DNA from: Porphyra umbilicalis
Lineage: Eukaryota; Rhodophyta; Bangiophyceae; Bangiales; Bangiaceae
Length of the DNA stretch: 62,467 bases
NCBI GenBank assembly: GCA_002049455.2
Contig: KV919154.1
Location: 1-62,467 of the forward strand
Direction of reading: 5' to 3'
A program made the translations under genes and the position numbers. This document shows positions 1 through 62,467 of this stretch, in pieces (the stretch's first letter is position 1; each line of letters opens with the position of its first letter). Under the pieces are notes generated by a model. The model did not search any database and was not told the origin of the DNA. It saw nothing but the letters and a program-made list of their open reading frames with translations.

Positions 1-2722
1 GCCCGCCCCCCGATGCCGAGGCCGCCCATGGTCGCGGCAGCGCCGCGCGCTTCAGCATCGCCTGCTTGACGGCGGAGCTGTCACGCGCGTCAAACAGCAG
101 CCTGCCGAGGACGGCCTGCGAGTCGGCGTCCACCGCCGCCGCCAGCCGCGCGCCGGCCACCCAGGGCAAGGCCCCAGCCAATAGTTGGCCCGCGGGGCAG
201 CGCACAGGCGCAGCAGCAACAGCTGCGCCTGCAGTTCGGCGGGGGGCAGCGCCGCGATTGCAGCGACGAGCTCTCGATGCTGCGCCGCCACCGCGTCACA
301 CCCGCCGACACAAAGTCGTCGTCGCCGAGGGGGACAGAGAACTGCACCACCCCCTCAGCGGACCAGCCCCCATCCACCCCGCCGGCGCCGCTGCCCCCCG
401 CCGGGACCAGCCGACGCACTTGCGGGGGCGAGCTCAGCGTCCATCGCCGACCCCACGTCGGCCGCATCCGTCATCACCGCGGCGAGCACCTCCGGCGGCT
501 CCCGCCGCGACCACATCGTCGTGGAACGCGCGGACGAGGGCGCCGGGGTGCGTCGCCCGCAGCCGCGCCAGCACCAGCCAAAGTGCAGCGGCGTGGAGCA
601 GCGGGCCGAGCGGGTCGCCTGCTGGGCGCCCCGCTCAGCTGGCAGGCAAAGCCGCGACGGCGGGTGCGGGGAAGCGGGTCGAGCGTGTCGCCCTCGTCGC
701 CGCTGTCGGTCCGCTACCGGCGCCTCGGGCGCGGCGTCGTCGCCTGACGCCCAGCTATGAACGGACGGCGCCAGCTCCCCGCCGTACATCGCCTTCATGT
801 ACGGCGCGACAGCGGGAAGGGCGCGCGTCAGCACCGCCTCGGCGCCGCCCGTGACACCAGGTTGAAGGCGTTGCGGTAGTCGTATTGACCCACCGCATGC
901 CTGGGATGGAGGGCCATGTGGGCGCCCAGCTCGTGAAGCAGGCGCTCGCACGCGCTGGACACCCCCACCCCGAGCTGCGCCGGCGCGAACAGCTCCGCTG
1001 CCGCCGTTCGCACCGTCGCCGCCAACGCCGACGCCGCCAGCTTGCGCAGCGTCTCGGGTATGCCGATAGGCCGAAGCCCCGGCAGCCCGTCCTCCCCCAC
1101 CCCACCAGGCTTGGTGAGGAGGAGAAGGTCGGAGCCCGCAAGCGCGTGCGTGGCGACCGCCGGCACACGCGACACGAGCGCGTTCTCGCAAGCGCTGCAC
1201 CACGGCGACGAGGCGTCCTGACCGACCGCCAAGAGGCCCACAGGTGCTCGGGGCGAAGACCTGACGGACCCGGCGCCTCCGCGCGGGGGGCGGAGCGGAT
1301 TGCCACCACCACCGCCTCCCGTGGCTCCCGCCGCGGCACCGTCGTGCGGTCGCCAAAGTCCGCCGCCGACGCCAACTCGGCAGCGAACTCGGCCTCGACA
1401 GTAGCCGTTGTCGCCGTCGCGGAGGCGGCGGGGGGGAAGAGGCCGCGGGCCTTGGCCCAGACCGCGGCAGTCCGGGGCGCGGGCGGAGCCGCGCACAAGG
1501 CGCGCGCCGCGGCGCTCAGGCGCCCCGCACGCACAAGGCGGAGCGCACGCCGCTGCGACAGGGTGGCCCGCGCGGAACCCTGGCCGCCGTGGTGGTCGGC
1601 CGGGGGCGGGGTCGCCACCGGCCGCGCCCACCCCGCCCGCCAGATTCCCGCGTTGCGGTCGGCGAGCGCGGCGACAAAGTCGCCACGCAGCACCGCGGCG
1701 GCGCGGTTGGCGTGGAAGAGCGAAGGGCGCGGCCGGTCCGGCGCGTCAGCTGGCGCACGTACAGTGGCGTGCAGCAGCAGCGAGGGCAGCAGCAACAGCC
1801 ACAGCCACGCCTTCGCGTGCTCCGGCTGGCGGCGGACCCAGTCGAGGGCGTCCGCCGCCAGCGCGCCCCTCGCACCACACAGTGCAGTCGGCACGTGCTT
1901 GGTCGTGCGCGCCCCGGACGCCACGAGTGGCGCCCAGTCCAACGCCGCAGGGGCGACGCGCAGCAGAAGAAGGTCGCGCGCAGCGACCCAGGCGGCACGG
2001 TCGACCTCAAAGAGGTTTGCCACATCGCCCGGGTCGGGCGCCGCCCCGCCCTCGGCAGGCCCCGCCGCCGCCGCCGCACCCGCGGCCGGTTGCGCGGCTG
2101 CAGCAGCCGCCGCAGCCTCCGCCGCACGTGCGGCAACCGCCCGCTGCTTGCGGGGGTTGCCGTCGCAGAGCGCCTCGTGGGCGCTCAGCGAGCTGCGGCC
2201 GCGACGCCGCGCCGTGCGGTACGCCCGCTGGCAGTAGCGACACCCCCCCAACCCGAGGTCCGCCGCCACCGCCGCCGTGAGTTCGCCGATCTTGTGGGCG
2301 CGGGCGATGTGGGTGAAGCCTTGCGTCGACCGTACCCCGTCCGGAAGCACAACTGTGCAATCCCGGGCGGGGCACGTCGCGGGACCCCCCTCCGCCACCG
2401 GTGCGCCCGCCGCAGCAGCCGCACCGTCCCCCGCAACGCCCGCAGGGCCCACCGCGTCGCCCGCCGCGTCACCGGCCGCCGCACCGACTGCTGCCGCCGC
2501 CGCTGCCACCGCTGCACCGCCGCTACCGCCGGCCGCCCCAGCCGCGCCACCACCCGCCGCCGAGCGGCCGCCATCACCGGCTGGCCCGGCCGCCGCTCCA
2601 CCCCCGGGTGGCGCACCCGCCGAAACGGGGTGGCCACTCCCTCCCCCAGCGGACGCGGGCGCGGTTGTTGTGGACACCGCGCCCGCGCCCGCACCCGCGC
2701 CAGCCATGGGGTCGTCACTCAT
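1..2722 (-). pseudogene. E4 ORF2 remnant: zinc fingers and reverse transcriptase
   Basis: The start is the ATG at 2722, giving MSDDPMAG as in E1. The open part keeps an Ala/Gly-rich N-terminus, a C2H2-type finger and a second C2HC-type finger, then the reverse transcriptase region with the APGPSGLRPEHLWA block and the DYRNAFNLVSR motif A. The reading frame changes between about 1200 and 830, where E1 is continuous: motif A, the GAQQ motif B region and the Asp-Asp motif C region fall in different frames. In motif B the GDPLGPLL stretch is scrambled by a frameshift. The remaining sequence to base 1 is the post-RT thumb-like region, again in changing frames. It is a degenerate copy of a family whose function is target-primed reverse transcription. 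Confidence 0.8.
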
Positions 2723-4976
2723 GGCGCCCTCCGTCGCTGACGCGGGCCGCCGCACCCGGCCAATAAGGCCCGGGCGTGGCGGGGGGTGAAGGCGGCTGCA
2801 AGCGTGCCACCTCAGCACGCCGGCAGCCCCGGCAGGCGTCGCCGCCGCGGCCGCCGACCTGGTGATGGGCGAGCCTCGCAGGCGGCGGCGCTTGGCAGAG
2901 GCCGGCGACGCCGCCGGCGACACGGAGCGCGGCCGCGTGGCCGCGTGGGCCGTGCGGGTGCGCACCGGCAGCGAGGGCGGGCGACCGCTTCGGCGCGCCC
3001 GCATGCGCACGCGCGGCACGCAGGGCGGCCGCCGCGGCGGCACGCGCGGGCGGAAGACCGGCGTCCCGTCGTTGCGGGCCGTGGCGCCAATGTCCGCAGC
3101 GCCACGCTTGCGGCCCGGCGCGAAGATGGCAGCGCGACCGCAGCGGCCGCCATCGCGTCCGCGATTGCGGCCGCTGTGGGCGCCGCGACGGCGAAGGCGG
3201 AGCGGGCAACCCCTTCGCCGCCGACGCGCCCAATGTGTTCGCGGCGGCGGCAGGGGGGCGCGGCGCCGGCGACGGCGACGGCCAGGCGTGCCGGTGGCCG
3301 GCGCCAGCCGGAACGGGACCGGCGACACGGGGGCAATGGGCCACGCGGAGCAGCGGCGGCAGCAGCGCGCCGCGGCCGGCGCCCGGCGACGCGCGACGCA
3401 GGCGGCGCCACGAGCGCCGGAGGCGTGCGCGGCGACGGCGGCGAGGCCGGCGTTGGCGGCGGCACGGCTGCGGCCGCAACAGCGGAAGACGGCGTGGCGC
3501 GCGTCCCACCGCGAGCCGGAGGCGCGGGCGGGGCGACGGGGGCGGTTCCGCCGAGGCCGACGTGGCCCCGCCGGCCGCGGCCGCGACACGCACCCCGACC
3601 GAGTTCCGTGCGGGTGCGGTGCGCGTGTGCGCCGCGAGCGACGCGGCGGCGTCGGCGGGGGAGGCCCCGGCCGCGGCAGCGATCGAATTGCCGCGGCCGG
3701 GGCGGCGACGACAATTCCCTCCATCGTCGTCGCCGCCGTCCCCATCGCGCCGCCGAAATGCCGCTCGGGGGGCGGCGGGGACGGCCGCCGATCCGCATGG
3801 GATTGGCGGGCGGGGTTCCCCCCGCCCCGCCAACCAAAACCGGCGTGCTGCTTACAGCGCCCGCCGGCCGGGCCGCCACGCGAGCGGCGGCACCGGGCAG
3901 ACGTGCCGCAGCCGGACTGGCAGACGCGGTGGCGGCCGCCCTCCCCGCGGATGCGCGGCAAGCCGGCTCCGGACGTGCGCCTCCAGGGCTTGGCGCACGG
4001 GGAGGCGCAGCGCGCCACGCCGGGGCAGCTGCGCCAGCTTGTCCAGCAGCCGCTGGCGGCAGTACCCCGCCGAACCTCCCCGCGCGCTCGCCGCCGCCCA
4101 GCGCGCGGCGCCGAGCCGGGCCGAGCAGCGCTGGCGCCACGGGTCGACGCCGGGGAGGACACGCAACACCGTCGCTGCGTGTTCACGGCCCGCCGCCGCC
4201 ACAAACGCGGGGACCGCAGCGGCGACCAAAGTTACCTCGGTCGCCGCGCCGCAGCGGTCGACGTCCACAATGGCATGGACTCGACCCCCGTGACTTCCGC
4301 CAGCAGCGCCCAAGGCGGTGCTGGCGGACGTCCCGTGACACCCCCGAGACGTACAACGTCTCGAGGGTGAGAAGCGGGGGCGGCCGCCGGCGGCCGTGCG
4401 TTAGCTCCGCCGCCGCGGCGGCCGCGCGCGCGTCCGCGTCTTCGCCCCGGACCGCCATCCACCCCCGCGCCGCACCACAGTCGTCCCCTCCGGGGCCGCC
4501 GGCCCCCCGGCGGCAGCACCCTCGTCGCTTCGGGCGTCGCGCGCGACCGCATCGCGCCGCGCCCCACCCGCAACCGCCGCAAGCCAGCCGCCGCGCGCGA
4601 CCGCATCGCGCTGCGCAGCACCCCCAAAAGAACCAAGACGAAACGCACCGAGCCGGACATCTCCACCAGGGCAGTTCTCCACCATCTTGTCATTTTCCTT
4701 GGTTCTTGAAATCTTGCCACCTTGGCCGCCCTTGCCGCCCTTGCCGCCCTTGCCGCCGTCGCCGTCCTTGCCGCCCCTTGGAACAGCATCAGAACCTTGC
4801 ACGGCGGGGGGGGAGGGCCAACCAGGCAGGCGCGCGAGCAGGCGCAGCACCGGCGCCCGTCGATACGCCCGCCTCAACCGCCCCCCCCCGCGCCGACCGC
4901 CGCGGCGGCGGCGGCGGCGGCGGCCAACCAGCGTCCACGCCTCGCCGTCGTCGGCGGCGGAGCGCTTGGAAGACAT
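2715..4976 (-). pseudogene. E4 ORF1 remnant with RRM-like segment
   Basis: The most natural ORF1 start of the family is visible here. The ATG at 4976 gives MSSKRSAADDGEAWTLVG followed by an Arg-rich stretch. In E1 and E2 the matching ATG is followed by a 2-nt length difference. A Gly-Lys repeat region (near 4730-4780) and the LYVSGVSRDVRQHRL segment (near 4375) follow. The frame breaks near 4310, within the RRM-like segment, and again downstream. The final part, ending in GRHE, closes with a TGA at 2715-2717 that overlaps the ORF2 ATG by eight bases. A role as an RNA-binding coat protein is inferred from the RRM-like segment and its position, not shown. Confidence 0.65.
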
Positions 4977-5669
4977 GACCGCCCGCGGGTGGGGCGCCGC
5001 CAGGCGCCGTGCCGCCGCCGGGCTCGTCAATGCCCGGCGGCGGTCCGCCGGCACCCCGGCCACGCCCACGAGCGGCGGCCACAGCCGCCGCACCAACCGA
5101 CGAAACACGCACAGCGTCGGGGGCCGCGCCGGGAGGGGGCACCCCCCCACCACCACCCCCGCCGCAACGCCAACGCCCCCGACCGCCCGCGCACCTTGGG
5201 GGAGCACTGGCGGGCGTGCACCGCCAAGCGCACGACCGCCAGGGCGAGCACCGCGCGCGCGCGTACCGCCGGGAGCACCGCCGGCCACACCCGCAAGAGC
5301 AAAAAGACCACCGCCGGCACCCAGACCGGCGCCCGACACGCCCCCGGCAGTGACGGAAGCGTGGGGCCCCCCCCCCACAGGGGGGGGACCGACAGACACC
5401 GCCCCCCCGCGCCAGCACCCAAAGCGCGCCCGGCGGCAAGGGGACGCAGCGGCAGACCGCCAAACCCCGGATCCGCGGCCGCAGCCGCCGGAAAAAGACC
5501 GCCAGTGGGCGGGGGGAGGGGGGGGAAGGCCCCCCTACAGGTCCCCCGAGGGGGGAGCCGACAGCGCGCCCGCCAGGGGCGGGCGGGGGTGCGACCCCCG
5601 CTCTCACCCCCGTACGGGCCGGTGGTGGCGGTGAGCGGCAAGACCGGTCGCCGACCACAAACGCGGGGA

Positions 5670-5720
5670 CGCGATTGGACTGGATTGCGCAAATTATGCG
5701 ATCCAGTAATTCCAATCGCG
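5670..5720 (-). promoter_or_regulatory. E4 copy of the conserved 51-nt leader hairpin
   Basis: The ends CGCGATTGGA and TCCAATCGCG pair perfectly over 10 bp. Inside, CTGGATTGCG pairs with the opposite arm GCGATCCAG with one wobble. The E4 copy differs from the others at one position in the loop-proximal arm (ATGCG instead of ACGCG) and still folds. It lies in the leader between the tRNA body and ORF1. Confidence 0.7.
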
Positions 5721-6076
5721 CCACCGGCGTCGCCGTCGTGCTCACGAGGTCGAGAACCGCCCCACAGCGGTCCCCGCCGCCACCACCTCTGCCCCCCCCC
5801 CGCCATCACACACGCCCCCCCCCTCCCTCCAACCGCCAAACAAAGAGTCTCATGCCCCCCGTCCCCGATCCGCCCAAAAACTCCCGCGCCGCCGCCGCCC
5901 CAGCGCGCCCGCGCACCGCCCCGGCGTCCTCCACCGCCGCCCGCTCCACGCCCCCCCACGCCCCGATCTCCACCCACACGCCCCCCCCGCGCACCAAAGA
6001 AGCGCAAGGGTGGCGGGGACGCCCCCGCCCCCCGCACCGCCAAAGCGAGCCCTACCACCCGCAAAAGGAGCAATCA

Positions 6077-6154
6077 CTCTCCCACCGGGAATTGAACCCG
6101 GGTCTCCCGCGTGACAGGCGGGCATACTGAGTGTTTTACAGGACCACTATTCTA
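6077..6154 (-). tRNA. tRNA-Asp(GUC) remnant 4, missing the 5' acceptor strand
   Basis: The sequence runs from tRNA position 8 to discriminator G73. The anticodon loop CTGTCAC, T arm and 3' acceptor strand TGGGAGA are intact. The seven bases that should form the 5' acceptor strand are replaced by the 3' end of E3 (ATAAAC). The A box reads TAGAATAGTGG, and the D-loop insertion is a variant with T for A. The remnant cannot form a normal tRNA, but it keeps a B-box match GGTTCAATTCC and a TTTT run about 15 nt downstream. Confidence 0.85.
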
Positions 6155-6213
6155 GTTTATCACACGGTCGAGAATAAACTCCCCCTCACAGCCTCACTCG
6201 GGGGTGGCCCCCC
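6155..6213 (-). other. E3 3' UTR with two hairpins
   Basis: After the stop codon at 6214 the minus strand has a G-run/C-run hairpin (GGGG with CCCC around GGCCA). A second stem follows, AGTTTAT with ATAAACT, whose last base is the first base of the following tRNA remnant. The same two-hairpin layout, with different stem sequence, ends E1 and E2. Confidence 0.65.
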
Positions 6214-7671
6214 TCACTCAACAATGTTCGCAACCAGAGAATTTGGACCAAGTGGCCCCCGTCCGCTCGCACCCTCGACCTCCGCACCCATCCCAAAACT
6301 CCGACTGTACCCAATCGCCACCGCGCGGGAGTGCGACCGCCACAGCGCCACTGACACACGGGTCAGCAGGGCCGCGCGCGCCCCCGCGCGCTGCGGCCCG
6401 CCCAGCGCGTCGCGCAGCCACCGCCGGGTGGCGGGGCCGATGCGGCCGTACGCCTCCCACACCAACGGGGTGAAGGTGTGGGTGGTTCCCCGCCCAGCGA
6501 GGGCAGGGGCGTACTTGGCCCGCTTGGCCGCCTCGCGCGCCACGGCCGTCACCGGCCGCAGCGGCGCAGCGGCGGCGTCGGGCATGGCGCCAGCCGCGAA
6601 CGGCGCCGTCACGGACGCGTCCGCCCACGCTACCACGCCCGACGCGGCGTGCGTGGCGCACAGGTCTGGGCGGAGCGTGCCGCGGGATGCCGGCAGGGCA
6701 ATCTCCGCGACCACACCTGTCCACGACGGTGCCGCGCGCAGCGCCTCCACCACCAGGTGCACCACGTGGTGGTGGAGCCGTGCGTGAAGGGAAGACTGCT
6801 CCGGGCAGGCCGACAGAAAGTGCCGGCCCTCGGCGTCGGTGTCCCTCCCGCAGCGGCACCGCCGCCCAGGCGGCACCGACCTCGGCGGCGCGCCCAGCCA
6901 AAGCCGCACAGCCACGCGCATGGCCGCCCCGGTGAACGCAGTGCCCCCCACGCCAGGCGTGGGGAGCGCTGACAGCCACCGGGCGGCCCCGCCACCCTGG
7001 CACGCCGCCAGCCCGGCCCGCTGCCACAGCGAAAGCTCCGCGTAGATGCGGGCGCGGGCGGCGGCGTAGGCCGCCTCAGACAGCCCCCGCTGCGTGGCCG
7101 GCACCCCCCCCCAGCAGTGCCCGCCACGTGGCGGGCGACAACGACGCCGGGCTGTGTAGGCCCGCGGCCGGAGTGCTGGTCGCACCGGCGTCGCTCTGCA
7201 GGGGGATGGGTACGGGACCGGCAGCGCAAGCGCGTCCGGGTCGGTAGCGGCCGCCAAGGCGCCAGCAGGGGGCGGGGGCGCCCACAGGCCGGCATGGGCG
7301 CGGCTCATGGCGTGAGCCTGCTGGGCGTCCAGCAGCGCCAGCAAGCTCCGCCGGAGCGCCACCGCCCTCGGCGGGCCAGGCGTAGGGCCGGTATGCGAGG
7401 GCGGTGCGGCCGGCGGGGGAGGCGGCGGCTCCAGGTCCGCCGCGACTGGGGGCGGGGGAAACTCTATCGCGCCCCCCGGCCCCCAAAACCACACCCCACC
7501 GGCCGGTGGCGCGGCGGCGGAGGCACCCTCCGCTGCGGCCGCCACTGCACCAGGTGACCCGCTCGGGGAGGCGGCCTCGGCCCCCCCCCCGGGCGTACTC
7601 CCAGGCACGTGCGACAACGCCGCCGCATCTGGCAAGGCCGGCGGTGCCGCCGAGGAGGCAACTTCGGCCAC
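6214..7671 (-). CDS. E3 ORF2 C-terminal part: Cys-His knuckle and restriction-like endonuclease
   Basis: This frame carries the C-terminal part of ORF2 but is offset from the main frame that ends at 7464. One frame change therefore lies between 7464 and 7671 or just upstream. It contains a C-x-C-x9-H-x4-C knuckle (CRCG to HFLSAC), an H-rich helix, then the nuclease core RPDL followed by an acidic residue in AWADASV, and Lys residues in AAKRAKY. The conserved block TFTPLVWEAYGRIGP follows. This order is typical of the restriction-like endonuclease domain of R2/NeSL/CRE-type non-LTR elements, which nicks the DNA target and primes reverse transcription. The start given is only the first Met of the open frame. 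In life it would be reached from ORF2, not initiated here. Confidence 0.75.
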   Translation of the reverse strand: MAEVASSAAPPALPDAAALSHVPGSTPGGGAEAASPSGSPGAVAAAAEGASAAAPPAGGVWFWGPGGAIEFPPPPVAADLEPPPPPPAAPPSHTGPTPGPPRAVALRRSLLALLDAQQAHAMSRAHAGLWAPPPPAGALAAATDPDALALPVPYPSPCRATPVRPALRPRAYTARRRCRPPRGGHCWGGVPATQRGLSEAAYAAARARIYAELSLWQRAGLAACQGGGAARWLSALPTPGVGGTAFTGAAMRVAVRLWLGAPPRSVPPGRRCRCGRDTDAEGRHFLSACPEQSSLHARLHHHVVHLVVEALRAAPSWTGVVAEIALPASRGTLRPDLCATHAASGVVAWADASVTAPFAAGAMPDAAAAPLRPVTAVAREAAKRAKYAPALAGRGTTHTFTPLVWEAYGRIGPATRRWLRDALGGPQRAGARAALLTRVSVALWRSHSRAVAIGYSRSFGMGAEVEGASGRGPLGPNSLVANIVE

Positions 7672-10600
7672 CCCGCAGCAGCGCCGCCGGTCGCAGGCGG
7701 CCGCGCGCCAGTCGGCCCCGCCGCGGCCGACACGGCGCGCGTTGGCTCAGTGCCGCGGCGTCCCGACGGCCTCTGCAGCGCGCCACCGCGCGCGGCGCCG
7801 CCCGCCACTGGCGGCGGGCGCCCCAGAGGCGGGCCGTCGCCGTCGCCGCCCACTTCCAGGGGCCCACCGTCCGCAGCCGTGCACGGCACGGCGCGCAAGC
7901 CGTCCGCGACGGCGCGTAGGGCGGGCGAGTACGCCGCGCCTGCCCGCAGCGCGTCGACGCGAGACGCCAGCGCGGCGGCGGGCACGACGCGCGTGCGCCC
8001 GCCGATTCCGAGCCCGCCCATGGAGGTCGGCAGCGCCGCACGGGCCAGCGCCGCCTGCTTGACGGCGGAGCTGTCCCGCGCGTCGAACAGAAGACGCTCC
8101 AGGACGGACTGGGCGTCAGCATCGACGGCCGCAGCGAGGCGCGCACCGGCCACCAAAGGCAGGGCACGGAGCCAGTAGTTGGCCCGCGGCCCTGCGCACA
8201 GGCGCAGCAGCAGCAGCTGCGCCTGCAGCTCGGTGGGGGGGAGGGCCGCCATGGCGGTCACCAGCTCGCGGTGCTCGGCCGCCACCGCGTGGACCCCCGC
8301 CGACACAAAGTCAGCGCCGCCGAGGGGCACAGAAAACTGCACCACCCCCTCGGCGGCCCAGCCACCTGTCCACCCTGCCGGCGCCGGCGCCCCCGCCGGC
8401 GACCAGCCGACACACTTGGTGGGGGCGAGATCGGCGTCGACCGCCGCCCCCACCGACGCCGCGTCGGCCATCACGGCGCCGAGAACTACCGGCGGCCCCA
8501 GCGCCACCACGTCGTCGTGGAAGGCGCGGATCAGGGCGCCGGGGTGCGCGGCCCGCAGCCGCCGCAGAACCAGCCAGAGCGCGGCGGCATGCAGCAGCGG
8601 GCCGAGCGGGTCGCCCTGCTGGGCGCCGCGCTCGGCCGGCAGCCGCAGCCGCGTCGGCGGCGGGGGAGGGAGACGATCCTCCCCGTTGGCGTCGGCGTCG
8701 TCGGCGTCGACAAGCGGTGGCGTGACGTCGCCATCGACGTCGGTCGCCGCCCATGCGTACACCGCCGGCGCCGCTTCCCCATCGTACAGCGTCGCAAGAA
8801 GCGGCGCGACGACGGGGAGGGCGCGCGACAGCACCGCCATGGCGGCGGCGCGCGACACGAGATTGAAGGCGTTGCGGTAGTCCAGTTGGACTACCGCATG
8901 CCCGGGATGGTAGGCCAGGTGGGCTTCCATCTCGTGGAGCAGACGCTCACACGCGCTGGAAACCCCCACCCCGAGCTGCGCCGGCGACAGCAGCTCCGCC
9001 GCCGCCACCCGCACCGTCGCCGCCAGCGCAGACGCCGCCAGCTTGCGCAGAGTCTCAGGCATCCCGATCGGCCGAAGCCCCGGGAGCCCGTCCCCCCCGA
9101 CCCCCCCCGGCTTCGTCAGCAGAAGGAGGTCAGCGCCCGCCAGGGCGTGCGCAGCCACCGCCGGCAGGCGCAATGTGACGGCTTCGCCGACCAGCAGGTC
9201 GACGACGCCGACAAGCGCGTCCTGCCCGGCCGCCGACAGCGCCCACAGGTGCTCCGAGCGCAGGCCGGATGGGCCCGGCGCTGCACCGCGGGGCGCTGAC
9301 CGGATGGCCGCTACGACGGCGTCGCGCGACACCCGCCGCGGCACCAACGGGCGATCGCCAAAGTCGGCAGCCGCCGCCAGCTCCGCGGCGAACTCCGCCT
9401 CGACCGTCGCGGTGGTGGCGGAGGCTGACCACGCCGGCGGGAACAGGCCGCGCGCCTTGTCCCAGATCGCAGTGGTCTGCGGGGCGGGCGGCTCGGCCCG
9501 CAGCGCGCGGGCGGCGGCGCTGGGCCGGCCTTCACGGACGAGGCGCAGCGCGCGGCGCTGCGATGAGGACGGCTGCGCCACGCGCTGCCCCGCCCGCCGC
9601 GCCACCGCTGGTCGCTCGCCGACCGGCCGCCGCCATCCGGGCCGCCACACGCCGGCGTTGCGGTCGGCGAGCGCGGCGATAAAGTCGCCGCGCATTACCA
9701 CCGCAGCACGCTCGGCGTGCAGCAGCGGCGGGCGCGGTCGATCGGGCGCGTCGGCTGGCGCGCGCGCGGGGGAGTGAAGCAGCAGCGTGGGAAGTAGAAA
9801 CAGCCACAACCACGCGCGTGCGTGCTCAGGCTCGCGGCGGACCCAGTCCAAGGCGTCCGCCGCGAGCACCCGCCACGCCCCGAGCAGCGCGGACGGCACG
9901 TGTTTAGCCGTCCGCGCCCCAGACGCCACCAATGGCGCCCAGTCAGCGTCGGCCGGTGCGACACGCTGCAGAAATGCAGAACAGGCCGCTACCCAGGCGC
10001 TATGGTCGGCCGCGAAAAGGTCGGCTGCGTCCGCCGCGTCCTCGGCGGGCGTGGCCGCACCGTCCGCCGCCGGCGCGGGAGCAGCGCGCGAGCGCTGGCG
10101 CCGCGGGTTGCCCCGGCAGAGGGCCTCGTGGGCAGAGAGAGAGCTCCGGCCACGAGGCCCACGCGCCGAGCGGTATGCCCGCTGGCACCAGCGGCACCCC
10201 GCCACCCCGTACAGAGCTGCCGCCGACGGCGGCAGGTCCTCCTCCCCCACTACGTGGGCGCGCGCCAGGTGCTCGTAGCCCCGCTTCGACCGCACGCCGT
10301 CTGGCAGCACGACGTTACAACCCTTTGCAGGGCACGTCTGCGGTCCTGCATCCGCCGCCGCGGGGGTGGCCGACCCTGCCGCCGCCGCAGCCGAGCTCCC
10401 AGCCGGCGACTCGTCGCCGTTGGACGGCGGCCCGTCGGCCCCGGCGCCCCCGGGTGGCCGCCCAGCGCCCATAGGGCGGCCACGTCCCCCCCCCTCGGAC
10501 GAGGACACCGTGCGGGAAGGCACCGTGCCCTCGCCCACGCCCGCGTCAGTGCCGTGGGTGTCACTCATGACGACCCTCGTCGCTGACGCGGGCGCAGCGC

Positions 10601-12962
10601 CCGGGCGGTGAGACCCGGGCGACGCAGGGATGGCCGACGAGCGGGCGCGGGTGCGCGTTGTCGTCGCGAGGGGGCCGCCGGTGGGCACCGCCGGCGGTAC
10701 CGACGCCGATGGGGGCGCGCCGGGCAGGCGGCGCCGCTTGGCGGACGGCGCGGACGGCGTTGGCGACACCGGGCGCGGCCGCACAGCGGCACGGGCCGCG
10801 CGCGTGCGCTGTCCGGCCGGCCGACTCGGCGAGACTAGCGGAGCGCCAAGTCGCGCCACGGCCAGGGCGACGGGTGGTCGCCGCGGCGACCCCCGCGGCC
10901 GAGACGGCGGGGTGCCGGTGCCCGCCACCAACGGAACACGCACAGCGGTGCGGCGCTTGCGCCCCCCCCCCGGCGACGGAAGAGGCACCGTAGCCGCCGC
11001 CACGGTCAACGCGCGCACCGCCGCGGAAGGCGGGCGGTTCCCCAGCGGTGGGGGCGGCCACACGCCCCCAGCAACCGCGGGAACCGCGGGCGACGCCAGG
11101 GGGCCACAGGGGACACCTCGGCGGCGTCGGCGGCGACCCGATCCAGCCGCTGGTGGCCACGCGAACAGCGCCGGAGGGTTGGGTGCAGCGGGCATCGCGC
11201 CCAGCAGCCGCCGCAGCGACGGGGACCAGCTGGCAGCCGCCGCCGGCGCCGGGTCCACAGCGACCGGCAGCGGCGCGGGCTTGGGCGGTGGCGAGCACTG
11301 CGGCGCTGCCGACGACAACGACGACGTCGTGTCCGCCGAAATCGACGTCGACGCCGACGTCGACGTCGACGTCGAAGCCGACGTAGACGTGGACAAGGAT
11401 GAAACAGACGATGTCGGCGCGGACGTCGTCGCCACCGAAGACGACGACGCCGCCGACGTTGACGAAGAGGCCGACGTTGACGTCGACGCCGATGTCGACG
11501 TCAGCAGTGACGCCCCCACCACCGAGAGCGACGTGCTTCCGGCGCGCGAGCTCTCCCCGCCAGCCCCAACCGAGCTCGGAGGCGGCGGCGAGCGCGGAAG
11601 GGCCGCAGCAGACGCGACGGAGTCAGCACAGGCGGCAGCAGCAGCGGCCGCCGATGGGGGCGGCGACGACAAGGACGGGCGAAGGGAAGCCCCCGACGAC
11701 GTGGGCGGCGCCGTGAACCCGGTGGCAGGCCGGGCCTCACGCTGCCCCACCGCGTTCTGAGACGGCGGGTAGCGTGCTCGGGTCCGGGATAGCCGGGCCA
11801 TGGGGGGGGCGCGGGCGACAGCCGCCGAGAACGGAAAATTTGCCGCGTCGGCGGCGCCGGCGACAGTGGCCGACGTCGTCGACGTGACCGTCGTGCTCGC
11901 GGCCACCGAAACCGGCCCAGCCGAAATCGGCGGCCGCGGCACTGCTGCATGTGGTTGGCCAGGGTCGAGAACGCCCGCGCGGCCGACCAAATCCTGCGGG
12001 TGGCTTACACCACCCGCTCGCCGGGCCGCCACGTCGGCGGCGGCGCCACGCAATCGCGTCTCGGCGCCGGTTGCGGGCGTGGTGGCGGCGACCGGCCCCC
12101 CCGCGTGCGCTGCAAGCATGCCCTGGATGTGGGCATGCAACGCCGCACGCAAGTGGGGGGGCATGGCCGCCCGTTCGGACAGCTGCCCCAGCTTGGCGGT
12201 CAGGCGGCGGCGGCAGTACGCCGCCGCCACGTCCGCGGCGAGCGCGCCACCGCCAAGCGCGCGGCGGCGCGCCGCGCCCAGCAGCGCCGGCGACCACGGG
12301 TCGGCGACTGGCAGCAGGCGCAGCACCGTAGCCGCGCGCCCGCGACCGACGGCGACGCGAAACGCTGGCGCCGCGTCGGCGACCAGCGTGACGGCGGTCG
12401 TCGTGCCGAAGCGGTCGGCGTCCACGAATGCGTGGACGCCGACCCCCGTGATGTCGGCCAGCATCGCCCGAAGGTGGTGCTGGCGGACGTCGCGGGACAC
12501 CCCCGAGACATACACTGTCTCGAGGGTGAGCGTCGGGGGCGGCCGTGGCCGCCGCCGAGAAAGTTCCGAGGCGGCGGCGGCGGCGCGCATGTCGGCGTCG
12601 ACGGAGCCGTTGGCGACCCACGCCGACGGCCCGACACGCGACGTCCGGGCGACACCGCCCGCAACCCCGCCGGCAGCAGCACACGAGGCACAAGCACCGC
12701 CCCCCCTGCGACGACCACCCAGCAACACAGCACCGAGCCACCCCCCCCGCGCACCGCCGTCGCCGCCGTCCTTGTCCGCGGCCGCCGCTGCGGCGCCGTC
12801 CTTGTCCCCGCGCTCGGTCGAAATTTTTCCGTCCTCGCGGCCGTCGGGACGGTCGTCGCCGTCGTCAGCGTCATGCTCGCCGGCCGATTGGCCGGCGGCG
12901 ATAGGGCGGTCCAGATCGGGGTCGGTTTGGGATCGGCGGGCCCCGCCGACAGAGCCTTGCAC
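7464..12962 (-). CDS. E3 ORF1-ORF2 fused frame: RRM-like domain, zinc fingers, reverse transcriptase
   Basis: This is an uninterrupted frame of 1832 codons. The N-terminal part matches ORF1 of the other copies: acidic and Ala-rich start, RRM-like segment near 12530-12280 (LETVYVSGVSRDVRQHHL), a Ser/Thr-rich tract near 11500-11330, and a basic KRRRL cluster. The second part begins at the ORF2 ATG (10568) and has two zinc fingers. The RT motifs follow in order: APGPSGLRSEHLWAL, RPIGMPETLRKLAASA, QLDYRNAFNLVSR (motif A), GAQQGDPLGPLL (motif B), AFHDDVVA (motif C) and KCVGWSPAG. Relative to E1, one base is missing near 10595, which removes the ORF1 stop and joins the two ORFs. The first Met here is not the true start. 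ORF1 began upstream, probably at 18924, before the copia insertion. The endonuclease domain is in the next frame (6214-7671). Confidence 0.8.
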   Translation of the reverse strand: MQGSVGGARRSQTDPDLDRPIAAGQSAGEHDADDGDDRPDGREDGKISTERGDKDGAAAAAADKDGGDGGARGGWLGAVLLGGRRRGGGACASCAAAGGVAGGVARTSRVGPSAWVANGSVDADMRAAAAASELSRRRPRPPPTLTLETVYVSGVSRDVRQHHLRAMLADITGVGVHAFVDADRFGTTTAVTLVADAAPAFRVAVGRGRAATVLRLLPVADPWSPALLGAARRRALGGGALAADVAAAYCRRRLTAKLGQLSERAAMPPHLRAALHAHIQGMLAAHAGGPVAATTPATGAETRLRGAAADVAARRAGGVSHPQDLVGRAGVLDPGQPHAAVPRPPISAGPVSVAASTTVTSTTSATVAGAADAANFPFSAAVARAPPMARLSRTRARYPPSQNAVGQREARPATGFTAPPTSSGASLRPSLSSPPPSAAAAAAACADSVASAAALPRSPPPPSSVGAGGESSRAGSTSLSVVGASLLTSTSASTSTSASSSTSAASSSSVATTSAPTSSVSSLSTSTSASTSTSTSASTSISADTTSSLSSAAPQCSPPPKPAPLPVAVDPAPAAAASWSPSLRRLLGAMPAAPNPPALFAWPPAAGSGRRRRRRGVPCGPLASPAVPAVAGGVWPPPPLGNRPPSAAVRALTVAAATVPLPSPGGGRKRRTAVRVPLVAGTGTPPSRPRGSPRRPPVALAVARLGAPLVSPSRPAGQRTRAARAAVRPRPVSPTPSAPSAKRRRLPGAPPSASVPPAVPTGGPLATTTRTRARSSAIPASPGSHRPGAAPASATRVVMSDTHGTDAGVGEGTVPSRTVSSSEGGGRGRPMGAGRPPGGAGADGPPSNGDESPAGSSAAAAAGSATPAAADAGPQTCPAKGCNVVLPDGVRSKRGYEHLARAHVVGEEDLPPSAAALYGVAGCRWCQRAYRSARGPRGRSSLSAHEALCRGNPRRQRSRAAPAPAADGAATPAEDAADAADLFAADHSAWVAACSAFLQRVAPADADWAPLVASGARTAKHVPSALLGAWRVLAADALDWVRREPEHARAWLWLFLLPTLLLHSPARAPADAPDRPRPPLLHAERAAVVMRGDFIAALADRNAGVWRPGWRRPVGERPAVARRAGQRVAQPSSSQRRALRLVREGRPSAAARALRAEPPAPQTTAIWDKARGLFPPAWSASATTATVEAEFAAELAAAADFGDRPLVPRRVSRDAVVAAIRSAPRGAAPGPSGLRSEHLWALSAAGQDALVGVVDLLVGEAVTLRLPAVAAHALAGADLLLLTKPGGVGGDGLPGLRPIGMPETLRKLAASALAATVRVAAAELLSPAQLGVGVSSACERLLHEMEAHLAYHPGHAVVQLDYRNAFNLVSRAAAMAVLSRALPVVAPLLATLYDGEAAPAVYAWAATDVDGDVTPPLVDADDADANGEDRLPPPPPTRLRLPAERGAQQGDPLGPLLHAAALWLVLRRLRAAHPGALIRAFHDDVVALGPPVVLGAVMADAASVGAAVDADLAPTKCVGWSPAGAPAPAGWTGGWAAEGVVQFSVPLGGADFVSAGVHAVAAEHRELVTAMAALPPTELQAQLLLLRLCAGPRANYWLRALPLVAGARLAAAVDADAQSVLERLLFDARDSSAVKQAALARAALPTSMGGLGIGGRTRVVPAAALASRVDALRAGAAYSPALRAVADGLRAVPCTAADGGPLEVGGDGDGPPLGRPPPVAGGAARGGALQRPSGRRGTEPTRAVSAAAGPTGARPPATGGAAAGWPKLPPRRHRRPCQMRRRCRTCLGVRPGGGPRPPPRAGHLVQWRPQRRVPPPPRHRPVGCGFGGRGAR

Positions 12963-13002
12963 GAGCGGGGGGGGAGCGGCAGGCTGGTCAACGCCTACAC
13001 CC

Positions 13003-13400
13003 TGTGAAGTGAGCGGTAGTTGGGTGGATGCGTTGCTTTACTCGAGAGCGGTCTGAGGCGCGAGGCCAGCTGGCTCTTAACCCCTCCGTGTGCCTCTCTC
13101 GCCACGTCCTGCCGGGGCACCCCCCGCCAGCGCAGTGCTCCCTCCCTTGGAGGGTACATGCTCTCACCACCCCACAAATCGCAACGCCTCTCGAGGAGCA
13201 CACGAGAATCTCCCCGAGCTCAGCTCCAAAGTGAGCTGCCCTCGAGATACAAGTACAAGTAATTACATCACACCTATACAGCAATGCATGCCAATGGCAC
13301 AGCCAAACAAGCCGATGACCGCATAAGTACTCCTGGAATTAGCCAGGCAGTCCGCGGTAACTCCGACTTACCTGCGCGGGCTTGGGGGGCTGCCTCAACA
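13003..13400 (-). repeat. copia 3' LTR
   Basis: This 398-bp LTR is at the downstream end of the minus-strand element and has the same length as the LTR at 18507-18904. Differences between the two include tgtgaag/tgtaaag at the edge and ctatac/acatac inside. Confidence 0.93.
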
Positions 13401-13418
13401 CTCCCCCCAGCACCCCAC
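13401..13418 (-). promoter_or_regulatory. copia polypurine tract
   Basis: On the minus strand the sequence GTGGGGTGCTGGGGGGAG lies immediately upstream of the 3' LTR, the expected position and composition of the plus-strand primer. Confidence 0.7.
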
Positions 13419-14178
13419 AGTCCGCGCCATCGACGCCTCAGCGCGGTCACAACCCGTCCCGACCAGTGCGACATCTCCCGCCATCATCCGCAGTCGAGAA
13501 AATGCCTAAGTCGATCCCCAGGTTCCAGGTGTTGCACCTGCAAAATCGACCTTCGCCAAAATCACCAAAATCACGATCGATGTGAAGCAGAAGTCGAGGT
13601 GAGTGCAACGCACTAGGGCGCGTCTCGAACGGAGACGATCCGGCGCATCGGCGGCCCGTCAAAGTGCGGGCGTAAACGCATCTCATCGACTTTGCCGAAA
13701 ATCGGCTCGACCCGTCGGAGCTGTAGGCCTACAGCTCCCTTAGCCAAAATCGGCCAAAATCGACTTGCACCAAATCGATTCGGGCCCGACCGGCCGACGT
13801 GGCCCGAAGCTGGAGACTTCCAGATTCGGGCCCAAGACCACAAAGAAATCGACTTCACCAAAATCGACTCGACCCGTCGGAGCTGTAGGCCTAGAGCTCC
13901 CGGCCGAAATCGCCCAAAATCGACTTGGGCCAAATCGAGTCGGGCGATCGCCTCGAACCCGCGGCTGCGCCACTGGTCGGCCCCAGTGGCGCCACAGCGT
14001 CCCAGGACGGTCCCAACCGGCCGTCCCCCAAGGCAGCAGCGCCCCATTGCCGGCCCCGAGCAAGTGGATAGTAGCGCAACCGTCCACGGCCGGCACCGGC
14101 CCGCAGCAAGGTCGACGGAGGTCGCTGCCGCGAATCCGGGGCTGCGCCACTGGACGCCTCCAGTGGCGCCATGGCGCC
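13419..14178 (-). other. copia 3' non-coding region with diverged internal repeats
   Basis: No long credible ORF is seen between the pol stop and the polypurine tract. The region contains two copies of a block around CCGTCGGAGCTGTAGGCCTA (about 13707 and 13879), each flanked by repeated AAAATCGACT motifs. It also has two copies of a GGCTGCGCCACTGG ... CCAGTGGCGCCA palindromic block (about 13965 and 14140). Confidence 0.6.
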
Positions 14179-16575
14179 TCAGCACTCCCCCAACCGGGGG
14201 TCGCCAAGCCCGGCGCCCCGCGCAGCCGCGCCCAGGTCTTCACCAACCCCGACGGCAGCCCGGAAAGCCGTGAACGCCGGCGACGGCAGCGGCTTGGTGA
14301 GCTCATCCGCCGGCATGTCGGCGCTCGGGAGGAAGTAGAAGGCCACATCCCCGCGCGCCTGGTAGTCGCGAACCATGTGGTAGGCGACGTCGACATGCCT
14401 GGTCCGCCCCGTCGCCTCGGGGTTGATGACCAGCGCCAGGCAGGACTGGTTGTCCTCCCCCATCGGCACGGCTCCGCCGTCGACGCCCAGAGCCGACAGC
14501 AGCTTGCGCAGCCACAGCGCCTCCTTGGTCGCCATCGCGGCGGCCACGTACTCGGCCTCGGCCGTCGAGGTGGCAACGGTCGACTGGCGCTTGCTCGCCC
14601 ACGCAATCGGCCCGCCATTGCAGGTGAAGACGAAACCGGTTGTCGACCGACGACCGTCGATGTCGCCGGCCCAGTCGGCGTCGACAAACCCTTGCAGCGG
14701 CTTGCTGCCGCCGTAGACCACCCCCAGGCGAGTCGTCCCGCCCAGGTAGCGCAAAAACCCCTTGGCCGCGCGCATGTGGTCCTCCTCAGGGCAGGACATG
14801 AAGCGCGACAGCACCCCCACGGCAAAGGCGATGTCTGGCCTCGTCGTGGTAGACAGGTAGAGGAGGGAGCCAACCAACTCGGCGTAACGGTTGCCTTCCG
14901 GCAGCAGGCCCTCCCCTGTCTTGGTCAGCTTGACCCCCGACGCCGTCGGTGTCTTGTTCGGCGTCGCCTTGTCCATCCCGAACGCCTCCAGCAGCGTCGC
15001 GGTGTGCCCCGGGTTGCTCAACGTCAGAGTCTTGGCCGCCCGGTTGCGCATGACCTTCATGCCGATGAAGTCCTTGACCTCCCCCATGTCGCGCACCTCA
15101 AACTTGGCAGACACGAAGCGCTTGACGGCCTCGACCCCAGCCAGCTTCTCACCCGCCACGATAAGGTCGTCGACGTACACGAGGATAAAGATGCACCCGT
15201 GCACTGGGTGGTGCCACTCATAGAGGCATGGGTCCACCTTGGAGCGGACTGCCCCCATCTCCTTGAGCTCTTTGTCGAGCTTGATGCCCCACAGCCGCCC
15301 CGCCTGCTTTGTCCCGTAGAGTGCCAGATTTAGCCGACAGATCTCCTCCAGCCCCTTCGGATCGACACCGTCGGGGAGTTTGATGTACATCTCCTTGTCC
15401 ATCTTGGCGTTGAGGAAGGCTGTCTTGACATCGACATGATGAACCTCCCAGTCCGTAGCTGCAGCCACAGCAAAGAGAGACCGTGTCGTAGCCGCGTTGA
15501 GCACCGGCGCCCATGTCTCATCAAAGTCGCGCCCCGGCACTTGGTTGAAACCTTGGGCCACGAGTCGGGCCTTGTAGCGCGTCATCTTGCCCTCCGCGTC
15601 GTGCTTGATGTCAAACACGAATCGCGTCTTGACGGCCTTGTGCTTCTTGTTGTTACCGTTGGTCTTGGACCAGGTGCCAAGGTTCTTGTGTGCCGCCACC
15701 TCCTCCTTAATGGCCTGCTTCCACAGCGGCCAGTCAGGACGAGCGCGCGCCTCCTTCTCGTTTGCAGGCGGTTTTTGCAAGTCCCAGCCCTCCTCAGCGC
15801 CGGATGCGGTACCGCTTGCCAGGTACGCCTTGGGTTCCTTCTCCCACCATGTTACCTTGGGAGCTGGCTTGCGCTTCGAGCGACGAGGCCCCGGTGCGAC
15901 GCTGTCACTGGCCGCAGGCGCTTGACCTACCCAGGGTGTCGAGTCACCGTCGCCGTCATCGTCCTCTTTCTCGCTCTCTTCAGCAAGGGAAGGAGGACTG
16001 CCATCTTCGTCGCTTGTGGAAGTTTCGTCGGGGGTGTACTCGTCCCCACGCCCGCCTTCGGCGTCGAGCATGTCCATTTCCCCTTCCGTGCCGTCGACGC
16101 AGTCGGCGTCAGCCTCCGCAGTTAGCCGGGGACCAGCGCTTGGCCCGACCGCCGACGTCTCGACCTTAGCCGGGTTCTCCTCCATCAGCACGTCTCGACG
16201 CTCGAAGACTTGGTTCGTCTCGTCCTCGAGGATGCGGTAGGCCTTGCCACCGACAGTGTAGCCGACAAAGCGGCCGACGTCGGTCCTTGGCTCCAGCTTA
16301 CGCTGCTGCTTCTTGGGTTTGAGCGCCCACGCCCGACTCCCCCAAACGCGGAATCCCGCGACGTTGGGGCGTCGACCCGTTAGAGCCTCCAGCGGCGTCA
16401 CGTCCAGCCCCGCCTTGGGGGACCGGTTCAGAACATGAACGACAGAGGCCAACGCCTCAGCCCACAGCTCTTCCTCCGCTCCCGCATCGAGCAGAGCAGC
16501 ACGCACGCGCTCCATCAGCGTGCGGTTCACCCGCTCCGCTTTGCCGTTCTGCTGTGACTTGTACGGCGCCGTCAT
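14179..16575 (-). CDS. copia pol, C-terminal part: integrase end, reverse transcriptase, RNase H
   Basis: The frame opens inside the integrase catalytic core (TAPYKSQQNGKAERVNRTL contains the final catalytic Glu). It continues through the integrase C-terminal PLEALTGRRP and FVGY blocks and a long acidic linker. The copia-type reverse transcriptase follows (WKQAIKEEV, KARLVAQGF, VDVKTAFLNA for motif A, YVDDLIVAG for motif C), then RNase H (FVDADWAGDIDGRRSTTG, AEAEYVAA, EDNQSCLAL, HVDVAYHMVRD). All main catalytic residues are visible. It makes cDNA from the element's RNA in cytoplasmic particles. The Met start is a by-product of a frame change upstream; the protein should be part of a Gag-Pol or Pol polyprotein. 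Confidence 0.93.
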   Translation of the reverse strand: MTAPYKSQQNGKAERVNRTLMERVRAALLDAGAEEELWAEALASVVHVLNRSPKAGLDVTPLEALTGRRPNVAGFRVWGSRAWALKPKKQQRKLEPRTDVGRFVGYTVGGKAYRILEDETNQVFERRDVLMEENPAKVETSAVGPSAGPRLTAEADADCVDGTEGEMDMLDAEGGRGDEYTPDETSTSDEDGSPPSLAEESEKEDDDGDGDSTPWVGQAPAASDSVAPGPRRSKRKPAPKVTWWEKEPKAYLASGTASGAEEGWDLQKPPANEKEARARPDWPLWKQAIKEEVAAHKNLGTWSKTNGNNKKHKAVKTRFVFDIKHDAEGKMTRYKARLVAQGFNQVPGRDFDETWAPVLNAATTRSLFAVAAATDWEVHHVDVKTAFLNAKMDKEMYIKLPDGVDPKGLEEICRLNLALYGTKQAGRLWGIKLDKELKEMGAVRSKVDPCLYEWHHPVHGCIFILVYVDDLIVAGEKLAGVEAVKRFVSAKFEVRDMGEVKDFIGMKVMRNRAAKTLTLSNPGHTATLLEAFGMDKATPNKTPTASGVKLTKTGEGLLPEGNRYAELVGSLLYLSTTTRPDIAFAVGVLSRFMSCPEEDHMRAAKGFLRYLGGTTRLGVVYGGSKPLQGFVDADWAGDIDGRRSTTGFVFTCNGGPIAWASKRQSTVATSTAEAEYVAAAMATKEALWLRKLLSALGVDGGAVPMGEDNQSCLALVINPEATGRTRHVDVAYHMVRDYQARGDVAFYFLPSADMPADELTKPLPSPAFTAFRAAVGVGEDLGAAARGAGLGDPRLGEC

Positions 16576-16642
16576 CTCCGACGTGATGCCCTTGTCCTCG
16601 TACCATGCCTTGAGGTCGTTAGTGACGTACTCCTTGGCACCA

Positions 16643-16915
16643 TCATGCGGACGCGCTTGACCTTGACCCCCGTGAGCGTCTCAAGCTGCTTGATACGCGT
16701 CTTGAGCACGTCCGGGGCCATCCCTTTTGTCTTGATAGGCGTGCCGTGATGAACCCCGTGGAGTCCTCCAGCGCCGTCATGAAGTAGATGGAACCACCCA
16801 ACGACTCAGTGAGTGGGCCACCAATGTCGGTGTGACAAGTTCGCACTTGGTCGTCGCTGTCGACGAGCGGGGGCTGGGCGACTGAACCATCTTGCCGTCC
16901 ACACACGGCACACAC
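16643..16915 (-). pseudogene. copia integrase N-terminal core fragment
   Basis: This short frame holds CHTDIGGPLTESLGG and YFMTALEDSTGF, the first two catalytic Asp blocks of the integrase core. It sits between the GAG-pre-integrase frame (16777-17739) and the RT frame, and overlaps both in other phases. The coding potential is continuous, but the frame changes twice within about 350 bp. This marks either a damaged copy or indel errors in the assembly. Confidence 0.75.
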
Positions 16916-17739
16916 ACAGTGCCAATGACGCGCTTAGCGTCTGCCACTGACGACGGCATGCCGTCGACCATTGTGGCCGCCCGCTTGAGGTTCTCCAACC
17001 CCAAGTGGTTGAACCGACGGTGCCACAGCTCCGCCTCCCCAGCTATGCGCGTGGATGCCGCGTTAGCCGACGCCTGGACCGGCGTCACCTTGAGCACATA
17101 CTGCTCCAGGTCGTTCACCTTGCCGACCACCGACGCCTTGTCGAGCACCCCGCTCAAGCGAACAGCATCCCCGTCGCTGAGGATGTAACAGGCGTTGTTG
17201 ACAAACACCACCGCACCTCGATTGCGGTCGACCGCTCGAACCGACAGCAGGTTGCTGGTCAGGTTCGGAACGAGCATGGCCTCCCCGAGCACCATGCGCG
17301 TCTTCGTGTTTCCTTTGCCAACGTCCATGGAGACGTGGCCGTGCCCCTTGATGGGCACCTTATCGCCGTTGGCCAAGGTGACCTCGGCCCCGCTTCCCGC
17401 CGTCCGGATGGTGAAGCCCTTATCGCCGGCGGCCATGTGGTTGGTTGCGCCAGAGTCAGCACCCAAGTTGATAACCCCCGTGTGCTCCCGGAGCCTTGCT
17501 GCTCCCGGCATTGCCAGTAGAAGCAGTGTAGGCCAGAGCGGCACCCGCGTGGGGCCCGCCGCCGTGGCCGCCTTCACGACCACCACCGCCGGGCTTGCCC
17601 TTGCCCTTGGCCTCGTCCGCCTTCTTCTTCTAGCAGTCGCGCTGCATGTGTCCCTTCTTGTTGCAGTAGAAACACACGACCGACTTCTTGTCAAACGGTT
17701 TCTTAGGCGCCGCTGCCGCAAAGGCTTGTGACTTGACAC
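16777..17739 (-). CDS. copia protease and integrase zinc-binding region
   Basis: In this frame the meaningful part starts at about 17480 with VINLGADSGATNHM, the retroviral-type aspartic protease site (D-S-G). It continues with SNLLSVRAV and the GAG-pre-integrase segment LWHRRFNHLGLENLKRA with a downstream C-x2-C, the HHCC zinc-binding domain. The residues before the protease are out of phase with gag and are not meaningful. Gag and this frame differ by one phase, with a run of five G at about 17473 as the likely point of change. The protease cuts the polyprotein; the zinc domain belongs to the integrase. Confidence 0.85.
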   Translation of the reverse strand: MSSHKPLRQRRLRNRLTRSRSCVSTATRRDTCSATARRRRRTRPRARASPAVVVVKAATAAGPTRVPLWPTLLLLAMPGAARLREHTGVINLGADSGATNHMAAGDKGFTIRTAGSGAEVTLANGDKVPIKGHGHVSMDVGKGNTKTRMVLGEAMLVPNLTSNLLSVRAVDRNRGAVVFVNNACYILSDGDAVRLSGVLDKASVVGKVNDLEQYVLKVTPVQASANAASTRIAGEAELWHRRFNHLGLENLKRAATMVDGMPSSVADAKRVIGTVCVPCVDGKMVQSPSPRSSTATTKCELVTPTLVAHSLSRWVVPSTS

Positions 17740-18349
17740 TGCCAGAAGGCTTGGAAGCGCCGACAGAAATGCTCCGCTGCTCGACTTGAAGCAGCTTAGC
17801 CGTCACGTCCGACATGACGAGCTTAGTGTCCTTGTTCTCCAAACCGTCCTGAGCATCCCGTACTCTGCAGGGAGCCCCGAAGACACGCAGCGCGAGCGTG
17901 TTGTCGTCCACCGGGTTTCCGAGCATGGCGAGCTCGTCCCGGAGCATCTTGGCGCGCGACGCAAACTTGATGATGTTCTCGTCGCCGCCCTTCTTCAGGC
18001 TGCTCAGCTCGTCCATGAGCCGCAGCAGCTGCGCGTTGTCTCGCGCCTCGAACATGACCTTGAGCGCGTCCCACGCCTCTTTGGCCGTGTCCACCGACGT
18101 GACCGTGTTGAGATGCACGGGCTTGACCGACATCTGGATGGTCGCCAGCGCCGCCTCGTTCATGGCATCCCACGCATCGACCACCGGGTCGGACTTCTTG
18201 TCGTCGGACGAAGATGCCGGTCGGTCCGTCACGACCGCCGCCCAGAGCTTCTCCTTCTTGAGCTGCGCACGCTGGTACGCTGCCCACACCTTGTAGTCGT
18301 CGTCCAGCTGCGCAAACCGCGGGCCGCCATAGCGGCCGTGGTCTGCCAT
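17630..18349 (-). CDS. copia Gag nucleocapsid protein
   Basis: I chose the ATG at 18349 (MADHGRYGGPRFAQLDDDYKVW). The frame is open upstream to 18502, but that stretch overlaps the primer-binding site. The protein has the UBN2-type Gag fold signature (EAWDALKVMFE, LMDELSSLKKGG, LRDELAMLG). It ends with a CCHC zinc knuckle, CFYCNKKGHMQRDC, followed directly by a TAG. Beyond the stop the same phase continues with a Lys/Gly-rich stretch (KKKADEAKGKGKPGGGG) typical of the gag-pol linker, so the TAG may be a nonsense mutation or a leaky stop. Gag forms the particle and packages the RNA. Confidence 0.88.
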   Translation of the reverse strand: MADHGRYGGPRFAQLDDDYKVWAAYQRAQLKKEKLWAAVVTDRPASSSDDKKSDPVVDAWDAMNEAALATIQMSVKPVHLNTVTSVDTAKEAWDALKVMFEARDNAQLLRLMDELSSLKKGGDENIIKFASRAKMLRDELAMLGNPVDDNTLALRVFGAPCRVRDAQDGLENKDTKLVMSDVTAKLLQVEQRSISVGASKPSGSVKSQAFAAAAPKKPFDKKSVVCFYCNKKGHMQRDC

Positions 18350-18491
18350 GTTGACGACCTCGGCGCCGCACAGCGCCGCACTAACGACGTAGGGAGCAGA
18401 ACACGCCCGCCCGACGCCGGAACACACCGCGACCCCAGCAACGTCGTCTCGCCAGCGACCGCAGGGAAGACGACGGTTACCACCAGCGACA

Positions 18492-18506
18492 GCTGGGCCC
18501 ATAACC
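18492..18506 (-). promoter_or_regulatory. copia primer-binding site, initiator tRNA-Met internal type
   Basis: Right after the 5' LTR the minus strand reads GGTTATGGGCCCAGC. This is complementary to the anticodon stem-loop of eukaryotic initiator tRNA-Met (CTGGGCCCATAACC), not to its 3' end. The same type of site is known in Drosophila copia, where a cut tRNA half is the primer. Confidence 0.8.
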
Positions 18507-18904
18507 TGTAAAGTGAGCGGTAGTTGGGTGGATGCGTTGCTTTACTCGAGAGCGGTCTGAGGCGCGAGGCCAGCTGGCTCTTAACCCCTCCGTGTGCCTC
18601 TCTCGCCACGTCCTGCCGGGGCACCCCCCGCCAGCGCAGTGCTCCCTCCCTTGGAGTGTACATGCTCTCACCACCCCACAAATCGCGACGCCTCTCGAGG
18701 AGCCCACGAGAATCTCCCCGAGCTCAGCTCCAAAGTGAGCTGCCCTCGAGATACAAGTACAAGTAATTACATCACACACATACAGCAATGCATGTCAATG
18801 GCACAGCCAAACAAGCCGATGACCGCATAAGTACTCCTGGAATTAGCCAGGCAGTCCGCGGTAACTCCGACTTACCTGCGCGGGCTTGGGGGGCTGCCTC
18901 AACA
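18507..18904 (-). repeat. copia 5' LTR
   Basis: This 398-bp LTR starts TGTTG at 18904 and ends TTTACA at 18507 on the minus strand. It is nearly identical to the LTR at 13003-13400 and should carry the element promoter. Confidence 0.93.
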
Positions 18905-20272
18905 CCCCCCCCCTCGCCGAGCATCGCTCCGACGGCGGGGCCGCACCAGGGTCCACACGCCAGCGAGGTGTCCCGCGGCGGTGGTACCTGGAGGGTGGCC
19001 TCCCGCCGGTGCAGCAGAGCCGGGGTTGGTGGGGTCACCGGGCTGGTCAGCGCCCGGTTGTACCCCACTCCCCCCCGGAACGTAGCCACACCAGCGATGC
19101 CCCCCCCCAACGCCACCCCCGCAGGTCCCCCCGCGCGTGCGGCCCCTTTTGCGGCAGGAGTGACGCGTGCGACGCGGCCGCCTGCCGGTGGGGGATGGGT
19201 TGGGGACGCGGTACCCCCGCGCGCTGCCACACGCGGCGGTAAGTACCGGTTCCCTCCACCCAGAGCCCCCCCGGAAGAGCCACGCCCCACAGCCACCCCC
19301 GCCGCGCAACCCCCCCTCCCCCCGACAGACCGCCCGCGCACAGAAAGATCTCCACCAGGGCGAGAAGAGGAAACACATGCCCCTCCCGCACGCGAAGACG
19401 AAGCACCGCCGACCGCCCCGTCCACCCGAACAGCAGCCTCGTCCGCACCCACAGCGACAGGAAGAGCACGCCCCGACGCACGGCCGACACCCTCACCGCC
19501 GGCACCCTCGTCGTCCCCCGCCGCCCCCCTGGCCGGGACACACACGCTGACCCCCCCCCCGAGGGTGGAAGGCCGTCAGACGGCGCCGCCGCCAGACCGC
19601 CCCCCGTAGGGGGCGCGGCGACAAGAGGACGCAGGCCCCCCGACGCGAAACCGCGATCGGGGGCGTCCCCTGCCGAAAAACGCACACGAGCATGCGGGGG
19701 GGGAGGGGGGGAAGGACATCCCCCCGGGTCCCCCCGCGAGGTAGCAAACAGCACGCTCCCCAGTGGCGGGCGGGCGCGCAGCCCCCTCTCTCACCCCCAT
19801 ACGGGCGGGTGGTGGTGGCGCGTTGCAAGACCCGGCGCCGGTCACAAACGCGGGGACGCGATTGGACTGGATTGCGCAAATTACGCGATCCAGTAATTCC
19901 AATCGCGCCCCCGGCGTCGGCGTCTTGCTCACCAGATCCAGCACCGCAGCCACAGCGGTCCCCGCCGCCACCACCTCTGCCCCCCCCCCGCCATCACACA
20001 CGCCCCCCCCCGTCCCTCCAACCGCGCAAACAAAGAGTCTCGATGCCGCCCGTCCCCGATCCGCCCAAAAACTCCCGCGCCGCCGCCGCCCCAGCGCGCC
20101 CGCGCGCCGCCCCGGCGTCCTCCACCGCCGCCCGCTTCCACGCCCCCCGACGCCCTGATCTCCACCCACACGCCCCCCCCGCGCACCAAAAGAAGCGCAA
20201 GGGTGGCGGGGACAGCCCCCCGCCCCCCGCACCGCCAAAGCGAGCCGTACCACCCGCAAAAGAGAGCAATCA
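18905..20272 (-). other. E3 leader and first codons of ORF1
   Basis: From the tRNA (20273) the minus strand first has about 410 bp nearly identical to the leaders of E1 and E2, including the hairpin at 19857-19907. It then turns into sequence specific to E3. An ATG at 18924 (MLGEGGG) lies 20 bp from the copia insertion and continues in phase across the insertion point toward VDQPAAPP at about 12990. It is the best candidate for the E3 ORF1 start. No other gene is seen. Confidence 0.55.
19857..19907 (-). promoter_or_regulatory. E3 copy of the conserved 51-nt leader hairpin
   Basis: The 51-nt sequence is the same as in E1 and E2, with a 10-bp outer stem and a 10-bp inner stem. It also marks where E3 changes from leader shared with E1 and E2 to subfamily-specific sequence. 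Confidence 0.7.
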
Positions 20273-20350
20273 CTCTCCCACCGGGAATTGAACCCGGGTC
20301 TCCCGCGTGACAGGCGGGCATACTGAGTGTTTTTCAGGACCACTATACTA
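20273..20350 (-). tRNA. tRNA-Asp(GUC) remnant 3, missing the 5' acceptor strand
   Basis: This has tRNA positions 8 to 73 with the 13-nt D-loop insertion, anticodon GTC, complete T arm and discriminator G. The 5' side is joined to the E2 3' end (GATAAAC), which cannot pair with TGGGAGA. The A box is TAGTATAGTGG, and a TTTT run lies about 15 nt downstream. Confidence 0.88.
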
Positions 20351-20412
20351 GTTTATCACCCAGGCCGGAGATAAACTCTCCCTAACCAACACCGCCGGGG
20401 GCCAAAGCCCCC
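20351..20412 (-). other. E2 3' UTR with two hairpins
   Basis: The sequence is essentially that of E1. The first hairpin, GGGGGC with GCCCCC around a 4-nt loop, follows the stop codon directly. The second stem, GTTTATC with GATAAAC, ends exactly at the tRNA junction. Confidence 0.7.
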
Positions 20413-23400
20413 CTAGTCACCAACCCTCTCCGCAACGTAAACTGCATCCAAAGGTCCACCCGCAACCGAATTCTCACCCACCACCGGAATCCCAAAGCAC
20501 CGGCTGTAGCCAACGGATACAGCCCGGGCGTGGGACCGCCACAACGCCACAGATATGCGGCGAAGCAGCGTCGCGCGGACGCCCGATCGGTCGGGACCCC
20601 CGAGGGAGTCCCGCAGCCACCGCGAGGTGGCTGGTCCGATCCGCCCAAACGCCTCCCACACCAACGGCGTGAAGGTGTGGGTGGTGGCGGGCAGGGCGCC
20701 GTCGTACTTGGAAGCCTTCAAGGCCTCCCGCGCCACAGCCGCCGCAGCCCGCAGGGGGGAAACGGCGGCCATCGCCACAGTGGCGTCGGTGAGGGGCGCC
20801 GACACAGACGCGTCGCCCCACACCATGACGCCCGACGCGGCGTGCGTCGCGCGCAGGTCCGGGCGCAGTGCCCCTCGGCCGCGCGCAACCACCGCCTCCA
20901 CCTGCACTGCCGTCCATGACGGCGAAGCCCGCAGAGCATCCGCCACCAGGTGCACCAAATGGTGGTGCAATCTGGTGTGCAGGCTCTGCTGCTCCGCACA
21001 CGCCGACAGAAAGTGCCGCCCGTCGGCGTCGGCGCCGCGGCCGCAGCGGCACAGCGGCGCCGGCCGCACCGACCGCGGCGGGGCGCCAAGCCACAGACGC
21101 ACCGCCGCACGCATGGCCGCGCCGGGGATGAACGTCCCCGTCACCCCCGGCGTCGGCAGCGCCGACAGCCACAGCGCTGCCCTGCCCCCCTGGCACGCCG
21201 CCATGCCCGCGCGCCGCCAGAGCGACAGCTCGGCGTAAATGCGCGCCCGGGCAGCGGCGTGCGCGGGGCGCGACAGGTCCCGCTGCGACGCCCGCGCCTC
21301 CCCCCCCAACAGGGATTGCCACGTTGGTGGCGAGTACGGCGCCGGGCTGTGTTGCCCGTCGGCGTGTGCGTTGGTCGCACCGGCGCCGTACTCCGAGTCG
21401 GGGGGGGGGGGGGGGCGAGCGAGTCCGCGCCCGCAGTGGGCGTCGCATTCGGGCCGCCGCGCGCGCGCGACCACAGCGTGCCGGTGTCCGGCGCGACGTT
21501 GCGGGACCTGTGGGCGTCCAACAGGTCCAGCAGGCCACGCCGGAGGGCGACAACTCCTGGCGGGTCGGGCGGCGGCGGCGGTGCGGGTGGGGGGGGGGGG
21601 GCGGCGGGTCGAGGTCCGCCGGGTTTGCCGACGGGGGATACTCGACCACGCCCTCAGGCCCCCAAAACCACACCCCGCTAGCCGGCGGGGCGGCAGCCGC
21701 AGCCGCCGCTGCCGCCCCCCCACCCGGCGGCGGCGCCAGAGAGAGAGCATAAGACCCCCCCATTGAACCGCCGCCGGCTGCCGGAGTCCGCGCCGTCGTC
21801 GGCATCATCACGCCCGAGCCGCGTTGGGCAGCCGCGGCGGCCCCGTGCGGTGGCGGCCGCGACGACACGGTTCCGCTTCCTGCAGTGGGTAGGCGGGGCA
21901 GGGCAGAGCCCACACCGGGTCCCCCGCCCGCCGCGGCGCCGGCGGCCCCGCCAACAGCCACCAGCGGTGGCCGCGACGCGGCCGACGATCCGCCGCCGCC
22001 GCCCGTCGCCGCTGCCGACGTCCGCACCGCAGCGGCCACGCCACTGCCGCCCGCCACCGCCGCCGACACACGCCCAGCCTCGAGGCGCCCGGCGGCAGAT
22101 GCTCCCGCCGCCGCCGCCACCGCCGCCGTCGCCCGAGGGTGGCCAAGACCCTCCACCGGAGCACCAGTCGCCTCCCCCGCCGCGGGCGGGTCGCCCTGGC
22201 CGGCCGCCCCGGTTGCCCCACCATCCCCGACGGGCCCGCCGTCCGCCGCCACCCGCGGCAAGGCGAGCAGGCCGTCGGCAGTTGCGCGAAGGGCGGCGGA
22301 GTAGGCCGCCTCCGCCCGCAGCGCGTCGACGCGCGACGCCAGCGCAGCGGCGGGGGGGATGAGCGCCCGCCCCCCGATGCCCAGGCCGCCCATGGCCGGC
22401 GGCAGCGCCGCGCGTTCCAGCCCCACCTGCTTGACGGCGGGGCTGTCACGCGCGTCGAACAACAGCCGGCCGAGGACGGCCTGCGAGTCGGCGTCCACCG
22501 CCGCCGCCAGCCGCGCGCCGGCAACCAAAGGCAAGGCCCGCAGCCAATAGTTGGCCCGTGGGCCAGCGCAAAGGCGCAGCAGCAACAGCTGCGCCTACAG
22601 CTCGGCGGGGGGCAGCGCCGCGATGGCGGCGACGAGCTCGCGGTGCTCCGCCGCCACCGCGTCCACCCCCGCCGACACAAAGTCGACGTCGCCGAGGGGG
22701 ACAGAGAACTGCACCACCCGCTCGGCGGACCAGCCCCCCATCCATCCCGCCGGCGCCGCCACCCCCGCCGGTGACCAGCCAAGGCACTTAGCGGGCGCAA
22801 GCTCAGCGTCGATCGCCGCCCCCACCTCGGCCGCATCCGACATCACCGCGGCGAGCACCTCCGGCGGCCCCGCCGCGACCACGTCGTCGTGGAACGCGCG
22901 GACGAGGGCGCCGGGGTGCACCGCCCGCAGCCGCGCCAGCACCAGCCAAAGTGCAGCGGCGTGCAGCAGCGGGCCGAGCGGGTCGCCCTGTTGGGCGCCC
23001 CGCTCAGCCGGCAGGCACAGCCGCGACGGCGGGGGCGGGGGAAGCGGCACGGGCGTGTCGCCCTCGTCCCCGCTGTTGTCCCCGTCCGGCGCCTCCGGCG
23101 CGGCGACGTCCCCCGACGTCCAGCCGTAGACGGACGGTGCCAACTCCCCGCCGTACATCGCCTTCATGTACGGCGCGACAGCGGGGAGGGCGCGCGTCAG
23201 CACTGCCTCGGCTGCCGCCCGTGACACCAGGTTGAAGGCGTTGCGGTAGTCGTATTGACCTACCGCATGCCCGGGATGGTGGGCCACGTGGGCGCCCAGC
23301 TCGTGCAGCAGGCGCTCGCACGCGCTGGACACCCCCACCCCGAGCTGCGCCGGCGCGAACAGCTCCGCTGCCTCTGTGCGCACCGTCGCCGCCAACGCAG

Positions 23401-25096
23401 ACGCCGCCAGCTTGCGCAACGTCTCGGGCATGCCGATAGGCCGAAGCCCCGGCAGACCATCCTCCCCCACCCCACCAGGCTTGGTGAGGAGGAGAAGTTC
23501 GGCGCCCGCAAGCGCGTGCGCGGCGACCGCCGGCACGCGCGACACCAGCCCGTCCCCCACGAGCAGCTGCACGACGGCGACGAGCGCGTCCTGACCAGCC
23601 GCCGTAAGCGCCCACAGGTGCTCGGGGCGGAGGCCCGACGGACCCGGCGCCGCCGCGCGGGGGGCGGAGCGGATTGCGCCCACCACCGCCACCCGCGGCA
23701 CCCTGCGCGGCACCGTCGGGCGGTCGCCAAAGTCCGCCGCCGATGCCAACTCGGCGGCGAACTCGGCCTCGACGGTGGCCGTCGTCGCCGTCGCGGAGGC
23801 AGCGGGGGGGAAAAGGCCACGGGCCTTGGCCCAGACAGTGGCAGTCTGCGGCGCCGGTGGGGCCGCGCACAGGGCGCGCGCCGCGGCGCTCAGCCGGCCA
23901 GCCCGCACAAGGCGGAGCGCGCGCCGCTGCAACGGGGTCGCGCGCACGGCCCCTTGGCCGCCCTGGTGGTCAGCCGGGTGCTGGGCCGCCACCGGCCGCG
24001 CCCACCCCGCGCGCCAGATCCCGGCGTTGCGGTCTGCGAGCGCGGCGACAAAGTCGCCGCGCAGCACCGCGGCGGCGCGGGTAGCGTGGGAGAACGGGGG
24101 GCGCGGCCGATCCGGCGCGTCGGCAGGCGCGCGCGCAGGGGCGTGCAGCAGCAACGAGGGCAGCAGCAACAGCCACAGCCACGCTTTGGCGTGCTCCGGC
24201 TGGCGGCGGACCCAGTCGAGGGCGTCCGCCACCAGCGTGTGCCACGCACAAAGCAGTACAGACGGCACGTGCTTGGTCGTGCGCGCCCCGGACGCCACGA
24301 GTGGCGCCCAGTCCGACCCCGCAGGGGCGACGCGCAGCAGAAAAAGGTCGCGCGCAGCGACCCAGGCGGCACGGTCGACCTCAAAGAGGTTTGCCACATC
24401 GCCCGGGTCGGGCGCCGCCCCGCCCTCGGCAGGCCCCGCCGCCGCCGCCGCACCCGCGGCCGGTTGCGCGGCTGCAGCAGCCGCCGCAGCCTCCGCCGCA
24501 CGTGCGGCAACCGCCCGCTGCTTGCGGGGGTTGCCGTCGCAGAGCGCCTCGTGGGCGCTCAGCGAGCTGCGGCCGCGACGCCGCGCCGTGCGGTACGCCC
24601 GCTGGCAGTAGCGACACCCCCCCAACCCGAGGTCCGCCGCCACCGCCGCCGTAAGTTCGCCGATCTGGTGGGCGCGGGCGATGTGGGTGAAGCCCCGCGT
24701 CGACCGCACCCTGTCCGGAAGTACAACAGTGCAATCCCGGGCAGGGCACGTCGCGGGACCCCCCTCCGCCACCGCCGCGCCCGCCGCAGCCGCCGCACCT
24801 CCGCCCGCGACGCCCGCAGGGCCCGCCAAGTCGCCCGCCGCGTCACCCGCCGCCGCACCGACAGCCGCCGCCGCTGCCGCCACCGCTGCATCGCCGTGTT
24901 GTCCGGCCGCCCCTGCCGCGGCCCCACCCGCCGCCGAGCCGCCACCATCACCGGCAGGCCCGGCCGCCGCTCCACCCCCGGGTGGCGCACCCGCCGAAGC
25001 GGGGTGGCCACTCCCATCCCCAGCCGACGCGGGCGCGGTGGTTGTGGACACCGCGCCCGCGCCCGCACCCGCGCCAGCCACGGGGTCGACACTCAT
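20413..25096 (-). pseudogene. E2 ORF2: zinc fingers, reverse transcriptase, endonuclease (broken)
   Basis: ORF2 starts at the ATG at 25096 (MSVDPVAG). It keeps both zinc fingers, motif A QYDYRNAFNLVSR, motif B GAQQGDPLGPLL and motif C AFHDDVV. A CAG codon of the family has become TAG at 22595-22597, within AELQAQ. Downstream, the frame resumes at 22585 (LLRLCAGPRANYWLRAL) but changes phase at poly-C/poly-G runs near 21590 and 21400. The last frame (ending 20413) has the knuckle CRCG to HFLSAC, RPDL plus downstream acidic residue, ASKYDGAL and TFTPLVWEAFGRIGP. The family protein nicks DNA and copies its RNA in place, but this copy cannot make it unbroken. Confidence 0.85.
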
Positions 25097-27369
25097 GGCG
25101 ACCTTCGTCGCTGACGCGGGCCGCCGCACCCGGCCGATAAGGCCCGGGCGTGGCAGGGGGTGAAGGCGGGTGCGTGAGTGCCAGCACGGCACGCGCGGCA
25201 GCTCCGGCCGGCGTCGCCGCCGCGGCCGCCGACCTGGTGATCGGCGGGCCGAGCAGGCGGCGGCGCTTGGCCGAGGCCGGCGACGCCACCGGCGACACGG
25301 AGCGCGGCCGCATGGCCGCGCGGGCCGGGCGCGGGCGCGCGCCGGCAGCGCGGGCGGGCGACCGCGTCGGCGCGCCCGTACGTGCAGCTGCGGACACGCG
25401 GGGCGGTCGCCGCGGCGGCACGCGCGGGCGGAAGACCGGCGTCCCGTCTTCGCCTGCCGTGGCGCCGCCGTCGGCAGCGCCGCGTTTGCGAACACGGCGC
25501 GCGGATGGCAGGGCGACCGCGGCGGCCGTCACCGCGTCCGCGATCGCGGCCGCCGTGGGCGGCCGCAACGGCGGAGGCAGAGCCGACAACCCCGCCGCCG
25601 CCGACACGCCCAGCGTGAGCGAGGCGGTGGCAGTAGGGGCGCGGCGCCGGCGACGGCGACGGCCAGGCGTGCCCGCGGCCGCCGGCAGCCGGAACGGCAC
25701 AGGCGACACGGGGGCAGCGGGCCACGCAGCCAGCATCGGCGGCAGCGGCGCGCCGCGGCCGGCGACCGGTGACGACGGCGACGTGGGCGGCGCCACGAGT
25801 GCCGGAGGCGTGCGTGGCGACGGCGGCGAGGCCGGAGTTAACGGCGGCGCGGCTGCGGCGGCGACAGCGGCACAAGGCGTGGCGTGCGTCGCACCGCGCG
25901 CCGGAGGCGTGGGCGGAGGCAACGGGGGCGGTGCCGCCGAGGCCGACGTGGCCCCGCCGGCCGCTGCCGCGACACGCGCCCCGACCGCGTTCTGTGTCGG
26001 TGGGGTACGTGCGCGGGCCGCGGGCGACGCGGCGGCGTCGGCGGAGGCAGCTCCGGTCGCGGCAGCGATCGAATTTGCCGGGGCCGGGTTGGCGGCGACA
26101 ATCCCCTCCATCGTCGTCGCCGCCGTCCCCATCGCGCCGCCGAAATGCCGCTCGGCGGGCGGCGGGGACGGCCGCCGATCCGCATGGGATTGGCGGGCGG
26201 GGTTCCGCCCCGCCCCGCCAACCAAAACCGGCGTGCTGCTTACAGCGCCCGCCGGCCGGGCCGCCACGCGAGCGGCGGCACCGGGCAGACGTGCCGCAGC
26301 CGGACAGGCAGCCGCGGTGGCGGCCGCCCTCCCCCGCGGATGTGCGGCAAGCCGGCCCCGGACGTGCGCCTCGAGGGCATGGCGCACGGGAAGGCGCAGC
26401 GCGCCACGCCGGGGCAGCTGCGACAGCTTTTCCAGCAGCCGCTGGCGGCAGAACACCGCCGACACCTCCGCCGGGCGCTCGCCGCCGCCCAGCGCGCGGC
26501 GCCGAGCCGGGCCGAGCAGCGCTGGCGACCACGGGTCGACGCCGCGGAGGACACGCAGCACCGTCGCTGCGTGTTCCCGGCCCGCCGCCGCCACGAACGC
26601 GGGGACCGCAGCGGCGACCAAAGTTACCTCGGTCGCCGCGCCGCAGCGGTCGACGTCCACAATGGCATGGACGTCGACCCCCGTGACTTCCGCCAGCAGC
26701 GCCCGAAGGCGGTGCTGGCGGACGTCCCGTGACACCCCCGAGACGTACAACGTCTCGAGGGTGAGCAGCGGGGGCGGCCGCCGGCGGCCGTGCGTTAGCT
26801 CCGCCGCCGCGGCGGCCGCGCGCGCGTCCGCGTCTTCGCCCCGGACCGCCATCCACCCCCGCGCCGCACCACATTCGTCCCCTTCGGGGCCGCCGGCCCC
26901 CCGGCCGGCAGCACCCTCGGCGCTTCGGGCGTCGCGCGCGACCGCATCGCGCCGCGCCCCACCCGCAACCGCCGCAAGCCAGCCGCCGCGCGCGACCGCA
27001 TCGCGCTTTTCAGCACCCCCAAAAGAACCAAGACGAAACGCACCGAGCCGAACATCTCCACCAGGGCAGTTCTCCACCATCTTGTCACTTGCCTTGGTTC
27101 TTGAAATCTTGCCACCTTGGCCGCCCTTGCCGCCATTGCCGCCCTTGCCGCCGTCGCCGTCCTTGTCGCCCCTTGGAACAGCATCAGAACCTTGCACGGC
27201 GGGGGAGGGAGGGCCAACCCAGGCAGGCGCGCGAGCAGGCGCAGCACCGGCGCCCGCCGACACGCCCGCCTCAACCGCCCCCCCCCGCGCCGACCGCCGC
27301 GGCGGCGGCGGCGGCCAACCAGCGTCCACGCCTCGCCGTCGTCGGCGGCGGAGGCGCCTTGGAAGGCAT
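24948..27369 (-). CDS. E2 ORF1: RRM-like protein with lost stop codon
   Basis: The candidate start is the ATG at 27369, matching the E4 start, with a 2-nt length difference just after it; the main open frame begins near 27329. Features in order are an Arg/Gly-rich N-terminus, a GGKGGNGGKGGQGGK repeat, the RRM-like segment (near 26770-26530, LYVSGVSRDVRQHRLRALL), long Pro/Ala-rich low complexity and a basic KRRRL cluster. In E1 and E4 the protein ends GRHE-stop. Here GAG TGA has become GAG TGT, so the frame runs on to 24948 and overlaps ORF2 by 149 nt instead of 8. Function as RNA-binding partner of ORF2 is inferred. Confidence 0.7.
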
Positions 27370-28064
27370 GACCGCCCGCGGGTGGGGCGCCGCCAGGCGC
27401 CGCGCCGCCGTCGGGCTTGTGGATGCCCAGCGGCGGTCCGCCAGCACCCCGGCCACGCCCACCAGCGGCGGCCACAGCCGCCGCACCAACGGACGCAACA
27501 CGCACAGCGTCGGGGGCCGCGCCGGGAGGGGGCACCCCCCCAACCACCACCCCCGCCGCGCCCCCAACACCCCCGACCGCCCGCGCACCTTGGGGGAGAA
27601 CGGGCGGGCGTGCACCGCCAAGCGCACGACCGCCAGGGCGAGCACCGCGCGCGCGCGCACCGCCGGGAGCACCGCCGGCCGCACCCGCAAGAGAAAAATG
27701 TCCGCCGCCGGCACCCAGACCGGCGCCCGACACGCCCCCGGCAGTACCGGATAGGTGGGGCCCCCCCCCCATAGGGGGGGGACCGACAGACACCGCCCCG
27801 CCCGCGCCAGCACCCAAAGCGGGCCCGGCGGCAAGGGGACGCAGCGGCAGACCGCCAAACTCCGGATCCGCGGCCGCAGCCGCCGGAAAAAGACCGCCAG
27901 TGGGCGGGGGGAGGGGGGGAAGGCCCCCCCTACAGGTCCCCCGAGGGGGGAGCCGACAGCGCGCCCGCCAGGGGCGGGCGGGGGTGCGACCCCCGCTCTC
28001 ACCCCCGTACGGGCCGGTGGTGGCGGCGAGCGGCAAGACCGGTCGCCGACCACAAACGCGGGGA

Positions 28065-28115
28065 CGCGATTGGACTGGATTGCGCAAATTACGCGATCCA
28101 GTAATTCCAATCGCG
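28065..28115 (-). promoter_or_regulatory. E2 copy of the conserved 51-nt leader hairpin
   Basis: The 51 nt are the same as in E1, with complementary ends CGCGATTGGA and TCCAATCGCG and an inner stem around a CAAATTA loop. Confidence 0.7.
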
Positions 28116-28480
28116 CCCCCGGCGTCGGCGTCTTGCTCACCAGATCCAGCACCGCAGCCACAGCGGTCCCCGCCGCCACCACCTCTGCCCCCCCCCCGCC
28201 ATCACACACGCCCCCCCCGTCCCTCCAACCGCGCAAACAAAGAGTCTCGATGCCCCCCGTCCCCGATCCGCCCAAAAACTCCCGCGCCGCCGCCGCCCCA
28301 GCGCGCCCGCGCGCCGCCCCGGCGTCCTCCACCGCCGCCCGCTTCCACGCCCCCCCGACGCCCTGATCTCCACCCACACGCCCCCCCCGCGCACCAAAAG
28401 AAGCGCAAGGGTGGCGGGGACAGCCCCCCGCCCCCCGCACCGCCAAAGCGAGCCGAACCACCCGCAAAAGCGAGCAATCA

Positions 28481-28558
28481 CTCTCCCACCGGGAATTGAA
28501 CCCGGGTCTCCCGCGTGACAGGCGGGCATACTGAGTGTTTTTCAGGACCACTATACTA
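28481..28558 (-). tRNA. tRNA-Asp(GUC) remnant 2, missing the 5' acceptor strand
   Basis: It is identical in structure to remnant 3. Positions 8 to 73 are present, including the D-loop insertion, and the first seven bases are replaced by the 3' end of E1 (GATAAAC). A and B boxes are intact. Confidence 0.88.
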
Positions 28559-28620
28559 GTTTATCACCCAGGCCGGAGATAAACTCTCCCTAACCAACAC
28601 CGCCGGGGGCCAAAGCCCCC
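28559..28620 (-). other. E1 3' UTR with two hairpins
   Basis: The hairpin GGGGGC-loop-GCCCCC (28605-28620) abuts the stop codon. The stem GTTTATC (28578-28584) with GATAAAC (28559-28565) forms the very 3' end of the element. Such 3' structures are the usual recognition site for the element's own RT. That role is inferred here. Confidence 0.7.
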
Positions 28621-31600
28621 CTAGTCACCAACCCTCCCCGCAACGTAAACCGCATCCAAAGGTCCACCCGCAACCGAATTCTCACCCACCACCGGAATCC
28701 CAAAGCACCGGCTGTAGCCAACGGATACAGCCCGGGCGTGGGACCGCCACAACGCCACAGGTATGCGGCGAAGCAGCGTCGCGCGGACGCCCGATCGGTC
28801 GGGACCCCCGAGGGAGTCCCGCAGCCACCGCGAGGTGGCTGGTCCGATCCGCCCAAACGCCTCCCACACCAACGGCGTGAAGGTGTGGGTGGTGGCGGGC
28901 AGGGCGCCGTCGTACTTGGAAGCCTTCAAGGCCTCCCGCGCCACAGCCGCCGCAGCCCGCAGGGGGGCAATGGCGGCCATTGCCACAGTGGCGTCGGTGA
29001 AGGGCGCCGAGACCGACGCATCCCCCCACACGACGACGCCCGACGCGGCGTGCGTCGCGCGCAGGTCCGGGCGCAGTGCCCCTCGGCCGCGCGCCACGAC
29101 CGCCTCCACCTGCACGTCCGTCCATGACGGCGAAGCCCGCAGAGCATCCGCCACCAGGTGCACCAAATGGTGGTGCAACCTGGTGTGCAGGCTGGTCTGC
29201 TCGCCGCACGCCGACAGGGAGTGCCGCCCGTCGGCGTCGGCGCCGCGGCCGCACCGGCACAGCGGCGCTGGCGGCACCGACCGCGGCGGCGCGCCCAGCC
29301 ACAGACGCACCGCCGCACGCATGGCCGCGCCGGGGATGAACGTCCCCGACACCCCCGGCGTCGGCAGCGCCGACAGCCACAGCGCTGCCCCGCCCCCCTG
29401 GCACGCCGCCATGCCCGCGCGCCGCCAGAGCGACAGCTCGGCGTAAATGCGCGCGCGGGCGGCGGCGTGCGCCGGGCGCGACAGGTCCCGCTGCGACGCC
29501 CGCGCCTCCCCCTCCAGCAAGGATTGCCACGTTGGTGGCGAGTACGGCGCCGGGCTGTGTTGCCCGTCGGCGTGTGCGTTGGTCGCACCGGCGCCGTATT
29601 CCGAGTCGGGGGGGGGGGGGGGGGCAAGCGAGTCCGCGCCCGCAGTGGGCGCCGCGTTCGGGCCGCCGCGCGCGCGCGACCACAGCGCGCCGGTGCCCGG
29701 CGCGATGCTGCGGGACCTGTGGGCGTCCAACAGGTCCAACAGGCCACGTCGGAGGGTGACAACGCCAGGCGGGTCGGGCGGCGGCGGCGGCGCGGGTGGC
29801 GGGGGGGGGTGCGACGGATCGAGGTCCGCCGGGTTTGCCGACGGGGGGTACTCGACAACACCGTTCGGCCCCCAGAACCACACCCCGCTCGCGGGTGGGG
29901 CAGCGCCCGCGGCTGCCGCCGCCGCACCCCCCACGCCCGGCGGGGAAGCGGGCGGGGCGGCGGCCCCCCCGCCTCCAGCAGCACCAACAGCTGCCGCAGG
30001 CTGCGCCGTCGTCCGCGCCCCCGCCGCGGCGGCACCAGCCGCTTTCCCCGTCGCAGGAGGCCCGCCGCTGCCGGCCGCCCCGGGCGCTCCACCCGCCTCT
30101 AGGGGCCCGCCGTCCGCTGCCACTCGCGGTAAGGCAAGCAGGCCATCCGCCGTCGCGCGCAGGGCGGGGGAGTAGGCCGCCCCCGCCCGCAACGCGTCGA
30201 CGCGCGACGCCAGCGCAGCGGCGGGGGCGATGAGCGCCCGCCCCCGATGCCGAGGTCGCCCATGGCCGGCGGCAGCGCCGCGCGCTCCAGCCCCGCCTGC
30301 TTGACGGCGGAGCTGTCACGCGCGTCAAACAGCAGCCTGCCGAGGACGGCCTGCGAGTCGGCGTCCACCGCCGCCGCCAGCCGCGCGCCGGCCACCAAGG
30401 GCAAGGCCCGAAGCCAATAGTTGGCCCGCGGGCCAGCGCACAGGCGCAGCAGCAACAGCTGCGCCTGCAGTTCGGCGGGGGGCAGCGCCGCGATGGCAGC
30501 GACGAGCTCGCGGTGCTGCGCCGCCACCACGGCCACACCCGCCGACACGAAGTCGTCGTCGCCGAGGGGGACAGAGAACTGCACCACCCCCTCGGCGGAC
30601 CAGCCCCCCGTCCACCCCGCCGGCGCCGCTGCCCCCGCCGGCGACCAGCCAACGCACTTAGCGGGGGCGAGCTCAGCGTCGATCGCCGACCCCACCTCGG
30701 CCGCATCCGACATCACCGCGGCGAGCACCTCCGGCGGCCCCGCCGCGACCACGTCGTCGTGGAACGCGCGGACGAGGGCGCCGGGGTGCACCGCCCGCAG
30801 CCGCGCCAGCACCAGCCAAAGTGCAGCGGCGTCCAGCAGCGGGCCGAGCGGGTCGCCCTGTTGGGCGCCCCGCTCAGCCGGCAGGCACAGCCGCGACGGC
30901 GGGGGCGGGGGAAGCGGCACGGGCGTGTCGCCCTCGTCCCCGCTGTTGTCCCCGTCCGGCGCCTCCGGCGCGGCGACGTCCCCCGACGTCCAGCCGTAGA
31001 CGGACGGTGCCAACTCCCCGCCGTACATCGCCTTCATGTACGGCGCGACAGCGGGGAGGGCGCGCGTCAGCACTGCCTCGGCTGCCGCCCGTGACACCAG
31101 GTTGAAGGCGTTGCGGTAGTCGTATTGACCTACCGCATGCCCGGGATGGAGGGCCACGTGGGCGCCCAGCTCGTGCAGCAGGCGCTCGCACGCGCTGGAC
31201 ACCCCCACCCCGAGCTGCGCCGGCGCGAACAGCTCCGCTGCCGCTGTCCGCAACGTCGCCGCCAACGCCGACGCCGCCAGCTTGCGAAGCGTCTCGGGCA
31301 TGCCGATAGGCCGAAGCCCCGGCAGCCCGTCCTCCCCCACCCCACCAGGCTTGGTGAGGAGGAGAAGGTCGGAGCCCGCAAGCGCGTCCGTGGCGACCGC
31401 CGGCACACGCGACACGAGCGCGTTCCTCGCAAGCTGCTGCACCACGGCGACGAGCGCGTCCTGACCGACCGCCAAGAGGGCCCACAGGTGCTCGGGGCGA
31501 AGACCTGACGGACCCGGCGCCTCCGCGCGGGGGGCGGAGCGGATTGCCACCACCACCGCCTCCCGTGGCTCCCGCCGCGGCACCGTCGGGCGGTCGCCAA

Positions 31601-32966
31601 AGTCCGCCGCCGACGCCAACTCGGCAGCGAACTCGGCCTCGACAGTAGCCGTTGTCGCCGTCGCGGAGGCGGCGGGGGGGAAGAGGCCGCGGGCCTTGGC
31701 CCAGACCGCGGCGGTCTGGGGCGCGGGCGGAGCCGCGCACAAGGCGCGCGCCGCGGAGCTCAGGCGCGCCGCACGCACAAGGCGGAGCGCACGACGCTGC
31801 GACGGGGTGGCTCGCGCGGAACCCTGGCCGCCGTGGTGGTCGGCCGGGGGCGGGGTCGCCACCGGCCGCGCCCACCCCGCCCGCCAGATCCCCGCGTTGC
31901 GGTCGGCGAGCGCGGCGACAAAGTCGCCACGCAGCACCGCGGCGGCGCGGTTGGCGTGAGAGAGCGGAGGGCGCGGCCGGTCCGGCGCGTCGGCTGGCGC
32001 ACGTACAGGGGCGTGCAGCAGCAGCGAGGGCAGCAGCAACAGCCACAGCCACGCCTTGGTGTGCTCCGGCTGGCGGCGGACCCAGTCGAGGGCGTCCGCC
32101 GCCAGCGCGCCCCACGCACCACACAGTGCAGTCGGCACGTGTTTGGTCGTGCGCGCCCCGGACGCCACGAGTGGCGCCCAGTCCGACCCCGCAGGGGCGA
32201 CGCGCAGCAGAAAAAGGTCGCGCGCAGCGACCCAGGCGGCACGGTCGACCTCAAAGAGGTTGGCCACATCGCCCGGGTCGGGCGCCGCCCCGCCCTCGGC
32301 AGGCCCCGCCGCCGCCGCCGCACCCGCGGCCGGTTGCGCGGCTGCAGCAGCCGCCGCAGCCGCCGCCGCACGTGCGGCAACCGCCCGCTGCTTGCGGGGG
32401 TTGCCGTCGCAGAGCGCCTCGTGGGCGCTCAGCGAGCTGCGGCCGCGACGCCGCGCCGTGCGGTACGCCCGCTGGCAGTAGCGACACCCCCCCAACCCAA
32501 GGTCCGCCGCCACCGGCGCGTCGAACTCGCCGATCTTGTGGGCGCGGGCGATGTGGGTGAAGCCCCGCGTCGACCGTACCCCGTCCGGAAGCACAACTGT
32601 GCAATCCCGGGCGGGGCACGTCGCGGGACCCCCCTCCGCCACCGCTGCGCCCGCCGCAGCAGCCGCACCGTCCCCCGCAACGCCCGCAGGGCCCACCGCG
32701 TCGCCCGCCGCGTCACCCGCCGCCGCACCGACTGCTGCCGCCGCCGCTGCCACCGCTGCACAGCCGCTACCGCCGGCCGCCCCAGCCGCGCCACCACCCG
32801 CCGCCGAGCGGCCGCCATCACCGGCTGGCCCGGCCGCCGCTTCACCCCCGGGTGGCGCACCCGCCGAAACGGGGTGGCCACTCCCTCCCCCAGCGGACGC
32901 GGGCGCGGTTGTTGTGGACACCGCGCCCGCGCCCGCACCCGCGCCAGCCATGGGGTCGTCACTCAT
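28621..32966 (-). CDS. E1 ORF2: zinc-finger, reverse transcriptase and restriction-like endonuclease protein
   Basis: The start is the ATG at 32966 (MSDDPMAG), overlapping the ORF1 stop. Residue positions: zinc finger 1 at C117, C122, H138, H143; zinc finger 2 at C161, C164, H182, C186; RT about 455-770, with D616 in QYDYRNAF, GAQQGDPLGPLL near 700-710 and FHDD at 735-738. The C-terminal part, in a shifted frame, has C-x-C-x9-H-x4-C (about 29260-29205), RPDL plus an Asp 15 residues later, LKASKY, and TFTPLVWEAFGRIGP. The frame changes near 30243, where E1 has five G and E2 has six; with six the protein would be continuous, about 1450 residues. It would cut target DNA and reverse transcribe element RNA. 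No APE endonuclease or RNase H is seen. Confidence 0.88.
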
Positions 32967-35249
32967 GGCGACCTTCGTCGCTGACGCGGGCCGCCGCACC
33001 CGGCCGATAAGGCCCGGGCGTGGCGGGGGGTGAAGGCGGCTGCAAGCGTGCCACCTCAGCACGCGCGGCAGCCCCGGCAGGCGTCGCCGCCGCGGCCGCC
33101 GACCTGGTGATGGGCGGGCCTCGCAGGCGGCGGCGCTTGGCAGAGGCCGGCGACGCCGCCGGCGACACGGAGCGCGGCCGCGTGGCCGCGTGGGCCGTGC
33201 GGGTGCGCGCGCCGGCAGCGCGGGCGGGCGACCGCTTCGGCGCGCCCGCATGCGCACGCGCGGGCACGCGGGGCGGCCGCCGCGGCGGCACGTGTGGGCG
33301 GAAGACCGGCGTCCCGTCGTTGCGGGCCGTGGCGCCAATGTCCGCAGCGCCACGCTTGCGGGCGTGGCGCGCGGATGGCAGCGCGACCGCAGCGGCCGCC
33401 ACCGCGTCCGCGACCGCGGCCGCTGTGGGCGGCCGCGACGGCGAAGGCGGAGCGGGAAACCCCTTCGCTGCCGACGCGCCCAATGTGGACGCGGCGGCGG
33501 CAGTGGGGGCGCGGCGCCGGCGACGGCGACGGCCAGGCGTGCCGGTGGCCGGCGCCAGCCGGAACGGGACCGGCGACACGGGGGCAACGGGCCACGCGGC
33601 AAGCAGCGGCGGCAGCAGCGCGCCGCGGCCGGCGCCCGGCGACGACGGCGACGCATGCGGCGCCACGAGCGCCGCGGGCGTGCGCGGCGACGGCGGCGAG
33701 GCCGGCGTTGGCGGTGGCACGGCTGCGGCCGCAACAGCGGAAGACGGCGTGGCGCGCGTCCCACCGCGCGCCGGAGGCGCGGGCGGGGGCGACGGGGGCG
33801 GTGCCGCCGAGGCCGACGTGGCGCCGCCGGCCGCGGCCGCGACACGCACCCCGACCGAGTTCCGTGCCGGTGAGGTGCGCGTGTGCGCCGCGAGCGACGC
33901 GGCATCGTCGGCGGGGGAGGCCCCGGCCGCGGCAGAGGTCGAATCTGCCGCGGCCGGGGCGGCGACGATAATTCCCTCCATCGTCGTCGCCACCGTCCCC
34001 ATCGCGCCGCCGAAATGCTGCTCGGGGGGCGGCGGGGGCGGCCGCCGATCCGCATGGGATTGGCGGGCGGGGTTCCGCCCCGCCCCGCCAACCAAAACCG
34101 GCGTGCTGCTTACAGCGCCCGCCGGCCGGGCCGCCACGCGAGCGGCGGCACCGGGCAGACGTGCCGCAGCCGGACTGGCAGACGCGGTGGCGACCGCCTC
34201 TCCCCGCGGATGCGCGGCAAGCCGGCTCCGGACGTGCGCCTCCAGGGCTTGGCGCACGGGGAGGCGCAGCGCGCCACGCCGGGGCAGCTGCGCCAGCTTG
34301 TCCAGTAGCCGCTGGCGGCAGTACCCAGCCGAAACCACCGCCGCGCGCTCGCCGCCGCCCAGCGCGCGGCGCCGAGCCGGGCCGAGCAGCGCTGGCGACC
34401 ACGGGTCGACGCCGCGGAGGACACGCAGCACCGTCGCTGCGTGTTCCCGGCCCGCCGCCGCCACAAACGCGGGGACCGCAGCGGCGACCAAAGTTACCTC
34501 GGTCGCCGCGCCGCAGCGGTCGACGTCCACAATGGCATGGACGTCGACCCCCGTGACTTCCGCCAGCAGCGCCCGAAGGCGGTGCTGGCGGACGTCCCGT
34601 GACACCCCCGAGACGTACAACGTCTCGAGGGTGAGCAGCGGGGGCGGCCGCCGCCGGCCGTGCGTTAGCTCCGCCGCCGCGGCGGCCGCGCGCGCGTCCG
34701 CGTCTTCGCCCCGGACCGCCATCCACCCCCGCGCCGCACCACATTCGTCCCCTTCGGGGCCGCCGGCCCCCCGGCCGGCAGCACCCTCGGCGCTTCGGGC
34801 GTCGCGCGCGACCGCATCGCGCCGCGCCCCACCCGCAACCGCCGCAAGCCAGCCGCCGCGCGCGACCGCATCGCGCTGTGCAGCACCCCCAAAAGAACCA
34901 AGACGAAACGCACCGAGCCGGACATCACCACCAGGGCAGTTCTCCACCATCTTGTCATTTGCCTTGGTTCTTGAAATCTTGCCACCTTGGCCGCCCTTGC
35001 CGCCCTTGCCGCCCTTGCCGCCCTTGCCGCCGTCGCCGTCCTTGCCGCCCCTTGAAACAGCGGCAGAATCTTGCACGGCGGGGGGGAGAGGGCCAACCCA
35101 GGCAGGCGCGCGAGCAGGCGCAGCATCGGCGCCCGCCGACACGCCCGCCTCAACTGCCCCCCCCCCGCGCCGACCGCCGCGGCGGCGGCTACGGCCAACC
35201 AGCGTCCACGCCTCGCCGTCGTCGGCGGCGGAGGCGCCTTGGAAGGCAT
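32959..35249 (-). CDS. E1 ORF1: Arg-rich RRM-like protein
   Basis: The frame ending at 32959 is open from 36357, right after the tRNA. The conserved family start is the ATG at 35249, one phase off because of a 2-nt difference after it. Features: SAADDGEAWTLVG followed by an Arg-rich stretch, a GGKGG repeat (near 35030), and an RRM-like segment (about 34640-34410) with beta-strand-like LYVSGV and ATEVTLVAAAV. Long Pro/Ala-rich low complexity and the basic cluster AKRRRL, a possible nuclear localisation signal, follow. It ends GRHE with the TGA inside ATGAGTGA. By analogy with other LINE ORF1 proteins it would bind element RNA. This is inference from fold-like pattern and position. Confidence 0.68.
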
Positions 35250-35945
35250 GACCGCCCGCGGGTGGGGCGCCGCCAGGCGCCGCGCCGCCGCCGGGCTCGT
35301 GAATGCCCGGCGGCGGTCCGCCGGCACCCCGGCCACGCCCACCAGCGGCGGCCACAGCCGCCGCACCAACCGACGCAACACGTACAGCGTCGGGGGCCGC
35401 GCCTGGAGGGGGCACCCCCCCAACCACCACCCCCGCCGCGCCCCCAACACCCCCGACCGCCCGCGCACTGTGGGGGAAAACGGGCGGGCGTGCACCGCCG
35501 AGCGCACGACCGCCAGGGCGAGCACCGCGCGCGCGCGCACCGCCGGGAGCACCGCCGGCCACACCCGCAAGATAAAAAAGACCACCGCCGGCACCCAGAC
35601 CGGCGCCCGACACGCCCCCGGCAGTGACGGAAGCGTGGGGCCCCCCCCCCACAGGGGGGGGACCGACAGACACCGCCCCCCCCGCGCCAGCACCCAAAGC
35701 GGGCCCGGCGGCAAGGGGACGCAGCGGCAGACCGCCAAACTCCGGATCCGCGGCCGCAGCCGCCGGAAAAAGACCGCCAGTGGGCGGGGGGAGGGGGGGG
35801 AAGGCCCCCCCTACAGGTCCCCCGAGGGGGGAGCCGACAGCGCGCCCGCCAGGGGCGGGCGGGGGTGCGACCCCCGCTCTCACCCCCGTACGGGCCGGTG
35901 GTGGCGGCGAGCGGCAAGACCGGTCGCCGACCACAAACGCGGGGA

Positions 35946-35996
35946 CGCGATTGGACTGGATTGCGCAAATTACGCGATCCAGTAATTCCAATCGCG
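35946..35996 (-). promoter_or_regulatory. E1 copy of the conserved 51-nt leader hairpin
   Basis: The outer 10-bp stem is perfect and the inner 10-bp stem has one wobble pair and a 7-nt loop. It is present at the matching place in all four elements. Confidence 0.7.
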
Positions 35997-36360
35997 CCCC
36001 CGGCGTCGGCGTCTTGCTCACCAGATCCAGCACCGCAGCCACAGCGGTCCCCGCCGCCACCACCTCTGCCCCCCCCCCGCCATCACACACGCCCCCCCCG
36101 TCCCTCCAACCGCGCAAACAAAGAGTCTCGATGCCCCCCGTCCCCGATCCGCCCAAAAACTCCCGCGCCGCCGCCGCCCCAGCGCGCCCGCGCGCCGCCC
36201 CGGCGTCCTCCACCGCCGCCCGCTTCCACGCCCCCCCGACGCCCTGATCTCCACCCACACGCCCCCCCGCGCACCAAAAGAAGCGCAAGGGTGGCGGGGA
36301 CAGCCCCCCGCCCCCCGCACCGCCAAAGCGAGCCGAACCACCCGCAAAAGCGAGCAATCA

Positions 36361-36445
36361 CTCTCCCACCGGGAATTGAACCCGGGTCTCCCGCGTGACA
36401 GGCGGGCATACTGAGTGTTTTTCAGGACCACTACACTATGGAAGA
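36361..36445 (-). tRNA. tRNA-Asp(GUC), complete, with a 13-nt D-loop insertion
   Basis: The gene is 85 nt. The 5' acceptor TCTTCCA pairs with 3' TGGGAGA (one G-U pair) and the discriminator is G, as expected for tRNA-Asp. The anticodon loop is CTGTCAC (GTC); the T arm is CCGGG-TTCAATT-CCCGG. The only deviation from the usual 72-nt tRNA-Asp is CCTGAAAAACACT inserted between GGT and CAGT of the D-loop. An A box (TAGTGTAGTGG) and B box (GGTTCAATTCC) are present. A TTTT run follows about 15 nt downstream. The insertion may be an ectopic intron or a decay mark. Confidence 0.9.
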
Positions 36446-36720
36446 TATTTCGATGTCATTATTGCCGCCGCAATCTTTAATGTACTAACTTTTCAGCTTA
36501 GGTGCATTCAGGCAGTTTGTTCGTTATCCTCGCTGTCCTATCGCCCATGTCCCTATCATGTCGGTCACGCGCGTGGCGGCGATCGAGTGGCCCGCTTCAG
36601 GATTTACTGAGTATATCTGCCCGCCTGCACATCTACAGAGAAGCGAGTTGCGTCAATATTGTAACTCTAGTGGACGGCAGCGAGTCGCGATTTCCTCCAA
36701 CGAAGAGATGAGAAGGTACT
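36446..36720. other. single-copy flank upstream of the tRNA-Asp gene
   Basis: Sequence composition drops to near-average GC here, so this is the edge of the array. On the plus strand TACTAAC followed by TTTTCAG at about 36485-36498 looks like a branch point and 3' splice site, but no protein could be recognised downstream. Confidence 0.4.
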
Positions 36721-37171
36721 ATTGCTGACCTCCAAAAAGTGGCGGTTGCAGAGTGGTTGCAATCATTCAACAGCGTACGTGGACCTATGGAAAGGCTAGG
36801 AATCATGTGAGTTCCTTACAAAGTCTCCTCATGCAGCACTACGCGCTGGAAACGCACATCAGGATCTCAAGAAATCTGAAGAAATTTGTTGATCTCATGA
36901 CAAATCACAGGTCTGGCCCAGAACCCTCTCCATGCCCTCTTCAGGCCCGAGCAAGCGGCCCAAAAATCTCAGGAAATCTCATTGTGGGTTGCAATGGCTC
37001 TGCGTGACCCCTGCAAGACACGTTGATTGGCTTGCAAGATTACTGGCGGCAACTACCAGCCAATAGTACGATCGTGGCTTGTCGAACAGCCAATCCGACT
37101 TCATTTCTATGCTGTGTCATCGGCTCTGCCTCCCTTTTCTCTGCAACCGCCATTTTTTGGAGGATAGCAAT
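36721..37171. mobile_element. MITE-like element, 451 bp, with 31-bp terminal inverted repeats
   Basis: The left end (36721-36751) starts ATTGCTGACCTCCAAAAAG, and the reverse complement of the right end (37141-37171) starts ATTGCTATCCTCCAAAAAAT. Both continue into GGCGGTTGCAG. The flanks share ACT on both sides, a possible 3-bp target duplication. There is no coding capacity inside. Confidence 0.65.
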
Positions 37172-37195
37172 ACTAGAGTCTATTCTACCAACAGC

Positions 37196-38296
37196 ATCAT
37201 TTGATCCTTTTAGGATCATTTGATCCTCTTTTTCGGCACGCGTTTTCGAGTGCTTCCCAGCGTCTGGCGTCTTTTATGACACCGGAAACGAACCCAACGC
37301 CGTCTGTTTACGCATGGGAGAACTTCGGTGCATCCAAAAAGGAGAGAAACTCGACCTGTGGCAATTTTTTTGGCCGCGCGGCAAGCGTATTCCCGCCACG
37401 CCCCCGTTCCGTACGGCGTCCACCGCAACACCGCTCTCAGCTCACACATCGGATGCCAGCTGCCCGCCCAGCGGCCGCCCCTTGCCTCCATCAACGCACC
37501 TCGAGCTGTCGGCCACAGACGGCCGTGCGGTCGCGTTGTCACTGACCGAGACCGCTCCCCCCCCCTTTCGACTTCCCCTCCCTCTCGCTGCCCACTTCTC
37601 TGCATCCATGGTGAGTCGCAAGCGCACGGTTTCCGCTGCCCTGCATGTGTCTGGCAGTGCCCCCCCCCTGCGCCACCCCCGCCAGCGCCGTCGAGTTCTG
37701 TACCGCCCCCCCCCCCCCCCCCGCCCACCAGGCCGCCTTCCTGCCCCCCCCCCCCCCCACTGGCCGCGTCAGCCCTAGCTCCACTACTCACTTTATAGGG
37801 GCCAGTGCGCCGTCCGCCCTGCGCCAGTAGGGCGCCCCCACCAGCCCCCCCCCGCCCTGTCGCCGCGCGTGTGCGCACGAGGAAAATTGGTCCCTCCGTC
37901 GCCGCTTCACCGCCTCGTCGGGGGCGGCGCACGCGGCGGCGACGCGCATCGGCGCCCTGTTTGCCTCCGGCGGGGCGCCTCGGCAGCACCAGTCGACGCA
38001 GAGCGTTCCTGAGCACGGGCAAGAGTGGGCGGCGGGAGGGTGTAACTTCGGCCCAGCCGCCAGTTGTCGTACCGTACGTAGGGGAATCCCTCTTTCAAAG
38101 ATACAGAACAGAGTCCCTGCCTTCTTCATGCTGTACCGGGGCTGTTGTGGCCCAGCGCACTGGTATCGACGAGAAACGCATCGCAATGATTCTGTAGGGA
38201 CCAGATCGCCCATTTTCCTACTCAGATGGCCTGGAATCGACGATTCTGGAAGAGGATCAAATGATCCTCACGAGAAGATCATTTGATCCTCTTTCG
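37196..38296. repeat. two clusters of a palindromic GATCATTTGATC repeat, 1.1 kb apart
   Basis: AGGATCATTTGATCCT at 37212-37227 is next to a partial copy at 37196. GAGGATCAAATGATCCTC (38252-38269) is followed by a further copy at 38276-38292. Each unit is self-complementary. They could be the ends of a non-autonomous transposon, or a sequence-specific binding site; nothing coding between them decides this. Confidence 0.4.
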
Positions 38297-38651
38297 AGGT
38301 AGAACAGACACTAGAGTTGGTGAGCCCGATCAATTTTGGCTGGCAAAGGGCGTGACACTCAAAATCACGTTAAATAACGCCCAAACACACCCTGTTTCTT
38401 TTTTTCAGCACGCCGATCACGCCCAAACCAGTTCCCCAAAACTTCGACTCATAGCCCCCCCCAAGTTTGACGTATATCAAATTTTTATTCACCACATGGG
38501 TTTAAAGTTTCGGCCGTTCTGCCTAACGGTGGTGGCGCTTCCACCTGGCTTCCGTTGGCCTCCACTCTGAAGGGGCGTGACCATGGGAAAATGGCATGGG
38601 TCTATGACTCCGGACTGCAGAATGACTGAAGGCACAATATCAGCTCTCTTT

Positions 38652-38695
38652 GCTGATGTCGTCAGCTTGGCTCGCTGACGTCGTCAGCTTGGCTC
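38652..38695. repeat. 22-bp tandem repeat, two copies
   Basis: The unit GCTGAYGTCGTCAGCTTGGCTC occurs twice in a row with one C/T difference. The GCTGACGTCGTCAGC core is nearly palindromic. Confidence 0.7.
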
Positions 38696-41064
38696 GCATC
38701 ATGGATCGCACTCAAGTTTGTCTCAATTCATTAGTCCTCTGTGAACCGCACTTTTTTTGGAGAGACCAGAACTTCGCCGCTACGACCGCAAATGACAAGC
38801 AGTCTTCACACAAGGGATAGAGACCCCCCCAACCTTTTTGCTGCAAGAAATGGTACGCATTCTTCTGTAGGAAGCCCTTCAACGGCACACCTATGTCGAA
38901 AAGATACGGCTCAGACGCTTTGTTTTCAGGCCTTCCGGCACACTGGGCGAGCCGCACGAGGTCACAGCACCGTTTCTCACGTTTGTCCCATGTTCACATA
39001 CCTCGTGCATTCGAGTGCACTATTCTGCGCAGCGCTCCAATCCCACTGGCCGAAGGTAGACGTCCGTAAAAAGTATGTCGAGAAGAAGCGTAAGACTTTC
39101 TCGCAGCGGTCCCGTGACAGTGGGAGGCTACTTCAAGTTCGCTCATCCAGAAGTGCGATCTTGCGCGCCTTTTGAGATTCCATCTCACGAGATCCGGCAG
39201 TCAATCGCGTCGCGCGCTTCGTCAGCAGCCAATGAGCGCCTGTGCATGGGCACTCCCAAATTCAAGCCAGGAATGCCCTCAAAAGCCCCTCTGCGTGGCT
39301 CAAGCGCCATCGCACACCTACCACCCCCACCCTTCCCCCGCCATCGCCGTCGTGCCTACCGCGGTCGCCGTCGTGGGGCAGCGTGTGTGTACCACTGCAC
39401 CGGTGGCCAGAACGGACTACTCGCTCCAGAAAACCAACGGCGCCGCCGGGGAGCGCGTTATGTGGGGGGGGGGCGGGGGCGGGGGGGGGGGGGGGGGGGC
39501 AGTTGCTCTGCGTCGGCGGTGACGAGCGTCGCGCCAGCGGCGACGAGCGCCGCACTGCACTTCGGCGCGGCGGCTGACGCCGCTGGCGTCGGGCTTGCTC
39601 CAACCGCCGACGTGGTCGCGTCCGCCGCACCCGCCGTGGCAAACGGCGTCAGCGCTACGGCTGCACCCGCCGCTGCCGGCGCCGGAGCTGCGATCGCAAC
39701 CGTATCCGACACCGCGTCTACATCCACCGTCCCGTTGCCGACACCACAGCCCGCACGGGCCAACCGCGCCGGCCCGCCGCCAGAGGGGCCCGAGCGTGGG
39801 CGGGTGATGGGGGCGGGGGGGGCCGGGGACGGGGGCGGCACTACGCCGGTGGGCGTCCACCGGTGCCCATTAATCGAAGGCCGCTGCGACACGCCCAGTT
39901 CAGGGCGGACATTAGGATGCAGACACGTTGCATCATTACAGCATACACGGTACCGTCTCCACGGTAGCAAGAGGCGTACACATAAGAAGCGCAAAAAAGC
40001 AGGTAAAAAGCAAATACTTCCGTTACTGATCATGACGTACAATGATAGAGGAGTTCGTGGTGAACAATGCTACGTGGTTTGCAACCCACTTTTGACGTGC
40101 TCGTTTTCTTGTAGCTGCTGTTCTTCTCACGCTACCTCTGATGAAAAGATTGTCCCACCTTGACGCATTGATGTCACCTCGTTCCCCATCCGTATCATAG
40201 AACTCAAGCTACTACCCCCCCTGTTCTTTGATCATAGGCTCATCTAATAAAGATGACCATCCAGAGTCATCATAGTGCTCAATATGGCCCGGTCTGCAAC
40301 GAGCGTGATGGCGACCCGGCTTGCTCCAGATCGACGCGATTCGCATGGTTCAGCAAGTAGACTTTCGATTTGTCGCATATTCGAAAAAGACGTGTGCTGT
40401 GAATGCCCCGAGACGCCCTGGTGCGCCTGCTGCCAGCTACGGTTGGGACACGTCTTCAGAAAGCTGGTTCCAACCGCTGGACAAGTGAAAAGTGTCTGAC
40501 ACCTACCAATCTGGCCAATGAATGGCCGGCAATCCTAATGTTCGCTGCAGGGGTGTCTGAAGTGGGCGTGGCGAGTAAGTTGATATGGCTGATACTTGTT
40601 CTCTATTCCTTTGGTCAGCTGTTATCGTCCCCGCTCCATATCCGTGCGGCATCACGAGATCTCTACACAGTGCTCACGAGGCTGAAAGTATAGCCTCCCT
40701 GTCCTTGCATTTCTGCCGATTTGGTCAGTGATAAATAAATCGGGTGCTATCGAGAATCGGGCGGATCGGATGTCCCTGCTCGATACGAACGCGGAAGTGG
40801 GCACTAACGGGTGGGGTGTGCTGCGCTTCGTGCTCCGTTTTCTCTTCTGAGGATCCGAGGGCCACCCTCTGATACATCTACAAAGTTTGGGGTCGATTGA
40901 TGTACATGCGCCGCAACCAGAGCCGTTTTTCCATAGGACTGATAAGATGAGATAGACTTTAGTTGTGCCACCACCGCTCGTCTCAGCCCGGGCTTGGCGC
41001 CCACCACGGTCGCTTGTGTCTCCAGTATCGTGTGTATCGAGAAGGCGCATCATCCTGCACCGTG

Positions 41065-41196
41065 CAGCCGGTCTCCCAAAAATCCCGCACTCCAACTGTC
41101 GCAAACGAGTTCCAAATCGGCCTCTACGAGCCCGCAGAGACCGGTTTGGAACTCTTTCGCAACAGTTGGAGTGCGGGATTTTTGGGAGAACGGCTG
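41065..41196. mobile_element. 132-bp palindromic MITE with Tc1/mariner-like ends
   Basis: Two arms of about 55 bp are nearly perfect inverted repeats around a short spacer, so the whole element folds back on itself. The ends read CAGCCGGTCTCCCAAAAATCC on the left and CAGCCGTTCTCCCAAAAATCC as the reverse complement of the right end. The right flank is TA; the left is TG. The terminal 20 bp match the inverted ends at 46348 and 56454, so it may be mobilised by the same kind of transposase. Confidence 0.7.
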
Positions 41197-43723
41197 TATT
41201 TATAAGCTGCCATTGTCAACCGGCACCATAACGCGCCCCGATGCCGTCACCCCCCCCCCCCCCCCACGCCCTTCACTGCCGGCGCCCCTCCATCCAAAAC
41301 TTGCACTGTGCCCACTGTATCCCATCTCCATCGACCACCGCCCTGTCATATGGTCGTCTCCCTAGGGAGGAAGGGGTGATGGTGCTTGGGGTGGAGGTCA
41401 GTTGAAAGGTGTTGCTCGCACAGAGGTCGCTGCTGTGCTGTTGCGGGAGATGTGGAGAGCTCAAATTGTGTCGATCCGTCATTTGGACACTTGCCGACGC
41501 TAAATGTGGGTCAGATGTGGGTACATCCGACGTGGGTCGGTGACCCACATTCTACCCACATTTGATACCCACGCCCGACTTGCCGGCGCTCTCTATTCCC
41601 CCTTCTCCCCCCCCCCGCAGTTGCGCAGAGGGCGGTGGCCGAGGGACGGCTGGCCGCTTTCTGGTGGCCGCCCGCGCCACCCCCGCGGCCGTCACCGCCG
41701 CGGCCGTGGCGGCCCGCCCGGTCGGTGGGCGGCGGGGAGCAGCCAGCCGCCCGCCCATCTGCCGACGCCGTGGCCCGTGGCGGCGGGGGGCACCGCGGGG
41801 GGGGTCACCGCCCATCGGCCCGCGCGGGCGGCTCGCCGCGGCGCGGCCGGCGGCGGCCGCGACAGCCACCCGCCCGCCCCGCTTGCCGCGCCCCGCACGG
41901 CGTGTCGGTACTACCGCCAGCCGAGGGCGGGACGGCGCGTGGGTGACGAAAAAAAAAAAAAAAAAAAAAAAAACGAGCAGCGGGGGGCCGCCGCCGCCCC
42001 CCGGCGGGCGCGGGAGGGGGCGGCCAAAGGGGGCGGGTGGGCGCGACGACGGCTGCCCCCACGACCCGGCCGGTCGGCCGCGGCGGCGCGTGCCGCCCGA
42101 GCCGCCCGAGGCGGCGGGGGCACCCGCGTCGGGCACGTCGACGCGGCCACGCGCGGCGGCCGCGGCGGCCGCAGCGGCGCGCCGCCCGCCCCTGCGGGCG
42201 ACGGCGGGCCTTGCCGCCGGCCGCCCGCGGCCGGCAACGCCTGGGGAGCCACCCCCCCCGCCGCCGGTCGGGGGGCGCCGCCGGCGGTTGCGGTCGGGGC
42301 GGCCCCACGCGGCGGGCTGCCGGGCGCGCCCGTGGCGCCGCTGACGGCCCCGCGGCGGCGGTCGCTGCACGCAATGCAGGGAAAGCATGGTTGCAGAGCG
42401 CCGTGCAGGTGGTCCACGCCCCCGGGCGGTCGCCCACCCGCCCCGCCGTGCGCAGCCGCGACCGGTGGGGACGCCTGCGCCCGGCCCTCCCCCCCCCCGC
42501 CGGCGGCCACCACCCCCGCACAACCCCGCCCCGTCTGCCGCACCCGCCGCCGCCTTCCCCCCCCCCGCGCCCGTTCATCGACCACCACCGGCGGCCCCGC
42601 CCCCGCCCTCATACCTCGGCGACGCCCGCGATGAGCCAGCAGCCGCGGTACCCCCCCCCCCCTGGCGCACCATGCCGACGCGGAGGAGCACCCCAACCCC
42701 CCCGCCCCCCCCCGCCGCCGGCCACACCCGCACCAGCTGCACGAGGCGCTCTTTGGCCGACGGCACCCCCGCCACCGCCGCCGCCGCCACCCCGTCGCCG
42801 CCGTCACCGGCGCTCCCACCCCCACCCCTACCCACCCCGGGGCCCTCCCAAAACACGGGCCCGCCGTCGAGCGCCACCCGCACGGCGCCGAGCAGCAGCG
42901 TGCCGCGGCCGCGGCCGCCGGCCGTCGTCACCCCCCCCCCCCCCCCCCCCGCCGACGACGCCACTCACGGCGGCGGCCCAAGGGGCGACCCCCCCCCCAC
43001 AAAGGCGACCCCCCCCCCCCCCCCCGCGTCTGCCGTCCAATCCGACCGCGCGCCCGCGGCTTGGGCGGCCGACGCCCCCGGCGGCGGCGCCGACAAAGCG
43101 TGCGCGGTGGCCGTGTCGCCGACTTGCAGCGCCTCCAAGGCGGCGAGGAGGGCGGACGGGGGGGGGAGCAACACCGACGGGCGGGGGGGGTGGTGGGGGG
43201 GGGGGGGTTCCGCCGCACCGCCTCGAGCGCAAAGCGGGCGGCGAGGCGGCGGTCGTCGGCGTCATCGTCATTGCCGGCCGGGGGGGGGGGGGGGGGGCAC
43301 CCCTGCCGCCCGCACCAGTGGTAGAGGCGCGGATACAGGGGCGCCTGGGGGCTCGGAGGGGGGCCCTGGCCGCGGGGTGGGGGCGGGCAGGGGTCGGGCG
43401 GGCGGCCGGGGGGGGCGCCGTGCGCCGCGGGGGGGGGGGGAGCGGCCGCCACCGCCCCGCCGACGGGCCGCCCAGGAAGGCCATGGTCGCGCGGCGCCAA
43501 GCGGGTGATGGAGACGGGTCCTCGGCGCAGCATGGTGCGGAAGCAGCAAACGTCGCCCAGCGGTTGCCGTCGTGGCGGCCGCGGGGGGTCGACGCCGCCA
43601 CGTCGCGTCGGGGACGCACCCCGCAACGGCGCGGGCCGCGGCGGCCGCGCGGCTGCCGTCGTCCATCCTTTCCCCCCCCATCACTGTGCCTCGCCCGGTA
43701 CACGCGGCCACGCCGCCGCCGCC
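41197..43723. other. very GC-rich, low-complexity stretch; possible minus-strand coding in fragments
   Basis: Long open frames exist in all phases because of GC content. On the minus strand, fragments with protein-like composition follow one another in different phases: near 43530-43440 (RRGPVSITRLAPRDHGLPG), 43260-43200 (RRLAARFALEAVRRNP), 43174-43070 (LLAALEALQVGDTATAHALS) and 42920-42740 (GTLLLGAVRVALDGGPVF, SAKERLVQLVRVWP). Poly-C/G runs separate them. They may be one gene broken by homopolymer errors; I do not recognise the protein. A 27-nt A run lies at about 41948. Confidence 0.35.
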
Positions 43724-45928
43724 ATGCGGCCGCCGGCGTATTCTGGGTTGGACGCGTACGCCCCCCCCCCCCCCCCCCGCCACCCCCCCCCCCGGCGGCG
43801 CCGCTCCCCCCCCCCTCCCCCGGCCCCACAGAGGGCGGCCGGCGGGGCTGCCCCCTGCCCTTTGTCGCGGTCACTGCCCTCGTTGCCGCGGCGGTCCTCC
43901 TCGGCGGCGCCCCCCTGAGCGACGGGCGGGTGCCGCCGCGGCCGCCCGCCGGCGCCGCCGGCGCCACGTGCACGACCGCCGCCGCCTGCGCGGCGGTCGG
44001 CGGGGTGGCGTACAATTGCTCCACGCCGGGGCGGACGGCCGCTGCGGCCATCCAGGGGCCGGCGCACGTGTCGCCGCTCGTCGGCGCGACGGTCACGACG
44101 GCGGGGGTGGTGACGGCCGCCACGCGGGGCTCACCCCCGTCCTACTACGTCCAAGACATTTATCCGGATGGGGACGCGGCGTCGAGCGAGGCCATCTATG
44201 TGTTTCGGCCGACGGTCGTGGGGGGGGGGGGGGGGGGGGGGGGGGCGCGCCGCCCGTCGGCGACGCCGTCACCGTGACGGGCACGGTCGTGGAGTTTGTG
44301 CCCCGCCGCGGCGGCGCCACGGCGCTGCCCCTCACCAAACTCGTGCGCGCCCGCCTGACGGTCTTGACGGCCGGCGGTGGGCACCCCGTGGAGGCCATCC
44401 CGGCGTTTGCGCCGCCGCCGACGCTGTCGGCGGCGGGCTCCTACCCACCCCCCCCCAGTCGCGGCGCCGCCGTCGACCTGACGGCGGGTGCCGGCGGCGC
44501 CGTCTGCGCCGGCGACGCCTCGGACGACGCCCTGTGCTACGACGAGCGCTCCGAATCGGTGCTCGTGTCGGCCGTTGGCGCCGTCGCCGCGTCGTCTGAG
44601 CTGCCGTATTGGGAGCTCGGCGTCGGTGGTGGGCGCCCGGGCGGCCGCCCGGGCGACAGCCCGACCGACGCGGCGGGGGGGCTGGCCGCCGTCACCGCGA
44701 CCGACTGGCGGGGGGAGCTACTCCTCGTCGACGGGGGGCTCGTGCAGCGTCCGGCGGAACGCCGCGGGACGACCATGGGCCAACGCCTGCGCCCGCTCCG
44801 GGCGCTCGTGTCGTACGGCTTTGGCTCGTACCGGCTGTACAATACGGAGCCGCTGGTGGCGCCGCCGCCGGCGGTGCCGTCCCTCGAAACGACCTGCCAC
44901 GGGGGGTGTGCGGCGCGCCGGGGGCCGCGCCGCGCCGCCACCGCCGCCGCGGCGGCGCCGCCCCTCCGCGTCGCGACCTACAACATCGAAAACAAGGGTG
45001 CCGACGACGGCGCCGTCGCGCGCGTCGGCGAGGTCATTGGCACGCGCCTCGGGTGCCCGCACGTGGTGGGCGTGCAGGAGGTTGGCACCACCGCGGGCGC
45101 GGGCGCCGACGGCACCGCGTCGGCGGCGGCGACGCTCGCCGCCCTCGTCGCCGCGGCCAACGGCGCGTGTCGGGCGGCGGGCACCGCGTACGCGGCCGCC
45201 GAGGTGGCGCCCGTCGCGGGCGCCGACGGCGGCAAGCCGGGCCTCGACATCCGCGTGGCGGTGTTGTACGACACGGCGGCGTTGACGCTCGAGCGGCGGG
45301 CGCCGCCGGGGGGGGGCGCCGCCGCCGCCGTGACGGCCACGGCGTACCGGCCGCCCCTGGGGGGTTGACCGTCAACCCCGGGCGCGTGGCGCCAATGACC
45401 GCCGCGTTTCGGCGGTCGCGCAAGCCCCTGGCCGTGCAGTTTGGGTTGACGGGGCCGCTCGCGGCGGCGGCGGGCGCGCCCCCCCGCCGCGTCCTTGTCG
45501 TTGTCAACCACTGGAACTCCAAGGGCGGCGACGCGCCCTTGGCGGGCGCCCTCCGCCCCCCGCCGCAGCCGTCGCAGGTGCAGCGGCGGGCGCAGGCCGC
45601 CGCCGTGGCCGCCTTTGTGCGCACCCTTCCGCCGGCCGACCCGGTGTTTGTCGTTGGGGACTTGAACGACTTTTGGTTTTCGTCGCCGGTCGCGGCGCTG
45701 GCGGCGGGCGGCGGGCTGACCAACCTCTGGTCGACGCTCCCGCCGACCGACCGCTACTCGTATGCCTACCAGGGGCGGCTGCAGACGTTGGATCACGTGC
45801 TCGTGCGGCCGGCGGCGCTGGCCGACGCGTGCTGCTTGTGCTCCCCACACACCACGACGGGGGGGGGGGTCGGCGCCCGCCTGGCCGTGAGTGACCACGA
45901 CCCGATCGTCGCGTCGTGCACGCTGTGA
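43724..45928 (+). CDS. secreted or membrane-anchored nuclease, OB-fold plus endonuclease/exonuclease/phosphatase domain
   Basis: The chosen ATG at 43724 (GCCATGC) gives MRPPAYSGLDAYAP and a poly-Pro run, then a hydrophobic segment LPFVAVTALVAAAVLLGG (signal anchor or signal peptide). Next is an OB-fold-like region typical of ExeM/NucH/YhcR nucleases (AAIQGPAHVSPLVG, YYVQDIYPDGDAASSEAIYVF, VGDAVTVTGTVVEF). The EEP nuclease domain follows with VATYNIEN, VVGVQEVG, VNHWNSKG, VVGDLNDFW and the C-terminal SDHDPIV; all expected catalytic positions are seen. It would hydrolyse DNA (possibly RNA) outside the cell or in the secretory path. The phase changes at the poly-C near 43760, the poly-G at 44220-44245 and near 45362 (CTGGGGGGTT). 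These sites fit homopolymer errors better than introns. The domain pair is mostly bacterial, so transfer is possible. Confidence 0.78.
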
Positions 45929-46347
45929 GGGGGCGGCGGGGCGTGCGAAGCGGTGGGGGGTGGGGGGGGGGGGCAGGCGGCCATGGGGGGTTGTGGCAGC
46001 GCCAGATAGCCGGCAGCGAGCTGTCGCCCGTTGGTGTCGGCGGGGTTGCCGTGGCGGCGCCGGTTAGTGCACCTGTGCGCATGCCGACGGCCTCCCGTCC
46101 ACGCGGCCGCTGCGTCGCGGCCGTCCGCGTCGGCGCTCCCTCTGTCATCGCCATACCCCACGGGTGCCCCCCCCCTTTCCGTGGCTTCCCGCCGCCCCCT
46201 CTGCCATGGGACGATCGCACCGGGGTGCTGCAGCGCGCAATTGACGTCGTTGTGCCCGACGCAGCGGGTTGGGCGGCGGCCGCTGTCGCCGCCGCCGCCG
46301 CCCCCCTCCCTACCCTCGCCACACCTAAAGGTGCATCTCACGCATTA
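45929..46347. other. intergenic, no gene seen
   Basis: This is the 3' flank of the nuclease gene. It is GC-rich with G runs at about 45957-45973. No recognised feature. Confidence 0.4.
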
Positions 46348-46373
46348 CAGTCGTTCTCCAAAAAATCCCTCAG

Positions 46374-47471
46374 TCCCACATGTTAACATGTCCTTCAACA
46401 GTTACACTTCGACCAAAGTCGACGGTTTTCAAGTTGGTTTCAGTGCGAGGCAGCTCATTTTCATGATCTGGTTAACGTTGGCTGTGGACCACCACGCTGC
46501 ATGAGCAGTGAGAGGCTGTCTTGGGACTCCCTCACGAGACACACGGTCCTTTTCTCTGCCTCACTGCAGGTGTTTTGGCCCATTCAGACCCTGAATGCTG
46601 ACGTGGCCCCTGCAGCCGCTGTTAGGATCAGCTTGAGTGCGTCTGGGGCAACAGGACACAGGACTGTCGCAGTGGGTCAGAAACTCTGCCGCACATGTGC
46701 CAAGGTCAGTCAGCGTTCATTGGCCGCCTGGCTACGGCGCCCATGTTAGAATACTTCGGACCAATGAGCGCCCAGAATTGAGTATCTTCGGCAAGAGATG
46801 CCATCAACAGTTCTCCACAAGTTACCCTCCCAGACGCGTCTGTGAGACGGGCTGAGTGCTCTTACGAAAGGATGGACCACGGCAGCACTTTTGTTGGCCC
46901 AGTGTGGCGCGCCTGTCCCATTTTGTACGAATGGCCTCAGGGAGCCGCGGTGCGCGCTCACGCCTGAGGAACCGCTTTGCGTGATCGTCCGGGATGCGGC
47001 GGATTTTTCCTGTGGCCACTTCGATATGCCCTTGCAGTGAGGACGGGTCGCGTCGTGCGCGACGGCATCAGAAGCACTGCTCTCATTCCCAGTATGCAGA
47101 GTATCTAACGTGGTCACTGCTACTAGTTAGAATGGAATAAGAGGCGAAAGCGATGAAGCACTGAGAAGTCCGGTGTGATCGACGGACTAATTTCGTTTCG
47201 CAACGCAGCGATCAAAAGACCTGTCGATGCCTCATAATTGTGACAGATTGGCTCCAAACCTTTCTTTTCCGATATCGAATTCTCATTATGTGTTGCGCTG
47301 CTGCAAACTTGTGTGGCCCGCTTTGATTCATAGAAAAGCAGATCAGTCAACGGTGCCGTGTGTCCGATCGGATCGCCGCCACCCTGCTGGGGACGGTGGA
47401 GCCATCGACGATCTCCTTCCTCCCGACGGCTGTCCCCGTCGTGGACGTCGTTGTCGCGTCTTCCTCGCCTC
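46374..47471. other. no gene recognised
   Basis: The stretch has moderate GC. Open frames are short and overlapping on both strands, and no domain was recognised. Confidence 0.35.
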
Positions 47472-48047
47472 GTCCCGCATTGCCCCTGATGAACGCAATG
47501 GTGTCCCACGGCACGCCACCCGCGCTCTTGGTATGTGCTTCCGATCTATTGCTCCAATTGCACAGTTGTATGAGGGATGTGGGCGGGCACTGGGACCATC
47601 GGCATGATGAGCACGTGTCGTTGTGTATGTTTTTTTAATTACGAGATGCATGAGTACGGTTTCGTACGTGAATGTTCTGAGGCTTTGTCCCCCCCCTGCT
47701 GTCGAGCATGGCTCGTTGAAGACTGCATCACCCGACCTTTCCTCGATCTCTTTATTTGCCGTGTCCCGCATTGCCCCTCATGCACGCAATGGTGACCCAC
47801 GGCACGCCACCCGCGCTCTTGGTATGTGCTTCCGATCTATTGCTCCAATTGCACAGTTGTATGAGGGATGTGGGCGGGCACTGGGACCATCGGCATGATG
47901 AGCACGTGTCGTTGTGTATGTTTTTTAATTACGAGATGCATGAGTACGGTTTCGTACGTGAATGTTCTGAGGCTTTGTCCCCCCCCTGCTGTCGAGCATG
48001 GCTCGTTGAAGACTGCATCACCCGACCTTTCCTCGCTCTCTTTAATT
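47472..48047. repeat. 291-bp tandem duplication, two copies
   Basis: Copy 1 (47472-47762) and copy 2 (47763-48047) are almost identical. Both start GTCCCGCATTGCCCCT and contain TTGGTATGTGCTTCCGATC and the block GTTTCGTACGTGAATG. The unit includes a GGTATGT that could be a 5' splice site. No recognisable protein is encoded. Confidence 0.8.
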
Positions 48048-50192
48048 GCCCCACCTCTGCTGCCACCCCCCACGCCCTCGCCATGTTCGTCCGAATGCGA
48101 CGTGTACCTGCACGGTCCCGCTGTGAGGTGTGCTCTGATATTGACACTGACATTGTGGGCGTGACTATGATATCTGGGACATTGTCTGTTGCTTTCGTGC
48201 TCTTTGATATGATTGAAGGAACAGGTCGGGGACGTTTGCTCTGTGGTTGGGCTTTTATTCAGCCCATTCAGATGCCTCATTCGGAGGAGTCCGCGATGCG
48301 CTGGACGGTGGACGTGCTGAACGTCTAGACGTGCGGATCGACGCTTCTCAAGGTCCCTGCTGTTGATGCTCCGTTCGAGAGGAGCGCAGAAGAGGGGGTC
48401 GCCATTCTGTCATGTCTTTCCTTTTGTTTTTCTCATTGCTCCTCTTCCCGTTTGCGACACGAATAGCTATGTCTATTAAACACGCTCTTTTTCACACCTC
48501 GAGTCATGATGGCAGGGCACACGCAAAGGCCAATTCCGGGCTGGCATCTTGAGTGCGTGAGTCATGCATGCGCTTCTTCGAGAAACGGAGTGCCCGCGAT
48601 GTATCGACTTGGTCGCTGGTGCCTGTCCCCAACGACTCAACGGCTCCTAATAGCGCGGCACTAAGTTAACGACCGGCTTAGTCAACGTTTTGGTCCACAA
48701 AGCAAAAGAACGACAACGGGGGTCACTTTCAGAGTGATTTGTCAAGTAAATGTCTACGACTCCGATGCTGTGTAGGCAAGTCCTGGCTTGTGTGTTTTCA
48801 CATTTAGCATAAATATGACGTCTCAATTGAAATTATGGCAGGCTTTTTGTTGCCAGTTGCTTCCGCCCACTTGCGATCACCTCACGGGCAACAATCCGTG
48901 CGGGAGCCTCCTATCTGCGCGCACATCACAGCTGCATACATGGCATTGTCCGGCACGTGCGTGTGCTCGTGAAGTACACACCCTCGCCTGAGTAGTAGTG
49001 ACAGCGCAGCGTCTGTCACTGCACTGGTCCTGGTCTGACGCGTGTTCTGGCGACCGAGACCCCATGCACCGACACTGTCGTCGCCTTTCCCACCCCCACC
49101 CGCACTATCCGTCTTGCGCACGCGCCGAACTCATTCCACCCCGCACCGTGGCGGCAACTGCTCATGGGTCAGCGGTTTGAGCGACGGGGCTCGTCGCCCG
49201 CGTCGCCAGCGACTACATGTGGTGCCGCCCCCAGTCGGCTGTCACGGGGATCGGGCGGGGCGGGGGCTCCCGAAGAGAACGCCTGCGGTGTGCGCACCAT
49301 CCGTCCAACAGCCGTGAAGGGGTGATGGCGGCGACCCCAACCAGACCCTAAGCTTTTCGCCTCCGCCGTGATGGACCATCGGTAATCTGGTGATGACGGC
49401 TCCAAGAGCGTAGGCTGCCCAAGAAATCCCGCGACAGACAAAGACGAAGAGCAAAGCCCACTCGTTAGTGATTTCAATGCCTGCACCAGAGGTTCAGTGT
49501 TCGGGAGCACTGAAGACCCGTTCTCCTCACACGTCAACTGCAGGAATCGCACGACGCGCAGACGCACCGGCCCGAGCTCCTAACCCAAGGCGACGTAGAT
49601 TTCCACCATGGACGATAATGTGTAACGTACGACATTAAAACAACGTGGACGTGGAATGAAGCCCGTGCATGGAAGCTCACTGTGTGTGTGTGCATGAGAT
49701 TCGTATACTTTCGAGACTACATATCAACAAAGACACTAAGCGCAACTAACAGCCTCGGGCGAACGCTTGTGGGAAGAAGAGCAAGAAAATGACACATATC
49801 CCGCCGCGCGCCAGCACGTTCGCCCCCCTCGCCAGCTACGCACTTCTTCCCACCCTCCACCGCTCACGTCAGCCACAGCGACGGCACGGTGCGGGAGCAC
49901 GTCGTCCGCCGCCCCTCACCCGCCGCCCCGTCTGCCAGCGAGGCCGCCGTCGCCGCTGCCGCCGCCGCCGCCACCCGCGGCGCGAGCGCCCTCCGCCGCG
50001 CCGCGGGTGTCCGTGCCTCGGCGGGCGCCGCCGCCTACACCGTCTTTTCTGGTGCCATGAACATTGGTTTCGGCGTCGGCGTCAGCCGCATCCACCGCCT
50101 CTGTGGCATCTATCGCCGTCGCGGCGGGCGCCGCCGCTGTATCCCCTGGCTGCGCACCTATGACAGCTCGTCCACTACCGGCACCGCGCCGA
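48048..50192. other. no gene recognised
   Basis: AT content is higher to about 49000, then mixed. Short frames at 48788-48991 and 49042-49317 show no known domain. A plus-strand frame at 49889-50317 is Ala-rich and unrecognised. Confidence 0.35.
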
Positions 50193-51994
50193 TCAAGTAC
50201 AACATGCGGTACGCGGACCCTGCGGCGACCAGCGTGGCGGCCAGGCCAACGACGTTCCCGCTCTCTTCACGCCCAGCGGGTGGCGGTGAGTGTCAGTGGT
50301 GGCACGGGCGGCGGTAGCAACGCAGGAAGGGTCGGAGGCGGCGGTCGCCAGACCAGGGAGCGCCTCACACAGGAAGGCTCGGGGAGCGGGGTCGAGGCCG
50401 AGCACCGACGCCTGCGGAAGGGAAAGGGAACCCGGCACGTGCGGCTGCGAGGAGAGTGAAATGGGCGGGGGGGGGGGGCACAGCGGTGGCGGCGGCGGCT
50501 GCGGTGCCCGCCGCCGCCGGCCCACGCTCTCCGACGGTTGAACTCCACGCCATTCCGGCTGCGGCGGACCTGGGAAAGTCGACCCCCCTACCCTCTTTGG
50601 CGGGCAGAGCAAACAGCTAAACCGTGACCCACCCCCGCAACAACTCCCCCTGAGCGCCGTCCGCAAGCCGTCCTCGACCCTCTTCGAGGTCCCGGTGGCG
50701 AGCCGACCACGCTGCCCGGGCCGCGTGCCGCCTCGCTGACGCTCGAAATGTGGCCCTCGGCGACGAGCTTCCCTCCGTCGCGGCGTCGGCGGCGGCCGCG
50801 ATGCCGGACGCGCAGCGGCCGGCTCCCCCCTGCTACCGCCGCCCCGGGGGGGGAGAGACCGTCGGCCGCCGCCGGTCAAGCCGTGGCGGCTGCTCCGACG
50901 TCGCCTGTGACGCGGGGCGGTCGGGCGGCTGGCCAGCCGCCGTGGCGTCGGCGTCTCCCCCCGGAGCCCGCTATCCGAGGACTGACACGACATCATCGAC
51001 GATTGGCTCGGCAACAGCGTCCCCGACGCCTCCTCCGCGGACCAGTATGTGGCGGGGGGGGCGACAGCGGCGGGGGGCGACGCGGCGGCGGCGGCCGCCG
51101 CCGCCGCCTCTCGCCGGCGGGCGGCCGTGACGGCGGGGGGGGTCCCTGCTGCCACCGCGGCAGCGGCGGTGGAGGCGTTCCGAAGACCGCGGGCGGCGGG
51201 CGTCGTGACCGTCACCGAACGCGCGTCGTCGGGGCACGCGGTGCCGCCCGGCTTCACCGCGCCGAGTGTGGCGGCCGTCATCCGCGCTGTGGCTAGCTCG
51301 GCGGTCGTGAGGACAAGGTCGATGGCAGCCGCCAGGTCGTCATAGTCCTTTTCGTTGTCGTCCCCCCCTCCTATCCCTCATGTGGTGCCGCCTAGAGTTG
51401 CGTGCACCGCGTCGGCCACGGCCCCTTACGACGGCCACAACAGCTTCGCCGCGCGGTCGACGTCAGTACACGTCCACGCGGGGCCCCCCGCCAACCCCCT
51501 GCTCGCAAACAATGACGCCTCGCCAATCGCCGCCGCCCTCCGCACGGACGTCCGCACACTCGCGTCGACTCTTGGCGTCAGGGCAATGCCGAGAGCCCCA
51601 GCCGACGCCGCGCGCCAGTACGCCGCCGCAGCGCCCGCCGCGGCGCCTGGCCAGCACAATACAGCCCAGCCGCTTCTGCGGCGGCGGCACGGGTGGTGGC
51701 AGCCCCGGTCGGCGGGATTTCTACCCCAGCGCCGATGACAGGCACCGACGGCGGGAGGTTGGGAGACGCCATGACGTCCGCTTCCCCAACGCGGCGGTTA
51801 GACCCCAACCGCACCGCGATGGCCTCCGTCGCCACGCCGAGCAGCGTCCGCGCGGCGAGCCTACCCCCCCACGCCAGGGGGCACATGCCCCCGCCCCTCG
51901 CAACCGCCCGTCCTGAATTGCCGGCACCTGCCTCCGTCGACCCTGCGGGCGCCAACGAGACGACTAGAGCCCGCACGGTGGCGCCCCCCCCCAC
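50193..51994 (-). CDS. possible gene of unknown function, fragmented frames
   Basis: Three minus-strand frames line up with coding-like composition. They are 51994-51578 (RTLLGVATEAIAVRLGSNRRVGEADV), 51659-51426 (AYWRAASAGALGIALTPRVDASV) and 51345-50900 (DLAAAIDLVLTTAELATARMTAATL, then APPATYWSAEEASG). They differ in phase, and G/C runs lie between them. I do not recognise the family; start and end are uncertain. It could be a decayed gene, a gene with introns or an assembly with indels. Confidence 0.3.
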
Positions 51995-52816
51995 CGTGTG
52001 TGGCCACGCCTTTCCCGCAAAAGAGCCGCAGCGTTTTTCGAGTTTCTATGCTTTTCTTTTCTGCTCGAAGACGAAGCACCAGCCCGTACTGTGCGGCGTA
52101 GCTCTGACCGAACCTCGGCATGGAGCGTTCTGCGCCCATTTCGAGGAAGCACCTCTATGTCCGGTGGTTGATGACAGCCGGAGCTCGTAGGATGTGACGG
52201 CGAATGGTCGAGGTGGTTGAGCACCCTCTCGTCTTGTGTCTTCACTTCTTCATTCTCGGTACCCATTCTTCCAACTGCTTGTATGTATCTCTCAGTCCGA
52301 ATCAAGACCGTCACTTTAGTCGGCCAAGTGCTTACTGTCCTTCCTTTACTTTTCTTTCGACTTGACCATTTGTTCCTTGGTAGTTCATCGCGCTCAGATC
52401 ACCTTGCCCTCAGAGCAGAGCAAGGGTTGAAGACCGCATGAGTCAGAGCAGCGGACTGCAGGGCTGGTTCTCTCGACCATGACCGACGTACAGGGCTTCG
52501 GAGGCGATGAGGGCGATCATTCATTCCATGCGAACTCCATCGAACAGCTTTCGTGGCAGTACATGATCGCTCAGAAACTCCGGTCTGAATGGTCGAGGAG
52601 TACAAGCCAGTCCACTGCTTCTGCGTCATCTAACGCCAAGAGAGTCCAGAGAAACATCGCCATAAAAAGATGTCATCTTGTTCTCCCATAAAACAAGAGG
52701 GGCTACTCTAGACGTAGGTCCCTAATCAGCAGGCACTCTGGTCCAGTGAAGAACCTCTGAAGACGCCCTGTGTCCCGCATTGGACGTTCGGCAACCTGCT
52801 CACCCTCTTCTTCATC
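51995..52816. other. upstream region of the transposase gene
   Basis: No gene was recognised and no clear terminal inverted repeat was found here. Confidence 0.35.
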
Positions 52817-53902
52817 ATGTTTGACGACACGGCACGGATGTTGGTCATCTCGTGGGTCTTGTTCGAAGACATGAGCATCTCGGAGGCGGCCAGGCGCTTG
52901 ATTTGCGACCGAAGCACGGCGGCTGCTTGGGTCAAGGCGTACAAGGACACCGGCGAGTGGTGGCCGGACCCGACCATCCGAAATCGTCATGCAGATAACG
53001 TTCGGTTCGACGAGCACTTCGTCCGCGCCGTGAGTGCCGTCATCTTGTCGGACCCGGAGCAGCTGTTAGGTGAAATGAAGGACGTGTTTATTTTTTTATC
53101 GACTTTGCCTGGTTATCGCGACTCCTACAAGTGCTCAATTGCCACCCTCGACCGCGTGCTGCGGGCTGCGGGCTACTCATACAAGCAGCTCTACCGTATG
53201 TGTCGGGAACGTGATCAAGCAAGGCGGGAGGCATTCGCAAGGCTATTTTTGTCAATCCCCCTTCGGTGCCTCGTGTCGGCCGACGAGACCCACAAGGACG
53301 GCGGGGACTTACGGCGACGACGCGGTCGGTGGCTGCGTGGTGCGCGTTACGAGTGCCAGTCGCGTGACCGGAGGGCGATGCTAAGGACTTCAACGATGAT
53401 GGCCGTGTCCTACTCGGATGGGGTGCTTCACTCGGTCAACACCCCCACCCCTCCGTCCCAGAATTCGGACGATTGGCTGCTCTTCCTCAACGGGCTGCTC
53501 CCAACGATGAACCGGTTCTTGCCTGGTCTACCGTGGAGGCTGCAACCAGACCGGTGCGTTCTACTATATGACGATACACCTATCCACTCGGCGGAGGCGG
53601 ATGCCTTCATCCGCGCAAACGGCATCTTTCGTCTTCGTCTTCCACCGTATAGTCCAGAGTTCCAACCGATTGAGGAGGTGTTTAGTGAGTACTCGCACCA
53701 GCTCAAGACGGCGCACCACTCGTATCGCGGGGTGCCCGAGGCGCTTCTACACGCAGTTGCATTGTCTAAGTTGGCTGCCCCAAACCTTGCGTCTCACTTT
53801 GAGCACAGCCTGTTGGAGGCTGTTCGAAACGTTACAGAGTTGTGTGGGCCTGGTGGGCCGTGGGAGGGTGTCTTTGCATCTCTGCCGGACGTGCGGGAGT
53901 AA
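52817..53902 (+). CDS. Tc1/mariner-IS630-type transposase
   Basis: The protein has 361 residues. The N-terminus has a helix-turn-helix region (MLVISWVLFEDMSISEAARR, DRSTAAAWVKAY), then a linker and the DDE catalytic core. The core residues are D156 in VSADETHKDGG, D252 in LLYDDTPIHSAEAD (the usual D-N-A-x-x-H block), and E286 in LPPYSPEFQPIEEVFSEY, a spacing of about 33-34 as in IS630/Tc1 enzymes. It would cut at terminal inverted repeats and insert at TA. The frame is intact, with ordinary codon use and lower GC than the array. It converges with the gene at 53959-55708, with only 56 bp between the stops. No closely spaced inverted repeats bracket the gene alone; the nearest candidate ends are 46348 and 56454. 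Confidence 0.88.
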   Translation: MFDDTARMLVISWVLFEDMSISEAARRLICDRSTAAAWVKAYKDTGEWWPDPTIRNRHADNVRFDEHFVRAVSAVILSDPEQLLGEMKDVFIFLSTLPGYRDSYKCSIATLDRVLRAAGYSYKQLYRMCRERDQARREAFARLFLSIPLRCLVSADETHKDGGDLRRRRGRWLRGARYECQSRDRRAMLRTSTMMAVSYSDGVLHSVNTPTPPSQNSDDWLLFLNGLLPTMNRFLPGLPWRLQPDRCVLLYDDTPIHSAEADAFIRANGIFRLRLPPYSPEFQPIEEVFSEYSHQLKTAHHSYRGVPEALLHAVALSKLAAPNLASHFEHSLLEAVRNVTELCGPGGPWEGVFASLPDVRE

Positions 53903-53958
53903 TGGGTCAAATGGTACAATACAATAAACGTCTATCAGATGGCCATGAAAGCAAGGCA

Positions 53959-55708
53959 CTAACGGCGATGGAACGTGACCCACGACAAGACCAGGTCACG
54001 CAGTCCCAGTGGGAGGGACGACACATCCGGATGAGGCTCGCCTTGCTCGCCCCACTTAGACAAAATCAAAACTACGACATCCACCGCACTCACAGTCGAG
54101 CCGCACACAGTATGACCACGTAGAAATCCTGAAACCATACCCCGACGGGCCTTCTCCACGAACGCAGCACGCTCAGAATCGTCCCCAGGTCCGAACGCAA
54201 ATGATGCCAGGTTCTCGGCCAAGGCAGCCGCGCCCAGCTGCCGAAACTCGCTGTCGCGTGGGCCTGTGGCTGCCGATTCGGTGCTGCCTGGCGCAGCAGG
54301 ACCGACTGCGCCGGCGGCCTCTGGAATCGGAGGGGGGGGGGGCGGTGCCTCTCCGGCGTAGAGGGCCCGCCTATAAATTGTTCAGCCACATACAAGAAAA
54401 AGAAGAAAGGGAGAATAGAAAGAGCGCTGGCAACGGAAAGGGGGGTTAGAACGTCAGGTCACACCACAAGTAAACGAGAACACACACTTGAGCTGAATAC
54501 CGCACGTCCCGGCACAGTGCAAGCACGCTCAAGCACGCCCAGAAAAAATTAAACAACAACTCACACTCGGTTGGACGTGCTGGCCCCGCCCACGTTGCCG
54601 AGCCGGCCATCGATCCTGGCAACCTGAGCGATCCACTTCTCCGCCGCAGTCTCCGCCAAACGCTTGCGAACTGCTCGGCGCACGACTGTAGAGTTCGGGG
54701 CCTCCCCGCTCGACGGCGACCCAAAATCGACGCCTGCTTGGCTCGCTCCGGCGAAAAGCAGCGCCACGTCACGCGGCATCCCGGCGGCCAAGCCAGTAGC
54801 CAACGACGAGTGGTAGACAGCTCCAAGCGGGTTACGAACCATTGCGGCTCGAGCGTTCGGGCCCGATAGCGCCGTCGTTGCTCGAGCCATTATCGCTCCA
54901 CGAGCCACATCTGGCTGCTCGGCGACGTCAGATCGTAGAGCGTCCCGACGCCGAGCCACTTGGGCTTGCGCTTCATCGGCGGCGACGGTCGCCGACCGAA
55001 AAGCAGCGGCCGCAACTTGCTTGAGGTGGGCGTCCGTAGTTTTCGCACACACCATCGATGCCACGTTCCACTGGACGCCCTTCTTTCGGCGAACCGAGAG
55101 CTTGCCTGTGGGGGTAAAGGAAAGATCAAACGCCTTTGACAGCGAAAGAGTGTGGGGAAGGTGGCCCTTTTGCAGACACAAGTGGCAACTACGAAGCCAC
55201 GGAGACACAGAGAAACGAAAATAGATCAAGCTCGTGGTCAGAATATTGCTAGGTCGAGCAGGCCGGCAAACAGATCTCTCGACGATGACAACAGAAAGAG
55301 AACATCCCAAACTCACTGTTTACTAAGGGCGCAACGCTTTACCCTTGCAGCCGAACACGTGCACGCCTGCGTCCGAAACGGGGCCGGCACGTTCGGGCTC
55401 GCCGTGCACTCACGCACGTTCGCCTCACACGTTCCGAAGTTGTGGGCATCGTCGGCAAATCGCCGGCGGTAGCCGCAAATAGAGCAAGCGTTAGCCGGCG
55501 CGGCGTCACCCTCGGCCACATCACCGTCAGGTTGATTGGCGACATGCCCACCCTTGTCCGCCGTCTCGGGACAGGTCCCAGCAGCCAGATCAGGTGAACC
55601 GGTCCGGGTGTCCTCCTCTTCCGACGATGACGAACGCGTGCCGGCAGCGAGCCCGGCCGCCTCCCTAGCAGCCGTCAAAATTGGTTGGATGTCGCTGCTG
55701 GATGACAT
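53959..55708 (-). CDS. multi-exon gene of unknown function with Cys-rich N-terminal region
   Basis: Three open segments in series look like exons. The first (55708 to about 55343; MSSSSDIQPILTAAREAAG) has a Ser/Glu-rich part and Cys pairs (CSICGYRRR, GTCEANVREC, ACTCSAA) that could bind zinc, and is followed by GTAAAG. The second (about 55112-54562) begins after CCCACAG and contains VAAAAFRSATVAADEAQAQVARRRDAL and VRRAVRKRLAETAAEKWIAQV, near a GTGAGT donor. The third (about 54370-53959) contains AALAENLASFAFGPGDDSE and GLRDLVLSWVTFHRR. Exon phases do not all agree, so boundaries are approximate. It lies tail to tail with the transposase inside the putative transposon and may be its accessory gene. 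The family was not recognised. Confidence 0.45.
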
Positions 55709-56429
55709 GGCGGGCGTGCGATTGGTCGGGGAGGGCGAGGGTCGGAGGAGAAAGGAGGATAGGTGGGGGGGGGGGGGGGGGGGCTCAGCATTGGCAACGT
55801 GACGAGCGGATCTGTCGACAAAAATAGATTGACGAGAGGACGGCGAATCATGCGCCAATTGAGACGTGGAGCAAGACCCTCTTGAGTGCGCAAATGACTG
55901 GACATGAATGATGGGCAGATGAAGCGTGCACAGCCGAGCTCAGTCGTCAGCCACCAGATGGTGTGGGGCGTGCCAGTGGCGTGCGACCGACGGACGCGTG
56001 AAATCGGTCACATTTTCCCAGATCGTCGCCCGCAGCCTGTTCGCAGCGCCAAGAGCGTCTAGCTGCTGAATTCTGTCGGTGCTCGTCACTTCACTGGCCG
56101 TAACAAAGGTCCGAGAAGACACTTACATCGCATGCTAAGATGCAATAACGCTTCTCAGAAAGCGCCCTGTTGTCTTGCTAAATGGGACGACAAGGCGACG
56201 AATCATGCAAGGCTCCACGAGAAAACGGCAGTCACGAGACTAATGTGTCGTTCTCTCATGACAGCCTCGCCTGCATCTTGCTGGAGACCACTGTGGGATA
56301 CAAAATGGACCGCAGAGGCTTGCAGGGACCGTGACCTTGAAACATCGGCCACGTTGTCTTTCTGTTCTGAAGAAACTTGAAATTCTATGAGTTTCAACTG
56401 TTGGATCCGATGACTGTTGCATTCCGTGC
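55709..56429. other. no gene recognised
   Basis: This is the 5' flank of the unknown minus-strand gene, with a G run at 55767-55785. Nothing else is seen before the inverted repeat at 56430. Confidence 0.35.
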
Positions 56430-56454
56430 CTGAGGATTTTTTGGAGAACGGCTG

Positions 56455-59293
56455 TATGAGCATGAAGGAGCCCTTGTTGTACCATGCTGAGCACACCGAC
56501 GTGACCAGGGACTGTGCTCTATCCTACTTGAGCTCCTCGGTCGACTGTCACGTGGTGTTTTTTTTGTCGGACCTCCTGCTGACACGCACAGGATGCCTGG
56601 CATGCCTGGTGGCGAAGGGCCACAACTCTTGGGTGAGTAGTTTGCCAAAAACCAAAGTCGTGCGGCGCTTGACTTTATCATTCCTCCTGGGTAAAGTGAC
56701 GTTCCTGATCACGCCTACGCAGTCATAATGGGCTAAATCCCACTCCATCATGCTGTTTTGCACCGACATGTATCCGGCAGCAGGGCCTTTCCGGACATGC
56801 GAGCTTTGTGTGACAACCGCTGCTGCGGCGTTGCCGCGCTGCCAGCCGCTGCTGCCGCCACCGCCACCTGCGCCGCGAATCCCCTGCGCTTGGTGGCGGC
56901 TGCTGGCGTGGCCGCCGTTGCCCTGCCGGCGACCGCCGCCGCTCCACAAAACCGCCGCCGCTGTGCCGCGTTGCCCGCGCGGCTTTCAGGCCGGTGAGCG
57001 GGCGGTAGGAGAAGGAGCATTACCCTGCCGCCGCCCGCGCACCCACCCGAACCGATGCCGTGGTGCTAACCAGTAGAGGTGGCGGCCGACGCGGGACCGC
57101 TCGCTGCGCCGCGGGCCACCAGCGCCGCCTGTAGAGGCGCAGGCTGCCGCGCGGCCGGAGCGGCCCCGCCGTCGGCCGCAGCCACACCTCGGTCATCTTT
57201 CCCCGGCTTCCGCCGGCTGGTCAGCCACCCTCAGCGGCGCGCCAGGCGTTTTCGATCGCGGTTGGTGGCCAGCGGTGGGGGCGGCGGCCGGTGGCAGCAG
57301 TCCCCGTCGACCGGGCCGCCGCCACTGCCAACGACGGCGACGGAGTGTGTCCTCGCCTGTGCGAAGACGCGTAAACGCCGCTGCTGCCTCCTCAACGCCC
57401 GCGAGCGCCAGCACGGAGGCGCCCGTGGCGTCGCGGCCCCTCGTCATTGGCGGAGGCGGGTACGGACGCGGCGCCCGCCCCGGGGGCGACGACCATGCCG
57501 CCACCCGCTGGGGGCATCTGCAGGGGCTGTGTTGGCGACCACAACGCCGCCCAGCCCCGTCACTGCCGGCCTGTCATCTCCCCTCTGCGGCGCGGCGCTG
57601 CGCGCGGCGCGGCGGCCGGTGGCCGGGGTGGTGGGGGCGGACACCGCGTGGCGGCCCTTGTTGGTGGGGAGGATGCAGGGGCGTGCCACGCCTTGGCTGC
57701 CCCACCGCACCCTGCCGCCACGGCGCCGCGCATCACTGGCCGCGGCGCTGTGGGCCGATGGCCATTGGGTACTGGAGGGGGGGTGCCGACGCTACGTCCC
57801 CTCCCCACCGCGACCAGCGCGGCGGCGTCCCCAGAGAGTGCGCTGCACGATGCGGCTTGGCAGCCGGCGGCGGCGGTGGTAGTGGCGGCGGCGGCGGCGC
57901 TTCCCGCCCGATTGGCTGTCGGAACCGCCGCCGACGGACACACGTCCCCATGCCTCTCGGCCACGGCGCGTGCGGCCTCAGCCGCCACACCAGCCACCTG
58001 GCCCGCCCGTGGGGCGGCGCCGGCGGCGTGGCCGCTCGTGGGCACGCCGCCGCTGGCATGCCGGCAGCCAGCGCCGAGCACAGGCGCCGACGTTCGGTCC
58101 CCCCCAATCCCCCCATATTCATGACTGGCCGTTTTATCGCCTGAATGCGAGGTCCCCCCGAGCAATAAGGAGGCTACAACGGCATCAAATCGGATGAGAA
58201 ATTGACGTTGAGCAGCAGAACGCGGGAAAAGTGGCCCCATCGCAATGGCGTCATGAGCGGGATTTGGATCTAAATCGTTTGCAACTCTACCCCCTCTCAG
58301 GCGTTGGAAACGGCCCCCACGATCGATTCTAGAGGTTTAATTTCTAGAATAGAACGTGGGCCCGTTTCTCTTGAGATCCTACACGGCTTTCCAGCAAACG
58401 AACAAGTGTGACCTCTTGGGATTCCTACTGGAAAATTGTAACAGATTACTTAAACGCTTGTATTAAAAGCCACAAGTACACTCAACCAACGCGGAAATCA
58501 AACTGGGGCCTACCTGCGGTATTCAAAAAAATATCGCCCTATAGCATGGGGACCTGGCCTTGTCGACTGCGTCTTGCCCCACTTGCGCCTTTGCCGCTAC
58601 GCAAGGGCCCCCTGCGCAGCGCTCCTCAAAGGATGTTCACACGCAAGCCCGTTTTTGACCCGTAAAGGTGCGGAACCACTGCGGAAGCAGCCTGTGGAAG
58701 GCTTCACAAAGCAAGAAAAATGATGACCATCAGCAACGCGAACCCTCCGAGACCGGCGATGACAGCAGCTGACAGTGGATACAAGCCAATCAGCGCCTTG
58801 TCATTCCACTGTGACCCAATGACAGAGCGGAGTTTCCCACCTACTCTGCGTGCAGCGAGCCATTCTCACCCGGCTGGCGCAAACGCAGCATGCGCGGTCG
58901 CAAGCCGATCTTGCGGCAGCTTGCTGAAGGCTGTTTGCGCATGCTGGTGAAGCACGTACCGGGGACGTGCGGCGTGCGGGCTGGGAGGGCGGTGCTTCTT
59001 TCGTCGAGACGCTTCCAATGGTGTACAGCACGCACGTCGCACGGTCCCGATTTGGCTGCACAAAATGTTACGGCTGGAAAGCAGGAGGAATACCCTGCCT
59101 GAGGGGTTCCGCAAAAATTTGCGGAGCTTCAGCAGAGAATTTACCGTCTGAGGGCGAACACGGTTTAAGGAGCACTCGCTGTTGCCCCGTGTCATCTGCA
59201 CCTTACCCACCAGGTGGACTGCAAGGTAAGGCAAGGCCCCTGCCCCTCTTCCTTTTGCCGCTCGCGCTTGACCCGTGCGTGGCAGGCGTCAAC
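56455..59293. other. GC-rich stretch without a recognised gene, then mixed sequence
   Basis: From 56800 to 58140 all phases are open because of GC content; candidates on the plus strand (57447-58124) and minus strand (58240-57560) are Ala/Pro-rich with no domain. From 58150 the GC falls. An inverted repeat lies at 58308-58366. Confidence 0.35.
58308..58366. repeat. 59-nt inverted repeat
   Basis: The outer arms AAACGGCCCCCACG and CGTGGGCCCGTTT pair with one mismatch. The inner arms ATTCTAGA and TCTAGAAT pair perfectly around a 9-nt loop. Confidence 0.65.
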
Positions 59294-60608
59294 ATGGTAT
59301 TCTTTTACACACCCCGCGAGGATGGCTACGTCATTTTCGTCGGTCGGGATAAGCACGAGAATGAGGAGCTACTCAAGTATGGATGGAACACGGACGTGTG
59401 GTTCCATGTCGATAAGGTGCGTGCGGCTGTTTTTAGTGGCTGTTTTGATTGTCGTATGTCGAGTGCCGTATGCCGTACGCCGTATGCCGTATGCCCGGGG
59501 GCAAGCATGGGCGGAGAGGAGGGCAACCTGGCAGCAGCACCTCTGTACAGCCATAGCAAGCATAAACGGGGAGGGTGGTCGTATCTGACATGCTTTTTTC
59601 ATCCTTTTCCCGCGCCGATGGCCCTCGTGGCACTCTGCTGTGCATCTCTTCGCCGGCCGTGGCTGTTCGCTCTTCTCCCCCCCACGTCTGTCCCAAACCG
59701 GCCTCCTCAGTTGTCGTCGGCTCACGTCTACCTCCGCCTGCCCGACGGCGTGACCATCGACACTATCGACGCCGGGGTGCTGGAGGATTGCGCGCAGCTT
59801 GGTCAACACAATTCTATCGAAGGCAACCGCACCAACGGGGTGATTATTGTCTACACGGGGTGGGCCAACCTCAAAAAGTCGGGCGACATGGCGACGGGGG
59901 CAGGTCGGCTTCCACGGCCACAAGGCCGTCCACCGCACGCGGGTCGACAAGCGGACAATGCGATTGTCAACCGGTTAAACAAAACCAGGCGGAGCGCTTT
60001 CCGGACCTTGCCGAGGAGAAGGAGTCGTACGAGCGGGGTTGGCGCGCGCGGTGCGGGTGGTGCGTTTTTGGCTCTGGGGGTGTGGGCGAGGGGCTCGGCT
60101 GCAGGGTTGCGGAGGGAGGGGCGCGGCTGGAGCTACGCCGTGGGTGCCTGTGGGTGGCTTACTGCGCGCCCGTCTCGGTGTGAGTGCAGGGGCAACCGGC
60201 TTCATGCCGTGGCCTTGGGACTCCCGCAATTGGCGTGGAGTATGGGCACTGCGACGCTATGGGGCCATGTGCGTGTCTGCCGAGTCAGGCTGGCCGCATG
60301 CATGCCACGCGCCTACCTGCAAGGTAGAGGACTAACGGGCTGCGCGTTCGGCGGGTGTTGGCTTGACTGGCTTGCCGCGTCTTCGGTGTTCCGCCCCCGC
60401 GCGGGCACTGGCCCCCCCTTTCCTCCCTGCGGTTCCTTCCTTGTCCCAGGCGGCGCGGAAACGGGAGCAAGAGGAGCGCGCCCTGGCCGCGAAGCGCGCG
60501 CGGGAAAAGTCGCAGCGTAGCTACACGCTGCTGCAGGTCGATGAAAAGAAGGAGTCGAACAAGGACATTGGCCGGAACTTTGACGAGTTTGAAGACGACT
60601 TTATGTGA
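59294..60608 (+). CDS. CCDC25: CCDC25 homologue (NFACT-R/DUF814 family), three exons
   Basis: Exon 1 is 59294-59416 (MVFFYTPREDGYVIFVGRDK to WFHVDK), donor GTGCGT. Exon 2 is 59711 to about 60037 (acceptor CTCAG; LSSAHVYLRLPDGV, VIIVYTGWANLKKSGDM, VGFHGHKAV, NRLNKT, ERFPDLAEEKE). Exon 3 is 60450-60608 (acceptor CCCAG; AARKREQEERALAAKRAREK coiled coil, then NFDEFEDDFM and stop). Order and motifs match eukaryotic CCDC25 closely, including the Lys/Glu-rich C-terminal coil. In exon 2 the phase changes three times within about 130 nt (59895-60010), the first at a run of five G. The second intron donor is uncertain. The gene is either recently decayed or carries assembly indels; strong conservation favours the latter. 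The cellular role in algae is not known to me. Confidence 0.88.
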
Positions 60609-61298
60609 GCGGCGGCGCCCCCGGGCCGTCGTTTGACAAGGTGTTTTCTCTGCTTGTTTTTGTTTCGCGTTGCTTGTTGTCCTGCCTCTTTCCGCTGACC
60701 CCGCCCGCCACATCGGCGGCGGTGTGGGTCCTCCTTCTCATGAGTCTTTTGCTCCAACAATGTCAAGCGAGGGTGCGTACTTGCAGTCAACAGCCTTTCG
60801 CCCTCGAGCGATGGTTGCCTGAGCAGCACACCGACAATGGGTGCGCGGGCATGGCGTTTGGGGCAATTGGCTTTCCACGTGGGATACAGCTGTAGCATTG
60901 ATGTGACTGCCGCGCGGCTGCGGCGGCGTCATGACGCCGGCGCGGTCCTGGCCCGCTTCATGTGCTCTGGGAGCAAGTCGCACCATTTCGGTCAGAGATG
61001 CCAGTGTTACTGTACCACGGTGCGGACACGATTGTCTGGTTCCTGTTCACCGCATTCCAGCCGACGCTTGTGTCAATGGCACGGCGCCTGCGCCCACTCT
61101 CAACACCCCGTCGTCACCCAACCACCCCCACCGGGCGCTGCCTACAACCCCGACACGGCAAGCCGCCTCCGCCTGCGCTCCCGAGCACCGCAGCCGCAAC
61201 ACCCCTTCCCCCACAGCGGCAACCACGCTCCACAGCAACACGCCCGCCGGCCACGCACTCAACAGCACAGCTGCGCCCACCACCCCTCACCCCCCCCC
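60609..61298. other. no gene recognised
   Basis: This lies between the convergent CCDC25 gene and the minus-strand gene at 61299. It contains short frames only and is C-rich at 61100-61310. Confidence 0.35.
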
Positions 61299-61702
61299 TC
61301 ATTTGCGGTTTGGGAGCCCGAGCGGAAAGTCCTTTTCCAGGAAGGGAAACTCGCGGCGGGTAAACAGGTCTGGCGTCTTGGCCCCGTGTGCCTGCCCCGC
61401 CGCGTAAACGCCCGAGGACGGCCGCAAAGGTGGCCAGGCCGCCGCCGCCGACGCCAGCCCCGTATCCTCGTGCGCGTCGACATAGTTGCTAAAGTCGCAA
61501 ACGCCCTCCCCAAAGTCGTGCGACTCGGTCAGCGGCGCCGTTGGCGGCTCGTCAACGGCCACGACACGGGAGGCGGCGCGCACGTCTTGAGAGAAGCGCG
61601 CGGGCATCCACTCGTGGGAGGTCGACCCGGCAAAGCGGAGGCCGCGCGCGGGGGCGCCCGCGCCGCGCGCAGGGCGGTGCGGACGCCGTGCCGCAGCGCC
61701 AT
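61299..61702 (-). CDS. small protein with mitochondrial-type presequence, function unknown
   Basis: The ATG at 61702 (MALRHGVRTALRAARAPP) begins an Arg/Ala-rich amphipathic presequence. With one extra C in the CCCCC run near 61655, the frame continues as RGLRFAGSTSHEWMPARFSQ, a typical matrix-protease cleavage pattern. It runs on to LFTRREFPFLEKDFPLGLPNRK and a stop at 61299, giving about 134 residues. As given, the phase changes once. A CTCGCAG just upstream of the ATG could be a splice acceptor, so an upstream non-coding exon is possible. A soluble mitochondrial or plastid protein is likely; the family was not recognised. Confidence 0.5.
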
Positions 61703-62467
61703 GGCTGCGAGAGGGGGGAGGAGAGTGAGGGGGGTTGAAAAGTTATCAGAGAAAGGGCGGGAGGGGGTGGCGGCGGGTGGATCGAGCCCGCGGGGCGACG
61801 ATGAGCGACGCCGATAGGGGATGGTTGGCGTTTCGTCGACAGAGACGCGTGCGGGGAGAGGCGGACGCGTTGCACACAACGGGCCTGAGCACACTGGGTA
61901 GCCACGAGTAATTTTCTGTTGTCAATAGGAAACCAATAGGAACGTTGTGTATTTAACAGTGCATTTTTACATTTCTAGATGTAAATATAAGAAATACAGC
62001 TTGAGGTGCGATGCGCGCATGAGGTGGAAGAGCCAGTGAACAGCCGCCGAGACCTCCGCGTCGCCCACGCGCTCGGCGTCGGCGGCCCTGCGACCACGCG
62101 AAGGGCAGGCAGCCCAGAAGCGCGCGCAGGGCCCTCTCAGGACGCCAGACGGCTCCCCGACCGGTCGGCTGCCTGGCCGTTTGCGACAGCGCACAGCGTC
62201 CAGACCGTCGTCGGGCCGGCTTGCGCCGACCGAGCCGCTTACGGGCGATCGTGGTGCCGCGCGCGTGCGGCGCTTCCGCGGCCGCCCGGTGCGCGCCGCC
62301 TTGTGCACGTGGTCGGGGGGGAGCGGTCGGACCGGACCGGGGGTGGGTGGGGGGGGGGGGGGGGGGGGGCGGCTGTCTGAACGTGAAGGGAGGGGGGGGT
62401 GAACGCCCGTGCAACGGAAGGGGCCGAAGTATAGTGGCCTCGCGCGCTGGTCGCCGGACGCGCCGCC
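61703..62467. other. upstream region of the minus-strand gene; no other gene seen
   Basis: Near 61910-61960 an AT-rich patch with two CCAATAGGAA-like motifs on the plus strand could be promoter sequence. Beyond 62000 the sequence is GC-rich with a long G run at 62348-62369. Frames on both strands show no known domain. Confidence 0.35.

Follow-up and report, generated by a model that had tools for sequence, protein, structure and literature searches.

Background

What builds a head-to-tail array of retrotransposons in which each element is bounded by a piece of the same tRNA gene, and does that piece belong to the target or to the element? The question is raised by a contig (C394, 62,467 bp; hereafter the window) of the 83.8-Mb Porphyra umbilicalis assembly, which the initial annotation had read as an array of restriction-like-endonuclease (RLE) retrotransposons embedded in tRNA-Asp genes. 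The answer that we consider likely is that a family of elements inserts at defined positions within certain tRNA genes, duplicates the remainder of the gene and leaves a full-length gene ahead of itself, the same gene being hit again and long arrays being formed. Target-specific elements are usually said, in the excerpted text of PMC4640811, to prefer multicopy targets because insertion there is less harmful.

The array in the window

The array occupies the minus strand and is composed of the following features, listed from its head with the evidence for each.

36361..36445, minus strand: complete tRNA-Asp(GTC) at the array head, with a 13-nt D-loop insert (Rfam, 49.0 bits, model 1-71; sequence)
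28559..36360, minus strand: element E1, 7802 bp, Asp subclade I (junctions, length, RT tree as L009)
36346..36349, minus strand: T4 near the E1 5' end, candidate Pol III terminator of the head tRNA (sequence; background count)
28481..28558, minus strand: tRNA-Asp body from nt 8, target-site duplicate 1 (sequence, genome search)
20351..28480, minus strand: element E2, 8130 bp, subclade I (junctions, length, RT tree)
20273..20350, minus strand: tRNA-Asp body from nt 8, target-site duplicate 2 (sequence, genome search)
6155..20272, minus strand: element E3, subclade II, split by a copia insertion (junctions, RT tree)
12993..18796, minus strand: Ty1/copia element inside E3 (300-nt direct end repeats, 97% identical)
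6077..6154, minus strand: tRNA-Asp body from nt 8, target-site duplicate 3 (sequence, genome search)
1..6076, minus strand: 5' part of element E4, truncated at the contig end (5' end match at 5881-6076; RT fragments)

Partial tRNAs were recovered by Rfam at 28489-28558, 20281-20350 and 6085-6139, all on the minus strand. By reading of the sequence, tRNA nt 8 directly follows ..GATAAAC in the three truncated bodies and the last base is the discriminator G, so that both approaches agree with the annotation of one complete head tRNA and three others that start at nt 8. The anticodon loop reads CTGTCAC, with the anticodon GTC of Asp. Every D-loop of the array carries a 13-nt insert relative to a paralog on C137 that has no D-loop insert, and it is probably because of this insert that ARAGORN found no tRNA.

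The tRNA-bounded minus-strand elements stand as annotated, but the array does not end at 6077, since E4 begins at 6076 and is truncated where the contig stops. The RT fragments of E4 are 95% (1232-1756), 68% (663-1256) and 52% (2-670) similar to E1, with stops in the latter two. The third element was likewise correctly described as a tRNA-bounded unit, with the correction that it contains a copia insertion of ~5.8 kb with gag, Pol_BBD, gag_pre-integrs and RVT_2 domains. Elsewhere in the window, an ORF at 52817-53902 with HTH and DDE_3 domains resembles an IS630/Tc1-like transposase, and an ORF at 44609-45928, away from the array, has an Exo_endo_phos domain.

Element proteins

The coding features of the elements are as follows.

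30099..34091, minus strand: E1 ORF of 1330 aa with zinc-finger motifs and RT (ORF list, Pfam, reading by eye)
32409..32618, minus strand: E1 N-terminal C2H2 (CPARDC..HIARAH) and CCHC (CRYCQ..HEALC) motifs (by eye)
30645..31319, minus strand: E1 reverse transcriptase domain with FHDD (Pfam RVT_1, E 0.0033, below cut-off; R2 by profile)
28621..29448, minus strand: E1 CCHC knuckle and RLE (profile search)
6217..7047, minus strand: E3 C-terminus, basis of the RLE structure model (structure model)

The N-terminal zinc-finger motifs of E1 gave no Pfam match; N-terminal zinc fingers are also found in R2. A profile built from 14 relatives matched R2 proteins in the PDB with whole-sequence E-values of 7e-12 to 1e-10 and an i-E of 1e-6 for the RT stretch, where a single-sequence search had given no matches. 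The RLE part alone reached an i-E of 0.01 to 3.6, which counts against our preferred explanation, as does the breakage of the E1, E2 and E3 frames at different places in the ORF list. As modelled, the C-terminal fold of E3 (CCHC plus RLE) matches that of R2. The annotated domain set of zinc fingers, RT and C-terminal RLE was thus recovered through motifs seen by eye, a weak Pfam RVT_1 match and an R2-type CCHC and RLE C-terminus.

Several properties place the elements among RLE retrotransposons. Their RT is related to non-LTR RTs (the R2 profile match and the weak RVT_1 match), and a CCHC motif and a restriction-like endonuclease lie at the C-terminus. The lack of an AP endonuclease is judged by absence of a match alone: Exo_endo_phos gave no match in six relatives at E <= 1 or, at E <= 0.1, in 12 ORFs of E1-E3, among them the upstream ORFs. 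Insertion is site-specific, which is typical of RLE elements without being universal (19/19 5' ends and 14/14 3' ends, see below). The elements share with R2 the RT, the CCHC motif, the RLE and, in the structure model, the C-terminal fold; they differ in that they target tRNA genes and not the 28S rRNA gene of the R2 clade, and their sequence match to R2 is remote. Insertion into tRNA genes also sets them apart from Utopia, defined by the U2 snRNA gene, and the presence of RT and RLE, with no DDE match in the element ORFs scanned, from Dada, defined by a DDE transposase.

Protein searches for relatives returned Bangiales and unnamed proteins, none of them labelled R2, NeSL, CRE, R4, HERO or Utopia. 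Three relatives from Pyropia vietnamensis (P0022, P0024 and P0025) have consecutive locus tags, MMPV_008766 to MMPV_008768, on contig records of equal length, and may form an array there too.

Junctions at tRNA-Asp genes

Genome searches scored the best candidates only, and the tRNA-Asp counts are therefore lower bounds. At least 23 tRNA-Asp segments were found, made up of six filled full-length genes, 14 truncated bodies and three empty genes. The filled genes, with an element directly behind them, number at least six (C394, C438, C36, C24, C179 and C491); the bodies without nt 1-7 at least 14 (three on C394, two each on C36, C24 and C628, four on C271 and one on C457); and the empty genes at least three (L047 on C334, L048 on C188 and L053 on C137).

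A query with the element 5' end gave at least 21 genome matches, 19 of which start within 8 nt of the query start. Among the matches listed, a tRNA-Asp segment directly precedes all 19; those on C11 and C280 cover inner parts of the query only and lie outside this count. At the other end, an element 3' end precedes each of the 14 truncated bodies found. Behind the body on C457 comes unrelated sequence that has a T-run of its own, the pattern to be expected of an original 3' flank at the tail of an array. The six filled heads have 78, 78, 78, 80, 92 and 93 nt between nt 8 and the end of the tRNA, and both junctions are kept despite this variation, which indicates that each break is tied to its own tRNA feature and not to the other break.

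There are irregular copies. In the filled tRNA-Asp of C24, nt 8 is C and not T, which speaks against the preferred explanation. L010 on C187 has an RT 93% like that of E1, with its RLE and 3' part broken off into unrelated sequence, and so yields no 3' junction. At C457:5885-13450, ~6.9 kb of other sequence separates the two parts of an Asp-type 3' end (query matches 1-534 and 528-601). The annotation had named copies ending mostly at unrelated sequence as an outcome contrary to its reading; with all 19 5' ends and 14 3' ends adjoining tRNA-Asp, this was not seen, and the reading of a target-specific RLE family in tRNA-Asp is supported.

Other tRNA targets

Related copies, 72-73% identical at the 3' end, sit behind tRNA-Gly(CCC), for which nine hits comprise three filled full-length genes, five bodies from nt 13 and one empty gene. 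The sole empty gene found, L081 on C147, has a 31-nt D-loop insert near the position of the Gly element join, and the three filled genes have none; such an insert might protect the target site, judging from this one gene. tRNA-Ile(AAT) is the target of copies on C57, C507, C415 and C15, with two full-length and ten truncated tRNAs among 12 hits, and its elements form two subfamilies, one joining at ~nt 5 and the other in the anticodon arm. Initiator tRNA-Met gave seven hits: three filled genes, two empty genes and two bodies from the anticodon stem. One filled initiator gene, L096 (C15:76000-76500), has lost its CAT anticodon, an observation against our explanation; either the gene is a pseudogene or the sequence contains an error. 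Altogether an element lies directly behind 6/9 tRNA-Asp genes (a lower bound), 3/4 tRNA-Gly(CCC), 2/2 tRNA-Ile(AAT) and 3/5 initiator tRNA-Met genes found. For all four tRNAs the 5' junction is directly behind the tRNA 3' end, and the inner junction differs.

TTTT starts 11-32 nt behind the discriminator in all 14 full-length filled genes (six Asp, three Gly, two Ile and three iMet), which are not 14 independent cases because of shared ancestry within families; the background frequency is 4% of 40-nt windows in E1 and E2. T4 is also present in 12 of 13 Asp 5' ends behind truncated bodies, the exception (C271, 30 kb) counting against the explanation that we favor. Empty genes are followed by T-runs of their own.

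The tRNA habit is not universal in the genome, since the ends of a related clade on C456, C4, C13, C115, C114, C69 and C225 adjoin non-tRNA sequence. These copies (L059, L060, L063-L066 and L070) belong to a related RLE clade whose long 3' UTR is conserved and whose ends have no tRNA; six of the seven retrieved ends show ..CTCTCT.. followed by a TAGTAAC-like end and then unrelated sequence, and L060 stops earlier. A 5S-targeting relative (L033/L075, C241) was considered and rejected, there being one copy only, located in a 5S spacer. C241 itself (L075, L113-L116) holds a tandem 5S rRNA array of ~635-bp units, with dispersed 5S copies farther along.

Proposed mechanism of insertion

We regard it as probable that these are site-specific RLE non-LTR retrotransposons that insert into tRNA genes by TPRT, rebuild the gene and form arrays by insertion at the head. 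By analogy with known RLE biology, the bottom strand would be cut within the tRNA (in tRNA-Asp, ahead of nt 8), the element RNA would be copied from this nick, and the top strand would be cut at the tRNA 3' end. The two cuts would lead to duplication of everything between the inner cut and the last tRNA base. The upstream copy would then be a full-length tRNA gene that could still be expressed, and the downstream copy, without the 5' acceptor strand, is presumably dead. A T-run in the first bases of the element could act as a Pol III terminator for the upstream gene. As the rebuilt head gene is again a target, the array should grow at its head; new elements would enter there and arrays would extend head-to-tail.

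The 5' junction could instead be set by RNA, with RNase Z 3'-processing of a tRNA-element cotranscript making the 5' end of the element RNA. Its position just after the discriminator in all four tRNA families, where the inner junction differs, and the lack of a ruler between the two junctions are both in keeping with this alternative, but Pol III should terminate at the T4-T6 that lies just within the element, and we consider the alternative rather unlikely. Because the duplicate needs a DNA break at the 5' junction anyway, RNase Z processing may add to the two-cut mechanism and not replace it.

RT phylogeny

The RT tree comprised 36 genome copies and two outgroups. Target labels were taken from contig junctions, except that L010 was labelled Asp by similarity only; L027-L029, L032 and L037 carry no target label. 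The Asp (14 copies, 99/98), Gly (five, 100/100) and iMet (two, 100/98) users each form a single clade, and the four Ile copies form one with the unlabelled L037 (100/100). All tRNA users group together at 94/95, and five copies of the clade without a 3' tRNA fall outside. The sister relationship of Asp and Gly has support of 88/87 only, and the placement of the two iMet rows and L030 is unsure because of their long branches.

tRNA inserts as locus barcodes

The D-loop inserts of tRNA-Asp vary among loci in sequence and length and can be used as barcodes. All seven truncated bodies whose head lies on their own contig are closest to that head, with an edit distance of 0-3 as against 3-6 to the next head; for the other seven no head is placed on the body's own contig, and they fall outside this comparison. 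The duplicated body is thus locus-specific. Two exceptions count against the preferred explanation: an 18-nt insert is present in the head L090 of C57 and absent from the next body, L091, and on C271 two barcode types occur in succession with a broken element between them. Recombination between arrays or misassembly could account for both.

Barcodes common within arrays would also be expected if a single insertion per locus had been followed by tandem duplication of the tRNA-element unit through unequal crossing-over. The two C36 RTs are sisters (95/90), element 5' ends are alike within C394 and within C36, and RT copies are joined with no intervening tRNA on C24 and C271, all of which point the same way. 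Set against this is the mixture of subclades I and II, which are 77% identical in RT and alternate with clean tRNA junctions both in the window array (I, I, II from the head, followed by E4, with a start of the RT 95% like that of E1) and on C628. This alternation argues that repeated insertion, not duplication alone, built the arrays; as a full account duplication is quite unlikely, and it may add copies besides insertion.

That the tRNA body is instead a part of the element, a tRNA-derived 5' or 3' end of its RNA copied to every site, would suit the presence of a body at every Asp copy with a known end and the lack of a common barcode in the C57 pair, but it is highly improbable and for tRNA-Asp largely refuted, since the locus-specific inserts match the local full-length gene in 7/7 testable cases, related elements use the bodies of other tRNAs with different start points, and the empty genes L047, L048 and L053 exist. 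Bodies carried by the element, the second outcome that the annotation had set against its reading, were therefore not seen.

Under repeated insertion at the head, the direction of growth may be reflected in body divergence. The farthest body retrieved is the one most different from the head in both C394 and C24, which weakly suggests head-ward growth; the two bodies in C36 are identical to each other.

The inserts of the empty paralogs L053 (C137), L047 (C334) and L048 (C188) differ in length and in position (D-loop or T-arm), in the manner of ectopic tRNA introns; that of L053 lies in the T-arm, with none in the D-loop. Introns at unusual tRNA positions are known from another red alga, Cyanidioschyzon, according to the excerpted text of PMC3978253.

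Possible RNA structure at the 3' end

In Asp and Gly elements, a candidate helix of GTTTAT(C/T) with the 3'-terminal (G/A)ATAAAC pairs in 95.7% of cells, a value reached by 213 of 500 shuffles. A subterminal hairpin is common to 17 3' ends of the four target families. Both-sided changes occur at four of its five pairs (81 of 500 shuffles reach four), and its 16 both-sided cells and covariation score were reached by 0/500 shuffles, a control that is inflated by related rows. From these substitution patterns the hairpin is a possible recognition element.

Discussion

Restoration of a tRNA gene by an inserting element has a parallel in bacterial islands with attachment sites in tRNA genes, which restore the gene on integration; they do so with a tyrosine integrase, by DNA recombination and not reverse transcription. 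A very long target-site duplication, as seen here, is reportedly made by R9 of rotifers (126 bp), an element of RLE type that differs from ours in its rDNA target. The TRE elements of Dictyostelium integrate some distance away from the gene and possess an APE, in both respects unlike the present elements. What the two share, in the excerpted text of PMC5391098, is being non-LTR elements targeted to tRNA genes.

Utopia is, like the present family, an RLE element in a small RNA gene; its target is U2, with no TSD in arthropod families and a 20-bp TSD in reptile families (PMC4640811, excerpted text), whereas here four tRNAs are targeted in one genome and the duplicate extends to the gene end. Among the Dada DNA transposons are families that each target one particular tRNA gene, in some cases at the A box. 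They use a DDE transposase, make a 6-7 bp TSD and insert inside the gene, and the authors tie target choice to copy number in the portion of the text consulted (PMC3706591), as compared with at least nine tRNA-Asp genes here.

The annotation had proposed a new target-specific family. tRNA genes as such are known RLE targets, namely of NeSL-1_TV (tRNA-Pro), LIN15_SM (tRNA-Arg) and LIN25_SM (tRNA-Glu), as given in the excerpted text of PMC4640811; these resemble the present elements as RLE non-LTR retrotransposons with a tRNA gene target and differ in tRNA and host. The literature matches listed, which exclude most subscription papers and Repbase, contain no tRNA-Asp RLE family, no case from a red alga and no retrotransposon described as restoring a tRNA gene. 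The word 'tRNA' is absent from the main text of the Pyropia yezoensis genome paper (PMC7423979).

We lean slightly towards a broader reading, in which a red-algal RLE clade makes gene-sparing insertions in essential low-copy tRNA genes, anchors its second cut to the tRNA 3' end regardless of tRNA length and of the position of the inner cut, brings a terminator with it and takes the rebuilt gene as its next target, with arrays that record insertions from tail to head and with changes of target among at least four tRNAs under the same scheme. Filled genes are still full length, with the one exception in the iMet anticodon, and gene rebuilding may remove the need for many target copies. If this is true, a clade that shifts from one tRNA gene to another and spares each of them would offer new insertion sites and a comparative set for the study of target change in RLE proteins. 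R2 proteins are described in published abstracts as under development for gene insertion at rDNA. The variable tRNA inserts act as natural barcodes, by which target duplication can be separated from cargo and a fixed spacing between the cuts can be tested.

Among the other contigs, C665 has many of the tRNAs, spread across at least 183 kb, and resembles a red-algal plastid.
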